From contig NC_035170.2 of NCBI RefSeq assembly GCF_001659605.2, positions 26,392,020 to 26,456,019 of the forward strand: 64,000 nt of DNA. The letters run 5' to 3'. This DNA is from Manihot esculenta (Eukaryota; Streptophyta; Magnoliopsida; Malpighiales; Euphorbiaceae). The notes under the pieces were generated by a model. It did no database searches, was not told the origin of the DNA, and saw only the letters and a list, made by a program, of their open reading frames with translations. The position numbers and the translations under genes are program-made. Below are positions 1 to 64,000 of the stretch, piece by piece (position 1 is the stretch's first letter; each line of letters opens with the position of its first letter).

Positions 1-1
1 A

Positions 2-688
<687 letters not shown>

Positions 689-1614
689 GGTTGTTCTGAG
701 CTTTCACTTGTCGCGCAAATAGGAAACTAAACAAGCCCTCTGTGCCATCTTATGTATTTGGCTTCTTGCATCTTGAATTGGGCTTTCTTGCCCGTGTACT
801 CTTTGGATTTGCTAATAAAAGTACTGGGAACTGTTTGCAATGATTAAATTGGATTTTTTAAAAAAAAAATCAATTAAAAAATAATTTGAAAAGTTATTTA
901 ACTGTTTCAATTATTAATGATTAAAATAAATTATATTTAATTTAAAATAATTTTTAAAATAGCCTTTAATTAATATATTTAAAAAATATTTATTCCAAAA
1001 ATTACATAAACATGTACCATAAATATATACCTGAAAATAAGAAAAAAGAGATAATCAAGAGAGAAACATAAATTTACATAGTCAGTAGTTTGTAAAATTC
1101 ATTGCTGAAAGTTTATTTTTTATGATTAAAAATTATAAAACAAAATATAAAATAGACATAGAAATATATTTAAAACAAATTATAAATAAATATAAAATTA
1201 GGAAACCCTTTTTCTTTTGCAAGATCAATACGATATTACTAATGAGTTACTTAAATTATTTTTATTAAATATAAAATCAAAATTTAAAGATATGAAAAGA
1301 TTAAAAAAATATAACGTATTTATTTTAATTTATCTATATAAAACAATTTAGTTAAGAGTAGTTGCCGGCATATATGATCAATGCAGAAATCATCTTCAAA
1401 AGAGAGTTTTATTTATACTTATATATTATTTCATTCCACTCTAAATATAATTATAAATTTTTATTGATATATAATAAATAATTTCATTGTAAATATTCAT
1501 ATGGTGGATAATTTATTTTAATGATTTTTTTATATAATTTAATCGATAATTTTTGCTACTATTATTTTTTTTTATTTTTTTAATATAAAAAAATTTAATT
1601 ATTGCACTACACAA
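689..1614. other. Intergenic, very AT-rich
   Basis: 3' flank of the first GST, with AATAAA at 814-819, followed by low-complexity A/T sequence with no coding signal on either strand. I see no RNA gene or ordered repeat in it. Confidence 0.6.
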
Positions 1615-2063
1615 GATGAACATTCAATCAGTTCGATTTAAAATTAAATCAAACCGAATAAATTAAAAATTAAAATTCTAGTATTTATAAAAATTAAATC
1701 AAATCGATTTTATCAGAAATCAAATCGAACTGAACCCATCTGATTTGATTCAATTTGATCGATTTGAATATTTAATATTTTTTTATTTTTTACACTTTAT
1801 TTTTAATATTTTAAAATTTAATTAAAATATTTTAATTTTAATATAGTCTAATCTCTATATTATTGAAAATAATATACTATTATCACTAATTAGTTCGGTT
1901 TGATTTTTTTATTTTTTTATTAAAATTAAATTGAATCGAAATAATATAAAATTTTAAAATTAAAAATTAAACTAAATCAAAATAAATAAAAAATAAAACT
2001 AAAATTTTAATTTAATTTAATTTAATTAATTTTTTCAATTTAAATTGAATTCAACGACCCTCT
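1615..2063 (-). mobile_element. Degenerate hAT-like MITE (CCGAACCGA family)
   Basis: Sequence rich in diverged TTCGATTTGATTT / AAATCAAATCGAA blocks, related in reverse orientation to the well-preserved element at 35881-36320. It shares the internal TCACTAATTAGTTCGG segment (reverse of CGATTAGTGATAATAATA). The ends have decayed and no target duplication is visible, so it is an old copy. Confidence 0.5.
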
Positions 2064-2568
2064 GTATTATTGTGGACCTTCTTTTACATATGAAAACAAA
2101 GAAGCATGATTAGATTCCAACTTAAACAATAAATCTTTTTATAAAATATATTTTTCAATTGTATCATTGGCATTATATAATATTTTACAAAATTATTGAG
2201 TAATGTTAAAACAAACAAGCATGATTAGTTTTCAATTTAATTTTTAATTATTTTATCGCGACAAAATCATTGCAAAATTCAACAATTCCGTCTTTTAAAA
2301 ATTCGTTACTTGTATGTAATTGTTTATATTATTTACTCTTTATAATTTTAATTATATTTAATAGTTAAAAAAATTAAAAATAATATATAATATTATGATA
2401 TTTTAATTGGATGATTTTATAAAACAGATGAAGTATTAATATGAAAGCATTAATTAATAGGTTTATTTTAAAATTAAAAGACGAATTAATAATTTTTTTA
2501 TAATATAGAGTAAAATAATAAATTTTAAAATAAAAATTAAAGGAGGGAAGTGCAGAGAAGTTGATGAT

Positions 2569-3209
2569 ATGAAATCAGCCATGGGAGAAGAAGAAGTGAA
2601 GGTTTTGAGGACATGGTCTAGTCTATATGCATTAAGGGTGGTTTGGGCACTGAGACTGAAGGGCATTGAGCATGAAGAAATATACGAAGATCTCAGAAAG
2701 AAGAGCCCTTCACTTTTGCAATATAACCCTGTTCATAAGAAGATTCCTGTGCTTGTTCACAATGGAAAACCCATCTCTGAATCTCTTATTTTTATTCTTT
2801 GTCTTTTTATTTGATGCAGGTGTTACAGTCAATAAGGTTTGGAGTTCTTTTGGCATAAGGCAAAGAACAAGAAGAAGCAACACTTATAGCACAGGAAAAC
2901 TTGAAATATTTAGAAGAAGAATTGAGGGGAAAGAAATTCTTTGGAGGGGAGGAAATTGGAATGGTAGATCTTGCATTAGGGTGGCTTGCTTATTATCTTG
3001 AAATATATGAAGAGGTAAGTGGTGTAAAACTAATAAACCAGCAAAAATTCCCAGTGTTAACTGCTTGGATGCAGGAATTCTCCAATATCCCAACAATCCA
3101 AGAAAGCTGGCCACCTAGGGACAAGCTCATTCCAAAGGACACCCAAAATGAAGTTAATAATAATAAGACTCAATTGCTTAAGCCAATTGAGACTCACCCA
3201 TTAATTTAG
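2569..3209 (+). pseudogene. Tau GST pseudogene (copy 2)
   Basis: Starts [20 protein letters not shown], a typical tau-GST N-terminus, and runs to GKPISESL. It then enters intron-like sequence: a deletion removed the 3' end of exon 1, the splice donor and most of the intron, so the frame stops at 2812-2814. Exon 2 resumes after TTGATGCAG at 2820 (VLQSIRFGVLL) but has an in-frame TAA at 2856-2858 where the sister copy reads Thr-Gln. Near the C-terminus a further deletion between short CCAA matches joins DKLIP to KDTQNE, losing the FTAAREASL segment. With three separate lesions this is almost certainly non-functional. It is the left member of the first GST-P450 block. Confidence 0.85.
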
Positions 3210-3870
3210 TGTAATACTCTCTGATGCAGCCAAAAGTTTCCCCACAAAATAATGCACAGAACAAAAGGCATCACCTTCTTTTGTGATGCCTATATGTGTG
3301 TTTTTGTCTGTATTTGATTGACTAAGTGTGATATTGTCTTTGGAGTTTTGATTTCTTAATCATGGGTTTGGCTTTTACTTGGCCTTCATTATAAGGGAGT
3401 GTTTGGATAGAATGCAAAATGATTGTTAACCAGAATAAATTTTAATAAAAGAAAATTTGAAATTTTTTTTAGTAATTAATAATGTATTTTTTGGAGATAA
3501 GAAAATGAAATAATTAATTTTGTAGAAATAAATAAATAAAACAATTATTTTTCCTAAAGTCAAATATACCTAAATTTATGACTAAACTATGAAGCATGAT
3601 TATGACAATGGTCCCACAATTTCTGTCTCCCACAATATGTCAATGTAATAAGAACATCAATGTCTGTCATTCAATGAATCTATGTGATTAATTATCAACA
3701 TCTTTAAACTTTCCATTTTGGACTCATTGAATTTGCTCTCATGGCCTCCATTATCTTTTCCTTTTATCCAATTTTTTATTCCTAATGTCGCCACCTTATA
3801 TATATATATTTGATATTGCATAATTTTATATTATATAAAAAATTGATATTTTATATAAAATTAATATTTT
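3210..3870. other. Intergenic 3' flank of GST pseudogene
   Basis: Shared nearly base for base with 8623-9405, so it is part of the duplicated GST-P450 block. It holds a short hairpin (AAAGGCATCACC...GTGATGCCT near 3266-3290) that could act in 3'-end formation. The rest is A/T-rich with no ORF. Confidence 0.5.
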
Positions 3871-4113
3871 TATAATTTTTATTTATTTTATTTTTTTAAA
3901 TATATTAAAAAATAATTTTTTATTATATCTATTTTAAATAGATATTTTGAATATTTATTTAGAAAAATAAAATATTAATAAGAAATTATATTAAAAATAA
4001 GATAAAATTAAATAAGATTATAATAATTAATTTATATATTAATTATAATATAAAAAAGAAAAGTGGATAATAATTTTAAAATAATTAAAAAATAAAGAAT
4101 GAATAAAAATTAT
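3871..4113. repeat. AT-rich terminal-inverted-repeat element, family copy 1
   Basis: Begins TATAATTTTTATTTATTTTA and ends AATGAATAAAAATTAT, so the two ends are near-inverted copies. Related copies lie at 26585-26830, 30648-30911 and 31404-31631. It contains the sequence ATTATATC (3922-3929), which is the empty counterpart of the MITE insertion site at 9465-9948. Confidence 0.4.
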
Positions 4114-4533
4114 GAGACAGATAATTTCATGAATTTATTTAAAAATTTTGAAATATTTTAAATAAATAAAAAAACACTTTAAATTTGTTTAAGTTAATTT
4201 ACTAGTTTTAAAATGTGTAACATAGAGAATATCTATTTTATATTTAGGGGTAAGAAATAAATAAGACTATTTCAGACTGAATTCGACATAAATAATTAAA
4301 AAATAATTTTTCTAAATTTTTTAATAAAAATAGTAAAATAAAAATAGTAATTGAATTCGACACAAATTTTCTAAATTTTTTAATAAAAATAGTAAAATAT
4401 TAATTTAAAACTAATTTTTCTAAAAAGCAGTAATTGAATTCCACAGAACCAAATTGATTTTTATTCAACCCTCCAAAAAAGCATGTTTAAGAACAGTGGC
4501 TGCAAAATATGACTAGTTGCAATATTATATTCC

Positions 4534-4550
4534 TACGTGAGAATATAAAA
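4534..4550 (+). promoter_or_regulatory. Core promoter of P450 copy 1
   Basis: TATAAAA at 4544-4550 lies 54 bases before the ATG, preceded by a TACGTG (ACGT-core, G-box-like) hexamer at 4534-4539. The same arrangement recurs at exactly the same distance in P450 copy 2. Confidence 0.55.
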
Positions 4551-4603
4551 CAGAAGCATAGAACAACGACTAGCACTGGCAGTCTTTGAACTCAAGAGAA
4601 ACA

Positions 4604-6365
4604 ATGGAGTTCATCTGCGGTTTCCTTGTTTGGGCAAGTTTGTTCTTATCTTTGGCTGTGATTCTATGCCGGAGAGGGAAAATTTTGGGACAAGGAACCA
4701 AGAATTTGCCTCCAGGGCCTCCAGGTTGGCCAATCTTGGGCAATATTTTTGATCTAGGAATTGCACCACACAAAGCTTTAGAGGAGCTTAAGTTTAAGTA
4801 TGGACCTGTTCTCTGGCTCAGACTAGGATCCATGGATACAGTGGTGATACAATCAGCTAAGACTGCGGCTGAGCTGCTTAAGAATCACGATACCAGCTTC
4901 TGTGACCGTAAGTCTCTTGAAGTATTTAATTGTCATAACTACAGAGATGGGTCACTTGCTGTTGGCCAGTTTAGCCCCTACTGGCGTATGATTAGGCGTC
5001 TTTGCTCGGTGGAAATGATGACAGTCAAGCGAGTCAATGATACAGCTTCCACTCGGCGGAAGTGCATCCACCAGATGATTAGGTAACCACTGACTTTTGA
5101 ATCCTGTTTATAGATATAGTATTTTTGTATGAAGTTAGATTGAAATAGTGATACTACCATTGCTTTGATGTTCAGGAGTATTGAAGATGATACAGCAGCT
5201 GCAACTGCAAGGGGAGAGTCAGGGGTAGTGAATTTACCTCACTATCTCTTCCTAATGTCATTCAACATAGTTGGTAACCTTATGCTCTCGAGAGACGTTG
5301 TGGATTCACAGTGTAAAGAAGGGTATGAATTTTTTCAAGCTATGGGAATGGTTTCAGTGTGGGCTGGGAAGCCAAATTTAGCAGATTTTTTTCCATTCTT
5401 GAAATGGTTAGATCCACAAGGACTAAAGAGAAACATGACGAGAGATATGGGACGAGCTTTGGAGATTGTTGAAGGGTTTGTGAAAGAAAGGATTGAGGAA
5501 TACAAATTTGGGGATAAGGAGAAAGCTAGTAAGGACTTCTTAGACACTTTGTTGGAATTTGAAGGTGATGGCAAAGATTGGCATGAGAAGATCCCATATG
5601 AAAGACTCATCATACTCGTATTGGTAAGCATATACTTGCATTACTTGAAGAGTTTGTATAATGTCTTGTAATTGCTAATTTGCAAAGCGCAATAATAAAG
5701 GCTAATTAACTAATTATTCTTGGTTTTGTCTGACGTTGAAGGAAATGTTTTTTGCTGGGTCAGAGACTACGAGTACAGTAATAGAATGGGCCATGGCAGA
5801 GTTACTTCGTCAACCTGAAGCCATGAGAAAGGTGAAAGAAGAACTCATTGAAGTTGTTGGAGAAAACAGAAATGTTGAAGAGAGTGACATAGACAAACTA
5901 CCATATTTGCAAGTTGTTGTGAAGGAAACACTTAGGTTACATCCCCCACTTCCTTTGCTCCTGCCAAGAAACACAATACAAGACACAAAGTTCGTTGGGT
6001 ACGATGTACCCAAAGATACTCAAGTTTTAGTGAATGCATGGGCAATAGGAAGAGATCCAGATTCTTGGGAAGATCCCTTGAGCTTCAAGCCTGAGAGGTT
6101 TCTAGGTTTAAACATTGACTACAAGGGGCAAAATTTTGAGCTAATTCCATTTGGATCAGGAAGGAGGATTTGTGTAGGTATGTTATTTGCTCAAAGAGTA
6201 ATTCTCCTTGGTCTAGCATCTTTAATTCACTGTTTTAATTGGGAACTTGATAAGGATTCAACCCATGAGACTTTAGATATGAGAGAAAAGGTTGGGATAT
6301 CTGTTCGAAAACTTATACCTTTGAATGTGATACCCAAGAGATGTTCGGGAGTGATGGCTGGCTAA
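4604..6365 (+). CDS. Cytochrome P450, CYP76A-like (copy 1)
   Basis: An ER-anchored, heme-thiolate mono-oxygenase of the CYP71 clan. CYP76 members oxidise terpenoids, alkaloids or xenobiotics, but the substrate here is unknown. Model: join(4604..5082, 5176..5623, 5742..6365), 516 aa, with all junctions GT-AG and phases 2 and 0. An N-terminal membrane anchor (about residues 3-22) is followed by the proline hinge LPPGPPGWPILGN. Further signatures are the I-helix AGSETTS (314-320), the K-helix ExxR pair E371/R374, FKPERF (424-429), and the heme loop PFGSGRRICVG with Cys453. The start is the first ATG after a TATA box. It is 98% identical in protein to copy 2, and the two genes keep a constant 5,941-base offset from ATG to stop, introns included. 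Family assignment rests on remembered CYP76A resemblance. Confidence 0.92.
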
Positions 6366-7630
6366 AGAATGTAACATCTAGCTAGATACTATATGGTTGT
6401 GTGATGTATGGTATGGATTAAAATAACTACGACTGGCTTTGAGTTTAATATCTTGTCACTCAAATCATATATATTATTGTAGAATTTTCAAGTTAGGATT
6501 ATATATCTCTTTCTCTCTATCAACCAGAGAGAGTCTTGGGGTAATTATATAATTTATAATTCTAAGGGTTATTGGAAAAAAAAATCAAACTTTTATCATA
6601 ATTTTAATTGAGGTATAAAATTGAATTTGAAAAGTTATTGTTCTTAAAGTTTTTATATTAATAAATATATAGTTCTTTAATTTAAAATTTATATTAAAAG
6701 TATATTTTTATTTTATATTTATCATATGTAATACTAAATAAATAATTATTATAAATAAATTTTCACTATGTAAAATATCACATGTAAATATTATATATTA
6801 AAATAATTTATTGAAGATTTATATTCACTATTATAAATTATGCATATATTTTTAATATATGAATTTTATATTAATAATATTAATTCAAATGAAATATTAC
6901 ATTTTTTAGTATGTAAAATTATTCCTTTTATGATTTTCATAAAAATTTAGATATATTAATTATATTTATTATAAGTTATTTAAAATATTTAATATTTTTA
7001 TTTTCTTATCTGTATAATAAGTAAATTTGTGATGTATATTAATTTATTATCTGATCCGATAAAAAATTGTACTTTATATTAATAATATTAAATAAAAATA
7101 AAATATTATATATTTTATATTATAATTTTTTAACATTTTAAATTTTTATTAAACTACTATGCATGTATAAAAATGAAAATGAAAAGTAAATAATGGATTT
7201 AATAAAAAAAATTATTATTAAAATAAAAATATATATTTTAAGAACTGTTTTATTAGTTAAATAAAAATTTAAGAAATATATTATAATTTAACATAAAATT
7301 TTCAAATTCAATTTATTTTTTTATTATAATTATGATAAATTAAAAAATTTTAATTTTATTATTTAAATTTTAAAGTTTTGAATATAAATATAAATTAACA
7401 TAAATATTTGAATTTTTTTATTCAATAAGTCTTTTAAGAAATAATTTTATGTGGCATGAGAGTGTAATAAATTTCTTTTATCAAAATTGATTAACATAAA
7501 TAGCTAAAATTGAGATAAATATGAAAGAATTGATTTTATTATACAAGATTTTAAGGTTAGAATATAAATATAAAAAATAGTGAATGTTTAAATTTTTTTA
7601 TCCAATAAATCTAATTTTAATTATATATAT
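6366..7630. other. Intergenic, AT-rich 3' flank of P450 copy 1
   Basis: Matches 12307-13600 throughout with small indels, so it belongs to the duplicated block. No coding potential, RNA gene or further element is visible. Confidence 0.6.
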
Positions 7631-8139
7631 TGATGACCGCTGGATTTCTCTACCCCCAATCCTGGGCCTAGATTATGGCCATGGCCCATGAAAGGAAGGC
7701 CCGCACGCCTTCTCAAGTAAAACAGGCCCGGACCACCAGATCCTTGAGGCCGGACTCCACCAGATTCTCCCTCATCGAGATCGGCCCAGCCCATACAACC
7801 TCCCCACGGATTCCTTCTTCTCCAAGGTTCAGCGTCCAGCCCAGCTTACGGCCCGGCCCAGAATCCAGAACGAGACTCGTCATACAGCCTGGCAGATCCG
7901 TTCGAGTGTACGCACGGGGGAGAATCAGAGGCTGTTACGCATGGAGCAGGCGCCTGATTTTCTCGTACGCCCATATCTGTGTGGCAGAGACGCGTGGTCC
8001 AATAAGGGGAGAGCCGTTATACGTCATCAGTAGGCAGGAAGAAAAGGATAAAAGGGATACCCCTCTAGAGAGAGGAGAGAGTTCTTCTTGAGTACAAAAG
8101 CCCTTGTAAAACCCTATTGTATTGGATTTCAGATCATCA
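7631..8139. mobile_element. Solo LTR with 5-bp target duplication
   Basis: A 509-base GC-rich island in A/T-rich flank. It begins TGATGACCGC and ends CAGATCATCA (TG...CA), with TATAT directly on both sides (7626-7630 and 8140-8144). The paralogous block has an unbroken, empty site near 13594-13603. The 3' half carries AAAAGGATAAAAGGG and CTCTAGAGAGAGGAGAG runs typical of LTR R/U5 sequence. No internal retrotransposon sequence, primer-binding site or polypurine tract adjoins it, so it is a solo LTR left by LTR-LTR recombination. A 138-codon ORF inside (7675-8091) is incidental. Confidence 0.8.
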
Positions 8140-8144
8140 TATAT

Positions 8145-8413
8145 TATTTAGTTTTTATAATTTTAAACATTCATACCTTTTAATCTTTTTAATTAAAGTT
8201 AATAAATTGACTAATGATTTTTTTTAAAAAATATTAAAAGGTTTGATTTTACAAAATAAAGGACGTGAGTGATTTTGAAATAGATGTGGACTATTTTTTT
8301 TTTAAATTCAAGAATTTAAAAGTAATTTTTTTAAAAAAATTAAAGGAGCGGAGTGCAGGGAATTGGTTTTAAAGAAGGGAGTGGGTTAGCCTAGCTGATA
8401 AGTAGTTGGTGGT
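8145..8413. other. Block junction, 5' flank of GST remnant
   Basis: From about 8343 the sequence (GGAGCGGAGTGCAGGGAATT) is the same GST 5' leader found at 13812. This marks the boundary where the second GST-P450 block begins. Confidence 0.5.
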
Positions 8414-8622
8414 ATGAAATCAGCCATGGGAGAAGAAGAATAAGCAACAGTAATAGCACAGTAAAACTAATAAACCAGCAAAAATTCCCAGTGTTAACTT
8501 CTTGGATGCAGGAATTCTCCAATATCCCAACAATCCAAGAAAGCTGGCCACCTAGGGACAAGCTCATTGCCAAGTTTACAGCTGCTCGTGAGGCTAGCCT
8601 TTCGAAAGGACACCCAAAATGA
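8414..8622 (+). pseudogene. Tau GST remnant (copy 4), internal deletion
   Basis: Begins with the GST start MKSAMGEEE and stops at once (TAA 8441-8443), because a large deletion joins codon 9 to the middle of exon 2. From about 8463 the C-terminal part is readable in another frame: KLINQQKFPVLTSWMQEF, then NIPTIQESWPPRDKLIAKFT and AAREASLSKGHPK before TGA at 8620-8622. It retains the C-terminus that copy 2 has lost, so it shows the ancestral ending of this GST subgroup. It cannot make a GST. Confidence 0.85.
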
Positions 8623-9472
8623 AGTTAATAATAATAAGACTCAATTGCTTAAGCCAATTGAGACTCACCCATTAATTTAGTGTAATACTCTCTGATGCAG
8701 CCAAAAGTTTCCCCACAAAATAATGCACAGAACAAAAGGCATCACCTTCTTTTGTGATGCCTATATGTGTGTTTTTGTCTGTATTTGATTGAAGTATGAT
8801 ATTGTCTTTGGAGTTTTGATTTCTTAATCATGGGTTTGGCTTTTACTTGGCCTTCATTATAAGGGAGTGTTTGGATAGAATGCAAAATGATTGTTAACCA
8901 GAATAAGTTTTAATAAAAGAAAATTTGAAAATTTTTTTTTTGAGTTATTAACAATGTATTTTTTTGAGATAAGAAAAAGAAATAATTAATTTTGTAGAAA
9001 TAAATAAATAAAATAATTATTTTTTTTACAATAAAATTTTCTTTTTCTTTAAAGAAAATTGAAAATAAAAAAATAAAAATTTAAATTTTTTAAATTTATT
9101 TAAATATATTTATTATCGAGTTCAATACTGTGTGAGCCATAATATATCTAAATTAAAGTCTAACTATGAAGCATGATTATGACGATGGTCCCCCAATATG
9201 TCAATGTAATAGGAACATCAACATCTTAAAACTTATCGTTTAGAATCATTCAATTTGCTCTCATGGACTCCATTATCTTTGCCTTTTATCCAATTTTTTT
9301 AATCCTAAAGCCGCCACCACATATATGTATATATATTTGATATTGCATAATTTTATATTATATAAAAAATTGATATTTTTATATAAAGTTAGTATTTTTT
9401 ATCTGATAATTTTTATTTATTTTATTTTTTTAATGTTAAAAAATAATATTTTATTAATTTTTAAATTATATT
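8623..9472. other. Intergenic 3' flank of GST remnant
   Basis: Duplicate of 3210-3930, including the GGCATCACC...GTGATGCC hairpin. Nothing coding is visible. Confidence 0.5.
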
Positions 9473-9940
9473 TAAGGGTGAGCAGTATTAGATTTAAATC
9501 GAAAAAATTCAACGAATCAAATTAATTTAAAAATTTGATTTGATTTTTTATTCATTTCAATTTGATTTAATATTTAATTTTAAAAATTTTAGTTATTTTA
9601 ATTCGATTCAAATTTAATAACAAAATTAAAAAAATCGAAACGATTAGTGATAATAATATATTATTTTAAATAATATAAAGAGATTAAATTATATTAAAAT
9701 TAAAATATTTTACTTAAATTTTAAAATACTAAAAATAAAAATAAAGTGTAAATAAAAAATTTATTAAAAATTTAAACTGATCAAACCGAATCAAATCGAA
9801 TCGAATCAGACTGGTTCGATTTGATTTGATTTCTGATCAAAATCAGTTCGATTCAGTTTTCATAAATACTAAAAATTTTGATTTTCAATTTATTCGATTC
9901 GATTTGATTTTGAACCGAACCGACCGAATACTCCCCTCTA
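9473..9940 (+). mobile_element. hAT-like MITE with 8-bp target duplication
   Basis: Element of 468 bases starting TAAGGGTGAGCAG and ending GAATACTCCCCTCTA. It is flanked by ATTATATT (9465-9472) and ATTATATC (9941-9948), a 7/8 match. The body is the CCGAACCGA / TTCGATTTGATTT type seen at 35881-36320. The paralogous block has the intact empty site ATTATATC at 3922-3929, so insertion followed the block duplication. No transposase ORF is present. Confidence 0.75.
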
Positions 9941-10474
9941 ATTATATCCATTTAAAAAATATTTAATATTTAATTTTGTTAAATATGAAAGATATTTTAA
10001 ATATTTATTTAGAAAAATAATAATTAATAAGTGATCATATTGAAATTAAATAAGACTCTTTCAAACTGAATTCGATATAAATAATTAAAAAATAAATTAA
10101 GTAATAATATTTATTTAATTGAATGAATCCAATCAAATTATATATAATTCAGTTTAATTAGATTTGGTATTTTGAGCGTATCCTATTTGGGCTTCTAAAA
10201 AAATAAATTTCTCTTCTTTTTTTAACATATAATATTGTAAATTATTTTGAAAAAAATTCTATAGATTATATATTATATTTAAGAAATGTTTATAAAAATA
10301 CAAAAGATTTCTAAATTTTTTAATAAAAATAGTAAAATAAAAATTTAAAACTAATTTCTCTAAAAAGCAGTAATTGAATTCCACAGACCCAATTTGATTT
10401 TTATTCAACCCTCCAAACAAGCATGTGTAAGAACAGTGGCCGCAAAAATATGACTAATTGCAATATTATATTCC
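9941..10474. other. Intergenic, upstream of P450 copy 2
   Basis: A/T-rich. From about 10360 it matches the region upstream of copy 1 (AAAAGCAGTAATTGAATTCC at 10364). No gene is seen. Confidence 0.5.
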
Positions 10475-10491
10475 TACGTGAGAATATAAAA
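10475..10491 (+). promoter_or_regulatory. Core promoter of P450 copy 2
   Basis: TATAAAA at 10485-10491 with TACGTG just upstream (10475-10480). Spacing to the ATG is identical to copy 1. Confidence 0.55.
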
Positions 10492-10544
10492 CAGAAGCAT
10501 AGAACAACGACTAGAACGGGCAGTCTTTGAACTCAAGAGAAATA

Positions 10545-12306
10545 ATGGAGTTCATCTGCGGTTTCCTTGTTTGGGCAAGTTTGTTCTTATCTTTGGCTGT
10601 GATTGTATGCCGGAGAGGGAAAATTTTGGGACAAGGAACCAAGAATTTGCCTCCAGGGCCTCCAGGTTGGCCAATCTTGGGCAATATTTTTGATCTAGGA
10701 ATTGCACCACACCAAGCTTTAGAGGAGCTTAAGTTTAAGTATGGACCTGTTCTCTGGCTCAGACTAGGATCCATGGATACAGTTGTGATACAATCAGCTA
10801 AGACTGCGGCTGAGCTGCTTAAGAATCACGATACCAGCTTCTGTGACCGTAAGTCTCTTGAAGTATTTAACTGTCTTAACTACAGAGATGGGTCACTTGC
10901 TGTTGGCCAGTTTAGCCCCTACTGGCGTATGATTAGGCGTCTTTGCTCGGTGGAAATGATGACCGTCAAGCGAGTCAATGATACAGCTTCCATTCGGCGG
11001 AAGTGCATCCTCCAGATGATTAGGTAACCACTGACTTTTGAATCCTGTTTATAGATATAGTATTTTTGTATGAAGTTAGATTGAAATAGTGATACTACCA
11101 TTGCTTTGATGTTCAGGAGTATTGAAGATGATACAGCAGCTGCAACTGCAAGGGGAGAGTCAGGGGTAGTGAATTTACCTCACTATCTCTTCCTAATGTC
11201 ATTCAACATAGTTGGTAACCTTATGCTCTCGAGAGACGTTGTGGATTCACAGTGTAAAGAAGGGTATGAATTTTTTCAAGCTATGGGAATGGTTTCAGTG
11301 TGGGCTGGGAAGCCAAATTTAGCAGATTTTTTTCCATTCTTGAAATGGTTAGATCCACAAGGACTAAAGAGAAACATGACGAGAGATATGGGACGAGCTT
11401 TGGAGATTGTTGAAGGGTTTGTGAAAGAAAGGATTGAGGAATACAAATTTGGGGATAAGGAGAAAGCTAGTAAGGACTTCTTAGACACTTTGTTGGAATT
11501 TGAAGGTGATGGCAAAGATTGGCATGAGAAGATCCCATATGAAAGGCTCATCATACTCGTATTGGTAAGCATATACTTGCATTACTTGAAGATTTTGTAT
11601 TATGTCTTGTAATTGCTAATTTGCAAAGCACAATAATAAAGGCTAATTAACTAATTATTCTTGGTTTTGTCTGACGTTGAAGGAAATGTTTTTTGCTGGG
11701 TCAGAGACTACGAGTACAGTAATAGAATGGGCCATGGCAGAGTTACTTCGTCAACCTGAAGCCATGAGAAAGGTTAAAGAAGAACTCATTGAAGTTGTTG
11801 GAGAAAACAGAAATGTTGAAGAGAGTGACATAGAGAAACTACCATATTTGCAAGTTGTCGTGAAGGAAACACTTAGATTACATCCCCCACTTCCTTTGCT
11901 CCTTCCAAGAAACACAATACAAGACACAAAGTTCGTTGGGTACGATGTACCTAAAGATACTCAAGTTTTAGTGAATGCATGGGCAATAGGAAGAGATCCA
12001 GATTCTTGGGAAGATCCCTTGAGCTTCAAGCCTGAGAGGTTTTTAGGTTTAAACATTGACTACAAGGGGCAAAATTTTGAGCTAATTCCATTTGGATCAG
12101 GAAGGAGGATTTGTGTAGGTATGTTATTTGCTCAAAGAGTAATTCTCCTTGGTCTAGCATCTTTAATTCACTGTTTTAATTGGGAACTTGACAAAGATTC
12201 AACCCATGAGACCTTAGATATGAGAGAAAAGGTTGGGATATCTGTTCGAAAACTTATACCTTTGAATGTGATACCCAAGAGATGTTCGAGAGGGATGGCT
12301 GGGTAA
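10545..12306 (+). CDS. Cytochrome P450, CYP76A-like (copy 2)
   Basis: Model: join(10545..11023, 11117..11564, 11683..12306), 516 aa, with the same exon phases as copy 1. It keeps the membrane anchor, the PPGPPGWP hinge, AGSETTS I-helix, KETLR ExxR helix, FKPERF, and the PFGSGRRICVG heme loop. I count eight amino-acid differences from copy 1: V for L in the anchor, HQAL/HKAL, CLNY/CHNY, SIRR/STRR, ILQ/IHQ, IEKL/IDKL, and two in the C-terminal CSRGMAG/CSGVMAG. Exon 2 protein is unchanged. No disabling change is visible, so both copies should give active enzyme. Enzyme activity on the ER membrane is inferred from family; substrate unknown. Confidence 0.92.
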
Positions 12307-15631
<3,325 letters not shown>

Positions 15632-15635
15632 ATTC

Positions 15636-15673
15636 ATAATAATAATAATAATAATAATAAGAAGAAGAAGAAA
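15636..15673. repeat. (AAT)n-(AAG)n microsatellite
   Basis: About eight ATA/AAT units followed by four GAA units, directly 3' of GST copy 3. Confidence 0.85.
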
Positions 15674-15861
15674 TGCATTTAATTAATGCACAAAACTAAG
15701 GCATAACCTTCTTTTGTGATGCCTATATGCGTGTTTTTGCCTGTATTTGAGTGTGCAGGTTTGATATTCTCTTTGGAGTTTAATTTCTTAACCAATTGAT
15801 TAAAGAGTAAATATTGATTAAAGAGTAATTATCAATTGAAACTTACAATTACTGAGACTAA

Positions 15862-18800
15862 TTAGGCATGAGATGACCTCCTTAAAAATGGATGGTCCAA
15901 GAGCTCAGCAGCAGTGGGACGATCATCTGGATTGACTTGCAGGCATTTCAGTATAAAGTCCTGTGATAAACCAGACAGAAAATCAGGAACTGGAGGTGGC
16001 TCACCGATTCCAATCCTGTACAAAACCTGTGCAGGTTCCAGATGAGAATATGGACGTCTCCTGATTAACATTTCCAATACAGTGCATCCGAGACTCCATA
16101 TGTCTGCTGGAAGCCCATACCCTCCTCTTCTTTTTGGGTTGACGACCTCCGGGGCCATCCAACATGGAGTTCCCTTGCAGGATTTTATAAGGTTATTAAA
16201 TTCGGTCACTTTTGCCAATCCAAAATCTGCAAGTCTCACAGTTCCACCAACATTCACCAATATATTTGCGCATTTGATGTCCCTGTGAATAACATTGTGC
16301 TCGTGAAGGTACTTCAAGCCATGTAGTATCTGTCTAGTGTAAGCAGCCACTTGGGAATCCTTGAGATGATACCTGCTGTAAATTTCTGCAAGAGAGCCAC
16401 TACTTACAAGCTCTAGAAAAATATAAAGCTTTGCTTCGTCCTTGTCTGTGCCGTAATATTGAACTATGTTTGGATGGTTGAACTGGCTTAATAAAGCAAT
16501 CTCCTGCTCTATTTGGTAAATACACTGCTTTGTTTGAATTTCTTGATTTCCTTGATCAAGCAATTGAACTTCCTTCACAGCAAAAAAGAAACCCCCAGCT
16601 GCATATCCTTCATACACGGATCCAAATGACCCGCGTCCCAAAAGCCTACCTTTTTCCCAATTTGCAATAACATGTCTCCTTCTGTCACTCTGCCAAATAT
16701 TCATGGTGATTGTCCAAATGTTAGAAGAAATGAAAAATGAAGAGATAATTTCAATGAGAGTTGATATGCGCAATGCTGCAAGCAGATAGCATAAGCAAAT
16801 TGGAAGAAAATCACTTACATAATACTTGAAGCTTGCTGCATTTGCCTTCAAATCATAAAGAGAAACACTGCTTCCACTTCCTTGCATCATCCAATCAAGA
16901 TCTTCAAGATCTAAACAATGGAAAAAGAACTTCTGGAGATGTATGTCACCAAGGACATCAGTAAGGCCTTGAGTAAAATAAGAAACCTGTTTAGAGATAG
17001 ACGTAACAAAGCGGTGTTCAATGATAAGATCAACAAATATTTTCCAATTTTTTCTATTCACAACTATGCTCTTTCCATCAGGGCAAAGGTCTGCGCTCCT
17101 CTTGTACTCTGCACCTCCAATAAACCTTAGTTCTAAAGCATCAGAAACAATAGGCTTGGATACCATCTCCATTATCTGCTTGCAGTTACTATAAAAGGAT
17201 GGATCTGCATCCCGTATATCTTCTAATGAAATAGTCTTTCCAGCCAATTGTAAGAAAAATGTACGATCAAAGACAACACCTACTCGCACTTTATGAATCA
17301 AAGCTAATGCTATCAGTTGACCAGCCAACTGGAAATACTGAAGGTGCAAGGTCTTCGGCTTAATTGCTGCATATGTTAGAAATGTATGAGCACTAAATCC
17401 TTTTTGAAGGAATAAAAGATGTGCAATTCTAATTATATTAATTGAAACAAAAACACAATTGGAATAAGGAGATGTCAGAGGAGAGTATCACATACATAAT
17501 CCAGACTTTCAATTTAGGAAGCATTTGTTTCTATCAGAGCACTATTTCAATATATGAATGACTTCATTTTCTTCCTATTCATCATTAATTTTTTTAATTT
17601 GTCAGTAAACATCTCCTGGTATGCCACTGCATAATTATCTCTCACAATTTGATAAGAAAATGAAATACTTAATAGCTTTTGTTTACATTTCATTCAATTC
17701 AATACAGTGGTGCTCGACCAATGTTATAAATATAAATCTTAAAGTGTCAGCAAATTCTAAAATAATATGGGAACCGATGCTTTATTAATGCAAGATAGAT
17801 TATCATTTCTATCGGAAAAATTCATGAATACAAAACAATAAGATCCTGTTGAAGGAAACATGCATTATATTCAGTAGAAAGCTTACCAGGATTAGGATAA
17901 AGCCGTGTAGGATCATTTGGACATGCCACAAAAAGAGCATTTTCTGGATTGAATATGGCCTGGAATATTGAGGGAAACCACTTCTCCTTCAAATAACATG
18001 TCCTGTAGTTATTGAGTCCTGCTCCACTCCCTTCTTGTACCCTGAGTTGTAAAAACAAATCGTTAGGCAGCAGCTGATGGCCTTCAACATGGATGAATGA
18101 TGCTTCCATGTTGATGTACTTGTCAATTACTATCTGAAGCGATCTTTGGAGATCTTCATTTGCCTTGGGAATCATCTGCCTGGCCAAATGCCTTCTAAAT
18201 TCATAGCCATGCTCATTCTTATGCTCTAGTAGCCACCTAATATCATCTGTTGGCTTCAAATATTTAACAAGCAGCACACATAGTGCAAACTCTCTCTGCC
18301 GTAAAGACATCCACAATTCTCTTTCAGCGACCTCGTAAAATTCACTGATTCTATGCAGTTCCTCCAAAATGGCAAGATGCTGAAACCATCCATTCCAGAC
18401 AGTAACATCTACCCATGTTGTGTTCAAAGGAAAACAACACTGCATCTTAAGAAGACACTCATCCATCTTTCTCAACAATTTACAAAATGTAGCATAAAGA
18501 AACTCAAAGGCTTCCTCGTAATCCCTCTTGATAATGGGATCAGAACTAGGATCTCTCTTAATAACAGCAAACAAAGGGCGCAAAAAAGCCTTGAAGTCAC
18601 AAACATCACCAAAAAAGGGCCCTGAATTCCAGGGAGATTCTGTACTGGAAACCAAATCTTCACACAACCTATTCCCCAGCTCACCAACAAAAGAAAAAAT
18701 CTCCTTCATCAAACAGTTGGCTCCCTTGGCATCCTCTCCATACAACCAACTAGCAATGTCCATGTTTTTGAGTAACAACCCAAGAGCACTCCGGCAAGAA

Positions 18801-19417
18801 AGATACAGAGAATCCTCATGAGACACCCTCCTGAGCAATTCACAAAACTCTAACACCAAACGTGCACATTCGTTTCGCCAATCTTTCGATAATACTATTC
18901 TACTCAACTTCAGAATATGCATAATCATTCCAGCAGCAATGGCTTTGTCCACTTGATACGGTGACAAGTAAAGGGAGACCAACAATTCTGGAACAAAGGA
19001 CAGCCGAATTACCTCTAGATAACATTTGTTCTCATATGGGCACATTGAGAAGAACTCATTTATGCAATTCTCCATCTGGGTATACGCTGAAGGCACGTAT
19101 CTCCCGTAAAAGCAGATCACCGAAATCATCTTATCAACAATTTGCCAAGGCCGTAGGTGGCTTGGGCTCACCAAGTGAATGCGTCCAGTGTTTTGAATTG
19201 AACCATGCACGTGCATTTTCTCGCACTCTAGCTGCTTCCCAATTCGAATTAACCTTAATCTGACAAGTGGAATTCTGATAATGGCTTGGATTTTCTGATC
19301 AATAGAATCCATAGTTTCGTTCCATTTCTTTTGAATTTCTTGGGTTTCACCACGAGATATCAAATTACTGATAAACATGCACTCTACTGTTTGGCGTGAA
19401 TGGAATTTCCTGTCCAT
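15862..19417 (-). CDS. UBL - HECT N-lobe - MEKK1-type kinase chimera (gene 1)
   Basis: Model: complement(join(15862..16689, 16819..17366, 17887..19417)), 968 aa, GT-AG introns of phase 1 and 0. Residues ~12-80 are a diverged ubiquitin-like domain (ending IGKQLECEKMHVHGSIQN), as in the E3 ligase UPL5. A UPL5-like helical middle follows. From ~478 to 692 is a HECT N-lobe (NPENALFVACPND, YFQLAGQLIALALIH, FDRTFFLQLAGKTISLEDI, LDLEDLDWMMQGSGSS). The C-lobe with the catalytic Cys is absent. Exon 3 instead encodes a whole MEKK1-type MAP3K domain on one exon: P-loop GRGSFGSVYEG (711-721), Lys732, HRD 828-830, DFG 848-850, activation segment CKGTPCWMAPE. All kinase residues expected for activity are present. 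By inference it phosphorylates MKK1/2-type MAP2Ks, with the front end serving as a docking or E2-binding module. The upstream in-frame TTG at 19438 is not a start; ATG 19417 is used. Confidence 0.85.
16690..16818 (-). other. In-frame, stop-free intron at the HECT-kinase junction
   Basis: The intron between exons 2 and 3 of gene 1 (donor GTAAGTG, acceptor TTTGGCAG) is 129 bases, a multiple of three, and has no stop codon. Retention would insert 43 mostly hydrophobic residues (including PICLCYLLAALRI and IIEIISSFFI-like sequence) between the HECT lobe and the kinase. I treat splicing as the default, because the sister genes place an intron at the same point. Confidence 0.6.
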
Positions 19418-19628
19418 TTTCTTGTAAAATGAGTGCAAGCTAGTGGGGATGAAGATGACAGTATTATAGGGAATTTGTTCATTATGAAGAGTGACCCCAT
19501 TGAACTAGCCGACCAGGCAAACTAGTCGGTCGTCAATATATTTTCTTATTTTCACCGAAGGTGGTGGACCGTGGCCGGTGCGACTTTCCCACGCCACAAT
19601 CGATTCTTAAAAGGGCCTGTTTGACGAT

Positions 19629-19663
<35 letters not shown>

Positions 19664-19929
19664 GAGTTAATTCCTCTATCGTTGATTTGAAAATGTGATT
19701 ATTATAAAATTATCGTTTTAAAGAATTAGTTGATAATTTTATAATTATCCTTGTGATAAAATTATAAAATTATAGAGCCAGAATCGACTTTTTTTTCTTA
19801 ATTTTTTTACATTTTGATAATTGCTTCTCAATCAATTAACAAGGATTGGAAGGAGATTTTTGATTAATGTGAAAGAGTCATGTGTTTATATCTGTAGTTA
19901 ATTTTTTCTTAAATTTTATTGATTCGGCT
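19418..19929. other. Gene 1 upstream region with a 30-T tract
   Basis: 5' flank of the minus-strand chimera. It holds small GC-richer palindrome-like stretches around 19503-19535 (CCGACCAGGCAAACTAGTCGG) and an uninterrupted T30 run at 19633-19662. The T run could be the reversed poly(A) tail of an inserted retroelement or simple slippage. Confidence 0.5.
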
Positions 19930-22900
19930 GTTCCGGAAGGTAATGTTCAATAGAGATTTATTGATTATTATGGGTTTTCGAAATCGCAACGACGACGTCA
20001 GTCTTGTAACCTTATTCAAACTTTATTTCGTAAAAACTCTTTTCCGTAATTTTATTCGGAAGATTTTAATGATTTATGCTCGAGAGATGAGAAAGAAGGA
20101 GGAGTATCTTTGCCAAATTATATTATGCAGGAGTTTAGACAAGCACTTGAAGACAATAATCTTGTTCAAATACTCACTGTTTGCTCTTTCTTCACATGGG
20201 AGAAGGGCAGGGAGTTGAAAAATCTGGTTAGAGAGAAGCTTGATAGAGCCCTTGCTACTGAGGATTAGGCTCGTAAATTCACTAATGTTGTCTGCTCGAT
20301 TGTTCATGTTCCTAAATCGGATCACAAACCGTTGGTGATTAATACAACTCCTAAGGATAATAGGGGAGATAGAAGGAGATTTCGATTTGATAATGCATGG
20401 TTATGTGATGAGGGTCTGGCTGAGGTTGTTAAAGGAGCTTGGGTTAATTCTATACCAAGCAACCTTTTGATGAAACATGGTGATTTAGTTTTTGCTCTTT
20501 CGTTGTGGGGTAGGAGTAGAAATAGAGAGTTTTGGGAAAATAAGAAGACTATACAGAGATTATTGGATAATGGGCCCAGTACTGTTTCTCACGCCTCTTT
20601 AAAGGAAGACTGAAATCGTTTTCTTAAGCAGGAAGAAGCTAGACTTAAATAGCAGGCAAAGAGCTTTTGGCTTAAAAATGGGGATCGAAATATAAAATTT
20701 TTTCATGCACAAATTAATGGTAGACGAAGAATGAACCGTATTACTAAATTAAAGGAGTTGTCAGGTACCTGGATTGAGGATGAGCAGGAAATTAAAAATC
20801 ATGTTCTGTATTATTTTCAGTCTATTTTTTATGGCGGTTCTGTGGATTGTGAACGGATTTTTGAATTGGTGCCGCCCTTGATTAGTGATGCCAATAATGC
20901 TGATCTTTGTGCTCCCTTTTCGAATGAGGAATTTAGAGCTGCTCTTTTTCAGATGCATCCAAACAAGGCACCTGGGCCGGATGGGTTAAATCCTGCATTT
21001 TATTAGAGATTTTGGCACTTGATTGGTAATGATATTTTTGATGGTTGTCGCCTATGGCTTCAATAAGGTACTTTTCCTTATTCTCTTACTGAAACATTGA
21101 TTGTTTTGATCCCTAAAGTAGATAGTCTTGAAACAGTTAAAAACTTTCGTCCAATTGCGTTATGTTAATGTTATATAATATTGTGGCTAAAGTTTTGGCC
21201 AACAGATTTAAAAGGTCCTATGATTATCTCTGAGAATCAGTTTTCCTTTATCCCTCATCGGTTGATTACCGATAATGTTATAGTTGCGTTTGGAATGATT
21301 CATAATATGAAAATTAATAAGGGTAGAAATGATGGTAATTGTGCACTTAAAATTGATATTTCTAAGGCTTATGATATGGTAGAGTGGGAGTTTCTAAAAG
21401 GCATGCTGGAACGATTTGGTTTTTCTACACAATGGATTAGGTGGTTGACTATGTGTTTTTCAGATGTTTCTTACAATATCAATTTTAATGGTGATTGGAT
21501 TGGTCATATTGTGCTTAGTAGAGGTCTTCGACAGAGAGATCCTATCTCTGTATCTCTATTTGGTGTGTGCAAAAGGCTTATCGTTACTACTTAAAGATGT
21601 TGAATATAGGGGCTGGTTGCAAGGCTATAGGGCAGGTGTTAGATGCCCAAAGATCTCACATTTATTCTTTGCAGATGATTCTCTGCTATTTTTTAATGCT
21701 AAATTGGAGGAAGCAGATAATATTAAATCTATTCTCAATAGCTATGCGGCTGCTTCTGGAGAAGTGGTGAACTTTAATAAATCAGGCATTTCCTTCAGTC
21801 CCAATGTGGTCTCCTCTATAAGGTCTAATATCAGTAATATTCTAGATATTCATTCACCATTGAATCATAGTGCCTACCTTGGGTTACCTTCTCTTATTGG
21901 GAGGAATAAAAAAGCAATTTTTGGTTTTCTGAAAGAAAGAATGTGGAAGATGATTAATTCATGGAGCAGCATATTCCTGAGCTAGCTGTTTGGAAAAGTG
22001 TAATGGCATCAAGGGAGTTGATTCGAAGGGGTACAAGGTGGAGGGTGAGTAATAGAGAGAAGATTTTAGCGGCTTCAGATCCCTAGATTCCTAAGGAGGA
22101 TACATTTTTTGCAGATGATGGCCTCGATTTTATTGAACCACATTTGCATGTTTGTGATATTTTTGAAGGTAATGGGAGGGATTGGAATATTGCTATTTTA
22201 TTGGAGCTTTTTTCTCCTAGAGATATCAAGGGCATTATTAGTATTCCTATTAGTATTTATCAATAAGGAAAATTCCTTCTTGTGGCACTTTAATAAATGA
22301 GGTGTGTATACGGTGAAGTTCGCATACTTTGTTTGTATGAACTTGCTAGGAAGATCATCTTTTAATGTGAGGGGTGAGTTGTGGACTAGTTTATTGAATG
22401 TTTTGGTTACTCGAAAAGTGAATGATTTCTATTTGAGAGCTTGTAGGAATATATTGCCTACAAAGGATAACTTAAGGCACAAGGGTGTGGATGTGGATGC
22501 TAGATGTCCTTGGTGCCATGAAGATGAAAGTGTCAAATTTATTTTGTTGCATTGTCATGTGTCTAAAGAAGTTTGGAGGTTAGGAGGAGTGGGAGATTTG
22601 CAGCCTAATGATAATTTTTTTAATTTTTTACTACATATTTTGAAGTTTTAAGATAAGTTTCGAAAAACCTTTATAATAGTCTGTGCATAGAGATTATAAT
22701 CAGTAAGGAACTCATTATTATGGAATCAGGTGCAAAATTCAGCTGCTCACCTTGTGGAAGACGTCATGCCTCATATTTTGGATTGTATAGAAATATCAGT
22801 GCTACTTTATATCATAGCAGGAACTTGTTTTATTCCTTCAACTCTGCTCATGATCCTGAAGCCATTCCTCTCCAAATTTGTGTGTCATCTTCAAGCTTGG

Positions 22901-23149
22901 ATAATTTCAGTTGACTTTCAAGTTAATGGGGTTTTGTTTCAAATTCAAGATTTTATTGGCTACGGTTTTATTATGGAAAACTCTGAGGGTATATTTCAAC
23001 GTGGTATTTTTGGTTTTTCGGAAGGAAATGGTACGCCGGTAATTGTTGAAACTTTAACTCTCGGTCACTGTTTGCTCTTTGCGACGGAATTTTTACCTTT
23101 TAATAGTTGTATTCTTATAGATTATTTGCAAGTGATTCAATCTCTTTAG
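19930..23149 (+). mobile_element. Decayed L1-type LINE retrotransposon
   Basis: Non-LTR retrotransposon read in several broken frames. About 20065-20275 gives the end of the AP endonuclease (DFNDLCSRDEKEGG, then FTWEKGREL). Reverse-transcriptase motifs follow: NKAPGPDGLNPAFY (20965-21006), the finger/palm block with KIDISKAYDMVEW (21349-21385), GLRQRDPIS (21524-21550) and the catalytic FADD box at 21668-21679. A zinc-knuckle zf-RVT domain (RCPWCHEDE...LLHCH) is near 22500-22560. A weak RNase H-like stretch (VNGVLFQIQDFIGYGFI) lies at 22920-22980. Stops and frameshifts (for example 20266, 20611, 21004) show it is dead. The 5' end with ORF1 is missing. Confidence 0.85.
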
Positions 23150-26100
23150 TCTCCACATTTAGATATTTCTGAACTGGGTTTAATTTTGAGTAATTGTAAA
23201 TTTTGATTATGAAACTTATTATAAGGTAATTTACAAGTGAAATTAGAATGCTTTTATAATGACAAATCAGATAATATAATGCAGGATTTGAGTTTATTTC
23301 TCTTATAATATTAATTTCAGCCTATTTAAAGATATTATTTACGATTTTGTTCGCGAATTTATTCATAAATTTAGAAATAAGTCGAGTTCACAAAATTTTT
23401 AACGAGTCAAATACTATAAATTTCAAGTTTGGTTCGTTTACTAAACAGTTTAATTCATTTATATCCATATTTTTCTCTTTCACCTTTTGTTTTATTTTAT
23501 ACTACTTTTTTGACATTATTTTACAAGTAAAATGGTAAAAAAAGAAAGATGGTCTTTTTAGATCTATAGTGTTTTTTAGTTGTTTGTTCTTAATTGTATT
23601 TTTTTTTAATTTTATTTTGCCTACAGGTTTAGTATTGTATCACCAAATTAAGTCTTTGAAACTCGACTTAACCTACTCTAGCTCTTGGAAAAAATGGGCT
23701 TCTTCCTTTGTGACACCTTCTTCTTCTGTTGGATAGCATTTTTCTTCATCTGCATGAGTCCTGAACTGCTGTGGATCTACCTTAATTAGTTGAGTAAAAG
23801 ATCTCTTATCAGGCTCTCATGCTGAGGGAATTTGGTTCTTTAGTTGTTCTCTACTAAGTTTAGTAGATCCATCCTCAAGACTCCTAATTAGATTGGTGGT
23901 GGGCTCTTCTTTGCATTCTCTTTCACAACTATTGCTTTGCTCTCTTTGATTTTATTTTATTTTTGACTTCTAAAATTCATAAGGTGTTTGGTATTTTTTT
24001 GGATTTAGTCATTTCTGTGCTTCAGTAGATGATTTTTTTTTTCTTATGATCTCAAAAACCTCTGCTCCTAAAGTTATTCTAGATAAAAATTCAAATTACC
24101 TTTCCCATTTCAATTTTGAAATAAAATTTATATTTTTTTATACATTAGCCGCGATTTAAATTTTAAAATGAATCGTTTTTCTGTTTAAAATGATATTTTT
24201 TTTGTTTAATGGAGTTTTATTAATATAACCACTAGCTTTACTTTAAAAAAAAAAATAAAAACCTAAAATATTACTTTAAAATGCTTATAAAGCACAAAAA
24301 AGACCAAATCTATGAAGAGATGAATTGTGACCTCAAATTTTGGATAATTATTGACCTTTCAAAATAAATAATTATTCTTAATTAAAAGCCCAAACATTTC
24401 ATTGTTAAAAAAAATTCAATAATGTTATCTTTTTCATTCCAATTCCATTATACTACTAGAGAAGGTCCGACCCATAATAATTTCAGCATTTTGACCCGCT
24501 GATATGAGGCATTAGCATTCCACACCTGTCTTCCGCTCCGACAATGGTCGATCAAATCAAGGGAGCGTAGATCTTAAGACCACAAAACCAAGTAAAACAT
24601 ACACCAACCAATAACCTCTAAAAAAAATATTGAATTTGACTAAAAAATTAAAACCGTACATACTATTGATATTGCTGAGATTAGATTGATGACGTAACTG
24701 TAATGGAATTGTAATGTGATTGGCTAGAATCTAAGAGAGAAAACGTGAGGTGATGGTGAGTACTCATGGCAACCACTCCAACGTTCAAGTCAATATCCTG
24801 AAAAATAAAAAGAACACAATAGATTACTTAGAGTTTGAGTAGTATTAGATATTGAATAGTATTAGATATATCATATTTTTATCTCTGCGATCGTTTCCCC
24901 TTTATACTCTAAGAAATGGAGATAAATATAGCATTTTATACTCCAAGAAACGGAGATAAATATATTATTTCCTAAAAATCCAGCGATTATATGGTCGGCT
25001 GCTCGATAATAGATATTGTCGGCTAATAGATTGGTGATCCCGCTATCACAAGTGGTATACGGATTGTGCTTGATAACAATAACTCTGTAGTAACGCTCAG
25101 TCTATTAAGAGAGGATGAGTATTGATGATAATTCGAGTATTAAAGTGTTCCGGTCTCTCTTTTCTGTGACGAGACCGCATTTTTCACTTGTCAAATCCTT
25201 GTTACGTGGTCCCTGACAGAGAAGTCTCATGCATAGCAACTGAACGGATAGATAAAAACTAAATAAACACTCGATCCTTAATGATTGAAAAATCCTTTCT
25301 CTATCAACTAGAGATCAGAGAGACTTGAATCAATTATGTATCTTTTAAACTAGTATAAAAAAGATGAGACTTGAATATGCAGTAAACACGTCGTTACATT
25401 TGATTAATGAGAATAAATTTCTCCTTATAATACCACTTGAAACTATATTTATTTGTAAAATATACTTCCAAATCTTATAATTCAATAGTTTTCTATGTTA
25501 GGAGGCATAAATAAAATTCAAACAATGGAGGCTAACATATCCGATTTGTAATGCTATGTTTTCAACTCATTATAATTCTTAGATGAATTTTTTTCTTGTT
25601 AATGCCAAAATTTTTTTAAAAAAAAAAAATAAAATTGCCAACCACATCTATGACAGATCCACAATGAAAAATAATCAGTGCTTCAGCTATAACTTAGCTG
25701 CAAATTTGCAACAGAATTAATAAGAATTAGTACTTCCGTTGCTAATTCCATCAGAAAATGGCAATATATCCAAGTATTTAGAAAAGTTCTCCCAATTTTA
25801 CCTCTCCACTTTTGTTCCCTCCCAACCCAATAGGAATAGTAGGAGGCCCCCTTGTGGAGACCAAATCTCACCACCATCGCCTTGGAGACCATCGGCTGAC
25901 CACCATCCATCCTCCCGCTTGCCATTCATGGTTGCCATAAGTTTTCTTTACTTAAAGATGATTTTAGTTAAAGATATAAAATATAAGTAGATTTTGATTA
26001 AGATTACATAACCTAACAATGTTTTGAAGATTAAAAGCTCCTCACTTTTTTTTCCTTTTTTAACTTTTTCTCTTTTTTGAATTTTAATTTTTTCTTTGCT

Positions 26101-26584
26101 TTCTTCAAACTTACTTTATTTAAATTGCTACAAAAATATATCTAAATTAACAGCTAAAAATTATTATTTCATATACTTAAATTATAACCATAAGCCCACA
26201 GTAATAGTTTGAAATTCACTGCATTTACTTTATTTTTATACAAAAATAATGGTTTATTTATTTTTTTGTAATTAATAAAAAGTATCATTAAAATTATAAT
26301 TTTATTAAATATAACTAAATCATTTATTAAAATATATTACATTATATAATAAAAAAAATAAATTTTCATTTGCAATAATTTTAAATTTTTATTAAATTAT
26401 TGACTTAGTAATATTAAGATAACAATTTTATAACTATTACTACGATATTGCTGAATAAACCCTAAGATATAGTAGTGCTAACATAGTTTTGGTTAAAATT
26501 TATGTAATATAACTAGATTTTGGTTAGGGAGTGATATAATGTAATAAGGTTTTGATTTGTCAAATAATATTACTTTTTCGTTCA
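23150..26584. other. Gene-poor region
   Basis: No convincing coding sequence on either strand. A less AT-rich stretch at 23690-23960 (CTTCTTCTTCTGTTGG...) and another at 24440-25240 resemble old transposon debris, but I could not assign a family. Within 24895-24965 a ~35-base unit (TATACTCTAAGAAATGGAGA / TATACTCCAAGAAACGGAGA) is repeated once. Short ORFs at 23347, 25683 and 25739 look accidental. Confidence 0.5.
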
Positions 26585-26830
26585 ATAATTTTTATCTATT
26601 TTTTTAGTTACCTCAAAATTATTATCTATTTTCTTTTTTTATACTATAGTAAAATATAAATTGATGATTATAATTTTATTTAATTTTATCTTATTTTTAA
26701 AAAAAATTTCAAAATATCTTTTAATATTTAATAAAAATTATTATTTTTAAAATGATTATAATTAAAAAGTTAATAAAAAATTATTTTTTAATATATGTTA
26801 AACAATAAAGTGAATAAAAATTATAAAATA
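26585..26830. repeat. AT-rich terminal-inverted-repeat element, family copy 2
   Basis: Begins ATAATTTTTATCTATTTTTT and ends AAAGTGAATAAAAATTATAA. Internal sequence (ATTTAATTTTATCTTATTTT ... AATATTTAATAAAAATTATT) is shared with copies at 3871, 30648 and 31404. No ORF. Confidence 0.45.
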
Positions 26831-27934
26831 GAGAAAGTATATATTTAATATATTTAAAAAGGATTTTGATTAGAAAAGACATAATATTTAGAGATTATAT
26901 AATATGACAAAATTTTAGTTGATTAAATAATATTACATATTTAGTCTATTACAAGTTAATTAGGGCTTGATAATAAGTTTAATCTTATATTTAACCTCAT
27001 AATAATTTTTAAAACATTGCACATTTAGTCTCATAAATAGTATAAAATATTAAATATTTAGTCTCATAATAGGTTTGAAATAATATTTGTATTTTTAATT
27101 AAAATTAAATAATATTACATATTAAACATTTATTTATAAATTTATAACCTTAGTAAACTATTGAGGGAGACTTTGTTTTGCCTTGCTTTGCTTCTTGGGT
27201 GATATTAACCCTTTGATATGTACTATAAATTTTTTAAAAATGTTGGTATATTAACTTTTATATTTAAAGGTGTAAAATATATTTTACTGATGGTTGATAA
27301 TTATTTATGGCTAAATACGTAAATTCACTCTTAAATTTTATCAAAAATATTTTGTGACATTCTCCTTTACGATCGTACCATTTCATACTTACATTTATAA
27401 AAAGTGAAATTAAGTGAATTTTATTATTCTAGTCCGCAAAGAGCGTGAATTTACGTATAAAACAGAAAGTGAAAATTTAGAAAATAATGACATGAAATTT
27501 TTTTTAAAAATCTAGAAAATATAAATTAAGATAAATTTTCATGAGTTTAGGTGTGTGAGGGACTACTTTTTGATTAGCTGAGTGACATCATTTCAAGTGT
27601 GAAGAAGAAAAATTCAGGAACAAGGCTCTTATTCTAATAGCAAACCAGGACAACTCAGGGAAGTTTCCATTGGTTGTTTCAATTTTGCTGTGATCTAGAG
27701 TTTTTAAGCGTGCTCGATCCCAGTTTGCCACCCATAGAGTCACGCCCACCACCACGGCTGTCGTTGAAGTTGACACCAGCAACAATGGAAGTTCCATTGC
27801 TATGGAGAAGCTTCTCCTCAACATTGATTTCTCCATTGGGTCATTCTCGAGAAATGCGCTGCACAGATCGGGGAGAGAAAGAGAAATATATATTATCGAT
27901 AATTTTTTGTTTCAATGGAAGTTCCATTGCTATT
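26831..27934. other. Gene-poor region with a small palindromic repeat
   Basis: Mostly A/T-rich. A GC-richer patch at 27588-27870 has overlapping short ORFs on both strands without family resemblance. The 20-mer AATGGAAGTTCCATTGCTAT, itself centred on a GGAAGTTCC palindrome, occurs at 27784 and again at about 27914. Confidence 0.45.
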
Positions 27935-28830
27935 GACCATTTGATATATTAGATCTTTTGGGATGACTTATTTTCTTGAGTGATATTGACTATTTGATAT
28001 TTTAGTTCCTTTAAGATGGCATGCTTACTTAGTGTTAGTTACTAAGTGATATATTAATTCCGTTAGGATGGGCTATTTGCTTAGGTAATATTTACCATTT
28101 GATATATTACTTGCTTGGGTAATATTGACCATTTAATCTAAGCTATTAATATTAGATTTTACAGCAGATTTAAATCGGATTTAATTTTTAGTGTCTGCGT
28201 TTAATGGAGACCTACAATAATTTTTTCGAAAAGCAAATTTTGAGACGCACGATTTTCAAAAGTATGACAAGGATTGTAGGCCTTGTTATAAAATTCGATA
28301 TGAAAATTCTATAGTTTAGGAGTTAATTTTGCATTTTAATTAATTTTTTTGGATATTTTTATAATTTTATATATTAGAATTTTTTTTTATTATAAATAGT
28401 CTTCCTTAACTATTACAGAGACATTTTTCAATCTATAAAGAGTTTCAATAAGATTTTTCGACCATTAACCTATCTTTTCTCTTATATTGTTTTAATCAAA
28501 CGATATTGATTAAAACTTATAACGAAATTTAAATAGTCTTTTATCAAATTCCTTTGAAACTACGTGCTTGCTTGTTGGTGCTATTGACCATTTTGATATA
28601 TTAGTTCATTAGACATGGTTACTTACTTGGATGGTATTGACCATTTGATATATTAGTTCTTTGGAGTGGCTTGCTTAGGTAGTTTAACATTTGATATATT
28701 AGTTCCTTTGGATGGCATGTTTACCAAGTATTAGTGACTATTTGATATATTAATTCTTTTAGGATAGTTTGCTTGTTTGGATGATACTGGACTTTAGTCT
28801 ACCTTACTTCTTATTTTAAATATATTAGTT
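27935..28830. repeat. ~50-bp minisatellite split by an LTR-like insert
   Basis: Imperfect tandem units of roughly 50-55 bases, each built on ATTGACCATTTGATATATTA, then GTTCCTTT-type and GGATGG..TTGCTTGGGT sequence. They run from about 27935 to 28140 and resume at 28580-28830. An unrelated 0.4-kb sequence lies between. A single related unit also occurs at about 27190-27230. Confidence 0.7.
28150..28540. repeat. LTR-like dispersed repeat, copy 1
   Basis: Shares GGATTTAATTTTTA, AAAATTCGATATGAAAATT, TTATTATAAATA and TCAAACGATATTGATTAAAA in the same order and spacing with 33695-34055. The TATAAATA box followed by leader-like sequence suggests an LTR. No internal retrotransposon domain adjoins it. 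Ends are approximate. Confidence 0.5.
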
Positions 28831-28889
28831 TCTTTAAATTGATTTATTTCTAATTTAATTTTTCATGTAGCTTGTTTATTTACTGCAAT

Positions 28890-29150
28890 ACTTAGAGTGA
28901 GTAGTATTTAGTTCAAATTGAAAAAACTAATCGAACTGAATTAATTTAAAAATTCAGTTTGATTTTTTATGTATTTTAATTCGGTTCGATTTTTAATTTT
29001 AAAAATTTTAATTATTTTGTTTCGGTTTAATTTTGATAAAAAAATTAAAAAAATTAAATCGATTAGTGATAATAATATATTATTTTTGATATTTAAACTA
29101 AAAAATATTATATTTAAATTAAAATAATTTCATAATTCTAATTTTTAAAT
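28890..29150 (+). mobile_element. Truncated hAT-like MITE
   Basis: Left part only of the 35881-36320 family: AGAGTGAGTAGTATTTAGTTC, then TTAATTCGGTTCGATTTTTA and CGATTAGTGATAATAATATA. The sequence diverges after about 29100, and the right half with the CCGAACCGACCGAAT end is missing. Confidence 0.6.
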
Positions 29151-30476
29151 TTCAAAACATATAAAACGATATAGCAGAAAACACATCAAAGCAAAAGGTT
29201 TTTAATACAACAATGAAAATCTAAGTGAAACAGAATACATTCAGCACTTTAAAATGGAGAAATTTACCATTAAATTTTTATATTTTTAGAAAATTTAATG
29301 GTTGATTTTTTTATTTTAAAAATATATTAAATTATTTTTAATATTTAAAAATATATTAATTAGTCAATTTATTAATTTTAATTGTTAAATTTTATAAAAA
29401 AATTTAAAATATCCTAATATAAAAGGACTAATTAATATAATTTTAAAAAGTTTAAAAAATTAACTAATGAATTTTTTATATTATAAAAATTAAATACTAA
29501 TTTTACCATTAAAATATTATAGTTACTTATTAGCTTAGTGATGGTTTTATTTTCAAACGAATTCAAATGTTTGTCACTAAAATATTACTTTTTGTCATTT
29601 TTAAATACAAATTTTAAATTTTATTTTTAGTTATTTTTTTTGAAAATTTTGTTTTAGATTTTTAATAAAATATATTTATATAGAATTTAAATATTAAAAT
29701 ATTTCTTCAACTAATTGAATTTAAATATAATATAAATATAATTAATCCATAAAATTAAAGATTTTAAAACAAAAATAAAATAAAATAATTTTCTAATTAT
29801 TGAATATCTTTAAGAGTATATATAGAGATGTCAATATTTCCCCTCTTTTCATATATATATAATTATAGTTAAAATATTTAAAATGGAGATTTCAAATTTT
29901 AATTAAGAAATTAGAATAATAAATGTTAATATTTTTAGGATATATAATTAATTAGGTAAACTGATTATTTACATAAATTTAATTAATATTTAAAAAGAAT
30001 AAATAAATGACACAGACTATGATATATATATTAATTTAAAATTATTTTAAGAATTATAATTATAAAAAATTAAAATATTTGTATATAATATTAAAAATTT
30101 TGATTTAAAAATAATTAAATCTAAATTTTAAATTATTTTATTAGATTAATTACATTGAAAATTGATTATAATTATAACAAATTTAAAGTTTTAGCTTTAT
30201 GATTTAAAATTAATTTAAAAGTTGGTTGCAATTTTAATAAAATTAAAATTTTTAATTATAATTGTAATTAAATAATTTTAAACTTTTAATTAGACAAATT
30301 ATTTAATAGATCGCTTATCATGACAATAAATTTAAAAATTTTAATTTTATGATGTAAATTGAACATTTTAAATATAATAATAATTATGATTAAAAAAATA
30401 ATAATAATAATTAAATATAAAATTTTGACTTTACCTAAACATTATAGATAGTAGTTTAAATTAAGTATAAATCGTT
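29151..30476. other. AT-rich spacer
   Basis: Almost pure A/T low-complexity DNA with no ORF, RNA gene or ordered repeat that I can support. Confidence 0.55.
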
Positions 30477-31115
30477 GAATGGAGCATGCATGCACTATTA
30501 ATTTTTCTTCAAAAGGCGTGTGGACGTGATAAAGTCAATGTCGGTTATGTTGACTGAAAAATTAATATTTTAAAATGCTGCATTTTTGCCCATATTTTTT
30601 ACTCTACATGCATTAATGCTCCAACTCTATTTTATACTTCTTTGATTTTATAATTTTTATTTTTTTATATATATTAAAAAAATATTTTTTTAATTTTTAA
30701 TTATATTCATCTTAAAAAATATTAAATTTTTATTAAAAAATTAAAAAATATTTTGAGACAATTTTTATAAATAAAATAAAATAAAATAAAAATAAAAATT
30801 AAAAAAATATATTAAAAATAAAATAAATTTATAATAATAAATTTATATATTACTATAATTTTAAAAATAATAATAATTTTAAAATAATAAATAAATAAAA
30901 ATTATAAAATAGGCAAAATAGTCCATATAAATTAAATTTAAAAAAAATCAATGAATGGAGCATACCCTATTACTATTTTTTCTTTTTTTATCAAAACGCG
31001 TGTGGACGGGACAAAGTCGGTGTTTGCTACGTTGACCGGTCAAAATATTTTAAAACGCTACATTTTGCCCGTATTTTCTTATCGACAGTCATGAATGCTA
31101 TGGCTATACTTTATG
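30477..31115. repeat. Direct repeat pair flanking an AT-rich element
   Basis: About 160 bases at 30477-30640 (GAATGGAGCATG..., GCGTGTGGACGTGATAAAGT, TTTTGCCCATATTTTTTACT) recur diverged at 30952-31115 (GAATGGAGCATACC, GCGTGTGGACGGGACAAAGT, TTTTGCCCGTATTTTCTTAT). Between them lies the AT-rich inverted-repeat element at 30648-30911. Both contain GTTGAC W-box-like cores. Confidence 0.6.
30648..30911. repeat. AT-rich terminal-inverted-repeat element, family copy 3
   Basis: Begins TTTATAATTTTTATTTTTTT and ends AATAAATAAAAATTATAAAA, giving near-perfect inverted ends of about 20 bases. It could fold into a long hairpin. No coding content. Confidence 0.5.
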
Positions 31116-31403
31116 ATTTTTCCTAACAGAAGCGTTGTCTTATTAAAAGCAAAACTAAACATGTACAGAAGATGAATGAATGAGAGCATTCAGTATTCAC
31201 ATTGAGAATGTCTACCCACACCTCAGTGCATGGGCGTATCCATTATTTAATTTTAGAGCAGGTAAATAATTTATTCGAAATTAAGGGTTAAAATATTTAT
31301 TAATTTGTCAAATTTAACAAATAAATATTAATATTAAACTATAATAATTGATAATTTAATAAACTAACGAGAGCAAAATTTTATTTTTAAAAAAGTGTAA
31401 TGA

Positions 31404-31631
31404 TAAAAAATTATATTTTTATCTATTTATTATTATTATTTTAAAATTATTATTAATTTTTTTATACTATAATAATATATAATTTAATTATTATAATTCT
31501 ATTTAATTTTATTTTATTTTTAATAAATTTTTTAGTTTTTTTAATAATTAATAAATTTTAATATTTTTAAGATGAATATAATTAAAAAATTATTTTTTTA
31601 ATATGTAAAAAAATAGAAAAAATAAAAACTC
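31404..31631. repeat. AT-rich terminal-inverted-repeat element, family copy 4 (reverse orientation)
   Basis: Starts AAAAAATTATATTTTTATCT followed by TTATTATTATTATTTTAAAA, the reverse of the 3' end of copy 3. It ends AATAGAAAAAATAAAAACT. Confidence 0.45.
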
Positions 31632-33694
31632 GAGTATATATGATTTGAAAAAGTTGACCTCCAAGTAATTACGGTTCCCATTAATGCAACTCCTTGATTT
31701 GCTGGCAAAGGATGCATGCCTAGGTTTACGTGATAAGCCATCACTTCCCAGGCTGTATAAACTCTTTCATTTTATCCCGACTCTATAAATGTCTTCACAT
31801 TTCTTCTGCATAAATCAATGACCGAGTGGACTATTTTTTACAAAAAAAATTAATTTTTTTTATTTTTAAAATATAATTTAATTAATAAATTTAACCTTTT
31901 ACTTTTAAAATCTAATAATTCATTTTCTAAAATTTAATTTTATCAAAATTAAATATACTTCTATAAAAAAAACTATTAATAGCATAAAAATGATGAAATT
32001 ATATTTTTTAAAATTCAATATTTTAATTTTTAAAATTTAATTTTATCAAATTTAAATGTGTCTTTTTCAATAATTAACTTATTTGTAGTCGCTTGATTCT
32101 CCCCCTTCACACTATTGTTACTCGATGATGTCCCTATACCATCCACCATTATTGCTTTGTCGTTCATTGCTCGTTGTTTACATCATTGCTATTAACTCCG
32201 TCTTCCACTCAAGTTGCTGCTTCCACTCGTGATGGTGATGAGAGCTTTTTCAAGGTTTTAATGAAGGCAATAAGCGGCGATGACGAGGCTTCACAGCTTC
32301 GATGAAGGTAGCAAGAGGACGAGGCTTTGCGGCTTTAACTAAGGTAGCAAGATGAGTGCTTTTTCGAGCGGCAATGACAAAAGCAGCAACGATAATGAGG
32401 AATTCTTATTGTGGCTATGATGAAGGCAATGAAAACAACAACTGGTACTTCTTCTTCAATAGTGGCAATGAGCTGGCGATGATTATGGGAGAAGGGAGGA
32501 GGTGATTTGAGGGATGGATGAAAAAGAATAGAGAGAAGAGAAAGAACAAAAGGGAAAAAGATGATAACGGTTATTTTTCAGATTATATATTTTTTTTCTT
32601 TGACTAGATTTATATTATTGATTCAATAGAAATTTTTTAATAGAAAGATTTTGAATTTAGATGAAATCAAACGTGTATTAAAATTTTAAAATAGAAAAAA
32701 GATTTTAAATTTAGATGAAATCGATCAAACGTGTATTAAATTTTTAAAATAGAGAAATAAATTTATCGAGTATTAAAGTATTAAATTTTAAAAATAGAAA
32801 AATAAATATGTTAATTATCCTGTATTTCGAAAAAAAAAATAAATTTTTTTAATTCATAATATTATTATGGAAAATTACTATGAAATCTATAAAATTTTTA
32901 AAAATTTATTAATTTATATTTATTTAAAATATTATCCATGTGTTTTCATTATTCATTTTATTTCAGTTTTAATAAAATAAAATAAATATCATAAATATTT
33001 AAAATTCTAAAAATTAAATAATATATTTAAGTAATTAAATAATAAATATATTTAAAATAGTTAATAATTTTTTAATAAAAAAATTAAAAAAAAAATAAAT
33101 TTTATAAAATATAAAAATATTTTAATCGAATACAAACAAATTAATGAATTTTTAGGATACTTGCATAATAATTTATTGTATTATGAAAACATCTGCACAA
33201 TTCATAAATTAGGCTCCATTAAATCCAATCAGAAAATAATAAAAGCCTAATCTAAAGTCTAAAATATTAAAAAAAGAAAAAACATAAAAAAATAATAATA
33301 TTAAGAAGGAGGTTGGATGGTTCAGACCAAATAAGGAAACTAGCTAGAATGATATGTAATTAAAATTTTGAAAAAAGTTTTTATCATCAAGTCAAATCCC
33401 AGATTGCCATGGCACATGCAAAACTCTAATTTTTACAAGTGATATACCCGCTCTTTATGGACAGTATGACACGACTGCATGACTAAAGTTGAAAAAAAAA
33501 TATTTTTAATTTTAAATAATCAACTAAACATAAATTTTAAAAAAATATATAAAAAATATAAAGTAATTTTATTATTATTTATTTTAAAATTTATAATTTA
33601 ATTTTATATCATAATGATACTTCATAAAATTATGATATTATATAAATTTTAAAATTTATATTAATATGACATGGAGTGAATAATTTTAAAGTAT
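31632..33694. other. Gene-poor region
   Basis: No supported gene. A less AT-rich patch at 32090-32560 contains repeated GATGAAGGTAGCAAGA / AATGAAGGCAATAAG-type phrases, probably decayed repeat DNA. The sequence ATTTTGAATTTAGATGAAAT with AAACGTGTATTAAA (32648-32682) is repeated at about 32702-32738. The rest is A/T spacer. Confidence 0.45.
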
Positions 33695-34565
33695 ATAATA
33701 AATTTAGACCGGATTTAATTTTTAATATCGATATACAATAAAAACTCATAATAATTTTTTGAAAAAAAAATTTTATAACCCATGATTTTTAAAATTTTGA
33801 AAAGAGACGTAGATCTACCGTAAAATTCGATATGAAAATTTTATATTTTAGAGTTAATTTTATATTTTAATTATTTTTTAAATAGTAATTTTACATATAA
33901 GGTGTTATTTTTATTATAAATATCCTTTCTTACATATTATAAACTCACTTTTTAATGGAATTTCAATAAAATTGTTTATCTCTCGATCTATTTTTTCTTT
34001 TATATCATTTTATTCAAACGATATTGATTAAAATTTTTGACGGATTGTCATTAGTTTTTTATGATAAGGTTATTTCAATTCTGAATGTGAATGCTGCAAT
34101 ATTAATTTTGAAAATTACAAAGAAAAATAATATATATTTACTTGAATTAAATTATTTAGTTCAATTTTGTCATAAGAAGGGGTATATTTTCTTAAATTTG
34201 TGTTCATCAATATCGCCCTTAATTTATTATTGGTTTTATTTTTTGACTCTTACTTTGCCTTTGATTTTATTTTTTAATACAAGTATGAGCTTCTCGTTGA
34301 CATTAATTTTATGCATATATAGCTTGAGTTTTTTTTTTTTAAATTGTTTTTTAATTACCAATGGATAAAGTATAAGATATGAGAAAATAATTTGTCAAGA
34401 CATGAAGTTACAAAGACAATGGTGTTATAAATTATTGAGTAGTTGAGATTGTTGGGATTTGGCCATATTATACAAGATAAATTGGACAGTACTGCACGAT
34501 TGCATGACTAAGGTTAAAAAATTATTTTTAGCTTAAATAATTAAATGGGACATAAATTTTGGATG
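33455..34565. repeat. Direct repeat pair ~1.03 kb apart
   Basis: TTTATGGACAGTATGACACG with TGCATGACTAAAGTTGAAA at about 33457-33545 is echoed by AAATTGGACAGTACTGCACG with TGCATGACTAAGGTTAAAA at about 34478-34560. The LTR-like repeat copy 2 lies between them. The pair may be flanks duplicated around an insertion. Confidence 0.5.
33695..34055. repeat. LTR-like dispersed repeat, copy 2
   Basis: Second copy of the 28150-28540 sequence: GACCGGATTTAATTTTTAAT, AAAATTCGATATGAAAATTT, TTATTATAAATATCC, TCAAACGATATTGATTAAAA. The last shared block runs directly into an AT-rich ORF that I do not consider a gene. Confidence 0.5.
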
Positions 34566-35872
34566 TGGTTTATGCAATATCAATTTTGAAAATTAGAGCA
34601 ATATATGTATACTGAGATTTTATAGGTCATTAGATATGGAAATTTGAATTGTGATTTAATTTATCGAGTGATGAATTAATTATGATTGGTTCGATTAATG
34701 GAGAAGTGCGGAAGAAATACCTTTTGAATTAGATTAATGATATATATATATATATTGGTTGATATTTTGACATTCCTTATATTGTGTTCATCGAATTAAA
34801 TTGAATATTCTATTGCAGTGCAGAAATATCAGACAGTTCATTAAAGGTGAGAAGTTAACTAATAAATACAGAGTAAGTTAATCCATATCCTATTTATCAT
34901 ATAGCAGTCTATTTTACTGCATGCGCATTTATGATTCTGATGGTATACCGAAGAGATGACTAACATATTGGAGGTCTGTACTTTACCCTGATGTCATCAA
35001 GTCATGTCCGGCTCACTCAATTTATATAAAGTTGAGTTTATTTTGATAACTGAGATCGGTAGTACCCACATTTAATGTCTCCTTAATAGTATCATTTTAA
35101 AGAGATTTATTGGTCCGCTTCAAATTTTGGAAGAGTGAAGGATATTGATAATTTGATTCTCCTTCTTAATAAATCAGATTTTTTTACTGTTCAATCGGAT
35201 AAAATAAAAAGATTTGTATTATCCTTCTGAATTTTATATATACGTACTATAATTTTAATGAAAATTATTTTTTATACGTTATCATATATATATATATAAT
35301 TGAATTAAATTATTTATCAAAAAAATAATATTTAATTTGTACGTTAAGTTTATGAAATTTTATAAGATTTTTAATTTTAAAAATATTTGATAAACATCTA
35401 AATTATTTAAAAATAAAATTAAAATGAACTCACAATCTCAATCAGCAGCTGGTATAAATATTTTATAACACTTCTATACTAATATAAATTTAAATTAAAC
35501 TTTTTTTTATAATTATTCTTATTATTAAATTATCAATTATTATTAATGAAATTAAGCGATAATTTATATCTTGCGGATATATATATATAAGCTCATCTAT
35601 ATAACTTTATAGGAAAATTGAAATTTTAGATTCATATTAGCCAATTGCAACATTGAAGAATATAGTATTGAGTTGATAATTCAAAAAATAAAAAATTTCT
35701 CATAGAATATCTATTGCAAAAAGTTGTCGATTTGATTTCAAACTAAACAAAATTAAAATAATTAAAAAAATCAAATTAATAAATAAGCTTAATCAAACTA
35801 AAATGATTAATATATTTAATTAATTAATTATTATTATTTTTATTAAGATAAGAGTTGGATATGATAACATCA
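34566..35872. other. Intergenic, gene-poor
   Basis: No supported gene or RNA. Contains an (AT)n run at 34739-34757. The stretch 34860-35200 is less AT-biased but has no long frame. Confidence 0.5.
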
Positions 35873-35880
35873 GTTGTGGC

Positions 35881-36320
35881 TAGGGGTGAGCAGTATTCCG
35901 TTCAAATCGAAAAAATCGATCGAACCGAATCGATTTGAAAATTTAGTTCGGTTTTTAATTTTAGAATTTTCGGTTATTTCGGTTCGGTTCGGTTTTGATA
36001 AGAAAAAAATCGAAATAACCGAACCGAACCGATTAGTGATAATAATATATTTTTTCAATAGAGAAATTAAATCATATTAATATTAAAATATTTTAATTAA
36101 ATTTTAAAATATTAAAAATAAAATGTAAAAAATAAAAAAATTATTAAAAATTGAAACCGATCAAACCAAACCGAATCGAACCGAATCAGATCGGTTTGAT
36201 TCGATTCGATTTCTGATCAAAATCAGTTCGATTCAATTTTCATAAACACTAAAATTTTGGTTTTTGATTTATTCAATTCGGTTCGATTTTGAACCGAACC
36301 GACCGAATGCTCACCCCCTA
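35881..36320 (+). mobile_element. Intact hAT-like MITE with perfect 8-bp target duplication
   Basis: 440-base non-autonomous element. The left end TAGGGGTGAGCAGTATTCCG and right end CCGAATGCTCACCCCCTA are inverted relatives. GTTGTGGC flanks it on both sides (35873-35880 and 36321-36328). The body is internally palindromic with CCGAACCGA / TCGGTTCGG arrays. The 8-base duplication and TAGGGG termini fit the hAT superfamily. Small ORFs across it are accidental. It is the best-preserved of four family members in the window. Confidence 0.9.
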
Positions 36321-36328
36321 GTTGTGGC

Positions 36329-36933
36329 ACTGAATAATGGCGAAGGGGATGTGCCGCCATCTGTCCCATCCTTGATCTCGCCATTGAAGGATTGGAAAGT
36401 TAAGATCACACATTTGTATAAGGAAGTAAATTCCCAAAAATATTAATTGAAGAACTAAAGTAAATTAATTTAAAACTAAATACAAAATAGGCTGTTACTG
36501 GGGCCGATATATTTGTCAAAATTAATTCTGTAAATTTAATTTTTGAAATAATTTTTTTAAAAAAAAATTACTATCAAATTTTTAAATTTTTTAAAAATTC
36601 ATTACTTCACATTTATTTTAAAATTGTTCAATTTAATTTTTTTTTATATTTTATAAAATTAAACCGTTTAATATTCCCATGAAAAGTTAAACAATACAAA
36701 TATTTAAAGTGAATAATAAATTTTTAATAGAGGAATTAAAAAAATTTAATTGATTAAAATAAAATATATTTTTAATCGAGTAATTTTGAAATATGTACAA
36801 ATTAATGAATTTTCACAAAATTGAAGTATTTTACAGTAATTTTCCTTTTTTAATTACTAATATTATATTTCTATTCGGTCGACCGGTAGTTCTCCTTGCT
36901 GTAGAAAAGGCGCAACGGCTGATCACTTGCAAT
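36329..36933. other. Intergenic
   Basis: A/T-rich spacer. The short GC-richer ends near 36340-36400 and 36885-36920 show no gene. Confidence 0.5.
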
Positions 36934-37458
36934 TAGGGATGTAAACGGATAGTATATCCGTAAAAATTAAACTACCCGAATTCAAATTCAATTTATATTA
37001 GTAATATCTCAATTCGTTCTGAATCTGATTAAAAATTAATTTAAACTATCCGAATCCGTCCCAAACTCGATTATTATTATTTGGATAAAATTCCAACCCG
37101 TTTAATCTTATATATTTTAATTAATAATTTATATAAAAAATATTTTTCATTAATAATTTTCATTTAAAAAGTTTAATATTTTTAAAGAATATTTAAATTT
37201 AAATTTTTAAATAAAAATATATAAAATAATTTATAAATATTATTATAAAATATATTTTTTATATTAAATTAATTATTTATATAAACGGGTTCGGATAATG
37301 GGTACCTGTACATAAAATCTGAATTCAATCCGAATCCGCAATGAGTATTATTTTTAAAACTCGAACCCGTTTCAAATCCAATTATAACTATCTAAATCTA
37401 TTTTATTAAGGTTCGGTCGGATCGAGTATCCGAAAATACCCTATCCGATGACATCCAT
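36934..37458 (+). mobile_element. MITE-like element upstream of P450 copy 3
   Basis: Begins TAGGGATGTAAACGGATAG and ends CTATCCGATGACATCCATA, an imperfect inverted pair typical of a second hAT-type MITE group. The centre is A/T-rich with CCGAATCCG and CGGGTTCGG half-repeats facing each other. No clear target duplication remains. Its right end is ~70 bases from the P450 TATA box. Confidence 0.6.
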
Positions 37459-37528
37459 ATTTATTATATCCAATATTATATCCATTTGTGAGATCAAAGC
37501 GTTTTTTTATATTAGGGTTTTGTTTTCC

Positions 37529-37535
37529 TATATAA
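37529..37535 (+). promoter_or_regulatory. TATA box of P450 copy 3
   Basis: TATATAA, 61 bases upstream of the ATG at 37596. Confidence 0.5.
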
Positions 37536-37595
37536 GTTGAGCTGGGGTTGGCAGCTTTACAGCACCAGTTTCTCTCACAACTAGATATATCATTA

Positions 37596-39582
37596 ATGGA
37601 GTCCATCTTCAGTTTCCTTGTTTCCTCAAGCTTCTTATCCCTTGCAGTCATTCTATGCCTAAAGTGGAAAATTTTGGGAAATAGAACCAAGAACCTCCCT
37701 CCAGGACCTCCTGGTTGGCCAATTTTTGGCAATATTTTCGATCTTGGAACTGAGCCACACCGAGTTCTATATGAGCTTAAGTTGAAGTATGGACCTGTTC
37801 TTTGGCTGAGACTAGGTTTTAGGGACACGATGGTGATACAGTCAGCCAAGGCTGCAGCAGAGCTATTCAAGAATCACGACGCCAACTTCTGTGACCGCAA
37901 GCCTCTTGAGGTGTTAACATCTCATAACTTTAGTGATGGGTCACTTGCTGTCGGTCGGTTCAGTCCCTACTGGCTTATGGTTAGGCGGATTTGCACGACA
38001 GAAATGATGACCAATAAGCGAATCAGTGAAAAAGCTACAATTCGCCAAAAATGCATCCTCCAGATGATAAGGTTACCTTATTTCACACATACACATATAT
38101 TATATTATATTTTTTATGTCAGCTATAGTCTTACAGATTTGGATTTGCCAGAGCTTGTTAGCCCTTCTGTTTACTTTAAATATAAACTTTTTATAAACTC
38201 GTTTTTATCCATTAAGTGCTGATTTGGGTAGCTCAATCATGAAGGGTTTTTAATCAAACTTGAACTTAGATCTAAGTGCAAAGTAGGACGTGAATTCCAT
38301 CATTCGTTAATGTTTTAGTTCTTGTTCAATTAATTTATGTTGTAAGAATTCATATATATGCAGGAGCATTGAAAATGATTCAGCAGCAGCAAAAGCAAGA
38401 GGAGAGTCAGGGATGGTGAATTTAACTCACTATCTCTTCCTAATGTCAATAAACATAGTTGCTAATATCATGCTCTCAAGAGACCTTTTCGATTCTCAGT
38501 GCAAAGTAGGACGTGAATTTTTCCATGTCATGGACAAGCTTATAGTGTGGGCAGGAAAGCCAAACATTGCAGATTATTTACCATTTTTGAAATGGTTAGA
38601 TCCACAGGGGTTGAAGAAGAAAACTTCAAAAGATATGGGACGAGCTTTGGAGATTGTTGAAGGGTTTGTCAAAGAAAGGATTCAAGAAAAACTAGGGAAT
38701 GAGGAGAAGCACAAGAAGGATTTCCTAGACACGTTATTGGAATATGAAGGTGATGGTAAAAATTGGAATGGCAAGATCCCATATGAAAACATCATTATAC
38801 TCATATTGGTAAGTACATAATTACATTACATAGTTTTTTTTTTTTTTTTTTTGGGTATAATTGAATTCGACTAGAGTTTAAACTCTTAATCTTACAGATT
38901 ACTGTAGTATCAACGAGCTTAACTAACTAATTATTGTTGGTTGTGTTCGATGTTGAAGGAAATGTTTTTTGGTGGGTCAGAGACTACAAGTGCAGGAATC
39001 GAATGGGCCATGGCAGAGTTGCTTCGCCACCCTGAAGCAATGAGAAAGGTCAAAGAAGAACTTAATGAAGTTGTTGGAGAAAGAAGAATCGTTGAAGAGA
39101 GTGACATAGAGAAACTACCGTATTTGCAAGCTGCAGTAAAGGAAGCATTTCGGTTACATCCTCCAGTTCCTTTGCTTGTTCCAAGAAACACAATGCAAGA
39201 TACAGATTTCATGGGATATCACATTCCAAAAGATACACAAGTTTTGGTGAGTGCATGGGCAATGGGAAGAGACCCAGATTCTTGGGAAGATCCCTTGAGC
39301 TTTAAGCCTGAGAGATTTTTAGGTTCAAACATTGACTACAAGGGGCAGAATTATGAACTAATTCCGTTTGGATCAGGGAGGAGGATTTGCGTAGGTGTGT
39401 TGCTGGCTCAACGAGTAGTTGTTCTTAGTCTGGCAGCTTTGATTCATTGTTTTGATTGGGAATTTGACAAGGACACAACTCCTGAGACCTTAGATATGAG
39501 AGAACTTGTTGGGATAGTTGTGAGAAAACTTGTAACTTTGAATTTGATACCCAAGAGACGTCCCACGGTGATGGCTGCCTAA
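37596..39582 (+). CDS. Cytochrome P450, CYP76A-like (copy 3)
   Basis: Model: join(37596..38071, 38364..38808, 38959..39582), 514 aa, with exon phases identical to the two tandem P450s. It has an N-terminal anchor and the hinge LPPGPPGWPIFGN, then FDLGTEPHRVLYELKLKYG. Further signatures are the I-helix GGSETTS, KEAFR (ExxR), FKPERF and the heme loop PFGSGRRICVG. It differs from copies 1/2 throughout and has longer introns (292 and 150 bases), so it is an older paralogue about 25 kb downstream. ATG 37596 is chosen because the upstream in-frame stretch has no ATG. No lesion is visible. It is expected to be an ER mono-oxygenase with unknown substrate. Confidence 0.9.
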
Positions 39583-41219
39583 AGACTATGAAATCAGCAC
39601 TACCCATGTAACAAAATCTTAAATTTCAATTTCATTTTGCTTTTTGAAAAATCAGCCTGTAGATCAGGTGGCTTTGCTTATTTTCCTTTGATAACTCTCT
39701 TTGCAACTCTGCAATATGCAGATTTTTTTTTCTCATCTTATTTTTTAGTCAATAATAGGTTTTACTATTGCCAAAGCACAATAAATCAAATCAACACTTT
39801 ACAAAAACCAATTCACAGTCCGTACCAGACCAGCTTCAATACAAGCAAATCAAAAAATAAAAAATTGGGATTTTCAGGTGTGGATATTTGATCAACCAAT
39901 CAAATGAAGAGAGTTGTTAATGTAAATCAACCAATCCGATCTAATTGAATTGGGTTGGCTTGACTGGTTTTATTCACATTCTGAACAGTGACTGCGACAC
40001 ATAGTAGGCCCATAAACACAATCTTTGCAATCTGCTCGTATTGGTATTGCATATTGAAGAATTTTCAGAAAACTGAGTTATTTTTTGGAATAGAAAAAAT
40101 TCAATGAACTATAACAAATACTTAAAAACACAAGAAAAATTATTCAAACATTCAATATCAGCCATTACGTGCTAGGAGGGAAGATCTCAAGGAGAAAGTC
40201 CATCTGTTATGGGCAAGTTTGCTAAACATAGGCTTCAGTCAGTTTAGGTTAGTTGACGACAACACACATCCTGCAGCCCCGCTGGTCCAATCGCATAGCT
40301 CGCCTCCCCCTGGTCCAGTCACGCAACACACATCCAGTGGTTCCATTCTCTACATTGCGTATTGATTTTCTTATAAAGCTAGCAGAAGTCATGCTATAAT
40401 TTATTCCCTTCTCTTTTTAATCTTGATAACTACTTGAAATTGATGCATAATCGTGTTCTAATTGATTTTTTTCTCTTTTCCGAGTGGCTTTCCTCTTGGG
40501 TTACATTTTATTCATTGAGTGGAGTTTCAAACTGATTCAAGGTTTTACTTACTATTGTTTGGTTGATTCTTGTAATTTCATGCTGAAATGCAGTGATTCA
40601 CGGAGAATATTGTGGACATGATGAAGCAGGAGAAGCTTTATGCATCTCAAGGAAGGCTCATCATTTTATCACAAATGGATTCTTCTCTCCTTGTTATATT
40701 TTTTAGAGGCCATCAAAGACATGAAATTCACAATATTGTTCTCTCATACATGGTGCAGTCATTATACAGAGATTGTGGAATACTTTATAACATGTACAAG
40801 GATGAAGCAACCCGCAGATTGTCTTGAGGAAATGGAAAAAAGAAAAACTAAGGATTTATAAGATTAAGTTGTGATGGTTTGCAAAAGTGCATGTCTTTAT
40901 TTCAAGTGAAGCTTGTTTTTTTATGCTTTTGCAACTCCTTAGTTATGATATTTGCATTTTGTGGGCAGCATACTTGTATCTTATGATTTTTTAGCAATAT
41001 TTTTTTAAACATGTATAAACATTAAATTAAAGCAATTTCAGGTAGCTTTTGATATGAACTTCAGCTTGGAGCTTCTTTGTTAGCACAAAAAGACTATTTG
41101 CTGGTGATTATATTTATATTCTATTCAAAAGGTTTACACAATATAGTCAGCTTGTTATTGTTTTTAGCTGTAATATTCTGATTTGATGTGGAGATAATTA
41201 GTCGGCACTCTCTTCATCA
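39583..41219. other. Intergenic, no gene recognised
   Basis: 3' flank of P450 copy 3, then mixed-composition sequence. Overlapping ORFs at 40612-40861 have no recognised relative and lack splice context. A patch near 40256-40350 repeats TGGTCCARTC and ACACACATCC phrases. I see no supportable gene. Confidence 0.45.
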
Positions 41220-41302
41220 GTCATATCCAGTGGCAACATGCTTATTGGAATTCTTGCTGCTGCTGCTGCTACTATGCCATTTACTGTATTTTACTATCCA
41301 AG
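41220..41302 (+). pseudogene. Fossil exon resembling an auxin response factor
   Basis: Translates VISSGNMLIGILAAAAATMP then FTVFYYPR, followed by a GT donor (AAG|GTATTG). This resembles the ARF-domain stretch VISS.SMH.GVLA.A...FTV.Y.PR of auxin response factors, where an intron also follows the PR. The core is shortened by about six residues and I find no B3 domain upstream, so it is most likely a stray exon. Confidence 0.4.
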
Positions 41303-42991
41303 GTATTGATTTATCTTAATTTATCTTATTAATGAATATAATAATAGCTAGGTACTTTAAAACTCTGTTCACTGTTTAATTCTATCAAGAATTTTGGTAG
41401 ACATAGTGACTCAATGTTATAGTGAGTTACAAAACTTATATATTTTATTCACTTCTTATATTTGGTCCTTTACTTTCTGCTTCTGCAGGCTTGGGGAGAT
41501 TCACACCTTGAGAGAACATGTGCAGTCCTACAGAATCTGCAGGTTGAATGCACCTGAAAAAACATGTTTCAATTGTATTATTTTACAATTTTCCATGAAT
41601 TTATTTTGAATTTTTAAAAGTTACTTTATAATTTTCTACAATATAAACTTCTACATATTAAGAAATGCTCTGTCCTTTTGTATTAAATTTTTAGGCATTC
41701 TTTTTGAATTTATATGGCTTTTAAAAGTATTTATTTTTTAGGAAAAGATGAATGGTTGGAAAATAAAGTTAAATAAATGCTTATGTTCAGACAACTTGTA
41801 TACTTCTTCTATCACAAGTTAATAAAATTATTATGCAGGATATTTATTATTAATATTTTTAGTTTATCAGTAATAAATTGTATTGGTTGTCTCTGTAGGA
41901 GTAGTTAAAAAGGAAAAATGCATATAGCCGATAATTTTAAAAAGGGAAATAAAAAAATTGCTAATAAAACATTGGATCGATATCTTTTAAAAAAGTCAGT
42001 ATCGTTGCAATAACTATTAAAATTAACAGCAAATATTTTATAATGATATTAGTTTTACTATTATAAAACTTAATATGTTTTAATAGCTTATAATTTGATA
42101 GTAGTTAGTCAAAATTATTAGTAATTTTTTTTTTAATTTATTCTCTAAATTTCTAAATGTTAATATTTAATTGAGTTAAAATACTAAATACTATTATTTT
42201 TGAAATTATTATTCAATAATTTATTTATTATCTCTAAATATAAAATAGATATTCGGCTTACCCATTTTAGAACTAAATTTATCTTAAATAAATTTAAAGG
42301 GTTTTTTTTATTTATTTAAAATATTTTGTTTTAAAATAATTCATTGAATACAATTATTTATTATAAATAATTTTATATAAAAAATATCATTTTTTTTACA
42401 TAATATGACATAAAATTATGCAATATCAAAATAGTATTCAAACCATCATTTTCAAAAAAAATACATTGGATTCAATGACACGTTGGAATTTTTTCAGATG
42501 GATATTGGGAAAATTAAAAAAAAAAAAAAACAAAAATTGGACAAAGGAAAATATTAAAAAAAAAGTCTTGAGATGATAATAATTGATCACATTAGATTAA
42601 TTAAATAATATTATCTTGATGTTCTTATTACATTGAGACAGGCAATTGATCATATGAGACAGAAATTGCAGGACCATTGTCGTATACATTGTCAAAAAAA
42701 ATAAAAAAAATAAAAAAAAAAAAACCAATGCAAATGCACTTGTAGGCAAACAATTGATAGATTTTTCTCATGGCCTTTGTTATTCGTAAGCAAGAAGTTC
42801 CAGTAGATGACAATATTTTAATAGTGTTTGTAGGCTAAACAACCATGAAGAATCAAATCATAGAACATACATCATATACACGAGGAGATGGTTCAGCTGT
42901 GTTTTTATGGCAGAATGCTAGTGGAAAAGGGTAGCAATTTGATGAAGTGGAAACCTTGTTTAAAAAGTACTTAAAGGAGAGCTGTTGACAC
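41303..42991. other. Intergenic between ARF-like fragment and MAP2K gene
   Basis: No supported gene. An exon-like segment lies at 41489-41542 (acceptor TTCTGCAG, donor CTGCAG|GT), but its product AWGDSHLERTCAV is not one I recognise. The rest is A/T-rich spacer with poly-A runs at 42519-42534 and 42693-42724. The last part is the MAP2K 3' flank. Confidence 0.45.
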
Positions 42992-45900
42992 TTACTTACC
43001 AGAAGTTTCTTGAGAGACTTCGTTTGTGAAGTAAGATGAGAGATCTACTTGCAGGTAATCATACTTGTTCATGAATGCATGTGTCTGGCATTGCAAGTGA
43101 AAGCATTAAGAAAAAAATCAAATATAGAAATTGGTGATCAGAAGAAATTATGGGATTTCTGTTCGACGTTGAGGAGAAAAAAAATTAAGAATTTCACATA
43201 CATACCAAAAGTTCAGATGTTGACCGTCTCTTTTTTGGATCCTTCTGCAAACTGAAAAAGACATTAGCATCCCATGGGAGGATTAGTGACCTCATAATTC
43301 ATATTTTTTGTAAGACAAAAGAAAATTACCAATCCAATCTTTGTTATTGTAGTTTTGAGTAGACGAGTGTACAAGAAATATTATTTCATCAAAAGAAAAC
43401 AAAGACAGAAATGAGATGCAAAAAACCTTATTATATCAAATATTCCAAATATAGATAAAATATTTTCCATTAGATTGCTTGACACTGATAAGAATTAATC
43501 AACATGAACATATTTCTAAATTATACTGTGCACTCAATTCATGTACTCTTACTCATAAGAACTGGATTATATATTCATAATTTAAGAAAAACTGATTTTT
43601 GTGAGTAAAGGTACATGTCACGTGTTACCCAGATGCACTGTATAATTTTTCAATATCCTAAAGTATGGACTTGTCAATGTCATATTGAAAGCCACGAATC
43701 ACTCTTATAACTAAAGACAGCAAAACTGATATAGAACATGTCTTTCGTTAGCACCACACAATTAAACCTTACCATGAAGATATGAATGAGCAAAACTCGG
43801 AGGAAAATTGATCAGAAGGTGCACAAGGTTCAGGTTGCTCAACAATAGCTTCCATAAGTTCAAAAAGGTTAGCCCAGACTTCACCCTGGTCCGGAGAGGA
43901 ATATGGGAATTGACCAGTTGCACACTCCAGCATTACTATTCCCATGCTCCAAATGTCACTTTTGTAGTCGTGCGATCCTTCACTAATTTCACTGCTAATT
44001 CTCTCAGGCTACAAAGCACAATTGCACATGATCAAGTTTTAAATACAAGCAGAATAATGGGTAACCTATGAACTTTGCAGCCAGGGAAAGAGGAAAAATT
44101 CTTGCAAGGAAGAAAAAGAAATTAGACATTGCCACAGGTACAATTAAGGAAAATAATACAATTAAATACCCACAGACATGTAGTGGTATGTGCCAACATA
44201 AGTATTTGCCTGTCCAGAGGTGCTTGCCATTATTGCACTCACACCAAAGTCAGCAATCTTAACTTCTCCTTTATGATTTATCAATATATTTGAAGGTTTC
44301 AAGTCCCTATGAATAATATGTTTTTCATGATGAAGATACGATAAACCCTGGAGCACCTGCAGCAATATTTTTCATTTTAAATATTAAGAAAAATGATAGG
44401 GCACAATAAATCTTTATCTACTATAAATAACTGAAGTTCATGGGTCTTATGAGTTTTCAAATTTTTCACCTGCTTACAGATGGCAGCAAGATATGGTTCT
44501 GCAATTCTTGTATTTCTTTTCAGAAACTCTGCCAAAGATCCACCATCCATATACTCTAATACAGTTGAAATGTCACCATTGTTATAGAATGAATCGTAAA
44601 ACTTGACCACATATGGACATTGTGAGGTTAGATTAATTCTTAATTCCCTGGCAATTGCTTTCCTTGCCTTTTCCTCAATCCTCAGCTGTATGACCTAAAT
44701 CAAACAAGAATCACAAAATTCATGATAGAAAGCATCAGTATAACTCGTTGGAAGATTGAGTAAATGGAAAGCTGGATTTTAGCTTTCACCATGACATTGC
44801 AGAAGCTTAATATTTAACATAACAAAAGAGATAAGCCAGAGAGGAAAGAAACTCAAATTATTATTCCTGAAAACAGAGGACATACAAACAGAAACAGAGT
44901 TTTTTCTTTCCTCCTCATTTTTCTAAGGAGTGAAGCCAATAAAAATACGTGCTCGTTATGTATGGAGATAGTTGAAAGTTTTCTTTTTGGTTCAAGTATT
45001 ACCCATCTCATGCACAATCAATGGCTGGAAGTGTTCATAATTTCTATTGAGATTTAATCGATTGATTGCATTATATTATATTACGGTATACCAAACGTAT
45101 CACAAGAAAAGAAAAATAAGTCCAGAACAGATCATACCTTTAATGCGAAAAACTGTTCAGTCCACTTATGTCGCACCAGTTGCACAATTCCACTACTTCC
45201 CTTCCCAATGACCTTAATGGCTTCTAAATCAGCTAAAGACAATTGGTGGTCTGATGGCTTTATAGGGGCTGCCTGAATACAGGAGATACAATCTTACATT
45301 TTTTTAATATTAATTCTTGCTTTCTAGTAACACTGTTTTGGGAGGAAGTTTTAGAGGTAAAGTAAGGTTTTTCAAAATAGTGTTCATATATAGAAGGAGG
45401 ATTTTTCAAGAAAGGTAAGTTCGAAACCCACCAAAAATCTCACTTATTTAGTCATCAATTTGGAGAGTTGGAGAAGTTTTGATACTTTTTTTTTTTTTGG
45501 AAAAAATTACCTAGATGGGTCTACAAGGACCTGGATTCTATGTGAATCCCACTTTCATTTTATGGTCCACCAGACAAAAAATTCCCTTTTTCACTTCATC
45601 CAAACACACTGTGAATTGGCCTATTTTTGCAATTAAGAGAACTCTTTCAAGAGTTGGTATATAAACAATGAAAGAAATACATTAAGATTATAGAATAAGA
45701 TATTTCAAATTAAATTAAACAGTTTGTTATGATGCACAATGTAAAGTTACTAATTAAACTAGTTCAACATATTCAAGAAATGTTGAACCTCTCTCCCCAG
45801 ACAAAAAACGAATTCATGGTCACAAATCATATCTTTCTTTACTTACAACGGTATGTCAACAAATCAGTGGCGAAGTCCTCATAAGAGAAAAAAAAAGATA

Positions 45901-46200
45901 TAAATTATCTGACAGTCTTACAGCTTTAGTTTCGGTTTGCGAGACAATTCGAATTCCGTCACGATTCACGCGCAGATCACCATCGACAAACGTACCGCTT
46001 TCGGTTCTGCCCCCGATCCGGCACCAGAAATCAGTAAAACTGCAATAAAAATTGATATATTTTTACAAAGAGCGAATGAGAAGAGAGTTGCAGGCTTACA
46101 GGAAGTCGGCGATGGAAACTCCATGAGGAGAGGAAGGGAGAGAGAGCTGGAGGTCGGCTTTACGGCCGTTTAAGGCAGCACCTTTGCCGTTCGTCTTCAT
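42992..46200 (-). CDS. MAP kinase kinase, MKK2-like (gene A)
   Basis: Group-A MAP2K; relatives are activated by MEKK1 and phosphorylate MPK4-type MAPKs. Eight exons: complement(join(42992..43084, 43206..43251, 43773..44008, 44174..44356, 44470..44694, 45138..45272, 45922..46006, 46100..46200)), 367 aa. The N-terminus holds a MAPK docking-like motif [10 protein letters not shown], then [20 protein letters not shown], diagnostic of MKK1/2. Kinase: GKGSSG (85-90), Lys107, HRD 198-200, DFG 218-220, activation loop with the plant signature T228-x5-T234, GTYHYMSPERI, and a C-terminal [15 protein letters not shown]. All catalytic residues are present and every exon joins in frame. An alternative upstream acceptor at 46040 would add 11 in-frame residues. 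It is head-to-head with chimera gene 2. Confidence 0.9.
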
Positions 46201-47249
46201 TACAATTGGTCAAGTCTGAAGAGTGTGGAACAGAATTGCAAATCCTTGGAAGGAGATAACGGAAATAGTTAACTTCACTATCTCTAAAAACTAAAAGGTC
46301 AACCGGTCAGCGAAAACATAAATTGTATACTAACTTTCCCGTTTATCTTTTTTCATTACTTTCTGGCGCCATTCTCCCCGTCGTGGACGTTCGTCTGGGT
46401 CCCTTCAAAAAAGAAGTTAGTTACATTAAATTCTTGGAAAATTACAATTATATCCATGGGGTTTCGGCATTAATAATGAAATGGTCCCTTGATTTTTAAA
46501 ATTAAACAAGTTAATCCAAATTTGTCTCTCAATTATATAATAGAAGCCGAAAATATCAAATTTAATTTTTTTATCTAAAAATATCCCTAAACTGTGATTA
46601 AAAGAGTTAATTAAAACTATGTTTATCAGAATCTGAAAGTGGATTATATTCTACTCAATTGATTTGGACAACATCTTTAGTTTTTTATTAAAAATTCAAA
46701 GATATTTTTAAAGTAAAATACAAAGACTTCTTATATGATTAAATTTTTTTTTTTCAAATATACCCAAATTTAAGACCTTACTTGTGATTAGGTCAACTCT
46801 TTTTTGACTAATGCTTCGGCAAACAATTTAGAATTATATTTCCAGCAAGCTATTTAATAAAGAGTAATATTAACGGCAATTGTAGCTTTATTACTCACAA
46901 GGAAAATTCGATCAAATACAAAATTAAATCAAAGCGCTCGTCAAATAAAACTATTCCTTTCCTTAGAAACCATAAAGCAGACACAGCCATCACCGCTGCC
47001 GCTTCTAAGAAAACCACCATCGTTGTTGGGGTTTTGTTAAATGTTGATGCTCTTTCTAATATTTTTATAGTATTAGATTATTTATTAAATAAAATTAAAA
47101 TGCATTTGTTTATGAATTGAGTGTATATATTTAAGTGTATTGTGGAAAAGGTCGTAGATGGAGTTGGGTAGTAAATTTGCAATTTGATGAGTTTTCAGTG
47201 AGAAACAGCCTTGAATTATAGAAGTCAGAAGACCTCTCATCCAGAGTCG
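46201..47249. promoter_or_regulatory. Divergent intergenic region of pair 1
   Basis: 1,049 bases between the MAP2K and chimera start codons; a shared bidirectional promoter is inferred. CCCGTTTA (46339-46346) and GCGCCATT (46366-46373, E2F-like core) lie ~140-170 bases from the MAP2K ATG, and both recur in the second and third modules. The middle is otherwise unlike the other two modules. No gene is visible. Confidence 0.45.
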
Positions 47250-50200
47250 ATGGCGTGGCCGTTCGCTGGAGCTGAACCCATCCAATTATTCGTCAAAATG
47301 ATGAATTCGCAAGCTCCACCCATGGAAATCAACGTGGATGCTAATGATATTATAAAGATTATCCACGAGAAAATTCTAGTGACCTGGAAAATTCCAGTTA
47401 CTGAACAGAAGTTCTTTTATGGGACAAAGCAGCTACAATACTGGGACACGGTTAAACAGTGCTCAATTCAAAACAAAGCCTGCCTTGAGTTGATGGTTCG
47501 ATGGGATGACATGGACGGCACGTCGGCACTTCTCCAAATGGTTCATCAAATGAGTTCAAGCATTTGTCGCATGTGCCAAGGTGAATCCGATTCCAAAAAT
47601 GAAGACTGCCGTAATATTATTACGGCGGCGTTGGAGCGCCTAAGAGAAGAGAAATTGGACAGTCTTTCTTTGTATTCTGTCCCTGCGACTTTGGTTATGC
47701 TTTATAGCTCGCCGATTGAAGGTAACAAATTCTATGGTCATAATTTGATAATGCTTTACATGGAACTTATATTGATGAACGATGATGAGGATTTTCCAGA
47801 TGAAAAAGCTTCTTTGGGATTAGAATTTTGTAATTTGCTCAGAGAATTATCTGCTGAAGATCCTCTGTACAAATCTTGCAGGACTATTCTAGCAGAGCTT
47901 TTAGGAGATTATGAGATTCATTCCGATTATGATGAATGCATGATAACCGAAATTCTACTATTCGCTTTCAAGTTATCACAAGACTTGTCGAATGGATTGG
48001 CCAAGTCCTTCTATCGATGGGAACACATTGAATTACTGAGAATTCAATTTGGTGAGTTTGGAAAATTCTTATGCGTATTACGTAAGGCTATTGATGTTCA
48101 GATAAAAGTCGATGAGAATGATGATCAGAATTCGATGGTTGAATTAATAGTTGCCGGAATTGGAATTATTTTTCAAGTTCACTTGAAAGATATGGAGCAG
48201 AATCTTGCTTGTTTTGCCAATATGATACAAGTATTTGAAAAAATTGATACGCTGCGTTCTGTTTCACTTCTGTATTTGGCCATTCTGAATGAATTGAATA
48301 GCATGTCTCAACTTCTGGAGGGTGCTCCGGATGAATTTCAGCGTTTATTAGAATGCCAGAAGAATTCACTACAAATAATGATTAAGAACATCATGCGGGG
48401 TGATGATTATGATTGGCTTCTTGAGTACATTGCTATGCTTGATTCTGAATCCAGGATGCATTTAGTAATGATGAAGATGATCCCGGAGAAAAGATTACGC
48501 GACGCAGAGCTCTACAAGCCTCTCATCTGGTGGTCCGAAAATTTGGACAAAAAGCTGTTCAATGCAGTAAAAAATACGGATCTTAGAGATCCTAAAGTAT
48601 TGCATCTTTGGTTATGCAAGTTATGTCAAATTTTATTCGAACCAAAAAATCTCCTGTTCCGGGCATGCACAAATGATCCTACAAAGTTCTATCCTAATCC
48701 TGGTAAAATCGCACCTTTTGATGCCTTTCTTTGAGTTTTCCTGCTTGTACTTTTATTTCCTTGAGAAATGATTGATCCATATCTTTTTTCAGCAGCTTTG
48801 TCATATATTACTTTCTGAGATATCATTAGGGCATAGAATATTGAACTGGCAGAAGATTTTTCATGTTACTATTAAATATTGTTATCTGAACTAGATAAAT
48901 ATATATGTTTGAGAAAAAAAGATTGTGTATGCAGAGTTGGAGCCAGAACCCTTTCATCTTGATTGTTTGAGTTTTGCTGGTAAAGTGATTGCAGTAGCAC
49001 TGATGCATGAAATACAAGTAGGTATTGCCTTAGATCTTTTGTTTCTTATGCAACTGGCTGGAAAGAATATTTCGTTAGAAGATGCAAGGAATGTAGATTC
49101 ATGCCTTCACAATGCGGGCAAGGATATCTCTAAACAGGTATCCTTTTTCACAAAAGGCTTTGAGAGTATTTTTGGGACACCAATTTTACAACTGCTATCT
49201 TTTAAGGGACTAGAGCTTGAAGATCTTAACCAGGTGCTAAAAGGAAAAATAAATCTTACATCTAATTCTAGTAAGAAGAAAAAATATGTGAATCATGACT
49301 TCGATGAAAGTGATCCTCTGATGTCCCAATTACAAGAGGTATGTGCTTGTAAATTTTTCTTACTCTTAACGGAGCTATTGTTTCCTTCACTTTTTCATGC
49401 TTATCACGGCTCAGAAGCTTCATTTCAAAATATTATTGCATGAGCCGCTTTATCATTGGAACCTTCTTTGGAAATAAATGGCTTGTATTTTTTCATTTTT
49501 CTGAAGAAATTGTAGGTTGCTGAATATCTAGCTCTTTCATCAATTTCTTATTGTTACTAGAGTAAATAATTTTGAAAGTGATCCTCTGATGTCCCAACTG
49601 CAAAAGGTATGTGCTTGTAGAGTTTACTGTGTGTTACTCTAGCATATAAAACTTTTGTTTCCTTTACTTTTCATGTATATCACAGCTCTGAAGCTTGCTT
49701 TGGAAATATTATCGCATGAGCTGCTTCCTTACTGGAATTCTTTTTGGGAATTAAAGGCTTCCTTGTAAACTTTTGAACTTCTATTCAAGAACTTCCAACA
49801 ATTGTATAATACTGGAGCAAGTTCAGCTAATGTTTTAGATGAAATATTCTAAGTTTTGGGAACTATTTCATTAATATAACCATGCTTAACACTCAATTAA
49901 TTCCTTTTAAAGTATAATACATAAACTATGTTGAATAATTTGCAGATTAGAAGACAGAGAATTAATATTACAGATTGGCAATGGGGTGATTTCCTGGGCA
50001 GTGGGTCATTTGGACGAGTGTATGAAGGTTAATAGGTTATGCTGCTGATGGTTTCTTTTTCGCAGTAAAGGTAGCTCCGTTATTAGAAGGGAAAAAAGTT
50101 GACCAAATTGAGCAAGAGATTGCTTTGCTATGTCAGTTCAGTCATCCAAATATAGTGAAATACTTTGGCACACATAAGGATGAAATCTCTATATTTTTCT

Positions 50201-50747
50201 TGAGCTTGTAAGAGCAGGTTCCCTCGAAAAACTTTATCAGAAGTTTCAACTTCGAGATTCTCAAGTGTCTTTGTACACCATGCAAATACTGAAAGGTTTA
50301 AAGTACCTTCATGATCGAAATGTAGTCCACAGAGACATTAAATGTGCAAACATTTTAGTTGATGAGAAAGGATGTGTGAAAATTGCAGATTTTGGATTGT
50401 CAAAGGTGACCAACTTAAAAACTCTCATGAAGTCTTGCTGGTGGAATCCTCGTTGGATGCCTCCTGAGGTTGTTAATGGGAAGGGAGGAGGGTATGGATT
50501 TAAAGCTGATATTTGGAGCATTGGCTGCACAGTGTTAGAAATGTCCACCCGCCAAATTCCTTACTCTCATTTGGAACCTGGAGCTGTAGATTACAGCATT
50601 GGAGAGGGTAACCTACCTCCTCTTCCTGATTCTCTCTCGAAGCATTCACGAGATTTCATCCTGCAATGCTTGCAAGTTAATCCAGATGATCGTCCGACAG
50701 CTGCTAAGCTTTTAGGGCATCCATTTGTAAAGGGGCGCTGCTCTTAG
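47250..50747 (+). pseudogene. UBL - HECT N-lobe - MEKK chimera (gene 2), kinase broken
   Basis: Exons 47250-48702, 48935-49338 and 49946-50747, with the same phases as genes 1 and 3. Exon 1 is intact: MAWPFAGAEPIQLFVKMM begins a ubiquitin-like domain (~10-82), then a UPL5-like body ending FEPKNLLFRACTNDPTKF. Exon 2 holds the HECT N-lobe (FDCLSFAGKVIAVALMH-like, LMQLAGKNISLEDA), but about 45 residues are deleted between CLHN and ISKQV relative to gene 3. Exon 3 opens the kinase with GSGSFGRVYEG, then an 8-base insertion (TAATAGGT type) makes a stop at 50030-50032. A 4-base deletion near 50187 shifts the frame again. The rest stays open (VVHRDIKCAN, ADFGLSKV, WWNPRWMPPE). A 647-aa UBL-HECT protein without kinase could still be made. 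Confidence 0.8.
49569..49610 (+). repeat. Duplicated exon-2 end inside the gene 2 intron
   Basis: GAAAGTGATCCTCTGATGTC plus CCAACTGCAAAAGGTATGTG repeats the last ~35 bases of exon 2 and its donor, closer to gene 3's sequence than to gene 2's own exon end. It looks like a conversion or short duplication footprint. Confidence 0.65.
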
Positions 50748-52167
50748 CATGTTTGCATCTCAATAACTTGCTTCTGCGTTTCTTGTAAGAAACTTCTGGG
50801 TTTTCTTCCTATTTTTATTTTTTTTTCTAAATTAATTCAGAAATTATAATTTAAATAAGATTTACTCATGTTAGTAGTCGGCCAATTGTATTGCAACCAA
50901 TGGAATTAAATGATGCTGTTCATTTTTCGTTACAACTAATGATTAAAAACAGTACCAAGGAAATTAGAAGATTATGATTAACACTATAAGGAAGTTTTAG
51001 CTGCTTCATATATGAGGCTCAAGACTCATTGTTTTGACTTCTCTTCACAGGCCCATCACCAACATTGTGAATTTCCTTCCATTCGGTTAGAGATGGATGA
51101 ATTGGGCAAGCAAATTCAATTGGCAAAGAGACATTTGATGGAGATGTGCAGAGACATAAGGTTTTAATGCAGGAAAGAGCATTGGGCACTCTGCTCTAAA
51201 AGCTAAGAGCTATTGTTGTGAGATGGATGAATGTCACGTGTTCTGTAGTGTTATCTTCTTTTTTTTCTCATGTCCCATGCATTTGGTTTTTGTCAATTCA
51301 CTTCCTGAAATTGTGTATAAAGTTTGTTGATTGATGAAAATTAAATTTTTGCTTTTAAAAAAAAAAAATTGTGGAGGATCTGCATGCAATTGATGGAATG
51401 AATGCAGAATTCGACATCTTGCTTTTGTTTTTCCTTTTGTTTTTTTTTTTCTCGCACATCTTGCTTCTATTTATTGAAAGAAGCAAATGATAGACGTATC
51501 ACTACTATATGCTGGGTTTTTTCTTTGAACAAGGATTGTTAGGTTTTGAAAGGAGAACAAGAGATTTAACTTGAGACTTAATTGTCCTAAATCTTTATTC
51601 ATTGAAGCATGATTATACATAGAGAAAACAAAACAAAAAGCCTTAACAACTATATCTATCAAATCAAATTAAAACAAAATCAATCAAAATTATTTTATCC
51701 TATCTTCAGAATTCAACTTATTCTCTTAGGTATATTTTTCTCCGACAGGAAAGTATGCATATTTCGACAAGAGATTTGTTGTAGAGTTGGAGCATAATTG
51801 AAATGAAATGATAAGGAATTCTCTAAATGAAAATTTTTATTATCTTGACAAAAAATAAAGCTACACATATTGTTTTACAAATAAGACACCTGTTTATCAA
51901 TGCGGATCAGGGCACTATAATATTCAACAGTTGATAAATAGAAACCTAGCGATTTTAATACAAAGATAGATTCGATGCCTGATTGATAGATTTTTTGTGG
52001 CCCTGTCTTTCTTGAGCAACAAATTCATAGAATACACACATATATATAAGGTAGAAAACACCCACGAGGAGATGCTTTAGCTGTGTTGATATGGCAGATG
52101 CTTTGCAATTCGAAGTAGTGGTAAACATTCTTTAGCCAGTTCTTGAAGTAGAGCTGTCTGATCATAC
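50748..52167. other. Convergent intergenic region
   Basis: Between the 3' ends of chimera gene 2 (plus) and MAP2K gene B (minus). Its first ~500 bases correspond to the 3' flank of gene 3 (60805-61330), including the conserved phrase CTTCACAGGCCCATCACCAA and an EMDELGKQIQLAK-coding stretch at ~51080-51140. The remainder shows no gene. Confidence 0.5.
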
Positions 52168-54328
52168 TTACTTACTAGAAGTTTCTGGAGAGCCTGCGTT
52201 TGTGAAGTAAGATTTGAGGGCTTCTGCTTGCAGGTCGCCATACCTGATCATGAATGGATGTTCCTGCCATTGCAATTGAAAATATTAAAAGGAAAATAAA
52301 ATGTTAGAAATGTCTGCTGATCAGCACAAAATTGATGGTATTTCATTTGGATGTCAAGGAGGAGAAAAATAAAAGTTTCAGTTACCAGAAGGTCACGTGC
52401 TGACCATCTTTTTGTTGGGTCTTTCTGCAGACTGGAAAAAGACAAAAGAAGCCCAGAGTATTATTTCATAAAACCAATTCAATGACATTATATGAAATAT
52501 TCCAAATAAAGATTAAATATTTCTATTAAATTGCTTGATACTCACAAGAGTCGATCAACATAACAAGTAAATAAAGACATGCAAGGTTATTCAGGACTCA
52601 TCAATATCATACTGAAACCCTGAAATCACTTTTTTAACAACGGACAGCAAAATTGAGATGGAACATTCCTTCTGTAAGCACCACATGTTTAATCTTTACC
52701 ATGAAGATATGAATGAGCAAAACTCTGGGGAAAATTGATCAGAGGGTGCACAAGGTTCTGGTTGCTTAACAATAGCTGCCACAAGTTGATAAACGCTAGC
52801 CCAGTCTTCACTCCGGTCTGGCGGAGAATATGGGAATTGACCAGTTGCACACTGCAGCATTACTATACCCAGGCTCCAAATGTCACTTCTGTAGTTGTGC
52901 TCTCCTCCACTAACTTCACTGCTAATCCTTTCAGGCTACAAAAAATAAGCAGAATTATGGGCAACCTCTGAAATTTGCTGCCAGAGGAAAGAGGAAAAAT
53001 TCTTGCATATTGCCACAAGCATAATTAAGAAAAATAATGCAATTAAATACTCACAGACATATAGTGGTATGTACCAACGTAAGTATTTGCATGTCCAGAA
53101 GTGCTTGCCATTATTGCACTTACACCAAAGTCAGCAATCTTGACTTCTCCTTCATGATTTATCAGTATGTTACAAGGTTTCAGGTCCCTATGAATGATAT
53201 GTTTTTCATGATGAAGATACAATAAACCCTGGAGTACCTGCAGCAATAAAAATAAAATAAAAGTAAAAGCTATTAACAAAAATAATTGGGCAACAAATAA
53301 ATCTTTATCTACAATAATTAAATAGCTGAAGCTCGTAGTCTTGTGGGTTTTCCAGATATTTCACCTGTTTACAGATGGCAGCAAGATATGCTTCTGCAAT
53401 TTTTTTAACTTTGTTGAGAAGATCAGCCAAAGATCCACCATCCATATACTCCAAGACAATCGAAATTTTGCCATTGTCGTAGAAAGACTCGTAAAACATG
53501 ACCACGTTTGGACATTGTGAGGTTAAATTGATTCTTAATTCCCTAGCAATTAATTTCCTTGCGCTCTCCTCAATCTTCAGCTCCATAACCTAAATCAAAC
53601 AAGAACCACAAAATCACATTCTTTTTCTGTACAATTAGCTTTGATTGAAATGCAAAATATAGAGATGAGTCTGAACGGATCATACCTTTAATGCAAACAA
53701 CTGCTGAGTCCACTTGTGTTGAACCAGCTGCACAATTCCACCGTTGCCCTTTCCAAGGACCTTAATGGTTTCTAAGTCAGCCAAAGCCAACTGTTGATCT
53801 GATGGCCTAATAAGGGGCGCCTGATACAGGGCACACACTTTCCCTTTGTTTAGCAGTATTAATTTTAAAAAAAAATATCTAAATAAATTCTAAAAATTAA
53901 TAAATGAATTCTTTCCACACAAACAAAAAATTTGATAGAAAAAATATAAATTGAATTAAATTTTTGCAAAATCTTTAATTTCAAATGAGGAATTTAAGTA
54001 TTGTATTTCAGTCTAATAAAAAGGAATATAAAATCTTATATTTATTAGAAATTAATAAAATCTTACAGCTTCGGTTTCGCTTTGGGAGACAATTCGAATT
54101 CCATCGCGATTCACTCTCAGATCCCCATCGAGAAATGTACCGCTAGGGGTTCTGCCACCGATCCGAGACCAGAAATCAGTAAAATTAAAACTACATTGCA
54201 CAAAGAGAGAAAGAATGAGAAAAAGGGTTTGCAGCTTACAGGAACTCAGCGAAGGAAACTCCTTGAGGAGGAGGAGGAGGGAGAGAGAGCTTAAGCTTGA
54301 GTTTAGAGTCCTTTCCCTCAGTTTTCAT
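52168..54328 (-). CDS. MAP kinase kinase, MKK2-like (gene B)
   Basis: Paralogue of gene A with the same eight exons: complement(join(52168..52263, 52386..52431, 52700..52935, 53055..53237, 53365..53589, 53686..53820, 54067..54151, 54240..54328)), 364 aa. N-terminal docking-like [13 protein letters not shown], then [20 protein letters not shown]. Kinase: GKGNGG P-loop, Lys103, HRD 194-196 in HRDLKPCN (Cys replaces the usual Ser), DFG 214-216, T224-x5-T230, YMSPERI. The C-terminus is [14 protein letters not shown], closer to the usual MKK2 ending than gene A. All junctions are GT-AG and in frame. It should encode an active MAP2K in the cytosol or nucleus. It is head-to-head with chimera gene 3 and tail-to-tail with gene 2. 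Confidence 0.9.
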
Positions 54329-55394
54329 TGTAATTGGTGTAGCCAGAAGATGAAATCAGCAACTTTACTATCCTTAAAGGCTTGAAGAAAAGAGCAGCCA
54401 CAATCGCTGAACCAGTCGAGATGTCAGAAATTATATAATAATGAAGACCTCCCCGTTTACTTGGTCGTCATTTTATTCGCGCCATTTTCCTTTTCGATTT
54501 CCCTTTTTTAATCCTCTTTCGATTTAATAATTTATTTATCAAAAATTAAAAGGAAAAAAATAAAAAAATAAGAAAATTTTTGTAATAAAAATTAAAGAGT
54601 AAATGAATTTTAAAATTATAATAATTTTGTCCATTTAATTGAAAAAGAAAGAGTAGATTATTTTTTAATTTTAATAAGTTTTTCGTTAATTTTAGATATT
54701 AATAATTTATATAATTAAATGAGTTTATGGTGTAATATAATATTTTAAGTGTTAAAAATTATATATTTTAAATATTAATCTTTAGTTTTTGATTGTTTTC
54801 ATATTGTAGCAAAGTTTAATTGCTTTTTGCCCATTAAATTCAAGAGGGTTGTGGCTGTTTTGGGCTTTGAATGATTCACTCATTAGGTGAGAGTCACCCA
54901 ATTGATTCAATCTTCAACCAAAGATCGAGTTATAGCCACATAATTAAAGAGTGCTAATCAAACTTGGTCAAAAGAAGTCCATTGAACAGGCGAGGCATGA
55001 GTTATATCTATGTATATTTTACTTGTGAACTTGCCGACCATTTCTTTCCTAATTTTCGGCTTCTTGCTAAATATTTAATTGGCCATGGAAGGCCCAGTAA
55101 CTTTTTCAGGGAACAGCGTTTTTTTTTATCCTCTTTTGTTTAAGTAGTTTGCAGCCAGCAGGTATTGACCAAACATTGTAATTTGTTCTATTATTCAACA
55201 TTAATTTTCATTTTGTTTCCCTCCATTGCGTTTGAGCTCTGCAACACTTACCTCTCGGCTCACCTGCTATAGAGTCTAAGTGAGGCTGCTTGCTTCTCCA
55301 TTTATCCCTCAAATGCTACCTAACACTAAACCCTGTCGCCAATTCCTCAAGTGAAACAAGACATAGAAGTCAGATGACCTCTCATCCAGAGTCG
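54329..55394. promoter_or_regulatory. Divergent intergenic region of pair 2
   Basis: 1,066 bases between start codons. CCCGTTTA (54452-54459) and GCGCCATT (54479-54486; TTCGCGCC is E2F-like) are shared with pair 1. It is nearly identical to 61903-62951. An in-frame ATG at 55374 precedes the conserved chimera ATG by seven codons. Confidence 0.45.
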
Positions 55395-58300
55395 ATGGCG
55401 TGGCCGTTCGGTGGAGCTGAACCCATCCAATTATTCGTCAAAATGATGAATTCGCAAGCTCCACCCATGGAAATCAACGTGGATGCTAATGATATTATAA
55501 AGATTATCCACGAGAAAATTCTAGTGACCTGGAAAATTCCAGTTACTGAACAGAAGTTATTTTATGGGACAAAGCAGCTACAATACTGGGACACGCTTAA
55601 ACAGTGCTCAATTCAAAACAAAGCCTGCCTTGAGTTGACGGTTCGATGGGATGACATGGACGGCACGTCGGCACTTCTCCATATGGTTCACCAAATGAGT
55701 TCAAGCATTTGTCGCATGTGCCAAGGTGAATCTGATTCCAAATACGAAGACTGCTGTAGTATCATTAGCCAAGCGTTGGATTGCATGACTGAAGAGAATT
55801 CGGAGATTCTCTCTTTGTGTTCTGTCCCTGCGACTTTGGTTATGCTTTATAGCTCACCAATTGAAGGTAACAAATTCGATGGTAATAATTTGATAAGGCT
55901 TTCCATGGATCTCATATTGATGACCGAGAATCAGCTTTCTCATGATGAAATAGCTTCTTTAGGATTAGAATTTTGTAATTTGCTCAGGGAAGTATCTTCT
56001 GAAGATCCTCTGTATAATTCATGCCGGACTATGCTAGCGGAGTATTTAGAAGATAAATATGAGATCTATTACGGTTGTTATCTAAGGACAGTGATCCAAA
56101 TTCTACTCTTTGCTGTCAAGTTATCACAAGACTTGTCCAATGGATTGGCTAATCTCTTCTATCGAAGCGAACACATTGAGCCACTGAGAATTCAAGTTCG
56201 TGATTTGGGGAAATTTTTATGCGTATTGCGTAAAGCAATCAATGTTCTGATAAATGAGGATGAGGATGATGAGCAGAATAGGATGGTCAAATTTATAGTT
56301 GATGTGATTAAAGTTCTTTTTCATCTTCACTTGAAAGATATGGAGCAGAATCTTACTCGCCTTGCGGATATGAAACAAATATTTGAAAAACTTGATACGG
56401 CGCGTCCTGTTTCACTTCTGTATTTGGCCATTCTGAATGAATTGAATAGCATGCCTCAACTTGTGGAGAGTGCTGCGGATGAATTCAAGCGTGTATTAGA
56501 AGGCCAGAAGAATTCACTACAAATAATGATTAAAAACATTATGCGGAGTGATGATTATGATTGGCTCCTTGAGCACATTGATGTGCTTGATTCTGAATCC
56601 AGGATGCATTTAATAATGATGAAGATGTTCCCTGAGAAAAAGTTACACAATGCAGGGCTCCTCAACACTCTCTTTTGCTGGTCTGAAAAGGTGGACAAAA
56701 AGCTGTTCAATGCATTCAAAGGCAAGGATCTTACAGATCCTAAAGTGCTGCATCATTGGTTATGCAAGGTATGCCAAGTTTTATTCGAACCAAAAAATCT
56801 CCTTTTCCGAGTATGCCCAGATTATCCTACAGAGTTCTATCCTAATCCTGGTAAGATCACACACCTGATGCTTTTTTTTTCTTGTTTAGTGAGCCTTTCT
56901 ATGAATTAGCATGCTTTTTTTTCCTTAAGAATTGATTGATCCATATCTTTTTGCTGCAACTTTATCATATACTTACTTTCTGAGATGTCATTTGGGCATA
57001 GAATATTGAACTGGCAGAAGATATTTCATATTATTAAACATTGTTATCTAAACATTGATAGCAAATATGTACTAGATTACTGTTGGATTGCAATTAAACT
57101 TTATCATGTGCTCTCTTTTTTTTCCAAATCTTCGAGTTCATCATTATTTTCCATCACCTGATAAAACAATGATAAGGGTCAGAGAGTTGGAAAATTAGTA
57201 ATTCAACAAAAGTAGTACTAGTTGAGACATTAGGGCACTGGTAGGAAATTTAGGCGAAGGAAAGCGAAGCGATTAAGAATATCAAAAGATGCCACCAAAC
57301 AGCAAATGAAGAGAACACAACATGCACTATTGTAATTCTGTTGGATTTGGAGGGAGAAGAGAAAACTAAGAAAGAGATAAAGAGTTGCGGGAACAAGATC
57401 TGATTTTTTACTTCTTTTGTTTTCATACATGCTTGCAGCAGAATAGCTAAATATACAGAGCAAGAAGTCAAATATTTTCTACCTAACCATCTAAACACCT
57501 TACTTTGTGAACTACTCTTACAAGTTAATCTATCACATCTATTTTGCAGCTGGAGTTCAGGACGTAAAACAAACAAAATACACAAATTAGAATTCTTGAA
57601 ACTTGTAGAAATTTTGGAGTTTGAAGTTAAAGTATCACTTGCTTCAACACTCCTCCTTTGATGCTTTTGGTGAAAACTCCAAATTAAATTATATTGGAGC
57701 ACATCCCACCAATTTTCTGTTTTGATTTGTTGTTGGTGGAGCACTTCTCTCCGACTCTTTCATGGAACACTTCTCTCCAATAATCTTCATTGACTTTAGG
57801 TGCACTTCTCACCTTTTGTTTGCTTTTTCTGGTGCACTTCTCACCATTGCTCTTCTTCTTTTTCTGGTGCACTTGCTCACCATTGTTTTCCTTTTGGTGC
57901 ACTTGCTTACCTTGTTTTCTTCTTTTTTTGGCGCACTTCATCTTTAGCAAAAAAGTTCCTTTTTGAAAATTCATCTTCTTGGAGCAACTTTGTCTCCAAA
58001 CATTCTGGTTGAGGAGCAGCCATGTCTCCAACCGTTCTTGACTGCAATTTTCTTCTTGGAGTGATCCTCCTCTTGTGGGCTATCATAACTTCCTTAGTTG
58101 TGTAGCTATGCATGCTTTAACAATAATAACATGCTCTAAACAGGTTCCTTAAGATCTAGAAGCTCTGATACCATTCGTTGGATTTGGAGGGAGAAAAGAA
58201 AACTAAGAAAGAGATACTTCTTTTGTTTTCATACTTGCTTGCAGCAAAATAGCTAAATATATAGAGCAAAAAGTCAAATATTTTCTACCTAACCATCAAA

Positions 58301-60804
58301 ACACCTTACTTTAAGAACTACTCTTACAAGTTAATCTATCACATCTCTTTTGCAGCTGGAGTTCAGGACATAAAACAAACAAAATACATAAACTAGAATT
58401 ATTGGAACTTGTAAAATTTTGGAGTTTGAAGCGAAAGTATCACTTGCTTCAACACACCTTCTGATGCTTTTTTTGGCCTGTTTAGTGAGCCTTTCTATGA
58501 ATTAGCATGCTTTTTTTTCCTTAAGAATTGATTGATCCATATCTTTTTGCTGCAACTTTATCATATACTTACTTTTTGAGATGTCATCTGGGCATACAAT
58601 ATTGAACTGGCAGAAGATATTTCATATTATTAACATTGTTATCTAAACATTGATAGCATATATGTACTACGGTTACTGTTGGATTGCAATTAAACTTTAT
58701 CATGTGCTCTTTTTTTTGTTTTTTCCAAATCTTCGAGTTCATCATTATTTTCCATCACTTGATAAAACAATGATAAGGTCAGAGAGTTGTAAAAATAGTA
58801 ATTCAACAAAAGTAGTACTAGTTGAGACATTAGGGCACTGATAGGAAATTTAGGCAAAGGAAAGAGAAGCGATTAAGAATATCGGAAGATGCCACCAAAC
58901 AGCAAATGAAGATAACACAACACTATGGTAATTCAATGAAAGAACATGATATGCATTTGTTTAGTTCTATGGGTTGAGTTAGACCACCAGGTTCTCCAAA
59001 AGTTTTGCACAAGTAATAAACATTTCATTTTCGAGTTTGCTTTGGGTATAATTCAACATCACCCTTGGATTTGGATTACATTTTATCATGGTCATTTGCT
59101 CAAATCATAAGTTCATGATTGTATATGCAGAATTGCAGCCAGAACCCTTTCATCTTGACTGTTTCAACTTTGCTGGTAAAGTGATTGCACTAGCATTGAA
59201 GCATGAAATACAAGTAGGTGTTGCCTTAGATCGTGTGTTTCTTATGCAATTGGCTGGAAAGAATATTTCGTTAGAAGATGTAAAGAATGCAGATCCATGC
59301 TTCTACAATAGGTGCAAGGAGTTCATAAATAAGGATGACTTGTCAACTTTGGAATCTCCTAAAGTGAAGTTTGGATTCAAGACTGGCAAGACCATGAAAC
59401 TTTACCCAAGCAAGGGTTATTTTGAATCTCTAGTTCGGCATTGCTTTGTCCGCTCAATCTCAAAACAGGTGTCCATATTCAGTGAAGGCTTTCAAATGAT
59501 TTTTGGAACATCAATAAGCCAGCTACTTGAAGATTTTAAAGGACTAGAGCTTAAAGATCTTAACTGGGTGCTAAAAGGAAATGTAAATGCTGGATCTAAT
59601 TTTGGTAAGAAGGGAAAATCTCTTAATCATGAATGCAATGAAAGTGATCCTCTGATGTCCCAACTGCAAAAGGTATGTGCTTGTAGAGTTTAGTGTTACT
59701 CGAGCATTTAAAACTATTTTTTTCCTTTACTTTCTCATGCATATCACAGCTCTGAATCTTGCTTTGGAAATATCATTGCATGAGCTGCTTCCTTACTGGA
59801 ATTCTTTTTGAAATAAAAGGGTTCCTTCTAAACTTTTGAACTTCTATTCAAGAACTTCCAACAATTGTATAATACTGGAGCAAGTTCAGCCAATGTGTTA
59901 GATGAAATATTCTTAGTTTTGGGAACTATTCATTAATATACCGTGCTTAATTCTCAATTACTTCCTTTTAAAGTATAATACATAAACTATGTTGAATACT
60001 TTGCAGATTAGAAGACCAAGAATTAATATGAAGGATTGTCAATTGGGTGACTTCCTAGGCAGTGGGTCATTTGGAAAAGTGTATGAAGGTTATGTTGCTG
60101 ATTGTCCCCTTTTGGCAGTAAAGGTAGCTCCATTGTTAGAAAGAAAAAAAGTTGACCAAATTGAGCAAGAGATTGCTTTACTACGTCAGTTCAGTCATCC
60201 AAATATAGTGAAATATTTTGGCACAGATAAGGATGAAATGAATCTCTATATTTTTCTTGAGCTTGTAGGAGCAGGTTCCCTTGAAAAACATTATCAGAAG
60301 TTTCAACTTCAAGATTCTGAAGTGTCTTTGTACACCAAGCAAATACTGAAAGGTTTAAAGTACCTTCATGATCGAAATGTAGTCCATGGAGACATTAAAT
60401 GTGCAAACATTTTAGTTGATGTGAAAAAATGCGTGAAAATTGCAGATTTTGGATTGTCAAGGGTGACCAACTTAAAAACTCTCTTCAAGTTTTGCTGGTG
60501 GAATCCTCGTTGGATGCCTCCTGAGGTTGTTAATGGAAAGGGAGGAGGGTATGGATTTAAAATTGATATATGGAGCGTTGGTTGCACAGTGTTGGAAATG
60601 TCCACCCGCAAAATTCCTTATTCTCATTTGGAACCTGGAGCTGTAGATTACAGCATTGGAGAGGGTAAGCTACCTCCTCTTCCTGATTCTCTGACAGAGC
60701 ATTCACGAGATTTCATCCTGCAATGCTTGCAAGTTAATCCAAATGATCGTCCGACTGCTGCTGAGCTTTTAGAGCATCCATTTGTAAAAGGGCGCTGCCC
60801 TTAG
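55395..60804 (+). CDS. UBL - HECT N-lobe - MEKK1-like kinase chimera (gene 3)
   Basis: Model: join(55395..56850, 59131..59672, 60007..60804), 931 aa. Phases 1 and 0 match gene 1. Exon 1: MAWPFGGAEPIQLFVKMM, ubiquitin-like fold to ~82, then the UPL5-like body. HECT N-lobe from about 464: LLFRVCPDYPTEFYPNP, FHLDCFNFAGKVIALALKH, DRVFLMQLAGKNISLEDV, FKGLELKDLNWVLKG, ending ESDPLMSQLQK; the catalytic C-lobe is absent. The kinase is one exon: GSGSFGKVYEG (684-694), Lys705, DFG 813-815. Two departures: the HRD motif reads HGD (793-795, codon GGA at 60388), and the usual GTPxWMAPE reads WWNPRWMPPE (830-839), losing the activation-loop Thr. It may therefore be a weak or differently controlled kinase. 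Intron 1 (2.28 kb) carries a TRIM element. An upstream in-frame ATG at 55374 could add MTSHPES. Confidence 0.85.
56861..57338. repeat. Intron repeat unit, left copy
   Basis: ~470-base intronic segment (CTTGTTTAGTGAGCCTTTCT ... ATTGTAATTC) repeated at 58455-58934 on the other side of the TRIM element. The two copies are nearly identical, so the duplication is recent. Confidence 0.8.
57339..58454 (-). mobile_element. TRIM-type miniature LTR retrotransposon in intron 1 of gene 3
   Basis: Two direct LTRs, 57339-57649 (311 bases, TGTTGG...CAACA) and 58176-58454 (279 bases, one ~30-base deletion), enclose about 525 bases. Read on the minus strand, the right LTR is followed within a few bases by TGGTATCAGAGC (58162-58173), a perfect initiator-tRNA-Met primer-binding site. 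The purine tract AAAGGAGGAG adjoins the other LTR (57651-57660). The internal part has a repeating TGGTGCACTT(G)CTCACC motif and no gag-pol. Size and parts fit a TRIM. There is no 5-base target duplication; instead the flanks are ~470-base repeats. Confidence 0.8.
58455..58934. repeat. Intron repeat unit, right copy
   Basis: Right-hand partner of 56861-57338, starting immediately after the TRIM LTR (CACCTTCTGATGC) and ending GGTAATTC before unique intron sequence. Confidence 0.8.
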
Positions 60805-61840
60805 TTTGTTCGCATCTCAATAAGATGTGCTTCTGTATTTCTTGTAAGAACTATTTCAATGACGCTGTACATTCTGAATGAATTGAGTAGCATGTCGAAA
60901 CTAATTATTGAAAACTACAATGAAATTAGAAGATGATAATTCAGAACACTACAAGGAAGTTTTAGTTGCTTTGTATATGTGGCTCAAGACTCATTGTTTT
61001 GACTTCTCTTCACAGGCCCATCACAAACGTTGTGAATTTCCTTCCATTCAGTTAGAGATGGATGAATTGGGCAAGCAAATACAATTGGCAAAGAGATATT
61101 TGATGGAGATGTAGCAGAGACATAAGGCTTTATTGAAGGAAACAGATTGGGTTTTCTGCTCTAAAAGCTAAGAGCTATTGCTTTGAGATGGATGAATGAC
61201 ACATGTTCTGTTGTTTTATCTTCTTTTTTATTTTTTTATTTTTTTCTCTCATGTTCCATGCATTTGGTTTTTGTCACCTCCTGAAATTGTGTTAGTGTGT
61301 TGCTTAATGAAATCAAATTTTGCTTTCAAAAATAAAAAATGTGGAGGATATGTGTGCAATTGATAGAATAAATGCTGAAGGTGAGGCACGGTATGATAAG
61401 TGGCGGCACAATAATCCTTGTGTTGTTTATTGAACTCCTGATAGATAAGGAGCAGAATTCAACATCTTGCTTCTGTTTTTCCCTTTTTTTTTTCCCTCAC
61501 AACATCTTGCTTCTGTTTATTGAAAGAAGTAAATGAGAGACATGTGAGATCTTTCACTACTATATACTGGGTTTTTCTTTGAACAAGGATTGTTAGGTCT
61601 TGAAAGAGGAGAATGAGAAGAAGTTTCCTGATTCCTCGAGGAATTATGTATCTTTGGATGTGGATCCCTCGATTCTTCTTCAAATGGAAAGTTTCCTGAT
61701 TCCCTTAAGACTCTTAACATTCACAACTGCTGGACGACACAATTATTGAACTCGCTATATTATGGGCTTTCTCATCTTACAGATTTACAAATATGGAACT
61801 GTCCTCAATTACACATTTCATGCATCAGTGCTTTTTTACA
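60805..61840. other. 3' flank of gene 3
   Basis: Shares its first ~500 bases with the flank of gene 2. A frame at 60908-61114 (with LEMDELGKQIQLAKRYL) is preserved in both flanks and follows an acceptor-like CTTCACAG. It also follows LNELSSMSKLI-type sequence resembling part of exon 1. It could be an alternative or decayed 3' exon, and I cannot name it. The rest has no gene. Confidence 0.4.
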
Positions 61841-61902
61841 GGAACTCAGCGAAGGAAACTCCATGAGGAGGAGGATTTAGAGTCCTTTCCCTCAGTTTTC
61901 AT
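61841..61902 (-). pseudogene. MKK2-like exon 1 remnant
   Basis: Reads MKTEGKDSK like gene B from the ATG at 61902-61900, then loses 26 bases within the exon (frameshift) and ends at the [14 protein letters not shown] stretch with its donor. No further MAP2K exon follows to the left, so only the promoter-proximal end of a third MAP2K survives. Confidence 0.8.
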
Positions 61903-62951
61903 TGTAATTGGTGTAGCCAGAAGATGAAATCAGCAACTTTACTATCCTTAAGGGCTTGAAGAAAAGAGCAGCCACCATGGCTGAACCAGTCGAGATGTAA
62001 GAAATTATATAATAATGAAGACCTCCCCGTTTACTTCGTCGTCATTTTATTAGCGCCATTTTCCTTTTCGATTTCCCTTTTTTTAATTCTCTTTCGATTT
62101 AATAATTTAATTATTAAAAATTAAAAGAAAAAAAAAAGAAAATTTTTGTAATAAAAATTAAAGAGTAAATGAATTTTAAAATTATAATAATTTTGTCCAT
62201 TTAATTGAAAAAGAAAGAGTAGTTTATTTTTTAATTTTAATCAGTTTTTCGTTAATTTTAGATATTAATAATTTATATAATTAAATGAGTTTATGGTGTA
62301 ATATAATATTTTAAGTGTTAAAAATTATATATTTTAAATATTAATTTTTAGTTTTTGATTGTTTTCATATTGTAGCAAAGGTTAATTGCTTTTTGCACAT
62401 TAAATTCAAGAGGGTTGTGGCTGTTTTGGGCTTTGAACGATTCACTCATTAGGTGAGAGTCACCCAATTGATTCAATCATCAACCAAGGACCGAGTTATA
62501 GCCATATAATTAAAGAGTGCTAATCAAACTTGGTCAAAAGAAGTCCATTGAACAGGCGAGGCATGAGTTATATATCTTTTTAAAATAAAATGTATATTTT
62601 ACTTGTGAACTTGCCGACCATTTCTTTCCTAATTTTCGGGTTCTTGCTTTAATTGGCAATGGAACGCCCAGTAACTTTTTCAGGGAACAGCTTTTTTTTT
62701 TTTTTTTCTCTTTTCTTTAAGTAGTTGGCAGCCAGCAGGTATTGACCAAACATTGTAATTTGTTCTATTATTCAAAATTAATTTTCATTTTGTTTCCCTC
62801 CATTGCGTTTGAGCTCTGCAACACTTACGTCTCGGCTGGAGGCTGCTTGCTTCTCGATTTATCCCTCAAATGCTACCTAACACTAAACCCTGTCGCCAAT
62901 TCCTCAAGTGAAACAAGACATAGAAGTCAGAAGACCTCTCATCCAGAGTCG
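61903..62951. promoter_or_regulatory. Divergent intergenic region of pair 3
   Basis: Near-copy of 54329-55394 (offset 7,557 at the chimera ATG), including CCCGTTTA and GCGCCATT (62053-62060). The MAP2K side is now orphaned. Confidence 0.45.
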
Positions 62952-64000
62952 ATGGCCTGGCCGTTCGGTGGAGCTGAACCCATCCAATTATTCGTCAAAA
63001 TGATGAATTCGCAAGCTCCACCCATGGAAATCAACGTGGATGCTAATGATATTATAAAGATTATCCACGAGAAAATTCTAGTGACCTGGAAAATTCCAGT
63101 TACGGAACAGAAATTATTTTATGAAACAAAGCAGCTAAAGCACTGGGACACGCTTAAAGAGTGTTCAATTCAAAACAAAGCTTGCCTTGAGTTAATGGTT
63201 AGATGGGACGACAAGGACGACCCTTCGGCACTTCCCCAAATGATTCACCAAATGAGTTCAAACATTTGTCGCATGTGCCAAGGTGAATGTGATTCCAAAT
63301 ACGGAGACTGCTGTAGCATCATTAGACAAGTGTTGGATCGCATGAGTGAAGAGAATTCGGACATTCTCTCTTTGTATTCTGTCCCTGCGACTTTGGTTAT
63401 GCTTTATAGCTCACCAATTGAAGGTAACAAATTCTATGGTAATAATTTGATAAGGCTTTCCATGGAACTCATATTGATGACCGAGAATCAGCCTTCTCAT
63501 GATGAAATAGCTTCTTTAGGATTAGAATTTTGTAATTTGCTCAGGGAAGTATCTTCTGAAGATCCTCTGTATAATTCATGCCGGACTATGCTAGCGGAGT
63601 ATTTAGTGTATAATTATGAGATCTATTATGATTCTTATCCATGGACAATGATCCAAATTCTACTCTTTACTGTCAAGTTATCACAAGACTTGTCCAATGG
63701 ATTGGCTAATCTCTTCTATCGAAGCGAACACATTGAGCCACTGAGAATTCAAGTTCGTGATTTGGGAGATTTTTTAATCTTATCGCATGAAGCAATCAAT
63801 ATTCTGAAATATGAGGATGAGGATGATGAGCAGAATAGGATGGTCAAATTTATAGTTGATGTGATTAAAGATCTTTTTCATCTTCACTTGGAAGATATGG
63901 AGCAGAATCTTACTCGCCTTGCGCATATGAAACCAATATTTGAAAATTTTGACACGGGGCGTCCTGTTTCCCTTCTGTATTTGGCCATTCTGAATGAATT
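62952..64000 (+). CDS. UBL - HECT-MEKK chimera (gene 4), 3'-truncated by window edge
   Basis: Open from ATG 62952 to the window end without a stop (349 complete codons). It matches exon 1 of gene 3 closely: MAWPFGGAEPIQLFVKMM, a ubiquitin-like domain, then the UPL5-like body up to SLLYLAILNE. Some replacements are radical (KQLKHWDTL for KQLQYWDTL, GDFLILSHEA for GKFLCVLRKA). The HECT lobe and kinase, if present, lie right of the window. The lack of stops over 1 kb, despite high identity to gene 3, argues that this exon is either very young or still selected. Confidence 0.75.
   Translation, partial: MAWPFGGAEPIQLFVKMMNSQAPPMEINVDANDIIKIIHEKILVTWKIPVTEQKLFYETKQLKHWDTLKECSIQNKACLELMVRWDDKDDPSALPQMIHQMSSNICRMCQGECDSKYGDCCSIIRQVLDRMSEENSDILSLYSVPATLVMLYSSPIEGNKFYGNNLIRLSMELILMTENQPSHDEIASLGLEFCNLLREVSSEDPLYNSCRTMLAEYLVYNYEIYYDSYPWTMIQILLFTVKLSQDLSNGLANLFYRSEHIEPLRIQVRDLGDFLILSHEAINILKYEDEDDEQNRMVKFIVDVIKDLFHLHLEDMEQNLTRLAHMKPIFENFDTGRPVSLLYLAILNE

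Follow-up and report, generated by a model that had tools for sequence, protein, structure and literature searches.

A predicted Manihot esculenta gene family joining a UPL5-derived front half to an intronless MEKK1-type kinase

Does this stretch of the Manihot esculenta genome, a window of 64,000 nt (GCF_001659605.2, NC_035170.2, 26,392,020–26,456,019, forward strand), encode genuine fusions of a HECT ubiquitin ligase with a MAP3K, and what would their products do? An earlier note had proposed that genes 1 to 3 of the window share one order: ubiquitin-like domain, UPL5-like body, HECT N-lobe, phase-0 intron and a kinase on one exon. The order, the intron phase and the single-exon kinase hold in all three. 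Domain searches match Pfam HECT in genes 1, 2 and 3 (98.9, 40.6 and 54.8 bits) and Pkinase in genes 1 (216 bits) and 3 (212 bits). The ubiquitin-like domain passes the Pfam cut-off of 25.4 bits in genes 2 (39.9 bits) and 3 (39.7 bits) but not in gene 1, where it scores 13.5 bits and is recognisable by alignment only. Note that “own” identifies below a gene of the same genome, and L009–L033 are loci fetched outside the window.

Gene 1 lies on the minus strand. Its exon 1 (17887..19417) is an open frame coding the degenerate ubiquitin-like domain and the UPL5-like body, with 39–40% identity to exon 1 of two own UPL5 genes. Exon 2 (16819..17366) codes the HECT N-lobe, small subdomain included (profile positions 35–205 of 306), and has 56% identity to own UPL5 exon 2. 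It is followed by a phase-0 intron of 129 nt (16690..16818; GTAAGT..GGCAG, with CTAAC 35 nt before its end), open in reading frame throughout, and by exon 3 (15862..16689), an intact single-exon MEKK1-type kinase with HRD, DFG and GTPCWMAPE motifs. The proposed likeness to MEKK1 is borne out by 74% identity to own MEKK1 over 242 aa; compared with reference sequences, the kinase is 68% identical to AtMEKK1 versus 46–48% to ANP1 and YDA. The spliced product has 968 aa and no stops. Gene 1 is the copy predicted to combine a canonical kinase with a complete N-lobe.

The other copies are on the plus strand. Gene 3 exon 1 (55374..56850) codes the ubiquitin-like domain and body, exon 2 (59131..59672) a HECT part whose small subdomain is reduced, the Pfam match stopping at profile position 180 of 306, and exon 3 (60007..60804) an open kinase featuring HGD instead of HRD and NPRWMPPE instead of GTPxWMAPE; spliced, they yield 938 aa without stops. 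In gene 2, exon 1 (47250..48702; ubiquitin-like domain and body) is open and exon 2 (48935..49338) codes a HECT part with an internal deletion. The claim that the joins keep frame thus stands for genes 1 and 3, open over all three exons, but not for gene 2, whose kinase exon (49946..50747) breaks frame twice, needs three frames to be read and meets the first of its in-frame stops after 28 codons. Gene 4 (62952..64000) is the start of a fourth copy, an exon 1 open for 349 codons with 91.9% nucleotide identity to the gene 3 region; it leaves the window at the right edge and is whole in L009.

The predicted UPL5-HECT/MEKK1 fusion is real and extends past the window. At least 18 loci of the 640-Mb genome, 14 on contig C10 and 4 on C7, carry a UPL5-like body, a HECT part and a single-exon MEKK1-type kinase, the parts of each locus sharing one order and one strand, a number of loci with common order that excludes chance. 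Among the 140 of 1415 candidates that were scored, the top 18 single-exon matches to the gene 1 kinase are exactly these loci, and each of these 18 best intronless kinases carries the front half. Erroneous merging of neighbouring genes, already judged unlikely, is ruled out by the common order at 18 loci and by the same splice donor in 16 of them. An assembly artefact is likewise ruled out: the bodies of other copies are 40–88% identical to that of gene 3 and are distributed over two contigs. By homology of body and HECT part to the two own UPL5 genes (33–40% identity for the bodies) and by common exon layout, the front half appears to be UPL5 (HECT subfamily VI) by descent; by kinase-domain similarity (50–74% identity to own MEKK1) the fused kinase would belong to the MEKK1-type MAP3Ks. 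Locus L020 (C7:2852309) was dropped as a fusion copy, having a kinase of 37–39% identity and no front half; the HECT loci L025–L027 (on C5, C18 and C15) and L029–L033 were dropped as UPL5 candidates.

The parents of the fusion survive. The same genome keeps two normal UPL5 genes, C-lobe included, as well as at least two intron-split MEKK1 genes, the kinase domain of one being spread over at least seven exons. Own UPL5 has an intron where the fusions switch to kinase, and its last exon (88 codons) codes the C-lobe with the catalytic Cys. The N-lobe exon ends in ETDPQISWFWK before the donor GT in UPL5 and in (E)SDPLxxQxxK at the same donor position in 16/18 fusions; the gene 3 ending, ESDPLMSQLQK, aligns with that of UPL5. 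On the acceptor side, the window together with 15 loci gave 4239 CAG sites for comparison, whether acceptors or not. Just four of them match at least 13 of 15 flanking bases: those of gene 2, gene 3 and the two UPL5 acceptors. By this likeness the kinase acceptors of genes 2 and 3 are homologous to the UPL5 last-exon acceptor. The exon 2 end and kinase acceptor of gene 1 are not recognisably those of UPL5. The kinase does stand in place of the C-lobe, as first proposed, and at the junctions first given (16819/16689 in gene 1, 59672/60007 in gene 3). The swap is not exactly at the lobe boundary: the join is about 18 residues past it in gene 1 and about 30 in gene 3 (taking a standard C-lobe length), where it coincides with the site of UPL5's own last intron. 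A C-lobe exon hidden beside the kinase is excluded, in keeping with the earlier reading, since own UPL5 C-lobe has no match in the window at E≤1 and the 129-nt intron of gene 1 is too short for the UPL5 last exon; the same query over the 20 loci L009–L028 retrieves only two other HECT genes, L026 and L027.

Comparison of the two gene structures indicates that a MEKK1 kinase free of introns replaces the UPL5 last exon, the one with the catalytic Cys, and begins at the former acceptor site where this is recognisable. The kinase probably arrived as a retrocopy. Loss of introns is an alternative to retroposition for obtaining an intronless kinase. In retro-chimeric genes of the jingwei type an intronless retrocopy is captured by the upstream exons of a host gene; the present case differs in two ways, the catalytic exon of the host being gone and the chimera having multiplied to 18 loci or more. 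With both parents in one genome, the birth of the chimera is readable base by base.

Could the front half and the kinase nonetheless be made from separate transcripts? In-frame ATGs in open frames directly upstream of the kinase exon of genes 1 (MNIWQ) and 3 (MLNTLQ) would permit it. This reading is improbable given that the donor is conserved in 16/18 copies with phase 0 maintained, that the kinase exon begins 16 residues before the LG of the G-loop in genes 1 and 3 alike, and that none of the 18 best intronless kinases is found apart from a front half.

A single fusion event is likely to be behind all 18 loci, gene 1 included. In the second kinase tree, built without the broken gene 2 and L014, the 15 fusion kinases besides gene 1 group as a single clade (support 100/99), separate from own MEKK1 and from reference MEKK1; the front-half tree leaves out L011, whose body is short. 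It is no more than likely on account of the gene 1 kinase, whose grouping with the other fusions has only 75/62 support when own MEKK1 is in the tree; a tree that pairs it with own MEKK1 instead passes the AU test (p-AU 0.35). Gene 1 could thus derive from a second, independent fusion, in which case UPL5 and MEKK1 were joined twice.

The fusions share with UPL5 the ubiquitin-like domain, body, HECT N-lobe and exon layout; they differ from it by the attached kinase, the missing C-lobe and catalytic Cys, and a small N-lobe subdomain that is mostly gone. An alignment of the 18 copies shows this subdomain intact only in gene 1; three others have it in reduced form and 14 lack it. We infer that these proteins cannot work as HECT ligases, as they have no thioester Cys and the subdomain is reduced or missing in 17/18. 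In known HECTs the small subdomain is the E2 site. The earlier note had suggested a front end binding E2 or substrate, and a MAP3K whose HECT N-lobe still recruits charged E2 would fit the complete subdomain of gene 1. Its loss or reduction elsewhere means that E2 docking cannot be the common function, which makes this reading of the family very improbable; E2 binding by gene 1, and binding of substrates or partners generally, may persist. An AlphaFold model computed for the HECT exons from a 3-row alignment is uninformative (pLDDT 41).

Most copies still look like functioning protein genes, as predicted from their frames. The broken ones are three of 18: gene 2 by its frame, L014 by an interruption of about 4.9 kb in the kinase, and L018 by two stops and loss of the donor. 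Kinase dN/dS ranges from 0.17 to 0.40 with intervals below 1 in 6 of 13 pairs, among which are named gene 3-L019, L009-L019 (0.17), L022-L023, L021-L022 and L013-L015, and in two pairs with gene 1 (0.26–0.27; 0.26 with L017). For L022-L023 dN/dS in the three parts is 0.54, 0.27 and 0.27, all intervals being below 1. On these ratios, constraint acts on the front half and the kinase alike in several of the older pairs. The body evolves fast, to judge from dN/dS of 0.3–0.9, reaching 1.7 in L014-L015, with intervals that often extend to 1; in the gene 3-gene 4 body beyond the ubiquitin-like domain the value of 1.47 (interval 0.75–3.94) is not significant. A tandem family that is dying, fused in the past and now largely neutral, would account for the broken copies, for the shortened bodies of L011–L013 and for certain close pairs whose body dN/dS approaches or exceeds 1. 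It is hard to reconcile with the purifying selection in older pairs and with the front half of gene 2, which has no stops versus about eight expected under neutral drift since its split from gene 3, and we regard it as quite improbable, a little below the separate transcripts.

The reading that we favour, with moderate confidence, is a chimeric, probably retro-born family of MEKK1-type MAP3Ks aimed by the partner-binding half of UPL5, and not of E3 ligases. The sequences show that a UPL5 copy retained exons 1 and 2, coding the ubiquitin-like domain, body and HECT N-lobe, and that a MEKK1 kinase domain without introns occupies the place of its last exon in phase 0, the old acceptor being reused in copies where it is recognisable. 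The recruiting half of UPL5 would then replace the regulatory N-terminus of MEKK1, and the kinase would phosphorylate the partners of UPL5, such as WRKY53-like factors, or signal at them, with tandem copies diversifying the body and the substrate-facing P+1 loop. WRKY53 is reported as a partner common to UPL5 and MEKK1 in Arabidopsis (PMC6963213; PMC8998842). This link is Arabidopsis data carried over to the cassava fusion by analogy. As both parents act on one Arabidopsis transcription factor, the fusion offers a natural test of whether recruiting modules of ubiquitin ligases can be reused to aim kinases. Mammalian MAP3K1 (MEKK1) likewise unites a MAP3K with a module of the ubiquitin system in a single chain (PMC4356348); its E3 motif is a functional PHD/RING, whereas the HECT remnant of the fusions has no catalytic lobe. 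We infer an independent origin of the two. Plant HECT genes are reported to be evolutionarily very conservative and without large amplifications (PMC3712016); against that conservatism, one plant HECT has here lost its catalytic part, been linked to a MAP3K and spread to 18 loci or more.

Compared with MEKK1-type MAP3Ks of the plant MEKK subfamily, the fusions are without the regulatory N-terminus of MEKK1, their kinase is intronless and their P+1 loop is altered in 14/18. We take GTPx[WYF]MAPEV to be the MEKK signature; canonical GTPxWMAPE is found in only four copies (gene 1, L011, L012, L016). Additional MEKK copies neighbouring MEKK1 in Arabidopsis have been proposed to serve as bait or modulators in immunity. 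Tandem copies of the fusion whose catalytic and P+1 motifs have changed may likewise be decoys, or be linked to a guard, of the MEKK1-MKK1/2-MPK4 pathway, catalysis being secondary. Tandem amplification, the quick evolution of the body, HGD or HKD in 2/18 kinases, the altered P+1 loops and the MKK2-type genes adjoining two copies speak for this explanation; retention of HRD in 16/18 and of DFG in 18/18, together with the constrained kinase dN/dS reported above, gene 1 pairs included, speaks against it. We consider it unlikely, though the most serious competitor of kinases aimed by the UPL5 half.

The adjoining genes are two intact MAP2K genes of the MKK1/2 type on the minus strand, each of eight exons. 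MAP2K-a (42992..46200; 367 aa, Pkinase 243.6 bits, best PDB match MEK1) is open, with seven GT-AG introns, and lies head-to-head with gene 2, 1049 nt separating the start codons. MAP2K-b (52168..54328; 364 aa), also open and matching Pkinase, is head-to-head with gene 3 at 1045 nt. Their activation loops, TSGQANT and TSGHANT, have the T-x5-T spacing that we assume to be the group A MAP2K (MKK1/2/6) motif; with an intact MEK-type kinase this places both, by sequence, in group A. A bolder and rather doubtful extension, slightly less probable than the decoys, is that a signal to degrade was rewired into a signal to phosphorylate. The client-binding half of UPL5 would bring the MEKK1 kinase to clients such as WRKY53 in competition with UPL5, two of the units would also encode, head-to-head with the kinase, an MKK2-type protein as its substrate, and this two-tier MAPK cassette would spread by tandem duplication while diversifying its P+1 loop. 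Upstream of gene 4 a relic of MAP2K exon 1 (61836..61932, minus strand) marks the edge of the duplicated block.

Genes 1 and 3 splice into stop-free products of 968 aa (exons 19417-17887, 17366-16819 and 16689-15862, minus strand) and 938 aa (exons 55374-56850, 59131-59672 and 60007-60804, plus strand), respectively. The domain order that the earlier note attributed to genes 1-3 is matched in full by Pfam in gene 3 (ubiquitin, HECT and Pkinase). Gene 1 has matches to HECT and Pkinase, but at 13.5 bits its ubiquitin-like domain falls short of the 25.4 cut-off. In gene 2 ubiquitin and HECT are accompanied by a Pkinase fragment, its kinase exon being disrupted (28 codons precede the first stop and three frames are spanned). 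Self-comparison of the window identifies genes 2 and 3 as tandem copies and the start of a fourth fusion copy at 62952. The identity between genes 1 and 3 is low (29% in the UPL5-like body, 38% in the HECT exon, 60% in the kinase), so the fusion architecture is old. The 3' end and donor of the gene 2 HECT exon are present twice (49305-49484 and 49573-49760), the second copy lying within the next intron. Within intron 1 of gene 3, the stretch 56859-58934 carries two LTR-like repeats (57335-57668 and 58173-58471, 84% alike) that, with GCTCTGATACCA at 58162-58173, resemble a short LTR element of non-autonomous type; a direct duplication of 480 bp (93%) flanks it.

The host genome (640 Mb, 86 contigs) gave 43 matches in a HECT search. 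Body, HECT and kinase are ordered on one strand in 15 of 16 candidate loci fetched from the genome (L009-L024, L009 being the whole of gene 4); L020, which has no such ordered set, was dropped. With genes 1-3 there are at least 18 fusion loci, 14 on contig C10 and four on C7, a lower bound since 140 of 1415 candidates were scored in the search with the gene 1 kinase exon. Among those scored, the 18 top single-exon places are the 18 fusion loci and the next-best single-exon matches have 41-44% identity. The matched parts of 15 fusions showed neither stops nor frame breaks; gene 2, L014 and L018 are the exceptions. The body aligns whole, or minus its first 17 residues, in 10 of these 15 (genes 1 and 3, L009, L010, L015, L017, L019, L022, L023, L024); its match ends 15 residues early in L016, lacks the N-terminal part in L011-L013, and runs off the examined stretch in L021, whose kinase lies ~5 kb downstream. 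Locus L024 on C7 also carries a further HECT fragment that stands isolated (682-1044, minus strand); together with a 22-24 residue kinase remnant (1256-1327, plus strand) it appears to be an additional degraded fusion copy.

The genome has two normal UPL5 genes, on C8 and C9. Their exon 1 corresponds to the body, exon 2 to the HECT N-lobe, ending in ...YNGYKETDPQISWFWK, and exon 3 to an 88-codon C-lobe with the catalytic Cys (IV.EMSAEQRK...HTCF...GCSFGTW). GT follows an exon 2 end of (E)SDPLxxQxxK or similar in 16 of 18 fusions (not gene 1 and L018), and this end falls where UPL5 exon 2 ends. The gene 2 kinase exon is preceded by TTGAATAATTTGCAG and starts with ATT, both identical to the acceptor and first codon of the C8 UPL5. 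Among 4239 CAG sites of any kind, on both strands of the window and 15 other loci, four match at least 13 of the 15 flanking bases: those of genes 2 and 3 and the two UPL5 acceptors. The L019, L021 and L023 acceptors, compared separately, match 13, 13 and 14 bases. These matches indicate that the kinase took the place of the UPL5 last exon at UPL5's own acceptor. The kinase domain of the host MEKK1 on C2 is spread over at least seven exons and that of a second MEKK1, on C10, is likewise split, whereas the fusion kinases are intronless, which points to a MEKK1 retrocopy. The C10 MEKK1 lies ~44 kb from fusion L019, and another MEKK1-like exon is found on C7 among the matches listed. Adjoining the C9 UPL5, open frames on the reverse strand (L042 3-4861) look by eye like an endogenous pararetrovirus.

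In an alignment with NEDD4L, residue 164 of gene 1 exon 2 corresponds to chain position 281 of 392. This residue is the lobe boundary if the C-lobe is taken, as in E6AP, to have ~112 residues. On that length exon 2 ends 18 residues beyond the boundary, so that the kinase, contrary to what had been proposed, did not replace the C-lobe exactly there. The small N-lobe subdomain of known HECTs binds E2. It is intact in gene 1 only, reduced in gene 3, L009 and L019, and missing in 14 of 18 fusions; the E2-binding front end suggested earlier may therefore hold for gene 1 but not as a family property. With the C-lobe replaced and this subdomain mostly missing, the fusions are predicted to be neither thioester ligases nor, mostly, E2 docks. 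The kinase DFG is present in all 18 copies and HRD in 16 (HGD in gene 3, HKD in L021), the motifs of gene 2 and L014 being read piecewise. The canonical GTPxWMAPE P+1 stretch is found in gene 1, L011, L012 and L016 and is changed in the other 14 (NPRWMPPE, GTTPW, GTIPW, GTRGW, GKIHW, GTIDW). With the motif pattern used, no VAIK lysine was picked up in L023 or L024, and no G-loop motif is recognisable in the L021 kinase.

Thirteen fusion pairs were examined for dN/dS. The L022-L023 pair gives 0.54 for the body and 0.27 for both HECT and kinase, with every interval below 1. Kinase values are 0.33 (gene 3-L019), 0.17 (L009-L019), 0.40 (L021-L022), 0.34 (L013-L015) and 0.26-0.27 (gene 1 with L017 and L022), while gene 3-L009 (0.55) and L010-L013 (0.61) have intervals extending to 1. 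Body values are 0.3-0.9, except 1.7 for L014-L015. The close pairs L013-L017, L014-L015, L015-L016 and L023-L024 are uninformative, exceeding 1 in several cases. In the front half of gene 2 no stop was seen, of ~8 expected under neutrality since its split from gene 3.

Gene 1 stands outside the other fusions both in a front-half tree (20 rows, including host and reference UPL5 sequences) and in a kinase tree that includes reference MEKK1, ANP1 and YDA, its branch being long and the root placed at midpoint in each. A tree that includes the host MEKK1 unites the 15 other fusion kinases tested in one clade (100/99), but gene 1 joins them with support of 75/62 only, and its grouping with the host MEKK1 is not rejected (p-AU 0.35); gene 1 may thus possibly stem from a second, separate fusion. 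A single event is the simpler reading because gene 1 and the other fusions share the place, the phase, the intronless kinase and, in those compared, the 16 residues from exon start to G-loop. In L010 the front half clusters with genes 2 and 3 but the kinase with L013 and L017, a conflict that suggests recombination among array copies, L010 being a putative chimera.

Two complete MEK-type MAP2K genes, each of eight exons with all introns GT-AG, are encoded on the minus strand at 46200-42992 (367 aa; Pkinase 243.6 bits; closest PDB relatives MEK1) and 54328-52168 (364 aa; 237.5 bits). They are head-to-head with genes 2 and 3, the start codons being 1049 and 1045 nt apart, respectively. By comparison with Arabidopsis sequences both are presumably of MKK1/2 type. 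Each interval between such an MKK2-type gene and its divergent fusion gene may serve as a bidirectional promoter driving a MAP3K together with a MAP2K. In the rest of the genome, the exon sets most like theirs are on C16 and C3. A MAP2K neighbour was seen beside genes 2 and 3 only; a search of L009-L028 (E<=1e-6, rows above 55% identity) listed the C16 gene alone. An open frame at 61632-61877 adjoining a MAP2K exon-1 relic looks by eye like leucine-rich repeats of plant immune receptors, without a Pfam match.

MEKK1-MKK2-MPK4 is a known cascade, named in PMC5668296. Passages of PMC6963213 and PMC8998842 describe that Arabidopsis UPL5 binds WRKY53, marking it for degradation, and that MEKK1 binds and phosphorylates WRKY53. 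A UPL5 front half and a MEKK1 kinase in one protein could bring the kinase to WRKY53-like clients. Mammalian MAP3K1 (MEKK1) likewise combines a MAP3K with a ubiquitin-system module in a single polypeptide (PMC4356348), but its E3 motif, PHD/RING, differs in kind from the HECT remnant. No report of a UPL5-MEKK1-type fusion was found among the open-access papers listed by full-text searches, going by titles and abstract openings. Public gene annotations may contain this domain string already. In Marin 2013 the word "kinase" does not occur in the main text, and a survey of 62 cassava MAPKKK genes mentions neither HECT nor ubiquitin, UPL5 or tandem in its main text.

Upstream of gene 1, at 20269-23149, lie the decayed remains of a LINE-like reverse transcriptase, whose RVT_1 match (17.2 bits) does not reach the cut-off. 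The window also holds glutathione S-transferase genes or pieces (254-688, 2859-3209, 15170-15631) and three cytochrome P450 genes (4574-6365, 10515-12306, 37536-39582), whose tested pieces match Pfam p450; two of the three lie within a 3.3-kb tandem block, 91% identical.
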